Assembly (NCBI GenBank): GCA_004519485.1
Contig: CP038130.1
Coordinates: forward strand, 1,451,574 to 1,515,573
Reading direction: 5' to 3'
Length of the DNA: 64,000 bases
DNA from: Nannochloropsis oceanica
Lineage: Eukaryota; Sar; Eustigmatophyceae; Eustigmatales; Monodopsidaceae
The notes under the pieces were generated by a model, which worked only from the letters and a program-made list of their open reading frames with translations, searched no databases and was not told the DNA's origin. Each line of letters begins with the position of its first letter. Positions within the stretch are counted from its first letter, which is position 1. Below are positions 1 to 64,000 of the stretch, in pieces. A program made the translations under genes and the position numbers.

Positions 1-7
1 CTTCCAG

Positions 8-169
8 GTGCCGAATGAGATGAACCCGCTGTCACTGCCCGTGCCTCAGCACGTGGCGGTGGACCACCTGTACTGCACAGCCATCAAGGACGGGATGATG
101 GTTCTAGGCGTCACACAGCGCTTCCGCATGAAGTTCGTCACCACTGTGTATTACTCCATGATGCCTTAA
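8..169 (+). CDS. AMPK beta subunit, last exon only (copy 1)
   Basis: This is the final coding exon of a 5'-AMP-activated protein kinase beta (regulatory/scaffold) subunit, beginning right after an AG acceptor at 6-7 and ending in TAA at 167-169. The 53 residues contain the end of the conserved beta-subunit C-terminal domain (AMPKBI), including VDHLYCTAIKDG and the closing VTTVYYSMMP. That domain holds the alpha and gamma subunits together. The rest of the gene is outside the window here; the complete gene with all four exons is at 53514-54837, and this exon matches its last exon. Seen: the exon and its homology. Known: the AMPK/SNF1 beta role in energy sensing. Confidence 0.9.
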   Translation: MPNEMNPLSLPVPQHVAVDHLYCTAIKDGMMVLGVTQRFRMKFVTTVYYSMMP

Positions 170-1323
170 GGGAACTGGCGGGAAACGGGAGGAGGAGTTT
201 GTATAGAAAAAGAAATGGTGAGAAGTAAAGAAAACCACGTTTTCTCCAAAATGCTCTATTTCTTGAACTGTGTGTCTTTTTTTATCATTTTCGTTGACTT
301 TTTCTGTGCCATTTCATCTCCATCCACTCCTTTGTGCTTGCTTTTCATTTTCTTTTCCCTGCGTTCTACCTATCGTTCAATCCCACTCGACTCTTCTTCT
401 TTCCTTCTCGCTTGTTCTCTCTCCCTGCCTCCTGACTTTCTTGCCCTCACCTTCTATTTATTCCCTTGTCTTCGAGCCCATTCCATGTTATTCTTTTCCT
501 TTTCTCCTCTAATTCATCTAGCCATGGCCCCCTGGCTCTTCCCAATTCTCTTCTTCCCTCTCTTGCTCTTAATTCCTCTCCACCCGCAGGATTTCTTCTT
601 TCTTCGCTTTTTAGCATCTAGCTTTATTGCTCGATGCTCTTTTACCAATCCACGCTCGCGATGGCGGACTCCTGGATCCCTTGTTAAATGTTGTGTATTT
701 TTTTTATTTCACTCTTCACCTGGACGATACCCCGGAGTATCTCAATCCCATGGGAAGAGCAATCAGGTCTTTTGCATTCCAAAAAATTTCGCTGCCTGTG
801 CGGTTCTGATACATATATGCACCCTCTCGACTATTATGAATTTTCGATACGTTCCGATCTGTCCCATCAATCCCGTCTATTTTCACGCCCAAAATAATTC
901 CAGGGTGGGGAACGCATGTGATATGTTTGGAAGCGAGGACTAGTCGAGAGAACGAAGAGAGCTGAGCATTGATGCGGAGGGGTGAAGCGTAAGTGGTTGC
1001 AGTGTGCATACGCTTGTCAAAACACCAGAACAAGGCGAGATGGAAGACATAACTCGGCGTTGTGATTCCGAGTAATTTCGAGCCCCCCTATGCGGGTAGA
1101 CGGCTGCTTCCTTTCAAGTACTGTATATAAGCCCGAGTACAAGGTCTTTTTGTGCCCAAAAGAGGAAAGATGGCGTGAAGGGACGCGCTTTTTGTGACAA
1201 AAGATGGTTTGGGGAGCACAAGCGGCCTTGGCGGTAGCGGCGTCAGGAAAACGGTCAGAGATGGTGTTGACGCTTCTCTCACCGTCGCCCTCTACACGCA
1301 CAGTGGCGCCTCCACCGCCGCAC
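170..1323. other. Intergenic region, AMPK beta to BET1
   Basis: There is no supported gene here. Positions 240-720 are rich in T and C on the plus strand and hold open frames of leucine, serine and phenylalanine that look like composition artefacts. A TATA-like site lies at 1124-1130. The identical region in copy 2 is 54838-55991. Confidence 0.6.
1124..1130 (+). promoter_or_regulatory. Candidate TATA box for BET1
   Basis: TATATAA stands 194 bp before the preferred BET1 start (1324) and 74 bp before an in-frame upstream ATG at 1204. A transcript starting about 30 bp downstream would also contain a two-codon upstream reading frame at 1170 (ATG GCG TGA). This rests on motif and position only. 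Confidence 0.35.
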
Positions 1324-2601
1324 ATGAGAAGACGGCCAGAGGACAACTACAGCAGTGGCCACATGCCAAGTAAGAGTAACAGCAGCCGGGGCGCGTACGG
1401 TGGTGGAATGCCGCAAGCCGGGCCCGGCAGACCGGTACGTGGGGAGATAGATGCCTGCCCGTGTAGGGCTGGCTATAGGCACTGGCACGTGTGGTTGGAG
1501 GGGATTGGAAACTATTGGCATCGGCTCCCAGTGTGTCGTGTGTGCTTCTTTTCTCATGCATACACGGCACGGCAGCATCATCACGCTTTTACTCTGTCTG
1601 CTCACGCATGCCCCCTTCCCATTCCACCCCTCCAGTCCAACTACTATTCAATGCCAGAGGACCGAGTCCGTGAGTCAAGCCGGAATATGTTTGAGGATGA
1701 GAATAACAGGCGCATCGCAGACTTGGCCGGGCAAGTCTCCATGCTCAAGGAGGTACGTCATGAACTCAAGGAGAGAGGAAGTGCAGGAGTAGGGATGGCA
1801 TGGTGCTGGGCAAATGTTTAGCTAGTCAAGGTTGGTAGCTACTTGCAAGTGATTGAGATGTGTGATGAGCAAGAAGGGGGCGCAGGTGGGAAGCAATCTG
1901 GGCGGGATGCTGATGGAACGGCGCGTGGATGAAAGGAGAAATTTTGTAAGCAATGAAAAAGCTTACAGGAGCTTGAGTGTAGTGAGGCCTTCAGCGGAGA
2001 GCGGTGTGTCCAAAATGCAGATTGTATACATGAAAGAGAGAAAAAGGAGTGGTAAAATGTATCGTCGAAGTGATACCAAGGCTTTTTTTAATGGGATGCA
2101 ACGAAGTGTCTACAAACACGCTGAAGTCGTCTAAATTATTTTCTATCCCTGATTTTCTCCACCATCCTCTACCTCATATCCCACGCCGCAGCTGACAATT
2201 GACATAGGCACGGAAGTCCGCTCCCAAAATACTCTCCTCGATGACATGGTGAGCACATTTTTGGTTAGGTAGACAAGGAAAGAAGAGGAGGGAGAATGGG
2301 GGAATATTCAGGTTTAAAAGGAGAAAGGACCGTGTCTGTCGCACACTGGCGAAATTCCGTTGACCAAAACTCTGTGGAATCGATTAATTGCTATCCGCGA
2401 CCGTGACACTCCACCCTTCTCTCCCATCGTATCAACGCGCAGGGCAACGGGTTTTCACGCACAGATGGGTTGATGGGCTCCACCATGCGGCGGCTGAACA
2501 AGATGCTCACCACCTCCTCAAGCCGGCACATGCTCTGGCTTGTGGTGTTTATTGTCTTTGTCTTCATCTTCGTCTACTACATCATTAGGCACAAGGGCTG
2601 A
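1324..2601 (+). CDS. BET1: Bet1-like Qc-SNARE (four exons)
   Basis: SNARE of ER-Golgi vesicle fusion. Exons 1324-1434, 1636-1752, 2192-2248 and 2443-2601 join in frame through GT-AG introns of 201, 439 and 194 bp to give 147 residues, close to the usual Bet1 length. A Gly/Ser/Pro-rich N-terminus (1-37) precedes the SNARE coil (about 50-125), which reads NMFEDENNRRIADLAGQVSM, then LTIDIGTEVRSQNTLLDDMG, where the Q of SQN sits at the layer-zero position. A C-terminal tail anchor (MLWLVVFIVFVFIFVYYII) ends in RHKG, so the protein faces the cytosol. An in-frame ATG at 1204 would add 40 residues; I prefer 1324 because the added part lacks Bet1 character. The gene lies just downstream of AMPK beta on the same strand. 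Copy 2 is at 55992-57269. Confidence 0.92.
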
Positions 2602-4107
2602 AGGGAAGGCAGGAGGAAAGGAGGGATGGAGAAGGAATTGAGGGAAGGAAAATGATGTGTCAGGAAAGGAATGAGATGGATCGGACAAAAGATTACGGTG
2701 GAAATGGCACAATTTAAAATTTGTTTATACGCACGTGCGAATGAGATAGGGAAACTGGAAATGAGAAGACGTTGGCGATGATGTGGAGAAAAAGAAATAC
2801 CACCAAAATAGTTTTTAATTTGTGGGAGTTACCATCGTCTCACTTTTATTATATAATTGAGGGTGTTTCGTTCGTATCTTACCTTTTTTTTGCCATGTCC
2901 CATTTTATCTTCGTTTGTGGTTTACGTGAGTCGTTCCGCCTGTCATTCGATATTGCGTGTGGATTGGCTCCTCTTTCCTCCGATCTACGTCCACACCCCA
3001 CCCATAGATGACGTTCTTTGACGATTGAGGAGTGCGAGTGCTGAATGTGGAGGCCTCTTTAAAATGATACTGTAAGAGAGTGGGGTTACTGAATAAGTGT
3101 AAGTATATCACCAAAAATAGTTCGTAAAAAGGGTCAATGCTCAGGTACATCTATTTTATTATCCAAAGTGATTCATTTCCCACACTTTCTTGCATCTTAC
3201 CTATTTACAATACCCTCAACATGGTTGTAGTCAAACTTTTCCCGTCGTGGCCACCCGGGATATCTATCGCCACAGAGTAACACGTGGTCTACGGACATCC
3301 CCTGTGGACTGTGTGTTTTTCAAGAAAAAAATAGAAATTCTTTTTTTGGGGGGGTTAGTCACCATCACGTGTTTTGCCATCGGCATGACGGCATCTACTT
3401 CTATCATATCGTGAGCGCCAAAATAAGCCCGCCCTGCGTAACGGGGTAGATGCCTGCATCAAGCCACTGGCATTTCCTTGGAACGATGCGCCATTCCACT
3501 TTGAAGATGCCGCTCCTTTGGCTGCCGGTCATCCCGCGACCACGAGTCCTCGCACAAAAAAAAGATAAAAGTGCTCTACAGACAAGCATGCGGCTCCTGG
3601 TCGACGGTGACCGACTCTCCGGGAATCACAAAACTTCCAGCAGTGGCACTAACGACGGCAGCACAACTGATGATAAATATTGATCCTGAAGCAAATGAGG
3701 TCCCTGGCGATTGCAGTCAGGCCTTGCAGGAGCAGATATAATGATGATTTTGCCTCCACTTTATATATATATCCACGCCATAACCCGCACCATAATCGTT
3801 GATCTGTAACAACTGGCAGCCACGTATATCGTGGGGACCTATACGGCACTTAATGGCCCAGCCAAGTTATGAGGGGTCGGAAGCTCAAGAGGCGTTCTGT
3901 CTCACGGGCCTTCTCTAGACTTCGCACCACTACGCACATGGCTTGATCTCCATTGAAGTTCTCGGACCACGCGAGCGAGCGACTCCATTGCTCTCAAACA
4001 TTAACAACAACGCAGTAGCATAATTTGAATATTTAAATGGCTTCTTAAGTTTGCCAATTCTTAGTTCTTCGGTTGTTACAAATCACATGCAAAGGACAGA
4101 ATTGAAT
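2602..4107. other. Intergenic region between BET1 and GT61 (convergent)
   Basis: This is the shared downstream region of two convergent genes. It is AT-rich and contains one degraded MITE copy (3340-3548, listed separately). I see no supported coding sequence. The counterpart in copy 2 is 57270-58774. Confidence 0.6.
3340..3548 (+). mobile_element. Degraded foldback MITE relic (copy in A1)
   Basis: This segment aligns with the left arm and loop of the foldback element at 28114-28517. Shared blocks are the poly-T/poly-G start followed by TTAGTCACCAT, then CTTCTATCATAT, then GCCAAAATAAGCCCGCCC, then CCGCTCCTTTGGCTGCCGGT. The right arm is essentially missing, with only an A-rich remnant after 3548. 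The many differences make it clearly older than the intact copy. Confidence 0.7.
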
Positions 4108-5667
4108 TTATGCCGAACATGGCACGCGATGTAAATGAGCTGTTTGAGATATTGCAGCTTCCAGTAAAGGTCTAAAAAGTTGCAAATCGATTCTAGTTTT
4201 GGCTGATTTCATGCAGTAAAAGCATCCTCCATCTTCACCGCAGGCCTGAATGCTTTTGTTGAAGCCATTAAAGAGAGTTATACATGAGTCAGTCATGACT
4301 GTGTCATCGTTATTTTGGTTTATGTACTGGTGGTGACGGAGGCTCGAGGAAGTCGTGAGCCATTTGAAGTAATATGAGACATCGTATCCGAGGGGCAAAA
4401 TTTCAATGACCGCACTTCCCACCGGCATGAAAATGATGTTTGTTAATCCAGCACCATGGGGTGAAATGAGAATCCGGCTGTTCAACACCTGAGAAGCCTG
4501 ATTAAATACTGTGCCCTCAAAATCATTAACGACTCTAGGTCTAATCCCCGTGACATCGAAGACGAAATTCACCACTTCGTCAAAGTTTGCGATGCCCCGG
4601 GTAGATTTTCTTTGCACCATGACGATTTCTCCGGGCTGCGATTCGATTGCGGAAGTCCGTTCGCAAGGTTGTAATAATTTGAAATCCTTCGTTATATTCT
4701 GTAAATTGGATAGAGCGGCATCATTTGACTCTCCGTACGCGATAGGTTGCATTGCTAGGAAATCGTACAAATAACGCCTGAACAGTATCGAGCTAAATGG
4801 TGTCCCGTACCAACTATAACTTGGAATAGTCAGTTGATCGAAGCAAACTATATAGTCAGTAGTGTTTTGTAAATGGGAGAGTCGGTCATCGATCATCCAG
4901 TTATGAATTCCAAGTTCCTTCGTAAACCACTCTGTTTCCATTGGCAAATCACCTTTCCAACCAAGGAGGCGAAGCCAATCTTTTTCATACGAGCTTGCAA
5001 GCTCGTTCTCCTCTATAGCCGACAGAACAATATCGGTTAGATTGAGTTGAAAGCCTGTATCTCCTTGCCAGAATTGATATGTGCCTATCATGACACGATA
5101 CGGGGGTGAAACACCAAACCTTTTCTTTTGACTCAATGTGTTGATTAGCGGCAGCAATGCCTCCACAAAATGAGGAATGTGGTACTGAAATGCCATGGAT
5201 ACGATTGTTGTGCCTGTTAGTTGAATTATCGCCAGATTATGTTGCGATTCTAAATCCTTCAAGGATTGCATATCCGACGTCACTTGCTGTCCCTCTCCGA
5301 TGTATCTCAATACACGATCCATACTATACATATGCCCTTCAGCAGTAAAATTTCCCGTGTAGAAATTGCGAGGCATTTTGGGCGTCCAACACGTCTTTGT
5401 TAAAGTACAAGTAGGCTTATCAGGAGCATCCTCAAAACAAGTCATATTTCCGTCCATAGGTAACGTGTGCAGGATTTTGGATCCGACGATCGAGGTTGCA
5501 TCATCTTGATTATACCAGTGAGGACGCAATCCTAGGGTTCTTTTTCTGATAGTTCCAACATTATCCCAATTGAAAACATGTACCCACAACTGAAGGTAAG
5601 ATATCACAGATATGACAATTAGCAAGGTAAACTTGTTGAGAAATCGACTGCTGCCTCGCTGTTGCAT
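4108..5667 (-). CDS. GT61-family (DUF563) glycosyltransferase, type II membrane protein
   Basis: A 519-residue intronless frame. Residues about 10-33 (FTLLIVISVISYLQLWVHVF) form a signal-anchor helix, so the catalytic part would lie in the Golgi/ER lumen. The C-terminal third carries the hallmark of the GT61/DUF563 family, SPHGAGLTNIIFMP (near residue 400) followed by VIEILPLGYD. Several Asn-X-Ser/Thr sequons and a Cys-rich tail (CGEDGGCFYC) fit a lumenal protein. GT61 enzymes transfer xylose, arabinose or GlcNAc in plants and animals; the donor here cannot be read from sequence. Its row at 4681 has 25 G+C of 60 bases, against 43 of 60 in the coiled-coil gene row at 8041. Copy 2 is at 58775-60334. 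Family call firm, substrate unknown. Confidence 0.85.
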   Translation of the reverse strand: MQQRGSSRFLNKFTLLIVISVISYLQLWVHVFNWDNVGTIRKRTLGLRPHWYNQDDATSIVGSKILHTLPMDGNMTCFEDAPDKPTCTLTKTCWTPKMPRNFYTGNFTAEGHMYSMDRVLRYIGEGQQVTSDMQSLKDLESQHNLAIIQLTGTTIVSMAFQYHIPHFVEALLPLINTLSQKKRFGVSPPYRVMIGTYQFWQGDTGFQLNLTDIVLSAIEENELASSYEKDWLRLLGWKGDLPMETEWFTKELGIHNWMIDDRLSHLQNTTDYIVCFDQLTIPSYSWYGTPFSSILFRRYLYDFLAMQPIAYGESNDAALSNLQNITKDFKLLQPCERTSAIESQPGEIVMVQRKSTRGIANFDEVVNFVFDVTGIRPRVVNDFEGTVFNQASQVLNSRILISPHGAGLTNIIFMPVGSAVIEILPLGYDVSYYFKWLTTSSSLRHHQYINQNNDDTVMTDSCITLFNGFNKSIQACGEDGGCFYCMKSAKTRIDLQLFRPLLEAAISQTAHLHRVPCSA

Positions 5668-7042
5668 ATATTCCCGGTAAATATCGAACTGCGTGTGTTA
5701 TATTTGTCTTCTATATGCCTGGGTACCACGCAAGAATAGCGTATAATAGGGTAAAGAGGTGAGTTTTTGGATCGTATGATGGCGACTATATAAGAAATGT
5801 CTATTAATATTTTTGTTATATATCACCCTTCTGGCAAAATCGACCATTTTATCATTTTTCTCTTTGCACAATACACACCTTCCCTTACACACTTGTTTCA
5901 AAAAGATAAAAGGACGGCTGTACAAACTTTGTCGAGTGACTTGAGCTGTTCTTTTCTGTTTGTCGTGCATTTGGCCTTGAACTGGTTTTGTTATTGAATT
6001 AAATGCCGTTTTACGCTTTTTCCCACTCAGATCTTCCCTTGAAAGTGAGGGTTTCACACCACGAAATGTAGATTGTTCGATTATACATAATTGATGAGAT
6101 AAATTGGTCTTGATCTTTTACAGTTGTCGTGAATTTTGGCTTCGAGTGCCAAAGCTTCATGTGATTTTGCCAAAACCGTTTACGTTCACCCCCGCGACGC
6201 AGCCTTGTCTTGCTCCGCAAGAGCCACAAAGAAAAAAGCTTTTTCCATCTATGCAATTACTATGCTACGTTGATGTCCCCCCTTCATCACTGTCCTGCAT
6301 CTGGTCTTTTGACGTGCCAAAGTCAATCCAAAAATGATCATTTTGACTAAAAACATTATTTTGTCCTTATTTCCCTCTGGCGGCAAGAGTCTTGCCCTCT
6401 CCCATTTCAAGGTTTTCTGCTTTTTCCTCTGACCACAACGCTGTGCGATGTTGTTTCCTTGAACCCGTACAGCCAAAGGGTTTCAAATTATAAGTCTACC
6501 AAACGACCGGGGTGGCTTGGCACTTCAATTTATTCGTCGACCCGTGCCGCCCGCGAAGTTTTCTCCCTAAAGTTTGTCCTCCTCAACACCTATCCACGAT
6601 CTCACGGATAACAATAAATATGGATGAATTATAGGGATCGCTCAAAAAAAAGAATCGTCATGATTAGGTCTTTGGCCTCTTGAAGGAAATTCGCAAGCTT
6701 CCCTTCACTGGACCGTAGAACTCATCCTTTTGCTATATAGCAATTTTCAAACGCGCCCTTTGGCACGTAACGCAGGCCTATTTTGGGCGCCAAGCAAAAA
6801 GCAAAATTGCTTAACCACGCCCGAGCTCACGCATAGCTGTGCTACGACCCATAAACATGCAAAACACAGGCACAAGCAGAGCACAGACACGGGCGGCTAG
6901 GATCTAACGAGATCCTCGCCACTTTCACCATCCTTCTCAGACGAACGAAGCAAGCCTCCGTGCTCAAGACACACACAACATCACGCCGCGCTCGTTCAGC
7001 AGCAGTGCCGCTGCCAATACCTCGTCTACGAAAACAAGGAAT
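5668..7042. other. Divergent intergenic region, GT61 and coiled-coil genes
   Basis: Upstream sequence of both the minus-strand GT61 gene and the plus-strand coiled-coil gene, so it should hold two promoters. I see AT-rich DNA near 5750-6400 and no coding frame with recognisable content. Copy 2 is 60335-61709, with small run-length differences. Confidence 0.55.
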
Positions 7043-8933
7043 ATGGTTTTGTCCACACGGCAGCCAAGGCCTGCCTTGTTGTCCTCACGGCGGCGACTTA
7101 ATTCTCCCAACACCGCGGACGATCCTTCTCCCTCCTCACCGCGGTACTCACGGCTTCTGACCCGTGTCACGGAACTGGAGGCAGCGCTCGAGGCTGCGAC
7201 GAAGGCTCCACCCATCGAGCAAAGCAGGTTCCAAAGACTAAAGGAAAAGCATGTCGCCACCAAGGCAGCTCTTGTGGAACTCATGGCCCAAAAAACAGAG
7301 CTCGAACAGCAAGCTGAAGCCACGCTGGCCAAATGGCAGGCACACCATGAACAGCAGGTGTACGAGCTGGCCACTTGTCAGGTATGCTATTTCTTGTGAG
7401 AGTTGGGTGCTGCTCGTGCTCAGGAGGAAGTTCTTGTTTGCCTCGGTGTTTTTTCTTCCTCTTTCTAGATTAAGTTTCTGCCTCTTCGCTCTCGCCGTCC
7501 TTCTCTTTCCGCCGGGTTAGACTCCATCCTCACTATCTTCCCCCAAAGCCCACCAGTAATCCACTCACTCAACCTCATCTCATAAGAATCAACTTCAACC
7601 TTATCACTACCGTCTGCTCATCGTTTCCCCCCCCCATTGATCATGCACTCCTTCAATTCCTCCCCGTTCGCTCCATGCCAATCATCCACAGCAACAAGCC
7701 CAGCAATTGGCCGAGCTCCCCGCCCTTCGCGCAGAGTGGACTCGGAGAGTACAAGCTCTAGAGGCCGAGGCAGGTACATACCGCTCGCTGTACGACGAGG
7801 CGCGGCAAGACAGTGAGAAAAATAAGCGGGAATTCATTGCAGTAGTGGAGGATCAGGCTCACGCCCACGAGACACATCTCCGGGCTGCCCGCGAAGAGGT
7901 GGATAAGTGGCAGGCGCGTTGTCGGGCATTAGAGGAGGCGGCCGCAGAAGCGCGAAGCCGCGATGAGGTACTGCGGCAACAGGAAGGGAAGCTGGAGGTA
8001 TGGCAGGCGGCGCTTAGGGAAAGCGAGGCCATGGCCCAGAAGGCGGAGGAGGGAAGGGCGCGCGCCGAAGCGCGGATTCAGCGTGCTGAGGTGGCTCACG
8101 AGGTTGCGCTCAATGAGTGGATGGCCAAGTTGGTGGCGGCGACGAGCGAAAAAAGTGGGCTGGCGGCTCGCCTTGAAAGTGTTGCGGTTGAGCTGGACCA
8201 CGTTAAGAGCCAGCTACGGGAGCGACGCCACGAAGCAGAATTGGCGGTAGAAGAAGCTGGGCGTTTGCGCGAGGCTTTGCGCACAGCAGAGCAGGCGGAA
8301 GAAGAAACACGACGGCAGTCGGAGCGAGAGAGAGAAGCGGCGCGGCGTGTCTGGCAGGAGGAGAAGGAGGAGTGGGAAAGTCGAGTGCGGGAGTTCGAGG
8401 CCCGGGCCCTTCAAGCAGAGGCCGAGGCGCGGGAAGCGGCTCGTGACGCGCTCGCCCACGAGCGTGAAACGATTACGGCTGAGACAAAGGCTCGGCAGAC
8501 GACAGGAAGCGAGATAAGGCGGCTGCAGGAGGAGATCGCGCACTTGAAGGAGGTGCTAGAGGACGAGCGGGTGAGGGCCATCAAGGTGGAGAACGACTGG
8601 AAGTACATCGTCAGAGACCTGCAACAACGACAAACACTCGCACCGGTGCAAACCTTAGCGGCGGTATGGGCACGACCACCTGCGGCTGCAACAACTGTAA
8701 CGGCAGCGGGTGCAGATACGTCGGTGGCAAATGAGAAAGCAGCTGCTGAGTGGGAGGAGAGAAGGGAGGACAAAGGCGGGGATATAGGGATATCGAAAAT
8801 GGAGCTTGAAAAAGTGAAATTACGGTGCATGCTGGCGATTCAAAAGGCAGAGCGCCGGGCGGAGGCCTACAAACGTAAGTGTTTGGAGCTGCACGAGCGG
8901 TGGAAGGCGGGCAGTGTAGTCGAAGGATTGTAA
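7043..8933 (+). CDS. Long coiled-coil protein (two exons), intact copy
   Basis: Exon 1 (7043-7381) and exon 2 (7692-8933) join in frame across a 310-bp GTATGC...CACAG intron to give 526 residues. After a basic, Ser/Pro-rich head (1-40), nearly everything to about residue 420 is heptad-like and packed with Glu, Arg, Ala and Gln (for example EEAAAEARSRDEVLRQQEGK). A less helical Ala/Thr/Val linker follows, then a short basic helix near the end. There is no motor, kinase or membrane segment. I do not recognise the family; a structural, centrosomal or tethering role would be a guess. The gene is very GC-rich. The A2 copy (61710-63599) is frameshifted by small indels, and only the C-terminal part is present in B2 (29777-30239). 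Confidence 0.8.
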
Positions 8934-9295
8934 AAAAAAATAAGGAAAGAAATAGTGCCACAGCCACAGCCTTGTCTCCCTTTCCCTGTTTTTCATGAAG
9001 TTACGTTTTTATTGCCTTCACTGCGTTTAACCTCCATTGTTATTCTCCACAAAGTATCCAGCTAGTGACGCTGAAGCTCTCGATGTAATGGCAGTCAAAG
9101 CCAGCTCCTTCGGGCTACAATCAGACTCGTTCTGGCATTTTTGGGGCTGAGCGACACCCACCATCTCTCCTTAACCGGAGGTACAAGCTTACTTGAGAAG
9201 CCATTGGACCTTGCACTCTCCTATGTGCTGCTGATGATGGATCCCATGACGTGTAGTCCATAGTCGTGGCAGGCACGTCACTGGACAGCAAGGAC

Positions 9296-9948
9296 CTACT
9301 GAGGCGCCATTCCCGAAGCTCTGCCGGTGAAGAAGTTCATGTCCTCCGGGAGGGAGATGGCGTTGGCGCTCTTGCCCTTGACTTGGCTGGAGCAATAAAC
9401 GTTCGGTGGGAGAAGGGGGTAGTGGAAAGGGGGACGTGGGGGGGGAGGGGGAACTCAGGCGAAGGCAAGCATGCACAACAAACACACAGACACATTCTAT
9501 TCTGTTTTCCTCTCCCTTGACCACAGCTTCAAATGATATGTAGTGCAATGTCTCCTCTTCATGGCCAGGAAAGGGTGGTCGGTGCTGTTGCGCCAGTGCG
9601 ATGCAGGGCCTGCTGCTACGTGTTAGCACTCGACACGCTACTATTGCTTAAGCTGGTGCGGTTCCGGATCTTGATGTTCCATGCAAGAAAGACATACATA
9701 AGCACTTGTAGAAGAGAAACCAAGGGGTAAATGACCAAGGAATAAAGCTGATCGATGCGGGATCGTACCTTTAAATGTACGAGGCCCAGGACGCTGGCCA
9801 CAAGGCAAAAAAGAAATGTGTTATTTAGGAGCGAAGAAAAGGAACAAAGCCAGGCAAGTAGTGACGGGATGGATGGAAGTGTCTGTTTCATTGATGTTGC
9901 TATGGTTGTTGCTATGGTTGCTGTTGTTGTACAATTTATCAAGTTCAT
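9296..9948 (-). CDS. Possible spliced small membrane protein gene
   Basis: Coding potential on the minus strand, convergent with the coiled-coil gene; exon structure uncertain. A likely last exon (9296-9386) follows a strong pyrimidine tract and CAG acceptor on the minus strand, and in one frame reads ISLPEDMNFFTGRASGMAPQ then stop. Further upstream an open stretch (about 9620-9850) reads IDQLYSLVIYPLVSLLQVL then MYVFLAWNIKIRNR, which looks like one or two membrane helices with a basic flank. I could not join these parts in a single convincing frame, and a short alternative intron inside the helix region is also possible. Family not recognised. The same region recurs at 30601-31260, and its end at 63961-64000. 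Confidence 0.3.
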
Positions 9949-10073
9949 GTTGTTTAGGAGGAGCAGATGTGAGGAGCCTAGTGAGGGGCTCCTTATGTTC
10001 CATGCAATTGTCCTTGCGTGAAATAATTGATAAAGTAAGCTATCGAGCTCTTCAATATGTCGTTTTTAACACA

Positions 10074-11222
10074 ATGCCTCACGCACAAAATCAAACAGGC
10101 CCCCTCCTTGACATCCGATCAGAACCATTAAAAAAGCACGGTCAAAGGAAGCGGTCTGCGCCCGAATCAAATCAACACACACAGGTCATCCGCGTTATGC
10201 ATCACCAGCACAAGGGTGACAAAGATCAGCAGCGGGGGTCAGAGCACGACCCTCTCCTTCTTCTGCAGCAAGAAGCTGCGCTCGTGGACGTGGGTGGGGA
10301 GGTGGAGCCCCGCCAAACGTGCCCGCACCTCCACCTTGCTTCGCATCTTCACATCTCCCCGGACGACCTTGCCTCCTCGGTCACCCCAGGCCGCTGCATG
10401 ACTTGTGGGAGCGAGGTCGAACCTTGGGTTTGTCTGGGGTGCAAGTGCGCCGTTCACTGCTCACGGTACGTGAATGCTGATGCGGAGGCACATTTCTTTG
10501 CTTCCCTGACGGCGGAGCGTGAGGAGAGATGGAGGGATGTGGTAACCGGGGAAAGCAGTGGGGAAGGCAGGGGCGGAAGGCGGCTCAATACTGCCACTGG
10601 CATGCCCTTTCCGAACGGTGGAGGGAGGTCAAGGCAGGAGGAAGGAAAAGGGCACGGCCTGGTGTTGTCGTTGAGCGACTTGTCCGTGTGGTGCTACCTT
10701 TGCAGCAGCTACGTCAAGCATGACCGACTTGTTCCTTTCTTGGTGCGGGCCGAGGCCCTGAAGTTTAACACTCCCGACAAGACAGCGCTGCTGGCAGGAA
10801 TTCAGACGCGCTTTCAGACGGGGCTCGTGCTGCCGAACGGAATGGACGACGCCGAAGAGGAGAAGGAGGGTGTGGCGGATGTTAAACCTACGCCTGCCCA
10901 ATGTGTTTTTGAGCACCTCAAGGCTTGCAGTCTCCTGGCTAAAACCGTACGAGTAGGGTCTGTGGCCGAGGCTCAGGCTCGCGGCGACCTGCGGAGCGTG
11001 TTGGTGTTAAGCGAGGGCGAGGCTGATGGGGAGGAGGAGGGAGAAATAATAGAGATGGGAATGGGAGGGGAAATCATGGTAATGCCGTCAGAGAAGGAAG
11101 AGGTACGGGAGGCCTTGGCAGCAGGCAAGGAGCTGGTGGTTGTGCGGGTAGGTTTGGGTGGGATAGCTGCAGGGCCTCAAGACGTGGAAGTGATGCTGCG
11201 GCAAATGCTTGAGGCGACCTGA
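10074..11222 (+). CDS. ZnF-UBP domain protein (HDAC6-type ubiquitin C-terminus binder)
   Basis: From the ATG at 10074 the protein has 382 residues; the frame stays open upstream to 9816, but that part overlaps the opposite-strand gene and looks non-coding. A zinc finger of the UBP class spans about residues 83-225: CPHLH, then CMTCG, WVCLGCKCAVHCSRY, and after a long insertion HGLVLSLSDLSVWCYLCSSY. The residues that hold the free Gly-Gly end of ubiquitin in HDAC6 (Arg of the GRY motif, Trp and Tyr of WCY, and the Tyr three residues after the final Cys) are all present. The insertion between the RY motif and the last His-containing strand is unusually long and Gly/Arg-rich. No deacetylase or peptidase domain is attached; the tail is acidic. 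The B2 copy (31386-32538) is broken by indels. Confidence 0.75.
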   Translation: MPHAQNQTGPLLDIRSEPLKKHGQRKRSAPESNQHTQVIRVMHHQHKGDKDQQRGSEHDPLLLLQQEAALVDVGGEVEPRQTCPHLHLASHLHISPDDLASSVTPGRCMTCGSEVEPWVCLGCKCAVHCSRYVNADAEAHFFASLTAEREERWRDVVTGESSGEGRGGRRLNTATGMPFPNGGGRSRQEEGKGHGLVLSLSDLSVWCYLCSSYVKHDRLVPFLVRAEALKFNTPDKTALLAGIQTRFQTGLVLPNGMDDAEEEKEGVADVKPTPAQCVFEHLKACSLLAKTVRVGSVAEAQARGDLRSVLVLSEGEADGEEEGEIIEMGMGGEIMVMPSEKEEVREALAAGKELVVVRVGLGGIAAGPQDVEVMLRQMLEAT

Positions 11223-12060
11223 GAAAGGACGGAAATCCGATGAGATTATATCTTTTCGATATGCGCCTCCCTTCCCATTTCTCCCACTATATTATGGCGT
11301 GGCACCAACATTTATGCTCGATTAAGAAGTCAGGCGGGTGACCGCCGTTTCTCCCCACTTTTTTGCGTAACCGTTAGAGCACGAAGCGACTCGCTCGAGA
11401 AAACACATAGGGTTGCGTCGATGGTCGTAACCCACATCAGCAGTAGGCGGAGATCCTATCGCCCTCCATCCGATGGTGGTATTGTGGTTGCATGAAAGTC
11501 CTTAGAGGTCATGGTCTTATGCGAGGGGCAAGCAACAAGCGAGGCCGTTCTCATTCCAAACTTTTGCTCTCTCGTCTCACTCTTCCCACCTGGCGATTCA
11601 AGCGCCTACAAAAACGCGTCACCTCGATGATTCGGGGGCTGTACCAAATATGGAACCAGTCATGGACATTCACAGAGGCATCGTGAGGATTTCGAGGAGC
11701 CCGTTGTGGCACTTGTTTGCGAAGGGGCGGCAAGGCGAAGGGAATGAGTCTCCGTGCTTGAACACCTTTCGCGTTCCCTTCTCACCCCATGGATGTGATT
11801 GAGCAGTATCCGCGTTGTAATTTGATCGCGTCTGTGGCCATTACATGTCACTTAAAGAAAATATGCCGAGAGACTATCAATATGTGGCACGGCAGGTGTA
11901 TGGGCCACGAGCAGTTGGTACTTGGAGGGGACCTCGGCTCAGAGAGGGCATGTATGATAACGTACGCTAGCCATCGGCAAAGTATTGGAGCTTCAATATC
12001 CGATGTACCAGTCGGATGGGGCATGAAGCCGAGTCATCTATGACTGGCCCCGATGAAGTT

Positions 12061-12252
12061 TTATATTTGTCCAATGCCCAACCTTGCCTGCTTGCTGGCC
12101 GTCCAGACTAAGAAAAGGCCTGGTCGCCATGCCACGAGACAGCCAAGTACGCCAAATGCAGCAGTAATATCTATGCTTGTAAATACTATGATGCCATTAA
12201 AATCTTGCGCTTGGCCAGGTCTTGGTCTTACTGCGGCTGCTGCAGCCCCCAT
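12061..12252 (-). other. Hydrophobic open frame inside the 2-kb unit
   Basis: On the minus strand of each unit a 63-codon frame contains FNGIIVFTSIDITAAFGVLG followed by a Trp-Arg-Pro and a second hydrophobic run, which would make a membrane hairpin. A second minus-strand frame further along (13155-13367) ends in another hydrophobic stretch (ATYIGITLLTAGIA...VVYFLA). They could be exons of one repeated minus-strand gene, but I cannot connect them by splice sites with confidence. Equivalent frames lie at 14073, 16086, 33377, 35389 and 37401. Confidence 0.2.
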
Positions 12253-15200
12253 GAGCTTCGTTTCGACGCCGCCTTACAACGACAGTGTGGAACTCGGTCC
12301 TACTTAGGGGGATGAAATAATCAAGAGAAGGATTGCAACGAGCCAGTAAAAAAAGAAAATATGCAAAACAAACAACTCTTCATGCGGCCCTGCACCGTTT
12401 TCCCTCCTCCCATCCCCTCCCTCACATGTATTTCCTTGGTAAGCACTCTGTGGCCTCTTTCTCGTGCTCTGCCTCCTTCCTGTCCTTCTTGTCCTTCTTA
12501 TTCTTCTCTATCTTTTCTCCTCTTCTTATCCTATGTCCATACGCCCACCTGTGTTGTCTCCATCCTCCTTCTCCTCCTCTTTTTCCCTTCCTCCTTCTGC
12601 TCTCTTCCCTCCTCTTCTTTTTCTTCCACCTATTTCGTCTCCTCCTTTTCGAGCATCTTGAACACCAATCCCTCTTCCTTCCCTCCACACATCGTATTAG
12701 TCTCCTCTGAGTATACTAGAGATTCTCCCTCTGTCTTGAATGTGGTCCCACATGCCCTTTCCGTCCTGCCGTCCCGCTGTCGCCCAGCACGCCTGCACTC
12801 ATCCTTAATGGCTTACGCGAAGTGCTTCTGTATGCTATCTGTGAGCGGGGGCGTGTGTCAAAAGAGGGAGAGAAGAGTCAATATCTGTGTAGGATATTCA
12901 CAGGGAGGACGTAGCTCAGGTCCGCGCACGCACGCACAGGCGACATATGCCTCCCTCAATCAGCCTCATCGGCGCCAGCTCTGACGCGACCTTCTGGTAA
13001 GTGATGAAATAGAGAGGGAAAAGGTAAAGCGGGCGTATCGAGGGCTTCGCGCCATAGTGGTGGCGTTAGAAATGGGTGGTGTTTTGGAGGGAACGGAAAT
13101 CGGGGGGCGGGTTGACCTTGCTTGGCTAGACATTGGTAAGTCAAGTATGGGCTGTTACGCCAGGAAGTAGACGACTGCATCACTACATTTTATCAACGTA
13201 TGCCTCGCAATCCCTGCGGTCAGTAGCGTAATTCCGATATATGTGGCTTTAGTAGGAAGTAAGCCTGACACTTGCATTCTATACCGCGCGTGGCATTCAG
13301 ATTCGCTGTGTTTTTGCTTTTCTTTGGGAAGGGGTGGTAATGGTGGGTGACCGCCGTTTCTTCCCACATTATTTTTGCGTAACCGTTAGAGCACGAAGCG
13401 ACTCGCTCGAGAAAACACATAGGGTTGCGTCGATGGTCGTAACCCACATCAGCAGTAGGTGGAGATCCTATCGCCCTCCATCCGATGGTGATATTGTGGT
13501 TGCATGAAAGTCCTTAGAGGTCATGGTCTTATGCGAGGGGCAAGCAACAAGCGAGGCCGTTCTCATTCCAAACTTTTGCTCTCTCGTCTCACTCTTCCCA
13601 CCTGGCGATTCAAGCGCCTACAAAAACGCGTCACCTCGATGATTCGGGGGCTGTACCAAATATGGAACCAGTCATGGACATTCACAGAGGCATCGTGAGG
13701 ATTTCGAGGAGCCCGTTGTGGCACTTGTTTGCGAAGGGGCGGCAAGGCGAAGGGAATGAGTCTCCGTGCTTGAACACCTTTCGCGTTCCCTTCTCACCCC
13801 ATGGATGTGATTGAGCAGTATCCGCGTTGTAATTTGATCGCGTCTGTGGCCATTACATGTCACTTAAAGAAAATATGCCGAGAGACTATCAATATGTGGC
13901 ACGGCAGGTGTATGGGCCACGAGCAGTTGGTACTTGGAGGGGACCTCGGCTCAGAGAGGGCATGTATGATAACGTACGCTAGCCATCGGCAAAGTATTGG
14001 AGCTTCAATATCCGATGTACCAGTCGGATGGGGCATGAAGCCGAGTCATCTATGACTGGCCCCGATGAAGTTTTATATTTGTCCAATGCCCAACCTTGCC
14101 TGCTTGCTGGCCGTCCAGACTAAGAAAAGGCCTGGTCGCCATGCCACGAGACAGCCAAGTACGCCAAATGCAGCAGTAATATCTATGCTTGTAAATACTA
14201 TGATGCCATTAAAATCTTGCGCTTGGCCAGGTCTTGGTCTTACTGCGGCTGCTGCAGCCCCCATGAGCTTCGTTTCGACGCCGCCTTACAACGACAGTGT
14301 GGAACTCGGTCCTACTTAGGGGGATGAAATAATCAAGAGAAGGATTGCAACGAGCCAGTAAAAAAAGAAAATATGCAAAACAAACAACTCTTCATGCGGC
14401 CCTGCACCGTTTTCCCTCCTCCCATCCCCTCCCTCACATGTATTTCCTTGGTAAGCACTCTGTGGCCTCTTTCTCGTGCTCTGCCTCCTTCCTGTCCTTC
14501 TTGTCCTTCTTATTCTTCTCTATCTTTTCTCCTCTTCTTATCCTATGTCCATACGCCCACCTGTGTTGTCTCCATCCTCCTTCTCCTCCTCTTTTTCCCT
14601 TCCTCCTTCTGCTCTCTTCCCTCCTCTTCTTTTTCTTCCACCTATTTCGTCTCCTCCTTTTCGAGCATCTTGAACACCAATCCCTCTTCCTTCCCTCCAC
14701 ACATCGTATTAGTCTCCTCTGAGTATACTAGAGATTCTCCCTCTGTCTTGAATGTGGTCCCACATGCCCTTTCCGTCCTGCCGTCCCGCTGTCGCCCAGC
14801 ACGCCTGCACTCATCCTTAATGGCTTACGCGAAGTGCTTCTGTATGCTATCTGTGAGCGGGGGCGTGTGTCAAAAGAGGGAGAGAAGAGTCAATATCTGT
14901 GTAGGATATTCACAGGGAGGACGTAGCTCAGGTCCGCGCACGCACGCACAGGCGACATATGCCTCCCTCAATCAGCCTCATCGGCGCCAGCTCTGACGCG
15001 ACCTTCTGGTAAGTGATGAAATAGAGAGGGAAAAGGTTAAAGCGGGCGTATCGAGGGCTTCGCGCCATAGTGGTGGCGTTAGAAATGGGTGGTGTTTTGG
15101 AGGGAACGGAAATCGGGGGGCGGGTTGACCTTGCTTGGCTAGACATTGGTAAGTCAAGTATGGGCTGTTACGCCAGGAAGTAGACGACTGCATCACTACA

Positions 15201-17528
15201 TTTTATCAACGTATGCCTCGCAATCCCTGCGGTCAGTAGCGTAATTCCGATATATGTGGCTTTAGTAGGAAGTAAGCCTGACACTTGCATTCTATACCGC
15301 GCGTGGCATTCAGATTCGCTGTGTTTTTGCTTTTCTTTGGGAAGGGGTGGTAATGGTGGGTGACCGCCGTTTCTTCCCACATTATTTTTGCGTAACCGTT
15401 AGAGCACGAAGCGACTCGCTCGAGAAAACACATAGGGTTGCGTCGATGGTCGTAACCCACATCAGCAGTAGGTGGAGATCCTATCGCCCTCCATCCGATG
15501 GTGATATTGTGGTTGCATGAAAGTCCTTAGAGGTCATGGTCTTATGCGAGGGGCAAGCAACAAGCGAGGCCGTTCTCATTCCAAACTTTTGCTCTCTCGT
15601 CTCACTCTTCCCACCTGGCGATTCAAGCGCCTACAAAAACGCGTCACCTCGATGATTCGGGGGCTGTACCAAATATGGAACCAGTCATGGACATTCACAG
15701 AGGCATCGTGAGGATTTCGAGGAGCCCGTTGTGGCACTTGTTTGCGAAGGGGCGGCAAGGCGAAGGGAATGAGTCTCCGTGCTTGAACACCTTTCGCGTT
15801 CCCTTCTCACCCCATGGATGTGATTGAGCAGTATCCGCGTTGTAATTTGATCGCGTCTGTGGCCATTACATGTCACTTAAAGAAAATATGCCGAGAGACT
15901 ATCAATATGTGGCACGGCAGGTGTATGGGCCACGAGCAGTTGGTACTTGGAGGGGACCTCGGCTCAGAGAGGGCATGTATGATAACGTACGCTAGCCATC
16001 GGCAAAGTATTGGAGCTTCAATATCCGATGTACCAGTCGGATGGGGCATGAAGCCGAGTCATCTATGACTGGCCCCGATGAAGTTTTATATTTGTCCAAT
16101 GCCCAACCTTGCCTGCTTGCTGGCCGTCCAGACTAAGAAAAGGCCTGGTCGCCATGCCACGAGACAGCCAAGTACGCCAAATGCAGCAGTAATATCTATG
16201 CTTGTAAATACTATGATGCCATTAAAATCTTGCGCTTGGCCAGGTCTTGGTCTTACTGCGGCTGCTGCAGCCCCCATGAGCTTCGTTTCGACGCCGCCTT
16301 ACAACGACAGTGTGGAACTCGGTCCTACTTAGGGGGATGAAATAATCAAGAGAAGGATTGCAACGAGCCAGTAAAAAAAGAAAATATGCAAAACAAACAA
16401 CTCTTCATGCGGCCCTGCACCGTTTTCCCTCCTCCCATCCCCTCCCTCACATGTATTTCCTTGGTAAGCACTCTGTGGCCTCTTTCTCGTGCTCTGCCTC
16501 CTTCCTGTCCTTCTTGTCCTTCTTATTCTTCTCTATCTTTTCTCCTCTTCTTATCCTATGTCCATACGCCCACCTGTGTTGTCTCCATCCTCCTTCTCCT
16601 CCTCTTTTTCCCTTCCTCCTTCTGCTCTCTTCCCTCCTCTTCTTTTTCTTCCACCTATTTCGTCTCCTCCTTTTCGAGCATCTTGAACACCAATCCCTCT
16701 TCCTTCCCTCCACACATCGTATTAGTCTCCTCTGAGTATACTAGAGCTTCTCCCTCTGTCTTGAATGTGGTCCCACATGCCCTTTCCGTCCTGCCGTCCC
16801 GCTGTCGCCCAGCACGCCTGCACTCATCCTTAATGGCTTACGCGAAGTGCTTCTGTATGCTACCTGTGAGCGGGGGCGTATGTCAAAAGAGGGAGAGAAG
16901 AGTCAATATCTGTGTAGGATATTCACAGGGAGGACGTAGCTCAGGTCCGCGCACGCACGCACAGGCGACATATGCCTCCCTCAATCAGCCTCATCGGCGC
17001 CAGCTCTGACGCGACCTTCTGGTAAGTGATGAAATAGAGAGGGAAAAGGTAAAGCGGGCGTATCGAGGGCTTTGCGCCATAATGGTGGCGTTAGAAATGG
17101 GTGGTGTTTTGGAGGGAACGGAAATCGGGGGGCGGGTTGACCTTGCTTGGCTAGACATTGGTAAGTCAAGTATGGGCTGTTACGCCAGGAAGTAGACGAC
17201 TGCATCACTACATTTTATCAACGTATGCCTCGCAATCCCTGCGGTCAGTAGCGTAATTCCGATATATGTGGCTTTAGTAGGAAGTAAGCCTGACACTTGC
17301 ATTCTATACCGCGCGTGGCATTCAGATTCGCTGTGTTTTTGCTTTTCTTTGGGAAGGGGTGGTAATGGTGGGTGACCGCCGTTTCTTCCCACATTATTTT
17401 TGCGTAACCGTTAGAGCACGAAGCGACTCGCTCGAGAAAACACATAGGGTTGCGTCGATGGTCGTAACCCACATCAGCAGTAGGTGGAGATCCTATCGCC
17501 CTCCATCCGATGGTGATATTGTGGTTGC

Positions 17529-17704
17529 ATGAAAGTCCTTAGAGGTCATGGTCTTATGCGAGGGGCAAGCAACAAGCGAGGCCGTTCTCATTCCAAACTT
17601 TTGCTCTCTCGTCTCACTCTTCCCACCTGGCGATTCAAGCGCCTACAAAAACGCGTCACCTCGATGATTCGGGGGCTGTACCAAATATGGAACCAGTCAT
17701 GGAC
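17529..17704 (+). other. Candidate leader exon for the GT4-WbsX gene, inside the partial repeat unit
   Basis: The frame starting at 17529 (MKVLRGHGLMRGASNKRGRS...) runs to a GTATGG donor at 17705. A 56-bp segment ending in CACATCTGTAG at 17760 separates it from DNA that continues in frame into the ATG at 17777. Splicing would add a basic leader of about 64 residues. The homology of the partial unit with the complete units stops exactly at this donor. The reading frame and GT-AG ends are seen; that splicing occurs is inference. Confidence 0.3.
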
Positions 17705-17776
17705 GTATGGTTGAATTACATCGTATGATATCCTCGTTTTTAATATCCCCACATCTGTAGGCGGCTTCAGCAAGAT

Positions 17777-20428
17777 ATGGTGGGAAGGTCTAATTCTGAC
17801 CGGCAGTCAAGACAAGGCGTGCGACAGAACCTCTTTGGACATTCAGAACGCAAACGTTTAAGCAGCAAGAGTATGCGTGCGGGGAGCATCTATAGGAAAA
17901 GGGTTATATCGGCTTTCCTGTTGGGCTCGTTCTTGCTAATCATCGGGCAAACTGTGATGATAATGAACAATAGAGAGACAACAAATTTTTTCTTACGAAC
18001 AGACTTGCCAGAACGCCTGTTTCATAACACTCATTTTAGCTCAGGAAGGCCAACAGCTGCTGGGGACGAGCACAGGAGTGATAGCTACAACGTGACGAGA
18101 CGTACCCCCTCAAGACGACATCAAGAACATGAGAAGGCTTTATCGTGTGCATCCCCCATCGTCGGGGTCAGGGTACGAGTATTTTATGTATCGGAAACCC
18201 AATCTGGCGGATCAAGGAAGTATATTCAAGATCTAATTCGGCATTACAGCTTGTATGGAATTGAGTTTCATAGGCTTTCGAGCAAGGCAGCTGCTTTAGA
18301 AGCAACGGACAAATTTATGGAAAACGACATTCTTCTGGTTCAATATCTTTTGTACACAGATTTCACATTTGACGACATTTATGACCTGGTCGAAACTTAC
18401 CGGCTACGTCTGGTTGTCCCGATCCACGATATGTACTTTCTTTCTGACGAGTCGTTGGAATATGAATATGATCCAATCATCCACTCTGCTGACCAGGGGA
18501 AAAAACTCAGCGCAAAGCAAAGGCTTTTTCTAGAGAAAGCAGATCACATTATTTTTCCGTCTGCTTACATCTATGACGTATTTCGCGAGGCTATCGAGCT
18601 TAAGTCCATGGTTGTGGTCCCACATATTGACCAGAAATTATATCGTCGTACGTATATTCCTGCACTCAAGGCCAACATCAATATAGGCATCATCACCGAA
18701 GCATCTCACACCAAGGGGCTGGGTCTACTGAAGAAGCTTTATCGATATGGGAGAAGGAAGGGAACGGACCGCGTCAAATTTTTCGTTTACTCTAAGTATG
18801 ACAACAAAGGAGAGCCAAATGTCTTTGTTCGAGGAGAGTACATGGAAAACGACATTTATCGCAAATTGAAGCAGGACAAAGTTCACGGTCTATTGTTTCT
18901 AAACAACTACCCTGAGACATATAGTTATGCTTTGACCAAAGGGATCAATTCAGGACTGCCAATCCTCTACACAAACATAGGTGCTATTGCAGATCGGGTC
19001 GCTGCGGAGAACAACACCGCAAAATATATTGCCACTGACAATACTGATGTGACTCAAAAGTTTGACTCTTTGCTAACCTTTATTCGAAAGCACGCTGGAC
19101 TGGGAGAAAAGGACCAGACGTTATCCGTGCTTGAAAAGGAGAACCTCGTCGAAATACCAGTATTCTACGACAGTCTCTTTTTTAGAAGCGCTTTGGATAT
19201 CATTAATTGCGTGCAAAACAACCACAACCGTTTTAGCAAGCATTTTGCCGAGATCCATCGCCATATTCAACCCTATGCCATATTTTTCCCTCAATTTCAT
19301 CCCATCCCTGAAAATAACATCAACTTTTATGAAGGCTATACGGATATGACGAATTTAGTCGCAGCCAAGCTGGAGGATCCCAGCTTATTGACACCGCTGA
19401 AAAATCTCTTGGGCTTTTACGATTTGATGCAAAATAATGAGATGATTCCAAGACAAATTCAGGTTGCAAAATCATATGGCATAGCTGGATTCGCCATTTA
19501 TTACTATTGGTTCAGCGACAATTCCGTCAGTCAAAAAAACATGGTCTTCCAAGAGGTAATAGACCGATTTTTTGAAACTGTCTTAAAGGATTTCTCAGTC
19601 TTCTTTGTGTATTGTAACGAAGCGTGGACCAAGAACGTGGCTTTTGGAACCCATAAAGGTGGATACACGATTGCAAATAACTATACTGCAGAGAACATCA
19701 GGATGAATATGCTCAATCTCGTCAAGTATTTTAAGCACCAAAATTATCGCAAAATCGGAAATCGGCCACTCTTCTTCTTGCATCATCCGCATGAAATGAC
19801 AGATACTGAGATTCAATTGCTGAAGGCAGTAGGTGATTCAGTTATGAGAGAGAACGGTTTTTATGGAATTGAACTAATCGTGGACGGCAGGGAAGGGACG
19901 TACCCAGGTTTTCCTGGGTACTACTTGCATGCAAACTACAAGTCACCAAAATCCACTGTGTTCATGAAGACCTCAACCCGCCCCCAGCATATCGACTACA
20001 AAGCGTATGTGCGCAAATTCTTGCCGAAGGAAGAGAAGTTGGGAGACAATTCTAGCACGATAAATTCAGTTTTTACAAATTTTGACAACACCGTGCGTTT
20101 TTATGCACACGACGAGGACCGGCAATTCGAGGGTGTGGGCAACAAGGCAATGTTCATGACACGGACTCAAGGAAGGAAGGTCGCGCTTTTTAAGGAGTTC
20201 TTAGATGTGCAACTTGTGAAATACTCTCAAAAGTCTGATCCCATTTCACAGATATTCCTCATCAATGCTTGGAACGAATGGGGTGAGCAAATGGTGTTGG
20301 AGCCGTCGAATGAAGAGGGATTTGCGTACCTTGAAGCTTTTCAGGAGAGGTTATTGCTCGCCCCTCTTTCAGATAGCGTACATAGCAGTGCATCCAGTAG
20401 ATTGGGTGGAAGGGGAATACATTCATGA
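17777..20428 (+). CDS. GT4-like / WbsX fusion glycosyltransferase, membrane anchored
   Basis: An 883-residue intronless frame. A signal-anchor helix lies at about 43-63 (ISAFLLGSFLLIIGQTVMIM). Residues about 120-460 look like a GT-B fold glycosyltransferase: VFYVSETQSGGSRKYIQDLI, VVPIHDMYFLSDE, KADHIIFPSAYIYD, IITEASHTKGLGLLKKLYRY and GINSGLPILYTNIGAIADRV. Residues about 500-865 are a WbsX (GH99-like) domain: AIFFPQFHPIPENN...EGYTDMTN at its start, GIAGFAIYYYWFSDN, VYCNEAWTKN, RPLFFLHHP, and the diagnostic INAWNEWGEQMVLEPS. WbsX domains are known mainly from bacterial O-antigen and capsule clusters. The protein probably works in the Golgi lumen on a surface glycan. The upstream sequence is the tail of the 2-kb array. 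An identical-length copy is at 39092-41743. Donor and acceptor sugars unknown. Confidence 0.85.
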   Translation: MVGRSNSDRQSRQGVRQNLFGHSERKRLSSKSMRAGSIYRKRVISAFLLGSFLLIIGQTVMIMNNRETTNFFLRTDLPERLFHNTHFSSGRPTAAGDEHRSDSYNVTRRTPSRRHQEHEKALSCASPIVGVRVRVFYVSETQSGGSRKYIQDLIRHYSLYGIEFHRLSSKAAALEATDKFMENDILLVQYLLYTDFTFDDIYDLVETYRLRLVVPIHDMYFLSDESLEYEYDPIIHSADQGKKLSAKQRLFLEKADHIIFPSAYIYDVFREAIELKSMVVVPHIDQKLYRRTYIPALKANINIGIITEASHTKGLGLLKKLYRYGRRKGTDRVKFFVYSKYDNKGEPNVFVRGEYMENDIYRKLKQDKVHGLLFLNNYPETYSYALTKGINSGLPILYTNIGAIADRVAAENNTAKYIATDNTDVTQKFDSLLTFIRKHAGLGEKDQTLSVLEKENLVEIPVFYDSLFFRSALDIINCVQNNHNRFSKHFAEIHRHIQPYAIFFPQFHPIPENNINFYEGYTDMTNLVAAKLEDPSLLTPLKNLLGFYDLMQNNEMIPRQIQVAKSYGIAGFAIYYYWFSDNSVSQKNMVFQEVIDRFFETVLKDFSVFFVYCNEAWTKNVAFGTHKGGYTIANNYTAENIRMNMLNLVKYFKHQNYRKIGNRPLFFLHHPHEMTDTEIQLLKAVGDSVMRENGFYGIELIVDGREGTYPGFPGYYLHANYKSPKSTVFMKTSTRPQHIDYKAYVRKFLPKEEKLGDNSSTINSVFTNFDNTVRFYAHDEDRQFEGVGNKAMFMTRTQGRKVALFKEFLDVQLVKYSQKSDPISQIFLINAWNEWGEQMVLEPSNEEGFAYLEAFQERLLLAPLSDSVHSSASSRLGGRGIHS

Positions 20429-21753
20429 TAAGCTAAGAGTAAGTGTATTTCCATAGAAAACGGAGTCAAATCCTTGGACTCCAAGGAATCCATGGAAGAA
20501 AGGGGAGGGAGAGTCCAAACCAAGGGGTGGGCCTCAAAACGTAACGCTAGCTCGTAATGAAATGTACGAAAAGAAAAGCGTAGACGTCTATCATTATAAC
20601 TACATTATTCACAGCATCTCATTCATATGGCAAAGATTTCAACTCTGCATTTTTATTTTTATTTTGGGGGGGGGCTCTCCTGGTAGTGTCTACTGAAGAG
20701 ATTGCGAAGGGAAGGCAGAAGTTTACACTGAACTGGGGAAAACCAGCTCGACGATTGGATTTTGAATGCTAAGGGTAGTATCAGTTTGAGTAAAGTCTAA
20801 GCCCATTCATGTTTCTCACTTTATCTTCTCCAAATAACGCACGCCTTCACTTGCACTCTGCTAAGTATTTTGTCACCATGCTGGTGGCGATTTTGCCACT
20901 TCAGTATATTGCACTATTTTAATTTTGTGTACAAAGTGACGAGATAATTTCGGACGAGGTCACGTCATCCGTCTCCCCAAACTATGTACAAGCGACGACT
21001 TACAGCAGATGAGGACGCATTACATCAACTAACGAATGAATTCACGTGCAGGGCCTGAATTGTCCAAAACTTGTGCGACATGTGGTGCAGGCGTGTGCGA
21101 TGATCACTATGATGCTCTTTCAACCGGAATGGTGCTGGAACAAAGGAGCGACTTGTTCAGAGCGGGATGGCGTTATCGTCCCGCGAAAATGCCAGTGGCC
21201 TGATGCCGGCAGCTAACCCGTCATGCGGGTCGGGCTTATTTTTGTGCTCAAAATATGATAGAAGTAGATGTCACCATGCCGGTGGCAAAGCGCCTAGAGG
21301 CGAATAAATCCCTAAAAAATAAAAACAATAAAAAAACTTAAATAACTTTCTGTATAGTCCGTATCAGGTTGTAATGTCGGTGGCTTGTAATGGTGATTAA
21401 AACCCCAAAAAAGTAAAAAGAACAGAAAACGCACATAACTTTCTGTATAGTCCGTAATAATAAAACTATAATATTTTTTTTTACACTTCTCCTTTTTCTC
21501 TACACCTCTTTTCTTGTCCTGTACTAATTTTCACTGCCCTAACGATCCTTTACAGTGTAAAGGTCAATCGCACATCTTTGTGTGAGACAATGCCCGGGAC
21601 TGACCAACGGATGTCGGAGACGTAATGACCCTTCTCCAAAAAGTACTTGTCGAAGAAGAAAGAAATCTGCACATTGCATGCCTGCTTTCCAAGAATTCAT
21701 GGCGTCGGGGGATGCGTACAAGAAACCTCTGAATATAATTTCAAAAGAAATGA
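20429..21753. other. Intergenic region between the two fusion glycosyltransferases
   Basis: AT-rich DNA with no supported gene. It contains a MITE copy at 21141-21456 and a G run after a T-rich stretch near 20650-20690. Its counterpart is 41744-43068. Confidence 0.6.
21141..21456 (-). mobile_element. MITE copy with two tandem right ends (B1)
   Basis: Related to the foldback element at 28114-28517, which supplies loop and right-arm motifs: CGTCCCGCGAAAATGCCAGT, GGCCTGATGCCGGCAG, GCGGGTCGGGCTTAT, AATATGATAGAAGTAGATGT. The terminal motif TAACTTTCTGTATAGTCCGTA occurs twice, ending near 21362 and 21456, with a second partial arm (GGTGATTAAAACCCC) between them. This looks like one element inserted next to or into another, both now incomplete. 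The left arm is missing. The orientation given is that of the loop relative to the 28-kb copy. Confidence 0.75.
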
Positions 21754-24700
21754 ATGACATTGATGAGGAGAGGGAATAGCTGCAACCTCACTATAATGCA
21801 GCGCTTCAAGAAAAGCTTCGAGAGAAGTAGACATTCTCTGTCTTCTTGGCGACGATATTCTCATAATGCCACCATTTTGATGCTCGCCTTTTTTGTGGTT
21901 GGCTGGACCTTAAACCAGACGTATCTCTTGTCCCTTATTGATGAGCAGAAGATTTCAGAAAGAGCGATTTACACAGATGAGACAAGGAAGGGACTACCTT
22001 TGAAAGACAAACATCTCTCCAAAATCAGTCATCAAAATCTGACCTGTGTCCAGCCTTTGTACGGAGTGGATAATCGACAATTCAAAATTTTGTGTACATT
22101 TGAGATTTCAGACGCCCACACTTACTCGGGGATCTTGTACGACCCCAATGGAGCTTGCAATTCATTATCAGTGAAAGCCCTAAACGGTCTGCTGTCGGGT
22201 GGAGGAAGCTTAAAGATTGAATGCGCAACAAGTGGTACCGAATCAAGCTGGCTGTGGCATTTGCAGGTGACGGGAACTTGCCCCGTCCTCCCAATTTCTG
22301 ATCACCGCAGACCAGAAGCAAACGCATCTGTTACTGTTCCGGCCGTGGAGATTCAAGATAACTCAAAGAAATCTAGAATCTTCAATGTTTGCCCCCAAAT
22401 TCTGCGTTCCCCCGGCCGGTTTCTGTTTTTTAAACTTGGCGAAGATTTTGCTGACCAGTTAATTAGTATAGCGAGTGCAATAATGCTAAGCCGGAGACAT
22501 GGCTTTACATTAGTTCTTCCTTCTGATCTCTCAGCACCATTCTCTTTGATGGAAGTGGCGGAAGGGAAGGGAAAGAAGGCCCCACTCTCAGTTCTATACA
22601 ACCTAGCGAGGCTGGAGCACACACTATCGAATGCCGGTTATACAGTGACATTGGACCTGCCGACAAGTAAAAATGGCCATCTTTCTTGGTTTAAGGACGC
22701 ACTGGACCGTCATAGTGGCATACGAGAGGTTGATTTTTCGCTTCTCAAGTACTCAAGGCTCGAAGATATTGTGGTAGATATTGGAGACCTCTTTCTCGAC
22801 ATGATTTCGCTTGATGATATATTGCACACAGAGCTTTTCCAAATTGTCCAGTTCCTTGCTTCATCCCTCAATCCCCTGATTTACTCGTCTGTAGAGCATC
22901 TGCGACAGACTTTGACCTCCATGAATCCAAAGGGGTTCAATGCTCTGGATTTTTTAATGGAGCATGACATGCCTCTGAATGTTTCAGGTGCAAAAAGCCT
23001 GGAGGCCCAATGGGAAGAAGCTTTTGTCTCACACGTAGCATTTGATGCACAGCTACCACTTTACATCGCCGGCGGAAATACAGGCGCACATAGAAAGTGT
23101 CAGCAGCTTTTATGCACTGACAAGTTCCTTCTGGGTGCCATGACATTCTTCCCAGAAGTGTTAAAGAGGTCCCCGGAAGTTATGGCTGCGGTCGATATGC
23201 TGCTTCTTGTGGAGGCCAATAGCTTCACTGGACTGAAGTATTCTACTTTTTCACATTTGATTGCGACACTACGCGACGCTCGATTCACTTTCCACGTGCA
23301 AGATTCCTCCATGCTACATCCTTTCCACGACCTTGTAAGATTTGGGACTCTGACTCCCTTGCCGCCCTGTCTCTGTACAAAGGAGAAAATCGAAGCTCTA
23401 AGATCGTTGGATACTGATTCCAAAAGCAAAAGGAAGCTGGCAGAGATCCGTTCATACATTAAAAGACTTGGTTTATCTTCCATACCTTTGGTCTTCGAAA
23501 TGACCTATATTTTGAATTTGTTTGAAACACCTGGAAAAGAGGACCTTGCAACGCAGGTGCTGCTTGAGTTTACAGCTTCTCATCACTCAGATAGATTGGT
23601 TGAAGGCCTGCGTCTCTTTTTGGAGCGAGATCCTATTCATGAATCCTTATTCGCCCGCGCTCTTTGTCATCACTTTCCCAGTATCGGTGATGTGACATGC
23701 AAAACGGCTAAACCGAGCAGGCTTCTTATTGTGTCGCATAGCTTGGTATCAGATGGTGCCCCCGTCGTTCTTGTGGACTATATCCTCTTTCTGTCTCGCG
23801 TCTTGAGATTGGATATAAAAATTGTGACCAGGGCAGGCATGCCACAACATACATCCCTTCAGCGTGACCTTGAAAGAGCTAATATTCCTATTAGCTACGA
23901 CAGCACATTCGACGCAAGAGATTTTGATGTCATCTATATCAACACTCTGGACATGTGGTGGTACAATGGCCTTTGTTCGAAAGCAAAACGAGAAATATCT
24001 GCATCCGATGGATGGGCTTCAAAAGTCATATGGTGGGTGCATGAATCTGCAAGAGATCATTTCACAGATGTTCATCCCTACTTGCCAAAAGTCTTGAAAA
24101 GTGTAAATCAGGCTATTTTTACTACGCCTCAGAGCCGAGATGTCTACAAAGACATTATTGCCGACATTCCCTCTACCGTCATTGCGAACCCATTGGACAT
24201 CAATTTAAGTCGGGATGCGCAGTTGCAAAGGCTTCGTCTCAAACACCGATCTGAAGAAATACAAGTGACCACCTCCGTCACATTTATATTGATCGGAACA
24301 GTTCACCCTGGCCGTCACCAGCTCGATTTTGTGCATGCTGCACTGCAGCTCCTTCAATCTTGCCCGAAAGCTCAGACTTTTTATTTCGTTATCGTCGGAT
24401 TTGATGGGGTCGCAGATGAGTACGAGGCAGAAGTGAAAGCGGCAATAGATGATGCGGGAGAGGATGTCGCGAAACATTTCAGATTAGTTCCTAGATTAAG
24501 TCACTATGATTGCCTCCAATTGCTATCTGGTGCTGATGTCCTGGTAAGCATGAGCGACTTTGAGGCATTTGGAATGACACTCCTAGAAGCCATGAGCATG
24601 GGGAAACCTGTCATCACCAGCAAAGTGGATGGCGTGCCGAGTGTTATTTACCACGAAGCTATAGACGTGCCCTTAGGAAATGTTCTTCTTCTAAAAGAAG

Positions 24701-24942
24701 CTATGGGGTCCATGCTGGAGGAAAAAAATAGGTCCTTGCATGCGATGCTAGCGATCCGGCATTATGAAAATTTCCAAACACTCGATACCAGGCTCAGACA
24801 TATTCAAGTTCTTGCGAACGCTATCAGGGGGAAACAAATAGTGTCACATTCTCCTCCTCTCGATACGAAGACCTTAGAACAAAAAAGAAAACACAAGATT
24901 AAAAGCCATAGACGAGGAAGAAAAAAAAGGAAGATAAATTGA
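21754..24942 (+). CDS. O-fucosyltransferase-like / GT4 fusion glycosyltransferase, complete copy
   Basis: 1,062 residues from 21754, or 1,048 from an in-frame ATG at 21796 that directly precedes the basic flank of the anchor and may be the true start. A membrane helix (ATILMLAFFVVGWTL) lies near residue 40-55. Residues about 220-510 resemble the O-fucosyltransferase fold: RFLFFKLGEDFADQLISIAS, then HGFTLVLPSD, and the C-terminal signature VEANSFTGLKYSTFSHLIAT. Residues about 650-1020 are a GT4 glycosyltransferase: LLIVSHSLVSDGAPVVLVDY, KVIWWVHES, FILIGTVHPGRHQLDFVHAA, and the EX7E motif in SDFEAFGMTLLEAMSMGKPV, with its first Glu at residue 937. The tail is strongly basic. It sits 1.3 kb after the GT4-WbsX gene, same strand. 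The B2 copy is cut off after residue 805. Enzyme specificity unknown; the two-domain layout is clear. Confidence 0.85.
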   Translation: MTLMRRGNSCNLTIMQRFKKSFERSRHSLSSWRRYSHNATILMLAFFVVGWTLNQTYLLSLIDEQKISERAIYTDETRKGLPLKDKHLSKISHQNLTCVQPLYGVDNRQFKILCTFEISDAHTYSGILYDPNGACNSLSVKALNGLLSGGGSLKIECATSGTESSWLWHLQVTGTCPVLPISDHRRPEANASVTVPAVEIQDNSKKSRIFNVCPQILRSPGRFLFFKLGEDFADQLISIASAIMLSRRHGFTLVLPSDLSAPFSLMEVAEGKGKKAPLSVLYNLARLEHTLSNAGYTVTLDLPTSKNGHLSWFKDALDRHSGIREVDFSLLKYSRLEDIVVDIGDLFLDMISLDDILHTELFQIVQFLASSLNPLIYSSVEHLRQTLTSMNPKGFNALDFLMEHDMPLNVSGAKSLEAQWEEAFVSHVAFDAQLPLYIAGGNTGAHRKCQQLLCTDKFLLGAMTFFPEVLKRSPEVMAAVDMLLLVEANSFTGLKYSTFSHLIATLRDARFTFHVQDSSMLHPFHDLVRFGTLTPLPPCLCTKEKIEALRSLDTDSKSKRKLAEIRSYIKRLGLSSIPLVFEMTYILNLFETPGKEDLATQVLLEFTASHHSDRLVEGLRLFLERDPIHESLFARALCHHFPSIGDVTCKTAKPSRLLIVSHSLVSDGAPVVLVDYILFLSRVLRLDIKIVTRAGMPQHTSLQRDLERANIPISYDSTFDARDFDVIYINTLDMWWYNGLCSKAKREISASDGWASKVIWWVHESARDHFTDVHPYLPKVLKSVNQAIFTTPQSRDVYKDIIADIPSTVIANPLDINLSRDAQLQRLRLKHRSEEIQVTTSVTFILIGTVHPGRHQLDFVHAALQLLQSCPKAQTFYFVIVGFDGVADEYEAEVKAAIDDAGEDVAKHFRLVPRLSHYDCLQLLSGADVLVSMSDFEAFGMTLLEAMSMGKPVITSKVDGVPSVIYHEAIDVPLGNVLLLKEAMGSMLEEKNRSLHAMLAIRHYENFQTLDTRLRHIQVLANAIRGKQIVSHSPPLDTKTLEQKRKHKIKSHRRGRKKRKIN

Positions 24943-25219
24943 TGGGTCCCCCAAAAAATGACGATATAAATTGTGGAGATAGGGAATAGTAAAAAAAATA
25001 GCGGGTACGCCCGCCCTGTGGGCAGGCAGGGGTGTGTATTTGTTGCGTGAGTAATAGGAAAAGAAAGGGGTGGGAAAGGAGGAAGTATGGGGGAGCATGT
25101 AGACTATGTGCACACCTGGGGGAGTGCATTGTGTAATGGTGTGTGGTGTGTGAAGAAGTAGGGGAAGAACAAGAAAGGAAGAGTCCTTTTTGTATGTTCT
25201 TTTTTTGTTTCTTTTTTGT
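24943..25219. other. Intergenic, 3' of the fusion glycosyltransferase
   Basis: Purine-rich DNA with a T-rich end. I see no gene. Confidence 0.5.
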
Positions 25220-25352
25220 GGGTCAAACAAATCCCAGGGGCAGACCTTTCAACAAGTTGCAATCTACTTGCCGTACCCGGTATTTGCCCACGGTCAGCTC
25301 TACGTCACGCTCTCGAGAGCGAGAGTAGGAGGCCCCATCAACATCACCATGA
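25220..25352 (+). pseudogene. PIF1-type helicase fragment (motifs V and VI)
   Basis: A short frame contains SNKSQGQTFQQVAIYLPYPV followed by FAHGQLYVTLSRARVGGPIN. These are helicase motifs V and VI of PIF1-like proteins, whose usual form is NKSQGQT...LP.PVF.HGQLYVALSR. No Walker A/B region precedes it and the match stops within about 45 residues, so it is a broken remnant. PIF1 domains occur in host helicases and in Helitron transposons; I cannot tell which source this is. Confidence 0.7.
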
Positions 25353-26410
25353 TGATCACTCACCTTCCTCTGCACGGCCAGCGACCTCCTGCACTCACCA
25401 CACCCAATGTGGTGTCTGTAAGCAAGTGTTTGTGTACATGCGACCAGCACAGCCACCACTACAGCAACCCCAAGAAATGATGGAAGCATAGAATACCACT
25501 ACAACGCACAGACAGGCCTCATTAAAAAAGAGGAAAGACCCCCCCAAAAATAAACAGACCCCCGACACAGACTCTCTCTGATAACACCGAGTTGAAAGCG
25601 CGGATGTTGGGGTTAAACTAGCGGCTCCTGCGCGTATTGGGTTTGAACAGGTTGCATCTCAGATGGTGTGTCCGGCACCCACCCTCTTTTGCAACAAATG
25701 CTGAAAATAAGGCCGGCGGGGTTACGATCCACCGACTCATCCGGCTAATTCAAGGAGCCGCAGTGCTGGCAAGTCATTCGAGCTCCCAAGTTACATGGAT
25801 GTTGGCTCCAGGAAGTCAAACTTGTATGCGGGCGCGGTGCTCGCGTGGTCGATGCTGTGCGCGCTGGTCATGCGTGGCCTCACGGTCAGCTGCACGTTCG
25901 GCTGTCCGCACTTCTGGCTCTTTGCACCGCCCTCGACGGGCTTGCCGTTCAGCTGCGCACTGGGTTACAAGTACTTCGGGGTTCAAGCGCCGGCGTTGTC
26001 GACCCTGTCGGTCAGCTAATGTCAAGCCGGCCTTGCATCATTCGTACTTCCCGCTCTATTTCCTGGTAAAACATTTTTCCATGGAAACTGTGTGTACAAT
26101 TTCCCGAAAAAAGAGAACCGGTGACATCGGATATTTTTTAATCGTAGCTCGTGGTAGACAGTTTGGCAAAGACCTCTCCGATTTCGAACGGCTGATATTG
26201 CAGCTTTGGGAACAATAAAAAAGAGCAAAGTAGAAAGACAAAAAGTGCAGGTATTCTATATAGCCTGCTTTCAACCATCTTGGGAGGCCTCTGTATGAGC
26301 GTTATATTTTTTTTCTCCTGAGAATATATATCTTGTAGGTGTGAAAGGATTGAGTTGTTACAGCGCTCACTCCGTCATCTATTTTCAACGGCCTTCCGTC
26401 AAGGTTTCGC
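25353..26410. other. Region without a recognised gene, downstream of the helicase fragment
   Basis: Contains a 193-codon open frame at 25637-26218 with an Arg/Cys/Ser-rich composition that does not look like a real protein. One frame near 25845-26030 reads PHGQLHVRLSALLA...ALDGLAVQL, faintly like a second, more decayed PIF1 C-terminus; too weak to call. Confidence 0.35.
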
Positions 26411-26800
26411 GCGGAAAAATGCGCTGCAAATTACCTATTAGGGCTTGCACAGTCCAAGACTCGGATAATGCCTCCTCCATTCGATGCTACTGCGACGAAC
26501 ATCCCGGTGCCGCCCGGGGTTCCATACGCGACACTAACCCACTCTTTAGAGGAGGGCGAATGAAATGTCCATGGATTTTGTGTGATTGGGGGATTTGGAT
26601 AAGGAGGTGGAGGTGATGGTGGGGGAGGCGGTGGAGGTGTTGGCGGGGGTGTTGGTGGAGATGTTGGTGGTGGCGGTGGAGGCGGTGGAGGCGGTGGGGG
26701 TGGTGGAGGTGTTGGCGGGGGTGTTGGTGGAGGCGGTGGAGGTGTTGGCGGTGGTGGAGGCGGTGGAGGCGGTGGAGGCGGTGGGGGTGTTGGTACAGAA
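26411..26800 (-). pseudogene. Proline-rich linker plus W-SVAYG repeat fragment
   Basis: On the minus strand an open frame reads a long run of Pro and Thr (from the minisatellite at 26600-26790), then YPNPPITQNPW, then EWVSVAYGTPGGTG and MFVAVASNGGGIIRVLD, ending at a TAA. The WxSVAYG...FVAVAS pattern is a short repeat seen in secreted bacterial and viral beta-rich proteins, usually in several copies; only one is left. Upstream the frame is closed by a stop in a MITE-end remnant. It may be the distal part of the decayed subtilase at 26934-28046 or a separate secreted protein. Confidence 0.45.
26600..26790. repeat. GGT/GGC-rich minisatellite
   Basis: Irregular array of GGTGGA, GGCGGT and GTTGGC(GG) units, all multiples of three and pure G/T/A/C-poor on the plus strand. 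Read on the minus strand it encodes Pro-rich sequence of the PPPPTPPP type. Such tracts are slippage-prone. The plus-strand Val/Glu/Ala frame here is only its shadow. Confidence 0.85.
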
Positions 26801-26833
26801 AGTTACTTAAATAACTTTCTGTATAGTCCGTAC
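26801..26833. mobile_element. MITE-end remnant: two terminal repeats head to head
   Basis: TACAGAAAGTTA and its reverse complement TAACTTTCTGTA face each other with 6 bp between them, followed by TAGTCCGTA. These are the same termini as in the foldback elements at 21141-21456 and 28114-28517. It looks like an element that has lost its whole interior, or a small deletion derivative. Confidence 0.6.
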
Positions 26834-26933
26834 GGATTACGTGTATTGTGTATTGTTGTTGCCACGCGCTCCGCGCGCGCTTTATTTGAACAGCTATATA
26901 CGGTGTGTCTATCAGTATTCTTTTTACCATATT

Positions 26934-28046
26934 TACTCACATTCTTGAGGGGGTGTCAGGCCTATGCACTTAGAGGCATTTGCCAGCTGAGGTAGGCACG
27001 CATGACCGTCTCTTAATTTGCTCCCACGTCGACCACCAAGTGTCTCACAACACAAGGGCCTTTTCTTGAAACTTCCAATGCACGGCAGAGTACAGTGCTC
27101 CATTCTCCACGAAGGATGCCCCCCATAAGTCCCCTTATCATTATTTTGACAGTACCACGCGGCGGATACGAAGGGGCCACTCGCAACCAAAGAATACGCC
27201 TGTTTATCTGTCATCGTAATGGACGTTCCTGTGACGTTCACCGTAATCACGTCGCAGTCGGGTTCGGGAAGCTAAGTTTCTCGAGCACGTTCAGATTGTC
27301 GAGCTTCTAGAGATTGTTGGGGTATATTTTTTTGATAGGAAGTCCCTGAGAGTCCAGACTGGCCACCAGGTCGAGATCATGCAACACAATTCTGGAAGCC
27401 CCCGGCGAGACCTCAGGCTCTATCCATGCCAACGTCGCCTCAAACGCATCCATCACAGTGTCGGATCCCGTCAGGGGCACGTAATTTGATCGGACGGTGA
27501 ACTTGTACGTGTGCACCCATCCAGTCGACGTCTCTGTCGAGTCCACGACAAACAGGGACGGCTGAGACGCGGCGGTTCCCAGTCACAAGACCCTCGTCAT
27601 CCGGACTTGTTCAAAGCCCTGGTATTTATTGGAAGGAGGGCCTAGTTTGATGGTGGAGGTAAGGTTGACATACTTCTCTACAGGGACACATGAGTTGATA
27701 AGCATCGCTTTAATCAAGACCCCCGAGGGAACGAATCTGTCGGCAGAGTTCTTAACTCCGGTGGGGTACCATCCCTCCATAAAATACTGGCGGAGTAACA
27801 GTGCCAATCCAGACACATGAGGGCATGACATGGACGTTCCCTGCCTTCTCCCTGTATCGCAGCTTGTCTGAGTCTTGGCGGAATTAATGGCGTTGCCAGG
27901 TGCGATCAAGTCGGGCTTGATGCGGCCGTCGATGGTAGGTCCGATGGAGGAGAAGTAGGCAACGGACAATTTCGGTCCGAGAGACGAAAGGGGTTCAAAA
28001 ATGGTCTCCGCGCAAGAAATGGAGAATTCGCAAGGACGAGTCTAAG
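26934..28046 (-). pseudogene. Decayed subtilase (S8 family, Kp43-like arrangement)
   Basis: Minus-strand coding remains of a secreted subtilisin-type protease. The N-terminal half of the catalytic domain, with the Asp and His, is absent. What remains begins near 28043 (CEFSISCAETIFEP), continues with AYFSSIGPTIDGRIKPDLIA and the catalytic-serine motif GTSMSCPHVSG, then GFEQVRMTRVL, and a C-terminal beta-domain (ATLAWIEPEVSPGASRIVLH, DLDLVASLDSQG). There is an in-frame TGA at 27583-27585, a TAG near 27307, and a frame change near 27270 before VITVNVTGTSITMTDKQAYS. With the missing front and several breaks, this is a pseudogene, unless unrecognised introns remove the breaks. A foldback MITE lies just beyond its broken 5' side. 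Confidence 0.7.
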
Positions 28047-28113
28047 CCCTTACAGTTCAATGCTCCCAACTCTCCCTCATCTGATTGATTGCTTGCATCC
28101 CTTTACCGGGTCA

Positions 28114-28517
28114 ACGGACGATACAGAAAGTTACCTAAGTTTTTTGCTCTTTTTACTTTTTTGGGGTTTTAATCACCATAACGAGCCTTGTTACCGGCAT
28201 AAAGACATCTCCTTCTATCATATTTGGAGCACCAAAATAAGCCCGCCCCGTAGGGGAAGCTGCCGGCATCAGGCCACTGGCGTTTTCGCGGGACGATGAC
28301 GCCTTTCCGCTCTAAATAAGCCGCTCCTTTGGCTGCCGGTCATTCCGCACCAACGAGTGGGACTGATGCCGGCAGCTTCCCCTACGGGGCGGGCTTATTT
28401 TGGTGCTCCAAATATGATAGAAGGAGATGTCTTTATGCCGGTAACAAGGCTCGTTATGGTGATTAAAACCCCAAAAAAGTAAAAAGAGCAAAAAACTTAC
28501 ATAACTTTCTGTAGTAT
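28114..28517. mobile_element. Foldback MITE with long inverted arms, best-preserved copy
   Basis: Left arm about 28114-28273 and right arm about 28362-28517 are near-perfect inverted repeats of about 155 bp around an 88-bp loop. Termini resemble TACGGACTATACAGAAAGTTA, slightly altered at both ends here. Internal arm motifs are GGGGTTTTAATCACCATAAC, TATCATATTTGGAGCACC and AATAAGCCCGCCCCG. No transposase is encoded; the twin open frames on the two strands are just the inverted arms translated. Other copies or relics lie at 3340, 21141, 26801, 42456 and 58007. The termini could suit a Tc1/mariner-like TA-targeting transposase, which is inference. Confidence 0.9.
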
Positions 28518-28903
28518 CAGCGTTGCAGCTCTTCAATCTCAAATCCGAGAGTATGTGACTATTTTTTCTCTGTTGAAGAAAAGGCGAAATGAAATAAAGA
28601 CGATGAATCTCAAGCTGCGCACGTCTTGTTATCTACGTAAAGTCGAAAGGGTTTTCAATGCGACGTTAGTAAGATTCAACCACCGTCAGATGAAGGGTTT
28701 GAAAGAGCTTCAGCAAGTATTTCTTTTTCTCTTTTTATTTGATCTTTTTCTCGCTCGCCAGAACCAAATTCAGATAGAGTATTTGCGTCCACCCACCTCG
28801 CTGCCCAAAATATATACAACTCATTCACTCCCAAAATGGCAACAAAACTATCAAATATGACAGGGACCCTTTCAACTTTTGACTCCAGACCAAAAACCCG
28901 ACA
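28518..28903. other. Upstream region of the GT61-like gene
   Basis: AT-rich; a 101-codon open frame (28555-28860) has no recognisable content. TATA-like AATATATACAAC at 28808-28819 lies about 90 bp before the start codon of the next gene and may be its promoter. Confidence 0.4.
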
Positions 28904-29676
28904 ATGGGTGCGTTTAGTAATACTAAACTCTCTCATTTCGAGAAGTTACCTTTTGCTTACACCAGTCTACTTATTGTGGCAACCACAGCATATTTGGGGC
29001 TGATTCGGGGACATATTTATGAGACCGCTTGTTGGCCAATTATGTCGCAGGCTGCTGCATCGGAAGGAAGCCATTCAAATATGGCCAACAAAACAGGATC
29101 TCATCGATCAACACCTGAGATGCTTGTGCAGACAATATATGGTACAAATATAAGTGGGAGGCCTATTTATGTCTCGTCCACTCATAGTAACCTGTATTAT
29201 ATCCCCACAACAACCATGTGGGATAACGTGTATAAGGGAATGCTTTTCGATGACAAACAGAAGATTGTGCCTTTTTCATCCTTTAATGCACTTGGAGGTT
29301 TAGATCGGGCTCCTCTCGAAGAGGGCCTCAAACCTCTTGTTACCATGGCTGATACCGAGGCCGATCGCATAGATGAAAACGTTGTCCTGATTACATTCTG
29401 GCATCAGTCATGGGGTCACTTGATAGACTCAATATGTGTTCTTACGGACTTCTTTTATCGCCATCGGCTTAATGAGCTAGGGTACAAGGTCATGCTTTCA
29501 GTACCAGAATGCCCATGGGCAGAAAATGTACTCGAAATTGCACGAACGCTACTTGGAAATCATTTCGTCAACCTCCGGGAGCTTGAAGATTCAAAACGAC
29601 TCCTGTCGTTTCAAGAAGTAATCCTTGTTCACCAGGCGCCTTCCAAGGTGTCCTTTTTGAGTTTTCCACAAAATGT
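28904..29676 (+). CDS. GT61-like glycosyltransferase, N-terminal part, cut by gap
   Basis: 257 codons run from the ATG at 28904 into the N gap. A signal-anchor helix (FAYTSLLIVATTAYLGLI) lies at about 16-34. The following lumenal part contains GRPIYVSS, VVLITFWHQSWGHLIDSICV and EVILVHQAPSKVSF. The WHQSWGHLIDS stretch corresponds to the Trp-His motif early in the GT61/DUF563 domain, and the general layout matches the complete GT61 protein at 4108-5667, though the sequences are far from identical. The diagnostic SPHGAGLTN block would lie beyond the gap. Asn-X-Ser/Thr sites are present. Intronless as far as seen and close to the fusion glycosyltransferases, so probably the same pathway. Family assignment is moderate because only half is visible. 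Confidence 0.6.
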
Positions 29677-29776
29677 NNNNNNNNNNNNNNNNNNNNNNNN
29701 NNNNNNNNNNNNNNNNNNNNNNNNNNNNNNNNNNNNNNNNNNNNNNNNNNNNNNNNNNNNNNNNNNNNNNNNNNNN
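29677..29776. other. Assembly gap of exactly 100 N
   Basis: One hundred Ns, a conventional placeholder for a gap of unknown size. Left of it is the GT61-like gene; right of it block B resumes in the middle of the coiled-coil coding sequence. Adjacency of the two sides is therefore not established. Confidence 0.99.
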
Positions 29777-30239
29777 TACGGCTGAGACAAAGGCTCGGCA
29801 GACGACAGGAAGCGAGATAAGGCGGCTGCAGGAGGAGATCGCGCACTTGAAGGAGGTGCTAGAGGACGAGCGGGTGAGGGCCATCAAGGTGGAGAACGAC
29901 TGGAAGTACATCGTCAGAGACCTGCAACAACGACAAACACTCGCACCGGTGCAAACCTTAGCGGCGGTATGGGCACGACCACCTGCGGCTGCAACAACTG
30001 TAACGGCAGCGGGTGCAGATACGTCGGTGGCAAATGAGAAAGCAGCTGCTGAGTGGGAGGAGAGAAGGGAGGACAAAGGCGGGGATATAGGGATATCGAA
30101 AATGGAGCTTGAAAAAGTGAAATTACGGTGCATGCTGGCGATTCAAAAGGCAGAGCGCCGGGCGGAGGCCTACAAACGTAAGTGTTTGGAGCTGCACGAG
30201 CGGTGGAAGGCAGTGGGCAGTGTAGTCGAAGGATTGTAA
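29777..30239 (+). CDS. Coiled-coil protein, C-terminal part only (B2)
   Basis: The last 153 codons of the coiled-coil protein encoded completely at 7043-8933. It enters from the N gap in the correct frame and ends at TAA 30237-30239. It has one extra codon near the end (WKAVGSV rather than WKAGSV) relative to copy 1. Whether the rest of the gene exists across the gap is unknown. Confidence 0.75.
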
Positions 30240-30600
30240 AAAAAATAAGGAAAGAAATAGTGCCACAGCCACAGCCTTGTCTCCCTTTCCCTGTTTTTCA
30301 TGAAGTTACGTTTTTATTGCCTTCACTGCGTTTAACCTCCATTGTTATTCTCCACAAAGTATCCAGCTAGTGACGCTGAAGCTCTCGATGTAATGGCAGT
30401 CAAAGCCAGCTCCTTCGGGCTACAATCAGACTCGTTCTGGCATTTTTGGGGCTGAGCGACACCCACCATCTCTCCTTAACCGGAGGTACAAGCTTACTTG
30501 AGAAGCCATTGGACCTTGCACTCTCCTATGTGCTGCTGATGATGGATCCCATGACGTGTAGTCCATAGTCGTGGCAGGCACGTCACTGGACAGCAAGGAC

Positions 30601-31260
30601 CTACTGAGGCGCCATTCCCGAAGCTCTTGCCGGTGAAGAAGTTCATGTCCTCCGGGAGGGAGATGGCGTTGGCGCTCTTGCCCTTGACTTGGCTGGAGCA
30701 ATAAACGTCGGTCGGTGGGAGAAGGGGGTAGTGGAAAGGGGGACGTGGGGGGGGAGGGGGAACTCAGGCGAAGGCAAGCATGCACAACAAAACACACAGA
30801 CACATTCTATTCTGTTTTCCTCTCCCTTGACCACAGCTTCAAATGATATGTAGTGCAATGTCTCCTCTTCATGGCCAGGAAAGGGTGGTCGGTGCTGTTG
30901 CGCCAGTGCGATGCAGGGCCTGCTGCTACGTGTTAGCACTCGACACGCTACTATTGCTTAAGCTGGTGCGGTTCCGGATCTTGATGTTCCATGCAAGAAA
31001 GACATACATAAGCACTTGTAGAGAAGAGAAACCAAGGGGTAAATGACCAAGGAATAAAGCTGATCGATGCGGGATCGTACCTTTAAATGTACGAGGCCCA
31101 GGACGCTGGCCACAAGGCAAAAAAGAAATGTGTTATTTAGGAGCGAAGAAAAGGAACAAAGCCAGGCAAGTAGTGACGGGATGGATGGAAGTGTCTGTTT
31201 CATTGATGTTGCTATGGTTGTTGCTATGGTTGCTGTTGTTGTACAATTTATCAAGTTCAT
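30601..31260 (-). CDS. Possible small membrane protein gene (B2 copy)
   Basis: Counterpart of 9296-9948. Small indels change the frames: an extra T in the presumed last exon and an extra AG-containing dinucleotide near 31021, which alters the end of the membrane-helix frame. The same exon uncertainty applies as in copy 1. Confidence 0.25.
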
Positions 31261-31385
31261 GTTGTTTAGGAGGAGCAGATGTGAGGAGCCTAGTGAGGGG
31301 CTCCTTATGTTCCATGCAATTGTCCTTGCGTGAAATAATTGATAAAGTAAGCTATCGAGCTCTTCAATATGTCGTTTTTAACACA

Positions 31386-32538
31386 ATGCCTCACGCACAA
31401 AATCAAACAGGCCCCCTCCTTGACATCCGATCAGAACCATTAAAAAAGCACGGTCAAAGGAAGCGGTCTGCGCCCGAATCAAATCAACACACACAGGTCA
31501 TCCGCGTTATGCATCACCAGCACAAGGGTGACAAAGATCAGCAGCGGGGGTCAGAGCACGACCCTCTCCTTCTTCTGCAGCAAGAAGCTGCGCTCGTGGA
31601 CGTGGGTGGGGAGGTGGAGCCCCGCCAAACGTGCCCGCACCTCACCTGCTTCGCATCTTCACATCTCCCCGGACGACCTTGCCTCCTCGTCACCCCAGGC
31701 CGCTGCATGACTGTGGAGCGAGGTCGAACCTTGGGTTTGTCTGGGGTGGCAAGTGCGCCGTTCACTGCTCACGGTACGTGAATGCTGATGCGGAGGCACA
31801 TTTCTTTGCGTCCCTGACGGCGGCAGCGTGAGGAGAGATGGAGGGATGTGGTAACCGGGGAAAGCAGTGGGGAAGGCAGGGGCGGAAGGCGGCCTCAATA
31901 CTGCCACTTGGCATGCCCTTTCCGAACGGTGGAGGGAGGTCAAGGCAGGAGGAAGGATAAAAGGGCACGGCCTGGTGTTGTCGTTGAGCGACTTGTCCGT
32001 GTGGTGCTACCTTTGCAGCAGCTACGTCAAGCATGACCGACTTGTTCCTTTCTTGGTGCGGGCCGAGGCCCTGAAGTTTAACACTCCCGACAAGACAGCG
32101 CTGCTGGCAGGAATTCAGACGCGCTTTCAGACGGGGCTCGTGCTGCCGAACGGAATGGACGACGCCGGAAGAGGAGAAGGAGGGTGTGGCGGATGTTAAA
32201 CCTACGCCTGCCCAATGTGTTTTTGAGCACCTCAAGGCTTGCAAGTCTCCTGGCTAAAACCGTACGAGTAGGGTCCTGTGGCCGAGGCTCAGGCTCGCGG
32301 CGACCTGCGGAGCGTGTTGGTGTTAAGCGAGGGCGAGGCTGATGGGGAGGAGGAGGGAGAAATAATAGAGATGGGAATGGGAGGGGAAATCATGGTAATG
32401 CCGTCAGAGAAGGAAGAGGTACGGGAGGCCTTGGCAGCAGGCAAGGAGCTGGGTGGTTGTGCGGGTAGGTTTGGGTGGGATAGCTGCAGGGCCTCAAGAC
32501 GTGGAAGTGATGCTGCGGCAAATGCTTGAGGCGACCTG
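31386..32538 (+). pseudogene. ZnF-UBP gene, indel-broken copy (B2)
   Basis: Same gene as 10074-11222, but at least ten small indels lie between 31640 and 32460 (for example near 31643, 31689, 31711, 31717, 31748, 31825, 31892, 32166, 32243, 32275 and 32451). The zinc-finger codons are spread over different frames. Runs and doublets dominate, which looks like uncorrected read error, not decay, since base substitutions are almost absent. I would not count it as an independent gene until the sequence is verified. Confidence 0.7.
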
Positions 32539-32652
32539 AGAACGGACGGAAATCCGATGAGATTATATCTTTTCGATATGCGCCTCCCTTCCCATTTCTC
32601 CCACTATATTATGGCGTGGCACCAACATTTATGCTCGATTAAGAAGTCAGGC

Positions 32653-35600
32653 GGGTGACCGCCGTTTCTCCCCACTTTTTGCGTAACCGTTAGAGCACGA
32701 AGCGACTCGCTCGAGAAAACACATAGGGTTGCGTCGATGGTCGTAACCCACATCAGCAGTAGGCGGAGATCCTATCGCCCTCCATCCGATGGTGGTATTG
32801 TGGTTGCATGAAAGTCCTTAGAGGTCATGGTCTTATGCGAGGGGCAAGCAACAAGCGAGGGCCGTTCTCATTCCAAACTTTTGCTCTCTCGTCTCACTCT
32901 TCCCACCTGGCGATTCAAGCGCCTACAAAAACGCGTCACCTCGATGATTCGGGGGCTGTACCAAATATGGAACCAGTCATGGACATTCACAGAGGCATCG
33001 TGAGGATTTCGAGGAGCCCGTTGTGGCACTTGTTTGCGAAGGGGCGGCAAGGCGAAGGGAATGAGTCTCCGTGCTTGAACACCTTTCGCGTTCCCTTCTC
33101 ACCCCATGGATGTGATTGAGCAGTATCCGCGTTGTAATTTGATCGCGTCTGTGGCCATTACATGTCACTTAAAGAAAATATGCCGAGAGACTATCAATAT
33201 GTGGCACGGCAGGTGTATGGGCCACGAGCAGTTGGTACTTGGAGGGGACCTCGGCTCAGAGAGGGCATGTATGATAACGTACGCTAGCCATCGGCAAAGT
33301 ATTGGAGCTTCATATCCGATGTACCAGTCGGATGGGGCATGAAGCCGAGTCATCTATGACTGGCCCCGATGAAGTTTTATATTTGTCCAATGCCCAACCT
33401 TGCCTGCTTGCTGGCCGTCCAGACTAAGAAAAGGCCTGGTCGCCATGCCACGAGACAGCCAAGTACGCCAAATGCAGCAGTAATATCTATGCTTGTAAAT
33501 ACTATGATGCCATTAAAATCTTGCGCTTGGCCAGGTCTTGGTCTTACTGCGGCTGCTGCAGCCCCCATGAGCTTCGTTTCGACGCCGCCTTACAACGACA
33601 GTGTGGAACTCGGTCCTACTTAGGGGGATGAAATAATCAAGAGAAGGATTGCAACGAGCCAGTAAAAAAAGAAAATATGCAAAACAAACAACTCTTCATG
33701 CGGCCCTGCACCGTTTTCCCTCCTCCCATCCCCTCCCTCACATGTATTTCCTTGGTAAGCACTCTGTGGCCTCTTCTCGTGCTCTGCCTCCTTCCTGTCC
33801 TTCTTGTCCTTCTTATTCTTCTCTATCTTTTCTCCTCTTCTTATCCTATGTCCATACGCCCACCTGTGTTGTCTCCATCCTCCTTCTCCTCCTCTTTTTC
33901 CCTTCCTCCTTCTGCTCTCTTCCCTCCTCTTCTTTTTCTTCCACCTATTTCGTCTCCTCCTTTTCGAGCATCTTGAACACCAATCCCTCTTCCTTCCCTC
34001 CACACATCGTATTAGTCTCCTCTGAGTATACTAGAGATTCTCCCTCTGTCTTGAATGTGGTCCCACATGCCCTTTCCGTCCTGCCGTCCCGCTGTCGCCC
34101 AGCACGCCTGCACTCATCCTTAATGGCTTACGCGAAGTGCTTCTGTATGCTATCTGTGAGCGGGGGCGTGTGTCAAAAGAGGGAGAGAAGAGTCAATATC
34201 TGTGTAGGATATTCACAGGGAGGACGTAGCTCAGGTCCGCGCACGCACGCACAGGCGACATATGCCTCCCTCAATCAGCCTCATCGGCGCCAGCTCTGAC
34301 GCGACCTTCTGGTAAGTGATGAAATAGAGAGGGAAAAGGTAAAGCGGGGCGTATCGAGGGCTTCGCGCCATAGTGGTGGCGTTAGAAATGGGTGGTGTTT
34401 TGGAGGGAACGGAAATCGGGGGGCGGGTTGACCTTGCTTGGCTAGACATTGGTAAGTCAAGTATGGGCTGTTACGCCAGGAAGTAGACGACTGCATCACT
34501 ACATTTTATCAACGTATGCCTCGCAATCCCTGCGGTCAGTAGCGTAATTCCGATATATGTGGCTTTAGTAGGAAGTAAGCCTGACACTTGCATTCTATAC
34601 CGCGCGTGGCATTCAGATTCGCTGTGTTTTTGCTTTTCTTTGGGAAGGGGTGGTAATGGTGGGTGACCGCCGTTTCTTCCCACATTATTTTTGCGTAACC
34701 GTTAGAGCACGAAGCGACTCGCTCGAGAAAACACATAGGGTTGCGTCGATGGTCGTAACCCACATCAGCAGTAGGTGGAGATCCTATCGCCCTCCATCCG
34801 ATGGTGATATTGTGGTTGCATGAAAGTCCTTAGAGGTCATGGTCTTATGCGAGGGGCAAGCAACAAGCGAGGCCGTTCTCATTCCAAACTTTTGCTCTCT
34901 CGTCTCACTCTTCCCACCTGGCGATTCAAGCGCCTACAAAAACGCGTCACCTCGATGATTCGGGGGCTGTACCAAATATGGAACCAGTCATGGACATTCA
35001 CAGAGGCATCGTGAGGATTTCGAGGAGCCCGTTGTGGCACTTGTTTGCGAAGGGGCGGCAAGGCGAAGGGAATGAGTCTCCGTGCTTGAACACCTTTCGC
35101 GTTCCCTTCTCACCCCATGGATGTGATTGAGCAGTATCCGCGTTGTAATTTGATCGCGTCTGTGGCCATTACATGTCACTTAAAGAAAATATGCCGAGAG
35201 ACTATCAATATGTGGCACGGCAGGTGTATGGGCCACGAGCAGTTGGTACTTGGAGGGGACCTCGGCTCAGAGAGGGCATGTATGATAACGTACGCTAGCC
35301 ATCGGCAAAGTATTGGAGCTTCAATATCCGATGTACCAGTCGGATGGGGCATGAAGCCGAGTCATCTATGACTGGCCCCGATGAAGTTTTATATTTGTCC
35401 AATGCCCAACCTTGCCTGCTTGCTGGCCGTCCAGACTAAGAAAAGGCCTGGTCGCCATGCCACGAGACAGCCAAGTACGCCAAATGCAGCAGTAATATCT
35501 ATGCTTGTAAATACTATGATGCCATTAAAATCTTGCGCTTGGCCAGGTCTTGGTCTTACTGCGGCTGCTGCAGCCCCCATGAGCTTCGTTTCGACGCCGC

Positions 35601-38600
35601 CTTACAACGACAGTGTGGAACTCGGTCCTACTTAGGGGGATGAAATAATCAAGAGAAGGATTGCAACGAGCCAGTAAAAAAAGAAAATATGCAAAACAAA
35701 CAACTCTTCATGCGGCCCTGCACCGTTTTCCCTCCTCCCATCCCCTCCCTCACATGTATTTCCTTGGTAAGCACTCTGTGGCCTCTTTCTCGTGCTCTGC
35801 CTCCTTCCTGTCCTTCTTGTCCTTCTTATTCTTCTCTATCTTTTCTCCTCTTCTTATCCTATGTCCATACGCCCACCTGTGTTGTCTCCATCCTCCTTCT
35901 CCTCCTCTTTTTCCCTTCCTCCTTCTGCTCTCTTCCCTCCTCTTCTTTTTCTTCCACCTATTTCGTCTCCTCCTTTTCGAGCATCTTGAACACCAATCCC
36001 TCTTCCTTCCCTCCACACATCGTATTAGTCTCCTCTGAGTATACTAGAGATTCTCCCTCTGTCTTGAATGTGGTCCCACATGCCCTTTCCGTCCTGCCGT
36101 CCCGCTGTCGCCCAGCACGCCTGCACTCATCCTTAATGGCTTACGCGAAGTGCTTCTGTATGCTATCTGTGAGCGGGGGCGTGTGTCAAAAGAGGGAGAG
36201 AAGAGTCAATATCTGTGTAGGATATTCACAGGGAGGACGTAGCTCAGGTCCGCGCACGCACGCACAGGCGACATATGCCTCCCTCAATCAGCCTCATCGG
36301 CGCCAGCTCTGACGCGACCTTCTGGTAAGTGATGAAATAGAGAGGGAAAAGGTAAAGCGGGCGTATCGAGGGCTTCGCGCCATAGTGGTGGCGTTAGAAA
36401 TGGGTGGTGTTTTGGAGGGAACGGAAATCGGGGGGCGGGTTGACCTTGCTTGGCTAGACATTGGTAAGTCAAGTATGGGCTGTTACGCCAGGAAGTAGAC
36501 GACTGCATCACTACATTTTATCAACGTATGCCTCGCAATCCCTGCGGTCAGTAGCGTAATTCCGATATATGTGGCTTTAGTAGGAAGTAAGCCTGACACT
36601 TGCATTCTATACCGCGCGTGGCATTCAGATTCGCTGTGTTTTTGCTTTTCTTTGGGAAGGGGTGGTAATGGTGGGTGACCGCCGTTTCTTCCCACATTAT
36701 TTTTGCGTAACCGTTAGAGCACGAAGCGACTCGCTCGAGAAAACACATAGGGTTGCGTCGATGGTCGTAACCCACATCAGCAGTAGGTGGAGATCCTATC
36801 GCCCTCCATCCGATGGTGATATTGTGGTTGCATGAAAGTCCTTAGAGGTCATGGTCTTATGCGAGGGGCAAGCAACAAGCGAGGCCGTTCTCATTCCAAA
36901 CTTTTGCTCTCTCGTCTCACTCTTCCCACCTGGCGATTCAAGCGCCTACAAAAACGCGTCACCTCGATGATTCGGGGGCTGTACCAAATATGGAACCAGT
37001 CATGGACATTCACAGAGGCATCGTGAGGATTTCGAGGAGCCCGTTGTGGCACTTGTTTGCGAAGGGGCGGCAAGGCGAAGGGAATGAGTCTCCGTGCTTG
37101 AACACCTTTCGCGTTCCCTTCTCACCCCATGGATGTGATTGAGCAGTATCCGCGTTGTAATTTGATCGCGTCTGTGGCCATTACATGTCACTTAAAGAAA
37201 ATATGCCGAGAGACTATCAATATGTGGCACGGCAGGTGTATGGGCCACGAGCAGTTGGTACTTGGAGGGGACCTCGGCTCAGAGAGGGCATGTATGATAA
37301 CGTACGCTAGCCATCGGCAAAGTATTGGAGCTTCAATATCCGATGTACCAGTCGGATGGGGCATGAAGCCGAGTCATCTATGACTGGCCCCGATGAAGTT
37401 TTATATTTGTCCAATGCCCAACCTTGCCTGCTTGCTGGCCGTCCAGACTAAGAAAAGGCCTGGTCGCCATGCCACGAGACAGCCAAGTACGCCAAATGCA
37501 GCAGTAATATCTATGCTTGTAAATACTATGATGCCATTAAAATCTTGCGCTTGGCCAGGTCTTGGTCTTACTGCGGCTGCTGCAGCCCCCATGAGCTTCG
37601 TTTCGACGCCGCCTTACAACGACAGTGTGGAACTCGGTCCTACTTAGGGGGATGAAATAATCAAGAGAAGGATTGCAACGAGCCAGTAAAAAAAGAAAAT
37701 ATGCAAAACAAACAACTCTTCATGCGGCCCTGCACCGTTTTCCCTCCTCCCATCCCCTCCCTCACATGTATTTCCTTGGTAAGCACTCTGTGGCCTCTTT
37801 CTCGTGCTCTGCCTCCTTCCTGTCCTTCTTGTCCTTCTTATTCTTCTCTATCTTTTCTCCTCTTCTTATCCTATGTCCATACGCCCACCTGTGTTGTCTC
37901 CATCCTCCTTCTCCTCCTCTTTTTCCCTTCCTCCTTCTGCTCTCTTCCCTCCTCTTCTTTTTCTTCCACCTATTTCGTCTCCTCCTTTTCGAGCATCTTG
38001 AACACCAATCCCTCTTCCTTCCCTCCACACATCGTATTAGTCTCCTCTGAGTATACTAGAGCTTCTCCCTCTGTCTTGAATGTGGTCCCACATGCCCTTT
38101 CCGTCCTGCCGTCCCGCTGTCGCCCAGCACGCCTGCACTCATCCTTAATGGCTTACGCGAAGTGCTTCTGTATGCTACCTGTGAGCGGGGGCGTATGTCA
38201 AAAGAGGGAGAGAAGAGTCAATATCTGTGTAGGATATTCACAGGGAGGACGTAGCTCAGGTCCGCGCACGCACGCACAGGCGACATATGCCTCCCTCAAT
38301 CAGCCTCATCGGCGCCAGCTCTGACGCGACCTTCTGGTAAGTGATGAAATAGAGAGGGAAAAGGTAAAGCGGGCGTATCGAGGGCTTTGCGCCATAATGG
38401 TGGCGTTAGAAATGGGTGGTGTTTTGGAGGGAACGGAAATCGGGGGGCGGGTTGACCTTGCTTGGCTAGACATTGGTAAGTCAAGTATGGGCTGTTACGC
38501 CAGGAAGTAGACGACTGCATCACTACATTTTATCAACGTATGCCTCGCAATCCCTGCGGTCAGTAGCGTAATTCCGATATATGTGGCTTTAGTAGGAAGT

Positions 38601-39019
38601 AAGCCTGACACTTGCATTCTATACCGCGCGTGGCATTCAGATTCGCTGTGTTTTTGCTTTTCTTTGGGAAGGGGTGGTAATGGTGGGTGACCGCCGTTTC
38701 TTCCCACATTATTTTTGCGTAACCGTTAGAGCACGAAGCGACTCGCTCGAGAAAACACATAGGGTTGCGTCGATGGTCGTAACCCACATCAGCAGTAGGT
38801 GGAGATCCTATCGCCCTCCATCCGATGGTGATATTGTGGTTGCATGAAAGTCCTTAGAGGTCATGGTCTTATGCGAGGGGCAAGCAACAAGCGAGGCCGT
38901 TCTCATTCCAAACTTTTGCTCTCTCGTCTCACTCTTCCCACCTGGCGATTCAAGCGCCTACAAAAACGCGTCACCTCGATGATTCGGGGGCTGTACCAAA
39001 TATGGAACCAGTCATGGAC
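32653..39019. repeat. Tandem array of the 2,012-bp unit (B2 copy)
   Basis: Units begin near 32653, 34661, 36673 and 38685 (partial, to 39019). The unit-specific base changes of array 1 appear in the same order: the first unit has AGGCGGAGATCC, the later ones AGGTGGAGATCC; the third unit has AGAGCTTCTC. The first unit also has a few one-base indels (near 32861, 33311, 33775 and 34348). Confidence 0.95.
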
Positions 39020-39091
39020 GTATGGTTGAATTACATCGTATGATATCCTCGTTTTTAATATCCCCACATCTGTAGGCGGCTTCAGCAAGAT

Positions 39092-41743
39092 ATGGTGGGA
39101 AGGTCTAATTCTGACCGGCAGTCAAGACAAGGCGTGCGACAGAACCTCTTTGGACATTCAGAACGCAAACGTTTAAGCAGCAAGAGTATGCGTGCGGGGA
39201 GCATCTATAGGAAAAGGGTTATATCGGCTTTCCTGTTGGGCTCGTTCTTGCTAATCATCGGGCAAACTGTGATGATAATGAACAATAGAGAGACAACAAA
39301 TTTTTTCTTACGAACAGACTTGCCAGAACGCCTGTTTCATAACACTCATTTTAGCTCAGGAAGGCCAACAGCTGCTGGGGACGAGCACAGGAGTGATAGC
39401 TACAACGTGACGAGACGTACCCCCTCAAGACGACATCAAGAACATGAGAAGGCTTTATCGTGTGCATCCCCCATCGTCGGGGTCAGGGTACGAGTATTTT
39501 ATGTATCGGAAACCCAATCTGGCGGATCAAGGAAGTATATTCAAGATCTAATTCGGCATTACAGCTTGTATGGAATTGAGTTTCATAGGCTTTCGAGCAA
39601 GGCAGCTGCTTTAGAAGCAACGGACAAATTTATGGAAAACGACATTCTTCTGGTTCAATATCTTTTGTACACAGATTTCACATTTGACGACATTTATGAC
39701 CTGGTCGAAACTTACCGGCTACGTCTGGTTGTCCCGATCCACGATATGTACTTTCTTTCTGACGAGTCGTTGGAATATGAATATGATCCAATCATCCACT
39801 CTGCTGACCAGGGGAAAAAACTCAGCGCAAAGCAAAGGCTTTTTCTAGAGAAAGCAGATCACATTATTTTTCCGTCTGCTTACATCTATGACGTATTTCG
39901 CGAGGCTATCGAGCTTAAGTCCATGGTTGTGGTCCCACATATTGACCAGAAATTATATCGTCGTACGTATATTCCTGCACTCAAGGCCAACATCAATATA
40001 GGCATCATCACCGAAGCATCTCACACCAAGGGGCTGGGTCTACTGAAGAAGCTTTATCGATATGGGAGAAGGAAGGGAACGGACCGCGTCAAATTTTTCG
40101 TTTACTCTAAGTATGACAACAAAGGAGAGCCAAATGTCTTTGTTCGAGGAGAGTACATGGAAAACGACATTTATCGCAAATTGAAGCAGGACAAAGTTCA
40201 CGGTCTATTGTTTCTAAACAACTACCCTGAGACATATAGTTATGCTTTGACCAAAGGGATCAATTCAGGACTGCCAATCCTCTACACAAACATAGGTGCT
40301 ATTGCAGATCGGGTCGCTGCGGAGAACAACACCGCAAAATATATTGCCACTGACAATACTGATGTGACTCAAAAGTTTGACTCTTTGCTAACCTTTATTC
40401 GAAAGCACGCTGGACTGGGAGAAAAGGACCAGACGTTATCCGTGCTTGAAAAGGAGAACCTCGTCGAAATACCAGTATTCTACGACAGTCTCTTTTTTAG
40501 AAGCGCTTTGGATATCATTAATTGCGTGCAAAACAACCACAACCGTTTTAGCAAGCATTTTGCCGAGATCCATCGCCATATTCAACCCTATGCCATATTT
40601 TTCCCTCAATTTCATCCCATCCCTGAAAATAACATCAACTTTTATGAAGGCTATACGGATATGACGAATTTAGTCGCAGCCAAGCTGGAGGATCCCAGCT
40701 TATTGACACCGCTGAAAAATCTCTTGGGCTTTTACGATTTGATGCAAAATAATGAGATGATTCCAAGACAAATTCAGGTTGCAAAATCATATGGCATAGC
40801 TGGATTCGCCATTTATTACTATTGGTTCAGCGACAATTCCGTCAGTCAAAAAAACATGGTCTTCCAAGAGGTAATAGACCGATTTTTTGAAACTGTCTTA
40901 AAGGATTTCTCAGTCTTCTTTGTGTATTGTAACGAAGCGTGGACCAAGAACGTGGCTTTTGGAACCCATAAAGGTGGATACACGATTGCAAATAACTATA
41001 CTGCAGAGAACATCAGGATGAATATGCTCAATCTCGTCAAGTATTTTAAGCACCAAAATTATCGCAAAATCGGAAATCGGCCACTCTTCTTCTTGCATCA
41101 TCCGCATGAAATGACAGATACTGAGATTCAATTGCTGAAGGCAGTAGGTGATTCAGTTATGAGAGAGAACGGTTTTTATGGAATTGAACTAATCGTGGAC
41201 GGCAGGGAAGGGACGTACCCAGGTTTTCCTGGGTACTACTTGCATGCAAACTACAAGTCACCAAAATCCACTGTGTTCATGAAGACCTCAACCCGCCCCC
41301 AGCATATCGACTACAAAGCGTATGTGCGCAAATTCTTGCCGAAGGAAGAGAAGTTGGGAGACAATTCTAGCACGATAAATTCAGTTTTTACAAATTTTGA
41401 CAACACCGTGCGTTTTTATGCACACGACGAGGACCGGCAATTCGAGGGTGTGGGCAACAAGGCAATGTTCATGACACGGACTCAAGGAAGGAAGGTCGCG
41501 CTTTTTAAGGAGTTCTTAGATGTGCAACTTGTGAAATACTCTCAAAAGTCTGATCCCATTTCACAGATATTCCTCATCAATGCTTGGAACGAATGGGGTG
41601 AGCAAATGGTGTTGGAGCCGTCGAATGAAGAGGGATTTGCGTACCTTGAAGCTTTTCAGGAGAGGTTATTGCTCGCCCCTCTTTCAGATAGCGTACATAG
41701 CAGTGCATCCAGTAGATTGGGTGGAAGGGGAATACATTCATGA
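39092..41743 (+). CDS. GT4-like / WbsX fusion glycosyltransferase (B2 copy)
   Basis: 883 residues with the same sequence as the protein at 17777-20428 wherever compared: signal anchor at 43-63, GT-B domain about 120-460, WbsX domain about 500-865 ending in the NAWNEWGE motif. The partial array unit and the candidate 56-bp intron (39020-39075) precede it as in copy 1. If the duplication is real, gene dosage of this enzyme is doubled; if not, this is the same gene. Confidence 0.8.
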   Translation: MVGRSNSDRQSRQGVRQNLFGHSERKRLSSKSMRAGSIYRKRVISAFLLGSFLLIIGQTVMIMNNRETTNFFLRTDLPERLFHNTHFSSGRPTAAGDEHRSDSYNVTRRTPSRRHQEHEKALSCASPIVGVRVRVFYVSETQSGGSRKYIQDLIRHYSLYGIEFHRLSSKAAALEATDKFMENDILLVQYLLYTDFTFDDIYDLVETYRLRLVVPIHDMYFLSDESLEYEYDPIIHSADQGKKLSAKQRLFLEKADHIIFPSAYIYDVFREAIELKSMVVVPHIDQKLYRRTYIPALKANINIGIITEASHTKGLGLLKKLYRYGRRKGTDRVKFFVYSKYDNKGEPNVFVRGEYMENDIYRKLKQDKVHGLLFLNNYPETYSYALTKGINSGLPILYTNIGAIADRVAAENNTAKYIATDNTDVTQKFDSLLTFIRKHAGLGEKDQTLSVLEKENLVEIPVFYDSLFFRSALDIINCVQNNHNRFSKHFAEIHRHIQPYAIFFPQFHPIPENNINFYEGYTDMTNLVAAKLEDPSLLTPLKNLLGFYDLMQNNEMIPRQIQVAKSYGIAGFAIYYYWFSDNSVSQKNMVFQEVIDRFFETVLKDFSVFFVYCNEAWTKNVAFGTHKGGYTIANNYTAENIRMNMLNLVKYFKHQNYRKIGNRPLFFLHHPHEMTDTEIQLLKAVGDSVMRENGFYGIELIVDGREGTYPGFPGYYLHANYKSPKSTVFMKTSTRPQHIDYKAYVRKFLPKEEKLGDNSSTINSVFTNFDNTVRFYAHDEDRQFEGVGNKAMFMTRTQGRKVALFKEFLDVQLVKYSQKSDPISQIFLINAWNEWGEQMVLEPSNEEGFAYLEAFQERLLLAPLSDSVHSSASSRLGGRGIHS

Positions 41744-43068
41744 TAAGCTAAGAGTAAGTGTATTTCCATAGAAAACGGAGTCAAATCCTTGGACTCCAAG
41801 GAATCCATGGAAGAAAGGGGAGGGAGAGTCCAAACCAAGGGGTGGGCCTCAAAACGTAACGCTAGCTCGTAATGAAATGTACGAAAAGAAAAGCGTAGAC
41901 GTCTATCATTATAACTACATTATTCACAGCATCTCATTCATATGGCAAAGATTTCAACTCTGCATTTTTATTTTTATTTTGGGGGGGGGCTCTCCTGGTA
42001 GTGTCTACTGAAGAGATTGCGAAGGGAAGGCAGAAGTTTACACTGAACTGGGGAAAACCAGCTCGACGATTGGATTTTGAATGCTAAGGGTAGTATCAGT
42101 TTGAGTAAAGTCTAAGCCCATTCATGTTTCTCACTTTATCTTCTCCAAATAACGCACGCCTTCACTTGCACTCTGCTAAGTATTTTGTCACCATGCTGGT
42201 GGCGATTTTGCCACTTCAGTATATTGCACTATTTTAATTTTGTGTACAAAGTGACGAGATAATTTCGGACGAGGTCACGTCATCCGTCTCCCCAAACTAT
42301 GTACAAGCGACGACTTACAGCAGATGAGGACGCATTACATCAACTAACGAATGAATTCACGTGCAGGGCCTGAATTGTCCAAAACTTGTGCGACATGTGG
42401 TGCAGGCGTGTGCGATGATCACTATGATGCTCTTTCAACCGGAATGGTGCTGGAACAAAGGAGCGACTTGTTCAGAGCGGGATGGCGTTATCGTCCCGCG
42501 AAAATGCCAGTGGCCTGATGCCGGCAGCTAACCCGTCATGCGGGTCGGGCTTATTTTTGTGCTCAAAATATGATAGAAGTAGATGTCACCATGCCGGTGG
42601 CAAAGCGCCTAGAGGCGAATAAATCCCTAAAAAATAAAAACAATAAAAAAACTTAAATAACTTTCTGTATAGTCCGTATCAGGTTGTAATGTCGGTGGCT
42701 TGTAATGGTGATTAAAACCCCAAAAAAGTAAAAAGAACAGAAAACGCACATAACTTTCTGTATAGTCCGTAATAATAAAACTATAATATTTTTTTTTACA
42801 CTTCTCCTTTTTCTCTACACCTCTTTTCTTGTCCTGTACTAATTTTCACTGCCCTAACGATCCTTTACAGTGTAAAGGTCAATCGCACATCTTTGTGTGA
42901 GACAATGCCCGGGACTGACCAACGGATGTCGGAGACGTAATGACCCTTCTCCAAAAAGTACTTGTCGAAGAAGAAAGAAATCTGCACATTGCATGCCTGC
43001 TTTCCAAGAATTCATGGCGTCGGGGGATGCGTACAAGAAACCTCTGAATATAATTTCAAAAGAAATGA
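41744..43068. other. Intergenic region between fusion glycosyltransferases (B2 copy)
   Basis: Repeats 20429-21753, including the MITE copy at 42456-42771. No gene seen. Confidence 0.6.
42456..42771 (-). mobile_element. MITE copy with two tandem right ends (B2)
   Basis: Same as 21141-21456; it was carried along with block B and does not represent a separate insertion. Confidence 0.75.
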
Positions 43069-45510
43069 ATGACATTGATGAGGAGAGGGAATAGCTGCAA
43101 CCTCACTATAATGCAGCGCTTCAAGAAAAGCTTCGAGAGAAGTAGACATTCTCTGTCTTCTTGGCGACGATATTCTCATAATGCCACCATTTTGATGCTC
43201 GCCTTTTTTGTGGTTGGCTGGACCTTAAACCAGACGTATCTCTTGTCCCTTATTGATGAGCAGAAGATTTCAGAAAGAGCGATTTACACAGATGAGACAA
43301 GGAAGGGACTACCTTTGAAAGACAAACATCTCTCCAAAATCAGTCATCAAAATCTGACCTGTGTCCAGCCTTTGTACGGAGTGGATAATCGACAATTCAA
43401 AATTTTGTGTACATTTGAGATTTCAGACGCCCACACTTACTCGGGGATCTTGTACGACCCCAATGGAGCTTGCAATTCATTATCAGTGAAAGCCCTAAAC
43501 GGTCTGCTGTCGGGTGGAGGAAGCTTAAAGATTGAATGCGCAACAAGTGGTACCGAATCAAGCTGGCTGTGGCATTTGCAGGTGACGGGAACTTGCCCCG
43601 TCCTCCCAATTTCTGATCACCGCAGACCAGAAGCAAACGCATCTGTTACTGTTCCGGCCGTGGAGATTCAAGATAACTCAAAGAAATCTAGAATCTTCAA
43701 TGTTTGCCCCCAAATTCTGCGTTCCCCCGGCCGGTTTCTGTTTTTTAAACTTGGCGAAGATTTTGCTGACCAGTTAATTAGTATAGCGAGTGCAATAATG
43801 CTAAGCCGGAGACATGGCTTTACATTAGTTCTTCCTTCTGATCTCTCAGCACCATTCTCTTTGATGGAAGTGGCGGAAGGGAAGGGAAAGAAGGCCCCAC
43901 TCTCAGTTCTATACAACCTAGCGAGGCTGGAGCACACACTATCGAATGCCGGTTATACAGTGACATTGGACCTGCCGACAAGTAAAAATGGCCATCTTTC
44001 TTGGTTTAAGGACGCACTGGACCGTCATAGTGGCATACGAGAGGTTGATTTTTCGCTTCTCAAGTACTCAAGGCTCGAAGATATTGTGGTAGATATTGGA
44101 GACCTCTTTCTCGACATGATTTCGCTTGATGATATATTGCACACAGAGCTTTTCCAAATTGTCCAGTTCCTTGCTTCATCCCTCAATCCCCTGATTTACT
44201 CGTCTGTAGAGCATCTGCGACAGACTTTGACCTCCATGAATCCAAAGGGGTTCAATGCTCTGGATTTTTTAATGGAGCATGACATGCCTCTGAATGTTTC
44301 AGGTGCAAAAAGCCTGGAGGCCCAATGGGAAGAAGCTTTTGTCTCACACGTAGCATTTGATGCACAGCTACCACTTTACATCGCCGGCGGAAATACAGGC
44401 GCACATAGAAAGTGTCAGCAGCTTTTATGCACTGACAAGTTCCTTCTGGGTGCCATGACATTCTTCCCAGAAGTGTTAAAGAGGTCCCCGGAAGTTATGG
44501 CTGCGGTCGATATGCTGCTTCTTGTGGAGGCCAATAGCTTCACTGGACTGAAGTATTCTACTTTTTCACATTTGATTGCGACACTACGCGACGCTCGATT
44601 CACTTTCCACGTGCAAGATTCCTCCATGCTACATCCTTTCCACGACCTTGTAAGATTTGGGACTCTGACTCCCTTGCCGCCCTGTCTCTGTACAAAGGAG
44701 AAAATCGAAGCTCTAAGATCGTTGGATACTGATTCCAAAAGCAAAAGGAAGCTGGCAGAGATCCGTTCATACATTAAAAGACTTGGTTTATCTTCCATAC
44801 CTTTGGTCTTCGAAATGACCTATATTTTGAATTTGTTTGAAACACCTGGAAAAGAGGACCTTGCAACGCAGGTGCTGCTTGAGTTTACAGCTTCTCATCA
44901 CTCAGATAGATTGGTTGAAGGCCTGCGTCTCTTTTTGGAGCGAGATCCTATTCATGAATCCTTATTCGCCCGCGCTCTTTGTCATCACTTTCCCAGTATC
45001 GGTGATGTGACATGCAAAACGGCTAAACCGAGCAGGCTTCTTATTGTGTCGCATAGCTTGGTATCAGATGGTGCCCCCGTCGTTCTTGTGGACTATATCC
45101 TCTTTCTGTCTCGCGTCTTGAGATTGGATATAAAAATTGTGACCAGGGCAGGCATGCCACAACATACATCCCTTCAGCGTGACCTTGAAAGAGCTAATAT
45201 TCCTATTAGCTACGACAGCACATTCGACGCAAGAGATTTTGATGTCATCTATATCAACACTCTGGACATGTGGTGGTACAATGGCCTTTGTTCGAAAGCA
45301 AAACGAGAAATATCTGCATCCGATGGATGGGCTTCAAAAGTCATATGGTGGGTGCATGAATCTGCAAGAGATCATTTCACAGATGTTCATCCCTACTTGC
45401 CAAAAGTCTTGAAAAGTGTAAATCAGGCTATTTTTACTACGCCTCAGAGCCGAGATGTCTACAAAGACATTATTGCCGACATTCGCTGGCTGGGTGGGCA
45501 GGCGGGAAGG
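43069..45510 (+). CDS. O-fucosyltransferase-like / GT4 fusion, truncated by the block junction
   Basis: Codons 1-805 match the complete gene at 21754-24942; after 45484 the sequence switches to block D. The anchor, the O-fucosyltransferase-like domain and the first half of the GT4 domain are kept, but the nucleotide-sugar half with the EX7E motif is lost. The frame continues through RWLGGQAGR to a GTGAGA donor at 45511. The next exon (45759) is in the matching phase, so a transcript could fuse it to the PEBP coding sequence. Without the junction being confirmed, this may be an assembly chimera. Confidence 0.7.
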
Positions 45511-46097
45511 GTGAGAGGTTGAGATAAGAGATGACAGATTGGCCATTGTAGAAAGAATAAGAGGGGTTTCCACAAGACTCATTTATAGACGAGAGCGACA
45601 GAAATATTCACTCCCCATGCTTTCTCACACTCACACTCCTCTGTTTTCCCCGCACTCGCCACATACCCACGTCACATCGTATGCTTGTCTTACACTCCTG
45701 CATTCCTTCCCTTCCCGCTCCCGCCCCTTATATCCCCTTTCCCTCCATCTCTCTACAGATGTACACCCTGGTCATGACGGACCCTGGCGTTCTCGACATT
45801 AAGACTCTGCGTGTCGAGCAGCAGAGTGCGTGGCAGTGGCTGCACTGGATCGTGGTGAACGTGCCGGGCGACATGGCAGTCCCCGCGGCTGGCAAGGTCG
45901 TCCAGCCCTACGGCCCGCCTGCACCGCCGGCTGGCAACCACCGCTATACCTTCCTCCTGTTTGAGCAAAAGGCTGAGATCAACCCCGCAACCCCTAAGGA
46001 GCGCGGCTCCTTCGACACTCGCGCTTTTGCCGCCGCCAACAGCCTTACCCCCGTGGGTGGCTTCTACTTCCTGGCCCAGCCCGAGGCGGCTCAGTAA
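45485..46097 (+). CDS. PEBP-family protein, 5' truncated
   Basis: Phosphatidylethanolamine-binding protein family (FT/TFL1/RKIP type). A likely exon end (45485-45510, WLGGQAGR) is followed by a 248-bp GTGAGA...CTACAG intron and the terminal exon 45759-46097 (112 codons plus TAA). That exon starts MYTLVMTDPG, has WLHWIVVNVPGDM and the conserved GNHRYTFLLFEQKAE ligand-pocket segment, and ends NSLTPVGGFYFLAQPEAAQ. The first conserved region reads DPGV where most members have DPDAP. The N-terminal part of the domain is missing at the block junction. PEBPs bind anionic phospholipids and act as kinase inhibitors or signalling scaffolds; the role here is unknown. Confidence 0.8.
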
Positions 46098-48042
46098 AGC
46101 GTGGATGCAGAGTTTGAAGGGAGAAAAGAAGCAAGGAGTATACATTCCTGGATTCTTTTAATGAGGATATGGCTGGGAATTGCCGAAGAGAGACGGAATT
46201 GCCCATGCCTCCCAGACGTACGGAGCCGATTGCCAAAAGGGTGCGGCGTGTTTGCTTGTCGAGGTTGAGCCCTGTCCAGTTATTAAGTTGTACATTTATA
46301 TGATGATCAAGAGGGAAAATCTGCGCAAACGTGTACAAGAAGCAGTCGAGTGTCATGACAGATTGAGTGTCTTCGCTCTTGCTACAGATCGGGGAGTCAG
46401 GATGTGTATTTTTGGTACTTTGCTATTTGTGTTCTCCTCTCATCATGTATTCAATTTGTTGGCAGTTTCTTTGAATCTCCCTCGTCCATTGACCACCCGA
46501 CGTTATATCCGCCTCTCTTCGGCTTACTACATGCTCTCTTTTTAAGTTATTTTTTATTTTTATTTTTGCTCTCATTTGTTGGTTTTTTTAAGAGAATTTT
46601 ATTCTTTCTCGGACATATCTCGCTGAGTGTGCATTATCCGAGGACTACTAAAATGACGAATAGAACAGATCTGCAGCATCATCACTTTTACCTGGCTAAA
46701 TTTCAATCTTCCGCATTTTTATTCATGCTCTCAATAAGTGTCGACTTTTTATTCTCTAGTCCTCCCCTCTTCTCCTGCTTCTCCTCCTCCATCACCTCCT
46801 TTATTTCTCCTCCTGACGCGATATCGCGGTCCACAATTACTTAGCAAGAAAGTGACATCAGAGAACTTGCTTCCGCGCCCGATAAGAAGTGATGTGCGGG
46901 GATCGGTGAGTCATAGCTTGAAGCCATTTTGTAGGGCGAGATCCGACTCCCCACCGTCATCCTGGCTGCGCAACCCATTACATGGGTCCTCACAATAAAC
47001 CATATGGGGCTATGTATGAACCATTTTATGGGGGCAGGTACCAAACCGACTACCAAAGAACAAAATATATATGCTGTAGCAATAAAATACCAACCAAACA
47101 AACCACCAATCGACAAGGTTTCCAAAAAAACAGAACAATCAAATGCACAAACAGACAATCGACCGATAACCAACATCGATCTGCCCACGGGGCACGCGGT
47201 CATTGGACAGCACACGATTCAACGCCCAGCAACGACAACAACATGGGGAAGTGGACGGCTCGAATCGCTCAAAACGCCAATCAGGACCAAACCCGGAGAA
47301 GTACCACAATATCATGGACGTCGTGTCGTCCACTACCTTCCGTCCTTCGACGGGGAGGCCAGGGCATCGACTTCACTGCACCACGTCCGAAAAAACAAAT
47401 CTTCACCGACGACGAAACTCGAGGGGACCAGCCGCCCCGCGGCCTCAATATCAGCAGTCGCGCCATGGCGATGAGCGTTGAAGTGTCGTCGTAGCAGTCC
47501 ACGGCAGTCCACGCCCTCAAGATTCCCTTCTTCTTGCTCAGTGTGATCTCCTCCTCTTAGTAAGGCGCGTGTGTGCAAAGGAATTGGGGGTGGTATTTTT
47601 CCTGAAATGTGGTGCTTTTGTTTTCTTTAAGCTTCTCTGGCTGCAGCACAGGCAGCGGAGAGGGTAATGACAACTCCCGTGAACACTGACACTTGTACTG
47701 CGGGTTTCGACCTTCGGAAAGTGTTGCTCCTGAGCCTTGCTTCTTGCCCTTGGTCAATTTCTTACGTCCCATTCCCTTTTCGTCTCTGTCTCCAACACGC
47801 TCACACACATGTACGACTCATCGGTCCGCTCACATCGTCCTTAACAGCCACGGCTAGCGATGCGACCGACAAGGTGAGTGTGTTGGAGGAGATACAGTCC
47901 ACACGCAACACGATAATGAGGTACTCGCAGAGGGGATCGATCGCGTCGTACCGCGCAGCATGCATGTGCCATGTACTTACTCACACTCCGTACTCTGTAC
48001 TGAAGATTCCATTTCTAGGCAGACCTTCTACACACAACAAGG
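46098..48042. other. Region between the PEBP and poly-Q genes
   Basis: T-rich to about 46830. Between 46982 and 47520 long frames are open on both strands (156-170 codons plus, 60-124 minus), but none resembles a known family. From about 47600 to 48042 there are plausible small upstream exons of the poly-Q gene: an AG-bounded 26-bp piece at 47850-47875 with a GTGAGT donor, and a CTAG acceptor at 48016-48019 from which the frame runs into the ATG at 48043. Confidence 0.4.
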
Positions 48043-51000
48043 ATGGATAATATTCTCCCGCAGGACGACTCGGACCCTAGCACCGGTGGCGACGGCAACC
48101 ACCATCATGTGAACTCCCTCCACCAACAGCACACTCACCACCTCAGCCACCATCACCTTGTACTGACGCACCATTCCCAACTTCTGGGCGATGAGGGTGC
48201 GGAGGATGGCCTGGACATTAACTGCATGGTGGTGATGGACTCCGAGGAGGGGGGGAAAGGCAGCGGGGGGGATGAAGAGGGAGAAGGAGGGGTGGATGCC
48301 AGCGTACATCACATCCACCACCACCTTCATCACGATGCAGGGACCGAGGACGAGGACCTGGTTTTGTTGCTGGCGCGGGAGGACCAGCAGCAAACCGAGG
48401 AAAGAATCTTAATCCCCTCGGCGGCGGATGCCTGGCTGCAGCCGATGCAGCAGGACTCAAGGCCTTCCTATATCCTTCCTTCCGCGCCGCCACTGGAGCC
48501 GTCGGGGCCGCCATTGTACTACCAGTCTTTAGGGTTGCCACACTGCACTGCAGGTCCTCTTCAGCACCAGCAGAGTCCTCTTCAGCACCAGTACCAGCAG
48601 TTTGTGACCCTTCCCCTTCTTCACGTGTTAGATAATCGAAATGTGTCATCAACACTACCACCACCATCGGCCGCACGAACAGCAATAGGGACAGTATCAA
48701 GAGCGCCTTCTTTGAGTTCGCCATCACAGCAGCAGCAACAACAACAACAGCTGCAACAGATGGAGCGCCGACGGCAGCGGGATGATGAGGAAATGACGGG
48801 GTCGCCTCAGTTTGGGGCCAACGAAGCACTAGTGGCTGCGCAGCAGCAGCAGCAGCAGCAGCAGAGGAAAAAGAAGATGAGAAAGAGGAAGATGGGAGGG
48901 CAGAAAGAGCCTGTGTTTGTGCGTATGCGTGAGGCAGCACCAGCACATATTACAGGAGGGAAGAGGAATGTCGTGGGAGAGGAGCAGGACGGAGTGGCTG
49001 CTGTCCTTGGTGGCCAGGCCCTCTCCTCACTGGCAAGACGAACGCACGCCGAGGAGGAGGAAGAGTACGAATACTTCCCGTCGCAGCAGCAGCAGCAGCA
49101 ACAACAACAGCAACAACAGCAGCAGCAACAGGAGGAGGAGGAATCTCAACAACAGCAGCGAGAAGCTATGCCCTCCTCTTCTTCTATCCCTGTTTCGACA
49201 GCCTCATTGGTAGGCATGACAAGCACGAGCCCTACCACCAACAAGAAGCGCGAGCGTAGCGGTAGCGGGGTCAGAATAGGAGAAGGGACAGTAGAAGGGA
49301 AAGGAGAAGAAGGAAGGGGAGGATATGGAGGAGGAAAAGAATATGGAGAAGGAGAAGAAGGTGGAGGAGGCAATGGCGGCGAGGGTAAGAATTTGGTAAG
49401 GCTCACGCCGGCACCATCGTTCTCAAGTAAGGTCCAGGCGGTAGTGCAGGTGGGCGAGAGAGGAGAAGAGGAGAGCGGGAAAGCCGATGCACTCATTGTG
49501 CAACCACTTGGAACTGCTTCAAGCCCGCCGCTCGTGTCGGAGTCAAGCGAGGAGAGAGGACAGGGAGCCGAAGCGGAGAGGAAGAGCGAGGAGGAAGGGG
49601 AGGAAGAGGGCAGTGAGGAAATATCACGCACTGTCAGCATGGTCATAAAATCGTGCAGTAGGGATACTAGTACACCCGAGGGCTTTCGCTCTCTCGACTC
49701 CAGCGACTCCTTCTCCTCCTCCTCTCCCCCTCCCCCCATCCCCCCCCACCCGGTAGACCAAAAGCACGAGCCACTGCCACTCTCCCGGAAGGCCTTCGCG
49801 CGCCGACGGCAGCTGACTGCGCCTAATTTCTTCCCCTGGCAGGAACAGTCGGACAAGAGCTTCTACAAGGACGCAGTCTACGTCTTCTACAAAAAAGTCT
49901 TGCCCTTTGCCGACCGGCTGCGGAGGACAGGCCGCACCAAGGCCGAGTGGCTGAGGCTGTTGAAGGAGGCAAACCCGGGCATGCCTGGGATGGGAATGGA
50001 AGAGCAGTACTTGCTGTTGGTGGCCATGTGGGATTATTACAGGGATAAGTTTTTCGTGCCCTTGTCTGTGCCCTGGGGAGGGAGGAAGGAGAAGGAAGGA
50101 AAGAAAGAGGAAAGAAAGACGATGGGGGAGATAGAAGAGTCAAAGGTTAAAAAGTGGTCCAAGGCGGCGGAAGCGAAGCACGAGGCAATGCTAACAGGGG
50201 CAGACTGCATAAGCTCTTTCGGTCCAGGCGCCGATGCCGCGTGTGGGGTCCCAGGAGAAGCAGCAGCAGAGGCCGAAAAGGCCTTAGCAGTGCCTTCGTC
50301 TGTGCCTTACACGTGTCCTACCAATGCTGCGGACGTTCTTAACACGACCAGAGAGGGCAAGGGAGAGTTACAGAAGGAGAAGCAGGGAGACGAGAAAGAA
50401 TCTACGGAGACAGGAGACGATAAGAAGGAGGAGAAGGAGGAGGAAGAGCAGCAGCAGCTGCAGGGGGGGAAGAAGGAGGAGGCAGCCTCGCATGAGCAGT
50501 GTCTGTATGCGCTGAAGATCTGCTCGTCGAAGAATAACGAGAACTTGACCCTTCGCATCTTTCGAGAGGCTACTTGGACCAATGGCATGCTCCAGCTCTT
50601 CCTCCACCTCTGCTACGGCTACCTGGAGGAGGAGGTTGAGATGGAGGGAGGGCAGCTGGCGATGACTCGAGAGGAGTACATTGTGCGGCCGCGGGCAGAA
50701 GAGGTGTATGAGGCGAGGGAGGAACACTTCTTGAGAAAGTTCATGAAAGGCTGTCTGAAGGAAGGGGTATTTGGGGGGGAAGGGAAGGGGGGAAGGGAAG
50801 GGGAAGGGATAGTGGTCTGGGAGGAGGGCGGTGCGACCGCGGGGGAGAGGCAGGCAGGGAGAGAGGAGGAGACGAGGAAGCAATGTGACGCGTTGGTGGC
50901 CCGAGGGGTATTGCTTAAAAATCTGGTGGAGATTCCGATGCAGGTGTTAAAAGAGAAAGAGGGGGGGCAGCAGGGAGGTGGTGGGGCTGGGCGGGGAGGA

Positions 51001-51738
51001 AGAGAAGACGAACCGCCAACCACGCCGAATCTCTTGCTGGAGGATCTTCCTAACACGCACAAGCAGTTCCCTTCGAGACAGAAGCAGCAGGTAGAGGAGA
51101 GGGGGAATGCAACTGCCACAGCAGCAGCAGCGACAGGAATCACGGACATGTCGCTCTCCCATCTGGCTCCCCAGTGCGTTTCCCACTGTCATTCCTCGTC
51201 CTCCAACCTCTCTTCCTCCTCCACCACTACCATCCGCCGAGCTGTCTACACCCTCCACCTCCCCACGGCCAGCAAAGACATCGAGTACTGGGATTTTACC
51301 CACCCTTGTGTCGCCCTCCTCCTTCAGCACATCGACCGCCTTGGCCCTTCCTCTCCCCCTCCCTGCCCTAACATGCATGAAAACTTTGGGACTAACTCTC
51401 TTTCCTTCACTCCCTCTTCCCCCTCCTCTCCCTCCCCTCCCTCCGCTCCCTCTTCTCCCTCCTCCTCGCGCCTGCTTGCCTCCGTCTTGTCCCTGTACAA
51501 GGCCCTTGTGACAGAGAAGCACGCGAAGGACGCAGACGTGAAAGCCGAGCACCTGCGTATGGGCAGCTTCGACCTGCTCTTCCCTCACCGCCCCGATTTT
51601 CTCTGTGCCCGCGCCCAGGCCATCGCTGCCTCTCCCTCCGCCCTGCAGACTCGAAACCGTCTCATCCCTTCTGACGGTTCAAAGCTGATAGGAGGAGGAC
51701 AGCAGTATCAGCACCACCACCACCAGCAGCAGCAACAA

Positions 51739-51773
<35 letters not shown>

Positions 51774-53013
51774 TCGCAAGGCAACTTTTCGAGGTGAAAC
51801 AGCAGGAAAAAGGAAAGAAGAAGCCACGCAAGGAGGTGTAGGGAGGGGGAATGACAGAAAGAAGAGAAGGGGAATAGAGGGTGTAGCTAAAGGTGGAAGG
51901 ATCGCCACGTGCGTTGAGGACGAATTGGTCTTCCTGCCATTGGCAGATGAGGGCCGAAGGGGGAATTGGAAAAAGGAAGAAAAGGGGAAGGGGAAGGAGG
52001 GCAGGACGGGGCCTTATAGTAATGATGGGAGCATCCTAGGCTCGGGTGTACACGGGGAGGCTCAAAGCTGGGCGAGCAAGGCCGAAGAAGACGGAGGAAA
52101 CGGGGCTGGAGAGAGGAAAGGTGGGCAGATGAAGGGGGCCGGCAGCAGCTGTAGCAAAGCGTCGCCCTCGAGGACAGCCAAGATCACGACCAGCAGCAGC
52201 AGCAGCAGCAGCAGCACGACCACCACCGCCAGCACCAGTTGTTCGAATAGGATAAAGAGGCCTTTGACGATGGCCAAGGGAGGCTGCAAGAGGAAGAAAA
52301 TCAGCTGGTCTCCTGGTTCACTTCTCGACCGAAACACCTGCCTTCTCCCTTCCACTGTGACGCCGTATGTCACCCCCCTCCTTCTTCGCAACCCCGACGA
52401 CCTTCTCCTCTTCGAAACTGCCAAGAGAGCCAGAAGGGCGGCAGCAGATGCGAAGGCGAAGACAGCTGCAAAAGTGAGGGCTGCTGCTGTAGCGGCTGCG
52501 ACAAATGTTAGGGCAGTTGCTGCTGCAGCAGAACTAGTCGTGCACGCGTTGCCTGGTGGAGAAGAGGGAAAGGGGGAGAAAGGAAAACAGAAAGCGATGC
52601 CGCTGAGCGTACCCGAAATAATTATGCCCCCGCCTTTGATCGTAAATGGGGAAGGACGCTTCCGGCAATCACAACAGCAGCCACTGCAGCAGCACATGCT
52701 ACTGCATCATATAGCCGTTATCTCAGGTGATGGGGAGAAAGACGAAGGAGAAGGAAGAGGAGGAGCAGGAGGAGCAAGAGAAGAGGAGCAAGGAGAGGAA
52801 ATTTTGGAGCGGAATATCATGGTGTCTCAGCACCAGGAAGAGAGATCTCAAAAGCATCAAGTCGGGTTTCCAGGGATGGGGGATATGAAGGATATGCAAA
52901 TAGATTTCCCTAGGCTGGCAGGGGAGATAGAGCACCAGTCGAGATGTCAAAGGGGAGAAGGAGTTTTGGCAACGAGTGATTGTAGAGATATAACCTGTGT
53001 TGTTGCTGTCTGA
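48043..53013 (+). CDS. 1,656-residue poly-Q / low-complexity protein
   Basis: One open frame of 4,971 bp, GC-rich. The frame is also open upstream to a CTAG acceptor at 48019, so there may be more 5' exons. The N-terminus is His-rich. Gln runs lie near residues 267-275, 348-363 and 1228-1242, with Glu/Gly-rich and Ser/Pro-rich stretches between. Four islands look folded: about 595-685 (KSFYKDAVYVFYKKVLPFAD, EEQYLLLVAMWDYYRDKFFV), about 815-905 (CLYALKICSS, TNGMLQLFLHLCYGYLEEEV), about 1060-1105 (RRAVYTLHLPTASKDIEYWD) and about 1175-1215 (SFDLLFPHRPDFLCARAQAI). A basic patch and an Ala-rich helix lie at about 1400-1500. I do not recognise a family. Composition suggests a nuclear regulatory scaffold, which is inference. 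Confidence 0.7.
49084..49131 (+). repeat. CAG/CAA microsatellite encoding 16 Gln
   Basis: Sixteen Gln codons, CAG interrupted by CAA, within the 1,656-residue frame. The CAA interruptions reduce slippage relative to pure CAG. Confidence 0.9.
51724..51768 (+). repeat. CAG/CAA microsatellite encoding 15 Gln
   Basis: Fifteen Gln codons following a His-rich run. The last nine codons are pure CAG and so likely to vary in length between strains. Confidence 0.9.
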
Positions 53014-53513
53014 GAAAAGGGAAGAGTTTGGCAAGAAGGGTGTGAAATATATCGAATGAAATAAAAATGAACACACAAAAAGCGCGTTTATTTTTAGGTA
53101 TGCGAAATGGCATGAGAAAGCACAGAGAATGCGACAAAGAGAAAAAAGACACTCCCGTAATCCAGGATATAAAGCATATTTGCGGCACGTGGGAGGGTAC
53201 TTGTCCGTGTACGGCCGCAACCCACGACTCGCTCCTTGAATCGAGAAGCAGCAAATGATTTGCATGGGGTGGGTGAAAAGGCTTGAGGTTGCATGTCTGC
53301 GCGCCCTTGGTCAACCAGGCCACCTCGGTGATAGACACGCAAACGTCTATGATGCTGTGCCTGTTTTGATCATCGCGCTTTGCTGGGTGGTTTTTGTTTG
53401 TGTGGCGCCTGGAGCTTGCCATTCGTCTTCGCCTCCTCCTAATCATCATCATCGCTCCTCAGGTAGCGCTCTCCCACAACACACCGTACCGATCCACAGG
53501 CACACGCACGACC
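53014..53513. other. Intergenic region upstream of AMPK beta
   Basis: No gene seen. It should contain the 3' end of the poly-Q gene (AATAAA at 53060) and the promoter of AMPK beta. Confidence 0.5.
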
Positions 53514-54837
53514 ATGGGCAACTTTTCTGGCAAGGATGACAGCGGTGAGATGCGGGATGGGGCTGGAGGTACTTTAGATGGGACCATCCCTCCACCGGCT
53601 GAGTTCCATCATCGCCGCGAGTCGGGAGGGAGAGCAGGTGGGCGGGATGGAGGCGGAGGAGGCGGGGCTGGCGGTGGAGGTGCAGGGCTTGCAGGAGGAG
53701 GGCACATTATGGCAGGTGGAGGCCCAGGCCCGCCGTCACTAGGTACCAGGGCGTTGCCAGGCGCCGAAGGAAGGGAGGGCGGGGTGGGGGACGAGATGGT
53801 GGTGGACGGGGACGACGTGGAGGAAGATGTGGTACCGACCGTCTTTCGATGGGAGCATGGCGGGCGACAGGTACGGCGAACAGGGAGGAAAGAGGTGTAG
53901 AAGGGATGAGAGGCGTGTGGGTTTGGTTTTGTCTGAGAGCAGGCCGCTGGATAGCGATGTTCGAGTGGCCTCTCCGCTTCACGTCACGCTCTTTTACTCA
54001 TTGCTGCTTCACTCCCCCTCTCTCCCTCTGTTCTTTCCCTAGGTGTACATTCAAGGGACGTTTAATAACTGGGAGCGGCAGATTCCCATGCACCGGAGCG
54101 GGAATGACTTCACCTATATCCATAACCTGAAGCGCGGCAAGCACGTACGTCCAGGGGGGCTAAGAAAGGGGGGCTGGGGTGAGGAGGGTATAAAGGAGCA
54201 GCAGGGTTAGTGTGCTTTTCTATCCTGTGCCGTCCATATCACTCACTCTCAGTCTTTCCCTACCTACCTCCCACACTCCTCTTTTCCCAGGCCTTCAAGT
54301 TCATAGTAGACGACGAGTGGCGCTTCGCCCCGGATCAACTGACAGTGGCGGATGTGGAAGGCCGCATCAACAATTTTATCGACGTGACACACTTCAAGCC
54401 CTTCAACGAGGACTCTTCTACTCTGGACATTGCACGCAAGGAGGAGGATCTCTACGACACCCACTACCCCGACGTGGAGGAGTACAGCGTCAAGGAGCCT
54501 CCGCCCCTCCCGCCCCACCTTCGCCACATCATTTTGAACAAGGTAAGTAGTAGAGGGGACGGATGGTAGGAGGAAATAGAGTGCTTTATCATTTTGTAGG
54601 GAGGTTGAATGAGTGAGCAGCCCTGTATAAAGACAAAAGGTGCTGAAGAGAACACTTGACCCTCCCCCCTTCCAGGTGCCGAATGAGATGAACCCGCTGT
54701 CACTGCCCGTGCCTCAGCACGTGGCGGTGGACCACCTGTACTGCACAGCCATCAAGGACGGGATGATGGTTCTAGGCGTCACACAGCGCTTCCGCATGAA
54801 GTTCGTCACCACTGTGTATTACTCCATGATGCCTTAA
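53514..54837 (+). CDS. AMP-activated protein kinase (SNF1) beta subunit, four exons
   Basis: Exons 53514-53870, 54043-54144, 54291-54542 and 54676-54837 join in frame across GT-AG introns of 172, 146 and 133 bp to give 290 residues. The start MGNFSGKD is a good N-myristoylation signal, as in known beta subunits. A Gly-rich, probably disordered N-terminus (about 30-85) leads to a CBM48 glycogen-binding domain (about 109-190): FRWEHGGRQVYIQGTFNNWE, HAFKFIVDDEWRFAPD and EGRINNFIDV, with the two Trp and the Asn typical of glycan contact. The C-terminal AMPKBI domain (about 210-290) contains PPPLPPHLRHIILNK, VAVDHLYCTAIKDGMMVLGV and the end VTTVYYSMMP, and links the catalytic alpha and nucleotide-sensing gamma subunits. 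The start is supported by the myristoylation site. BET1 follows on the same strand. Confidence 0.95.
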
Positions 54838-55991
54838 GGGAACTGGCGGGAAACGGGAGGAGGAGTTTGTATAGAAAAAGAAATGGTGAGAAGTAAAGAA
54901 AACCACGTTTTCTCCAAAATGCTCTATTTCTTGAACTGTGTGTCTTTTTTTATCATTTTCGTTGACTTTTTCTGTGCCATTTCATCTCCATCCACTCCTT
55001 TGTGCTTGCTTTTCATTTTCTTTTCCCTGCGTTCTACCTATCGTTCAATCCCACTCGACTCTTCTTCTTTCCTTCTCGCTTGTTCTCTCTCCCTGCCTCC
55101 TGACTTTCTTGCCCTCACCTTCTATTTATTCCCTTGTCTTCGAGCCCATTCCATGTTATTCTTTTCCTTTTCTCCTCTAATTCATCTAGCCATGGCCCCC
55201 TGGCTCTTCCCAATTCTCTTCTTCCCTCTCTTGCTCTTAATTCCTCTCCACCCGCAGGATTTCTTCTTTCTTCGCTTTTTAGCATCTAGCTTTATTGCTC
55301 GATGCTCTTTTACCAATCCACGCTCGCGATGGCGGACTCCTGGATCCCTTGTTAAATGTTGTGTATTTTTTTTATTTCACTCTTCACCTGGACGATACCC
55401 CGGAGTATCTCAATCCCATGGGAAGAGCAATCAGGTCTTTTGCATTCCAAAAAATTTCGCTGCCTGTGCGGTTCTGATACATATATGCACCCTCTCGACT
55501 ATTATGAATTTTCGATACGTTCCGATCTGTCCCATCAATCCCGTCTATTTTCACGCCCAAAATAATTCCAGGGTGGGGAACGCATGTGATATGTTTGGAA
55601 GCGAGGACTAGTCGAGAGAACGAAGAGAGCTGAGCATTGATGCGGAGGGGTGAAGCGTAAGTGGTTGCAGTGTGCATACGCTTGTCAAAACACCAGAACA
55701 AGGCGAGATGGAAGACATAACTCGGCGTTGTGATTCCGAGTAATTTCGAGCCCCCCTATGCGGGTAGACGGCTGCTTCCTTTCAAGTACTGTATATAAGC
55801 CCGAGTACAAGGTCTTTTTGTGCCCAAAAGAGGAAAGATGGCGTGAAGGGACGCGCTTTTTGTGACAAAAGATGGTTTGGGGAGCACAAGCGGCCTTGGC
55901 GGTAGCGGCGTCAGGAAAACGGTCAGAGATGGTGTTGACGCTTCTCTCACCGTCGCCCTCTACACGCACAGTGGCGCCTCCACCGCCGCAC
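54838..55991. other. Intergenic region, AMPK beta to BET1 (A2)
   Basis: As 170-1323; the TATA-like site is at 55792-55798. No gene seen. Confidence 0.6.
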
Positions 55992-57269
55992 ATGAGAAGA
56001 CGGCCAGAGGACAACTACAGCAGTGGCCACATGCCAAGTAAGAGTAACAGCAGCCGGGGCGCGTACGGTGGTGGAATGCCGCAAGCCGGGCCCGGCAGAC
56101 CGGTACGTGGGGAGATAGATGCCTGCCCGTGTAGGGCTGGCTATAGGCACTGGCACGTGTGGTTGGAGGGGATTGGAAACTATTGGCATCGGCTCCCAGT
56201 GTGTCGTGTGTGCTTCTTTTCTCATGCATACACGGCACGGCAGCATCATCACGCTTTTACTCTGTCTGCTCACGCATGCCCCCTTCCCATTCCACCCCTC
56301 CAGTCCAACTACTATTCAATGCCAGAGGACCGAGTCCGTGAGTCAAGCCGGAATATGTTTGAGGATGAGAATAACAGGCGCATCGCAGACTTGGCCGGGC
56401 AAGTCTCCATGCTCAAGGAGGTACGTCATGAACTCAAGGAGAGAGGAAGTGCAGGAGTAGGGATGGCATGGTGCTGGGCAAATGTTTAGCTAGTCAAGGT
56501 TGGTAGCTACTTGCAAGTGATTGAGATGTGTGATGAGCAAGAAGGGGGCGCAGGTGGGAAGCAATCTGGGCGGGATGCTGATGGAACGGCGCGTGGATGA
56601 AAGGAGAAATTTTGTAAGCAATGAAAAAGCTTACAGGAGCTTGAGTGTAGTGAGGCCTTCAGCGGAGAGCGGTGTGTCCAAAATGCAGATTGTATACATG
56701 AAAGAGAGAAAAAGGAGTGGTAAAATGTATCGTCGAAGTGATACCAAGGCTTTTTTTAATGGGATGCAACGAAGTGTCTACAAACACGCTGAAGTCGTCT
56801 AAATTATTTTCTATCCCTGATTTTCTCCACCATCCTCTACCTCATATCCCACGCCGCAGCTGACAATTGACATAGGCACGGAAGTCCGCTCCCAAAATAC
56901 TCTCCTCGATGACATGGTGAGCACATTTTTGGTTAGGTAGACAAGGAAAGAAGAGGAGGGAGAATGGGGGAATATTCAGGTTTAAAAGGAGAAAGGACCG
57001 TGTCTGTCGCACACTGGCGAAATTCCGTTGACCAAAACTCTGTGGAATCGATTAATTGCTATCCGCGACCGTGACACTCCACCCTTCTCTCCCATCGTAT
57101 CAACGCGCAGGGCAACGGGTTTTCACGCACAGATGGGTTGATGGGCTCCACCATGCGGCGGCTGAACAAGATGCTCACCACCTCCTCAAGCCGGCACATG
57201 CTCTGGCTTGTGGTGTTTATTGTCTTTGTCTTCATCTTCGTCTACTACATCATTAGGCACAAGGGCTGA
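55992..57269 (+). CDS. BET1: Bet1-like Qc-SNARE (A2 copy)
   Basis: Exons 55992-56102, 56304-56420, 56860-56916 and 57111-57269, the same 147-residue protein as at 1324-2601: SNARE coil, then a C-terminal tail anchor. No change noticed relative to copy 1, including all splice sites. It follows the complete AMPK beta gene, as the copy-1 gene follows its last exon. Confidence 0.92.
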
Positions 57270-58774
57270 AGGGAAGGCAGGAGGAAAGGAGGGATGGAGA
57301 AGGAATTGAGGGAAGGAAAATGATGTGTCAGGAAAGGAATGAGATGGATCGGACAAAAGATTACGGTGGAAATGGCACAATTTAAAATTTGTTTATACGC
57401 ACGTGCGAATGAGATAGGGAAACTGGAAATGAGAAGACGTTGGCGATGATGTGGAGAAAAAGAAATACCACCAAAATAGTTTTTAATTTGTGGGAGTTAC
57501 CATCGTCTCACTTTTATTATATAATTGAGGGTGTTTCGTTCGTATCTTACCTTTTTTTTGCCATGTCCCATTTTATCTTCGTTTGTGGTTTACGTGAGTC
57601 GTTCCGCCTGTCATTCGATATTGCGTGTGGATTGGCTCCTCTTTCCTCCGATCTACGTCCACACCCCACCCATAGATGACGTTCTTTGACGATTGAGGAG
57701 TGCGAGTGCTGAATGTGGAGGCCTCTTTAAAATGATACTGTAAGAGAGTGGGGTTACTGAATAAGTGTAAGTATATCACCAAAAATAGTTCGTAAAAAGG
57801 GTCAATGCTCAGGTACATCTATTTTATTATCCAAAGTGATTCATTTCCCACACTTTCTTGCATCTTACCTATTTACAATACCCTCAACATGGTTGTAGTC
57901 AAACTTTTCCCGTCGTGGCCACCCGGGATATCTATCGCCACAGAGTAACACGTGGTCTACGGACATCCCCTGTGGACTGTGTGTTTTTCAAGAAAAAAAT
58001 AGAAATTCTTTTTTTGGGGGGTTAGTCACCATCACGTGTTTTGCCATCGGCATGACGGCATCTACTTCTATCATATCGTGAGCGCCAAAATAAGCCCGCC
58101 CTGCGTAACGGGGTAGATGCCTGCATCAAGCCACTGGCATTTCCTTGGAACGATGCGCCATTCCACTTTGAAGATGCCGCTCCTTTGGCTGCCGGTCATC
58201 CCGCGACCACGAGTCCTCGCACAAAAAAAAGATAAAAGTGCTCTACAGACAAGCATGCGGCTCCTGGTCGACGGTGACCGACTCTCCGGGAATCACAAAA
58301 CTTCCAGCAGTGGCACTAACGACGGCAGCACAACTGATGATAAATATTGATCCTGAAGCAAATGAGGTCCCTGGCGATTGCAGTCAGGCCTTGCAGGAGC
58401 AGATATAATGATGATTTTGCCTCCACTTTATATATATATCCACGCCATAACCCGCACCATAATCGTTGATCTGTAACAACTGGCAGCCACGTATATCGTG
58501 GGGACCTATACGGCACTTAATGGCCCAGCCAAGTTATGAGGGGTCGGAAGCTCAAGAGGCGTTCTGTCTCACGGGCCTTCTCTAGACTTCGCACCACTAC
58601 GCACATGGCTTGATCTCCATTGAAGTTCTCGGACCACGCGAGCGAGCGACTCCATTGCTCTCAAACATTAACAACAACGCAGTAGCATAATTTGAATATT
58701 TAAATGGCTTCTTAAGTTTGCCAATTCTTAGTTCTTCGGTTGTTACAAATCACATGCAAAGGACAGAATTGAAT
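57270..58774. other. Intergenic region between BET1 and GT61 (A2)
   Basis: As 2602-4107, with a MITE relic at 58007-58215. No gene seen. Confidence 0.6.
58007..58215 (+). mobile_element. Degraded foldback MITE relic (A2 copy)
   Basis: Counterpart of 3340-3548; the G run at its left is shorter here. Confidence 0.7.
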
Positions 58775-60334
58775 TTATGCCGAACATGGCACGCGATGTA
58801 AATGAGCTGTTTGAGATATTGCAGCTTCCAGTAAAGGTCTAAAAAGTTGCAAATCGATTCTAGTTTTGGCTGATTTCATGCAGTAAAAGCATCCTCCATC
58901 TTCACCGCAGGCCTGAATGCTTTTGTTGAAGCCATTAAAGAGAGTTATACATGAGTCAGTCATGACTGTGTCATCGTTATTTTGGTTTATGTACTGGTGG
59001 TGACGGAGGCTCGAGGAAGTCGTGAGCCATTTGAAGTAATATGAGACATCGTATCCGAGGGGCAAAATTTCAATGACCGCACTTCCCACCGGCATGAAAA
59101 TGATGTTTGTTAATCCAGCACCATGGGGTGAAATGAGAATCCGGCTGTTCAACACCTGAGAAGCCTGATTAAATACTGTGCCCTCAAAATCATTAACGAC
59201 TCTAGGTCTAATCCCCGTGACATCGAAGACGAAATTCACCACTTCGTCAAAGTTTGCGATGCCCCGGGTAGATTTTCTTTGCACCATGACGATTTCTCCG
59301 GGCTGCGATTCGATTGCGGAAGTCCGTTCGCAAGGTTGTAATAATTTGAAATCCTTCGTTATATTCTGTAAATTGGATAGAGCGGCATCATTTGACTCTC
59401 CGTACGCGATAGGTTGCATTGCTAGGAAATCGTACAAATAACGCCTGAACAGTATCGAGCTAAATGGTGTCCCGTACCAACTATAACTTGGAATAGTCAG
59501 TTGATCGAAGCAAACTATATAGTCAGTAGTGTTTTGTAAATGGGAGAGTCGGTCATCGATCATCCAGTTATGAATTCCAAGTTCCTTCGTAAACCACTCT
59601 GTTTCCATTGGCAAATCACCTTTCCAACCAAGGAGGCGAAGCCAATCTTTTTCATACGAGCTTGCAAGCTCGTTCTCCTCTATAGCCGACAGAACAATAT
59701 CGGTTAGATTGAGTTGAAAGCCTGTATCTCCTTGCCAGAATTGATATGTGCCTATCATGACACGATACGGGGGTGAAACACCAAACCTTTTCTTTTGACT
59801 CAATGTGTTGATTAGCGGCAGCAATGCCTCCACAAAATGAGGAATGTGGTACTGAAATGCCATGGATACGATTGTTGTGCCTGTTAGTTGAATTATCGCC
59901 AGATTATGTTGCGATTCTAAATCCTTCAAGGATTGCATATCCGACGTCACTTGCTGTCCCTCTCCGATGTATCTCAATACACGATCCATACTATACATAT
60001 GCCCTTCAGCAGTAAAATTTCCCGTGTAGAAATTGCGAGGCATTTTGGGCGTCCAACACGTCTTTGTTAAAGTACAAGTAGGCTTATCAGGAGCATCCTC
60101 AAAACAAGTCATATTTCCGTCCATAGGTAACGTGTGCAGGATTTTGGATCCGACGATCGAGGTTGCATCATCTTGATTATACCAGTGAGGACGCAATCCT
60201 AGGGTTCTTTTTCTGATAGTTCCAACATTATCCCAATTGAAAACATGTACCCACAACTGAAGGTAAGATATCACAGATATGACAATTAGCAAGGTAAACT
60301 TGTTGAGAAATCGACTGCTGCCTCGCTGTTGCAT
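58775..60334 (-). CDS. GT61-family (DUF563) glycosyltransferase (A2 copy)
   Basis: 519 residues with the same sequence as the protein at 4108-5667: signal anchor at about 10-33, GT61 signature SPHGAGLTNIIFMP near residue 400, Cys-rich tail. Intact in both copies, unlike the neighbouring coiled-coil gene. If both copies are real, the enzyme is present at double dose. Confidence 0.85.
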   Translation of the reverse strand: MQQRGSSRFLNKFTLLIVISVISYLQLWVHVFNWDNVGTIRKRTLGLRPHWYNQDDATSIVGSKILHTLPMDGNMTCFEDAPDKPTCTLTKTCWTPKMPRNFYTGNFTAEGHMYSMDRVLRYIGEGQQVTSDMQSLKDLESQHNLAIIQLTGTTIVSMAFQYHIPHFVEALLPLINTLSQKKRFGVSPPYRVMIGTYQFWQGDTGFQLNLTDIVLSAIEENELASSYEKDWLRLLGWKGDLPMETEWFTKELGIHNWMIDDRLSHLQNTTDYIVCFDQLTIPSYSWYGTPFSSILFRRYLYDFLAMQPIAYGESNDAALSNLQNITKDFKLLQPCERTSAIESQPGEIVMVQRKSTRGIANFDEVVNFVFDVTGIRPRVVNDFEGTVFNQASQVLNSRILISPHGAGLTNIIFMPVGSAVIEILPLGYDVSYYFKWLTTSSSLRHHQYINQNNDDTVMTDSCITLFNGFNKSIQACGEDGGCFYCMKSAKTRIDLQLFRPLLEAAISQTAHLHRVPCSA

Positions 60335-61709
60335 ATATTCCCGGTAAATATCGAACTGCGTGTGTTATATTTGTCTTCTATATGCCTGGGTACCACGCAA
60401 GAATAGCGTATAATAGGGTAAAGAGGTGAGTTTTTGGATCGTATGATGGCGACTATATAAGAAATGTCTATTAATATTTTTGTTATATATCACCCTTCTG
60501 GCAAAATCGACCATTTTATCATTTTTCTCTTTGCACAATACACACCTTCCCTTACACACTTGTTTCAAAAGATAAAAGGACGGCTGTACAAACTTTGTCG
60601 AGTGACTTGAGCTGTTCTTTTCTGTTTGTCGTGCATTTGGCCTTGAACTGGTTTTGTTATTGAATTAAATGCCGTTTTACGCTTTTTTCCCACTCAGATC
60701 TTCCCTTGAAAGTGAGGGTTTCACACCACGAAATGTAGATTGTTCGATTATACATAATTGATGAGATAAATTGGTCTTGATCTTTTACAGTTGTCGTGAA
60801 TTTTGGCTTCGAGTGCCAAAGCTTCATGTGATTTTGCCAAAACCGTTTACGTTCACCCCCGCGACGCAGCCTTGTCTTGCTCCGCAAGAGCCACAAAGAA
60901 AAAAGCTTTTTCCATCTATGCAATTACTATGCTACGTTGATGTCCCCCCTTCATCACTGTCCTGCATCTGGTCTTTTGACGTGCCAAAGTCAATCCAAAA
61001 ATGATCATTTTGACTAAAAACATTATTTTGTCCTTATTTCCCTCTGGCGGCAAGAGTCTTGCCCTCTCCCATTTCAAGGTTTTCTGCTTTTTCCTCTGAC
61101 CACAACGCTGTGCGATGTTGTTTCCTTGAACCCGTACAGCCAAAGGGTTTCAAATTATAAGTCTACCAAACGACCGGGGTGGCTTGGCACTTCAATTTAT
61201 TCGTCGACCCGTGCCGCCCGCGAAGTTTTCTCCCTAAAGTTTGTCCTCCTCAACACCTATCCACGATCTCACGGATAACAATAAATATGGATGAATTATA
61301 GGGATCGCTCAAAAAAAAGAATCGTCATGATTAGGTCTTTGGCCTCTTGAAGGAAATTCGCAAGCTTCCCTTCACTGGACCGTAGAACTCATCCTTTTGC
61401 TATATAGCAATTTTCAAACGCGCCCTTTGGCACGTAACGCAGGCCTATTTTGGGCGCCAAGCAAAAAGCAAAATTGCTTAACCACGCCCGAGCTCACGCA
61501 TAGCTGTGCTACGACCCATAAACATGCAAAACACAGGCACAAGCAGAGCACAGACACGGGCGGCTAGGATCTAACGAGATCCTCGCCACTTTCACCATCC
61601 TTCTCAGACGAACGAAGCAAGCCTCCGTGCTCAAGACACACACAACATCACGCCGCGCTCGTTCAGCAGCAGTGCCGCTGCCAATACCTCGTCTACGAAA
61701 ACAAGGAAT
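60335..61709. other. Divergent intergenic region (A2)
   Basis: As 5668-7042, with two one-base run differences. No gene seen. Confidence 0.55.
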
Positions 61710-63599
61710 ATGGTTTTGTCCACACGGCAGCCAAGGCCTGCCTTGTTGTCCTCACGGCGGCGACTTAATTCTCCCAACACCGCGGACGATCCTTCTCCCT
61801 CCTCACCGCGGTACTCACGGCTTCTGACCCGTGTCACGGAACTGGAGGCAGCGCTCGAGGGCTGCGACGAAGGCTCCACCCATCGAGCAAAGCAGGTTCC
61901 AAAGACTAAAGGAAAAGCATGTCGCCACCAAGGCAGCTCTTGTGGAACTCATGGCCCAAAAAACAGAGCTCGAACAGCAAGCTGAAGCCACGCTGGCCAA
62001 ATGGCAGGCACACCATGAACAGCAGGTGTACGAGCTGGCCACTTGTCAGGTATGCTATTTCTTGTGAGAGTTGGGTGCTGCTCGTGCTCAGGAGGAAGTT
62101 CTTGTTTGCCTCGGTGTTTTTTCTTCCTCTTTCTAGATTAAGTTTCTGCCTCTTCGCTCTCGCCGTCCTTCTCTTTCCGCCGGGTTAGACTCCATCCTCA
62201 CTATCTTCCCCCAAAGCCCACCAGTAATCCACTCACTCAACCTCATCTCATAAGAATCAACTTCAACCTTATCACTACCGTCTGCTCATCGTTTCCCCCC
62301 CCCATTGATCATGCACTCCTTCAATTCCTCCCCGTTCGCTCCATGCCAATCATCCACAGCAACAAGCCCAGCAATTGGCCGAGCTCCCCGCCCTTCGCGC
62401 AGAGTGGACTCGGAGAGTACAAGCTCTAGAGGCCGAGGCAGGTACATACCGCTCGCTGTACGACGAGGCGCGCAAGACAGTGAGAAAAATAAGCGGGAAT
62501 TCATTGCAGTAGTGGAGGATCAGGCTCACGCCCACGAGACACATCTCCGGGCTGCCCGCGAAGAGGTGGATAAGTGGCAGGCGCGTTGTCGGGCATTAGA
62601 GGAGGCGGCCGCAGAAGCGCGAAGCCGCGATGAGGTACTGCGGCAACAGGAAGGGAAGCTGGAGGTATGGCAGGCGGCGCTTAGGGAAAGCGAGGCCATG
62701 GCCCAGAAGGCGGAGGAGGGAAGGGCGCGCGCCGAAGCGCGGATTCAGCGTGCTGAGGTGGCTCACGAGGTTGCGCTCAATGAGTGGATGGCCAAGTTGG
62801 TGGCGGCGACGAGCGAAAAAAGTGGGCTGGCGGCTCGCCTTGAAAGTGTTGCGGTTGAGCTGGACCACGTTAAGAGCCAGCTACGGGAGCGACGCCACGA
62901 AGCAGAATTGGCGGTAGAAGAAGCTGGGCGTTTGCGCGAGGCTTTGCGCACAGCAGAGCAGGCGGAAGAAGAAACACGACGGCAGTCGGAGCGAGAGAGA
63001 GAAGCGGCGCGGCGTGTCTGGCAGGAGGAGAAGGAGGAGTGGGAAAGTCGAGTGCGGGAGTTCGAGGCCCGGGCCCTCAAGCAGAGGGCCGAGGCGCGGG
63101 AAGCGGCTCGTGACGCGCTCGCCCACGAGCGTGAACGATTACGGCTGAGACAAAGGCTCGGCAGACGACAGGAAGCGAGATAAGGCGGCTGCAGGAGGAG
63201 ATCGCGCACTTGAAGGAGGTGCTAGAGGACGAGCGGGTGAGGGCCATCAAGGTGGAGAACGACTGGAAGTACATCGTCAGAGACCTGCAACAACGACAAA
63301 CACTCGCACCGGTGCAAACCTTAGCGGCGGTATGGGCACGACCACCTGCGGCTGCAACAACTGTAACGGCAGCGGGTGCAGATACGTCGGTGGCAAATGA
63401 GAAAGCAGCTGCTGAGTGGGAGGAGAGAAGGGAGGACAAAGGCGGGGATATAGGGATATCGAAAATGGAGCTTGAAAAAGTGAAATTACGGTGCATGCTG
63501 GCGATTCAAAAGGCAGAGCGCCGGGCGGAGGCCTACAAACGTAAGTGTTTGGAGCTGCACGAGCGGTGGAAGGCGGGCAGTGTAGTCGAAGGATTGTAA
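61710..63599 (+). pseudogene. Coiled-coil protein, frameshifted copy (A2)
   Basis: Counterpart of 7043-8933. Exon 1 (61710-62049) has an extra G near 61860 that shifts the frame; exon 2 (62360-63599) has a missing G near 62472, a compensated pair of run changes near 63077-63087, and a missing A near 63135 that ends the frame at 63181. All other sequence equals the intact copy. Because the changes are run-length indels without substitutions, sequencing error is as likely as real inactivation. Confidence 0.75.
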
Positions 63600-64000
63600 A
63601 AAAAATAAGGAAAGAAATAGTGCCACAGCCACAGCCTTGTCTCCCTTTCCCTGTTTTTCATGAAGTTACGTTTTTATTGCCTTCACTGCGTTTAACCTCC
63701 ATTGTTATTCTCCACAAAGTATCCAGCTAGTGACGCTGAAGCTCTCGATGTAATGGCAGTCAAAGCCAGCTCCTTCGGGCTACAATCAGACTCGTTCTGG
63801 CATTTTTGGGGCTGAGCGACACCCACCATCTCTCCTTAACCGGAGGTACAAGCTTACTTGAGAAGCCATTGGACCTTGCACTCTCCTATGTGCTGCTGAT
63901 GATGGATCCCATGACGTGTAGTCCATAGTCGTGGCAGGCACGTCACTGGACAGCAAGGACCTACTGAGGCGCCATTCCCGAAGCTCTGCCGGTGAAGAAG
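63600..64000. other. 3' region of the coiled-coil gene and start of the convergent minus-strand gene (A2)
   Basis: As 8934-9335. The presumed terminal exon of the minus-strand gene begins at its stop codon 63961-63963 and leaves the window. Confidence 0.4.

Follow-up and report, generated by a model that had tools for sequence, protein, structure and literature searches.

Clusters of glycan-modifying genes in eukaryotic nuclear genomes have precedents in an alga and a fungus. In Ostreococcus tauri, chromosome 19, a small outlier, is described as carrying clusters of glycosyltransferase genes, some putatively foreign and among them the foreign-type fused RgpF-Wbx gene Ostta19g00070, together with transposon-related genes and paralogous copies; an AER61 glycosyltransferase is co-regulated with the chromosome 19 genes but lies on chromosome 2 (PMC5082852). 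The galactosaminogalactan (GAG) cluster of Aspergillus fumigatus contains a glycosyltransferase and a hydrolase, and its authors liken it to bacterial operons (PMC4817252). Clustered glycan genes in a eukaryote thus have precedents, although a preliminary description of the locus here had called the clustering of pathway genes unusual in a eukaryotic nucleus. Two further points of comparison are the bacterial O-antigen locus of Plesiomonas shigelloides O66, which includes WbsX, and the GH99 endo-alpha-mannosidases, which carry an EWHE motif (PMC11025385).

The window analyzed here is a stretch of 64,000 nucleotides from Nannochloropsis oceanica, in which three glycan-enzyme genes with N-terminal anchors span 21 kb. 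These encode a GT61-type glycosyltransferase of 519 residues (4108-5667, minus strand), a WbsX (GH99-like) protein of 883 residues with a GT4-like N-terminal part (17777-20428, plus strand), and a 1062-residue protein with a sub-threshold O-FucT-like N-terminal part and a C-terminal GT4 domain (21754-24942, plus strand). All three are intact, intronless and in a single frame, as first described; the longest stop-free run in 50 first-order Markov resamples of positions 17001-26000 was 207 codons. A fourth frame of 257 codons, with an N-terminal hydrophobic stretch (28904-29676, plus strand), is truncated by a scaffold gap of 100 N (29677-29776). It had been counted as the fourth glycosyltransferase gene within about 25 kb; however, this fragment has no match in Pfam or NCBIfam, no PDB relative below E 1.5 and only a PHROG match at E 0.029, so that the count falls to three and the frame is left unclassified. 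The idea that it is a second GT61 was also rejected, as it gives no alignment with the first. In each of the four candidate proteins a single hydrophobic stretch near the N-terminus follows a region of net positive charge; the best 19-residue Kyte-Doolittle means within the first 90 residues are 1.95 for GT61, 2.11 for WbsX, 1.59 for the 1062-residue protein and 1.53 for the fourth frame, and the claim of a signal anchor in each is thus marginal for the last two.

The preliminary description left out the gap, the interleaved genes, the mobile-element remnants and a near-identical repetition. The GT61 and WbsX genes are separated by 12.1 kb, which holds a coiled-coil gene (7707-8933, plus strand; coiled coil judged by eye, with a marginal Pfam match to DUF3157), a zf-UBP gene (9816-11222, plus strand; PF02148, E 1.2e-9) and a tandem array without a recognized gene (11333-17704, plus strand; about 3.2 copies of a 2.01-kb unit by self-BLAST), whose ORF at 12361-12984 has no Pfam match. 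Neither interleaved gene encodes a glycosyltransferase. Only the WbsX and 1062-residue protein genes adjoin one another, on the same strand and with 1.3 kb between them. A Pfam scan of 29 segments of the window, rather than of all six frames, found no sugar-nucleotide, export or polymerase gene. The ORF at 1198-1818, which by appearance might have been Bet1-like, found no support in follow-up searches.

This layout bears on whether selection holds together three or four enzymes of a single pathway, which we regard as unlikely. The presence of three anchored glycan-enzyme genes within 21 kb, the proximity and shared strand of two of them, and the fungal GAG precedent would favor such a cluster; the distance of GT61 beyond two unrelated genes and an array, the mobile-element and pseudogene debris that follows the 1062-residue protein gene, the lack of sugar-nucleotide or export genes in the scanned segments, and the mixed origins of the enzymes argue against it. 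The enzyme types fit the making or modification of a surface or secretory-pathway glycan, judging by their domains; the earlier proposal that they could make and modify one surface or wall glycan is supported in part, a single shared pathway being no more than a possibility, and one of them is GH99-like.

The GT61 assignment is clear (PF04577, 48.1 bits against a cut-off of 27, E 1.8e-12). Its PDB relatives are EOGT (9wjk, E 1.8e-4) and POMGNT2 (7e9j, E 4e-4), it has no plasmid match, and by these similarities it is predicted to be of the eukaryotic EOGT/POMGNT2 type. The AER61 glycosyltransferase of O. tauri is presumably also a GT61 enzyme.

The WbsX protein matches PF14307 with 154.3 bits against a cut-off of 25.1 (E 7.8e-45). 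In a scan of 84,980 genomes, which detects close relatives only, two genomes yielded relatives, both from bacteria of one phylum, with 39-43% identity, depending on the alignment tool, over residues 134-861 and 120-859, nearly end to end. The first (L001) is a larger protein of 1294 residues with GT4, GT4-like and WbsX parts, and the second (L002) has 1735 residues in the same order, followed by RgpF; the GT4-like middle part in both is known from the alignment alone. The aligned part is internal rather than N-terminal in the bacterial proteins, and one of these sits behind an ABC-2 permease and an ABC ATPase. Identity at this level, extending over almost the whole protein and seen with multidomain proteins from two bacteria, indicates that the WbsX gene was probably laterally transferred, most likely by acquisition from a bacterial O-antigen-type locus, and presumably in that direction. 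Plasmid matches are more distant: none of the 67 records covers 80%, and the 10 listed show 23-29% identity, with nine annotated as GH99-like. Phage matches comprise two records, over the WbsX part only, at 25-29%. Scans of IMG/VR gave no relative and a viral origin was set aside; these scans, too, are sensitive to near relatives alone, and the gene may still have come from a giant virus.

At residues 834-837 the WbsX protein has EWGE, which aligns with the EWHE of the solved GH99 enzyme 4acy. The profile match to that structure is weak (E 0.1). WbsX is a GH99-like domain that retains the EWxE motif. Its N-terminal part reaches 16.2 and 18.3 bits with PF13439, below the GT4 cut-off of 28.5, and the same region of the two bacterial relatives has no Pfam match at E 0.001. 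The usual GT4 motif is E-x7-E. Because the Pfam cut-off is missed and E380...K388 stands in place of this motif, transferase activity of the GT4-like part is uncertain.

In the 1062-residue protein the GT4 domain is well supported (residues 843-989; PF13692, 62 bits against 27, E 9.4e-17; PF00534, 60.5 bits against 26.4). The O-FucT-like part (residues 435-508) scores 13 bits against the PF10250 cut-off of 31.5 (E 0.08) and has no PDB relative below E 0.78; two structure models, one of this part, have mean pLDDT values of 37.4 and 37.8, too poor for a fold search. Of the three architectures first proposed, GT61, GT4-WbsX and O-FucT-GT4, the GT61, WbsX and C-terminal GT4 components are therefore upheld, and the GT4 of the WbsX protein and the O-FucT part fall below Pfam cut-offs. 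In both bacterial genomes the best match to the 1062-residue protein is the N-terminal GT4 of the WbsX protein, which might have linked the two algal neighbors through a fused gene. This link failed a control with 286 genomes of the same phylum, at most six candidates being scored per genome: once the query is limited to the GT4 part (residues 645-1062), the bacterial fusion's GT4 falls to 20th place in the list of matches, a result that also counts against a single-pathway cluster. Transfer of a whole operon was likewise rejected, with no match to GT61 or to the O-FucT-like part in 192 genomes each, a negative that, in a search without a positive control, carries no weight.

Mobile-element remnants and a broken gene lie between the 1062-residue protein gene and the fourth frame. 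The first is a C-terminal remnant of a PIF1-type helicase (25223-25354, plus strand) that most resembles a Helitron helicase: its best PDB match is Helraiser (7lcc, E 2.6e-9), followed by PIF1-type helicases from E 6.9e-4, with UvrD_C_2 only at E 0.057 and phage helicases at E 3e-3 among six matches listed of 66 records. A broken subtilase (S8) fragment (27310-28041, minus strand) has an in-frame TGA at 27583-27585; PF00082 (E 1.9e-14) covers only profile positions 186-273 of 288, and the piece past the TGA, which has no S8 Pfam match, was assigned by eye. A foldback (MITE-like) element (28122-28513) has arms of 154 nt, 98% complementary, with 84 nt between them. Dispersed-repeat copies were found with an nhmmer model trained on the copies in the window itself, at 21131-21438 (minus strand; E 7.5e-65 over 21131-21325, with a weak extension to 21438; 81% identity to 28114-28331) and at 3331-3549 (plus strand; E 8e-73; 79% identity to 28157-28358). 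Distances from the repeat copies to candidate ORFs are 559, 316 and 400 bp; in a post hoc test, 219 of 100000 random placements brought all three to within 558 bp.

The four candidate ORFs have a GC content of 0.43-0.45 and GC3 of 0.41-0.49, against 0.55-0.61 and 0.61-0.63 for three other long ORFs. Five stretches flanking them are also low in GC (0.42-0.49, compared with 0.46-0.52 for five other stretches), and the composition may therefore belong to the region at large instead of marking foreign genes. The shared low GC and the repeats beside the genes, both noticed post hoc, suggest a distinct compartment, and argue against a glycosyltransferase-rich lineage simply having three such genes close by. 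The window was itself picked after the fact, and large algal glycosyltransferase families exist (Bathycoccus has 69 sialyltransferase genes, with no evident clustering); even so, we consider such a chance neighborhood improbable.

Our best explanation, which we hold to be somewhat probable as a whole, is that the locus is an AT-richer, mobile-element-laden nuclear island with glycan-modifying enzymes of mixed origin, like O. tauri chromosome 19, in which the 1062-residue protein gene would be a fusion of an O-FucT-like part with a bacterial-type GT4 domain. Two traits of the Mamiellales-type outlier islands, low GC and remnants of mobile elements, are present here; foreign origin is probable for one gene only.

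Beyond the gap, 8474-24172 recurs at 29777-45487 (plus strand, 99.78% identity) and 1-9335 at 54669-64000 (plus strand, 99.90% identity), the latter with a GT61 copy at 58775-60334 (minus strand). The larger pair shows no differences over 15038-24169, and 24 indels (18 of a single base) against seven substitutions overall, with 20 of the 24 at 8908-11542, which falls inside the opening 3.1 kb of the second contig; such a pattern is what a poor consensus near the end of a contig would produce. The smaller pair has seven single-base indels and eight mismatches, all eight inside 8411-8419. In its second copy the 1062-residue protein gene is truncated past about codon 805, and the ORF there (43069-45522) runs to codon 817. 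The sequence past the gap is thus either a redundant contig or a very young 33.4-kb repeat. The order in the second contig (8474-24169, a new stretch of 9.2 kb, 1-9335) and the period of 33363, at which 29777-30641 matches 63140-64000, would suit a real, very young tandem amplification or circle; the 100-N gap between the copies and the preponderance and crowding of indels make this a doubtful, if possible, choice over a redundant contig. It is a long shot that Helitron and foldback elements gathered the bacterial and eukaryotic enzymes and that a recent 33-kb tandem amplification yields intact and truncated transferase copies, allowing fast surface-glycan variation, for example against viruses.

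Under the island explanation, the locus would collect glycan-modifying enzymes of different origin, with a bacterial O-antigen-type WbsX gene entering the genome and gaining an N-terminal signal anchor. The proteins would be type II membrane enzymes of the Golgi that attach sugars to, or trim them from, glycoproteins or a surface polysaccharide, and changes in the number and integrity of their genes may alter the cell surface, as proposed for O. tauri chromosome 19. If so, bacterial O-antigen-type enzymes such as WbsX in low-GC, transposon-rich regions are, this suggests, not confined to Mamiellales algae, and the WbsX gene would be a concrete candidate for bacterial transfer with an effect on the cell surface.

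The locus thus seems to be a surface-glycan gene island of a type already described, and not the undescribed system or new dedicated assembly cluster first envisaged. It shares with the GAG cluster the combination of a glycosyltransferase with a hydrolase-type (GH99-like) gene in a eukaryotic locus; the GAG cluster also includes an epimerase and a deacetylase, and has five consecutive genes that are co-regulated (PMC4817252), features which the sequence here does not show. Like the O-antigen loci of P. shigelloides O66, L001 and L002, it has WbsX behind a GT4-like part; unlike them, it has no transporter genes among the segments scanned and carries an N-terminal anchor, and its WbsX protein is without the extra GT4 domain of the bacterial proteins and the RgpF of L002. 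We infer that the Wbx of Ostta19g00070 is WbsX, and the O. tauri RgpF-Wbx fusion parallels L002, where WbsX precedes RgpF. In contrast to O. tauri chromosome 19, WbsX here is joined to a GT4-like part, RgpF was not found, and the genes have ordinary genes around them and are not known to occupy a chromosome of their own. The two share glycosyltransferase genes near each other, a probably foreign gene that in O. tauri would likewise be of WbsX type, transposon-type remnants and, if the second contig is not redundant, repeated copies.

Three long, intronless open reading frames carry glycan-enzyme domains recognised by Pfam: those of GT61 (4108-5667, minus strand), the WbsX protein (17777-20428, plus strand) and a 1062-aa protein (21754-24942, plus strand), the last with a C-terminal GT4 domain. 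In 50 first-order Markov resamples of 17001-26000 stop-free runs reached at most 207 codons, and against this background the three frames bear out the intronless main frames of the preliminary description. Its count of four glycosyltransferases reduces to these three glycan-enzyme genes: the fourth ORF (28904-29676, plus strand), which is interrupted by the 100-N gap, matches neither a Pfam nor an NCBIfam family and gives no PDB hit better than E 1.5. The composite architectures it proposed each stand in one half: the WbsX domain and the GT4 domain of the 1062-aa protein are recognised, whereas two labels fall short of the Pfam score required, namely O-FucT in the latter (13 bits; cut-off 31.5) and GT4 in the N part of the WbsX protein (16.2 and 18.3 bits; cut-off 28.5). 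A hydrophobic N-terminal stretch preceded by net positive charge, as suggested by the claim of signal anchors, is found in all four candidate ORFs, those of the fourth ORF and of the 1062-aa protein being marginal. The proteins would be type II Golgi enzymes, an expectation that these N-termini fit. Two structure models were poor (mean pLDDT 37.4 and 37.8).

The proposed clustering within about 25 kb holds for the WbsX and 1062-aa genes, which are 1.3 kb apart; the set as a whole is not compact, with GT61 12.1 kb from the WbsX gene across a coiled-coil gene, a zf-UBP gene (Pfam) and a tandem array. The 2.01-kb unit of this array, present in about 3.2 copies and holding no recognised gene, occupies 11333-17704 and 32650-39019 and immediately precedes the WbsX gene. 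The stretch from the 1062-aa gene to the fourth ORF contains a helicase remnant, a piece of a subtilase gene carrying a TGA in its reading frame, and a foldback element. The remnant (25223-25354), a PIF1-type helicase C-terminus that follows the 1062-aa gene at a distance of about 280 bp, is most like the Helitron helicase Helraiser (E 2.6e-9); phage helicases match it too (E 3e-3). The foldback element (28122-28513; arms of 154 nt, 98% complementary) separates the broken subtilase from the fourth ORF. Related repeat copies lie 559 bp from GT61, 316 bp from the 1062-aa gene (429 bp without a weak end piece) and 400 bp from the fourth ORF. Of 100,000 random placements, 219 put all three copies no more than 558 bp from such an ORF. 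This was a post hoc test of a pattern already seen, and its threshold falls 1 bp short of the largest distance measured.

The window, a scaffold of eukaryotic type, has a single 100-N gap (29677-29776). It also holds a PEBP gene (45561-46094; Pfam E 4.3e-14) and an AMPK-beta gene, probably divided by an intron, in which CBM profile positions 47-81 match at 54183-54566 (E 4.8e-9) and positions 1-18 at 53370-53897 with only E 0.24. A glutamine-rich 1656-aa open frame with low-complexity stretches and no Pfam match lies at 48043-53013. The Pfam scan of 29 window segments, a selection rather than a full six-frame translation, brought up no sugar-nucleotide, flippase or polymerase gene.

Two repeat pairs have one member on each side of the gap: 1-9335 matches 54669-64000 (99.90% identity) and 8474-24172 matches 29777-45487 (99.78%). 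The first pair differs by seven single-base indels and eight mismatches, all eight inside 8411-8419. The second differs by seven substitutions and 24 indels (18 single-base), of which 20 fall at 8908-11542, within 3.1 kb of the start of the second contig; there are no differences across 15038-24169. Most likely a single piece of DNA has been assembled two times over, the end of one contig being of poor quality. The permuted order of the second contig would also fit a tandem repeat of very recent date or a circle: 8474-24169 is followed there by 9.2 kb of new sequence and then 1-9335, with a period of 33363 bases. The second-contig copy of the 1062-aa gene is broken after about codon 805, its ORF continuing to 817, and therefore lacks the GT4 match (843-989).

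A scan of 84,980 prokaryote genomes, which detects close relatives only, gave two relatives of the WbsX protein (two of seven pattern matches confirmed), in a Microgenomates MAG (locus L001) and an uncultured bacterium (locus L002). The alignments cover residues 134-861 and 120-859, at 39-43% identity depending on the tool. Two overlapping phylum samples, that of L002 including the genome of L001, contained 8 and 9 genomes out of 286 with any match at E <=0.001, and both parts of the protein were matched only by L001 and L002. One relative (1294 aa) combines GT4, GT4-like and WbsX parts, and the other (L002 2811-8015, 1735 aa) has RgpF in addition; the GT4-like middle part is drawn from alignment, Pfam giving the first GT4 only. 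The aligned part of both is internal. An ABC-2 permease and ATPase lie upstream of the L001 gene, and an ABC ATPase, identified from sequence reading only, upstream of that in L002. None of 67 plasmid records matching the WbsX protein covers 80% of the query; the best 10 have 23-29% identity, and nine of these are annotated as GH99-like. From these comparisons we infer that the WbsX gene was probably transferred laterally and gained its N-terminal anchor later. The nearest PDB chains to GT61 are EOGT and POMGNT2, and the gene set is thus of mixed origins.

Pfam names WbsX a glycosyltransferase. Its profile weakly matches the GH99 endo-mannosidase 4acy (E 0.1), a match that is weak on its own because an unrelated ribosomal protein ranked first (E 0.016). 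EWGE (834-837) of the WbsX protein aligns with EWHE of 4acy, a motif whose glutamates are described as catalytic in GH99 (PMC11025385). The GH99-like label of the plasmid relatives supports this predicted likeness, and the WbsX protein may carry out transfer, trimming, or both. Its GT4-like part has E380...K388 (18914-18940), invariant in both bacterial relatives, where GT4 enzymes usually carry E-x7-E.

That compact glycan clusters can occur in eukaryotes is shown by the Aspergillus GAG cluster (PMC4817252). Of 25 literature titles retrieved under the name WbsX, most of them concerning filarial worms, none deals with a eukaryotic GT4-WbsX; the O. tauri paper, which spells it Wbx, is absent from these, and we claim no novelty for eukaryotic WbsX fusions, which may have been published earlier. 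In Bathycoccus and other Mamiellales, outlier chromosomes of low GC are described in which a significant share of the genes has putatively been transferred, and the Bathycoccus genome is stated to be without transposons (PMC3491373). The nearest known system is chromosome 19 of O. tauri, where GT genes of putative foreign origin, an RgpF-Wbx fusion among them, are reported together with transposon-related genes, paralogous copies and expression linked to virus resistance (PMC5082852). WbsX and RgpF are joined in the 1735-aa bacterial protein, as they are, if Wbx is taken to be WbsX, in O. tauri Ostta19g00070 (PMC5082852).
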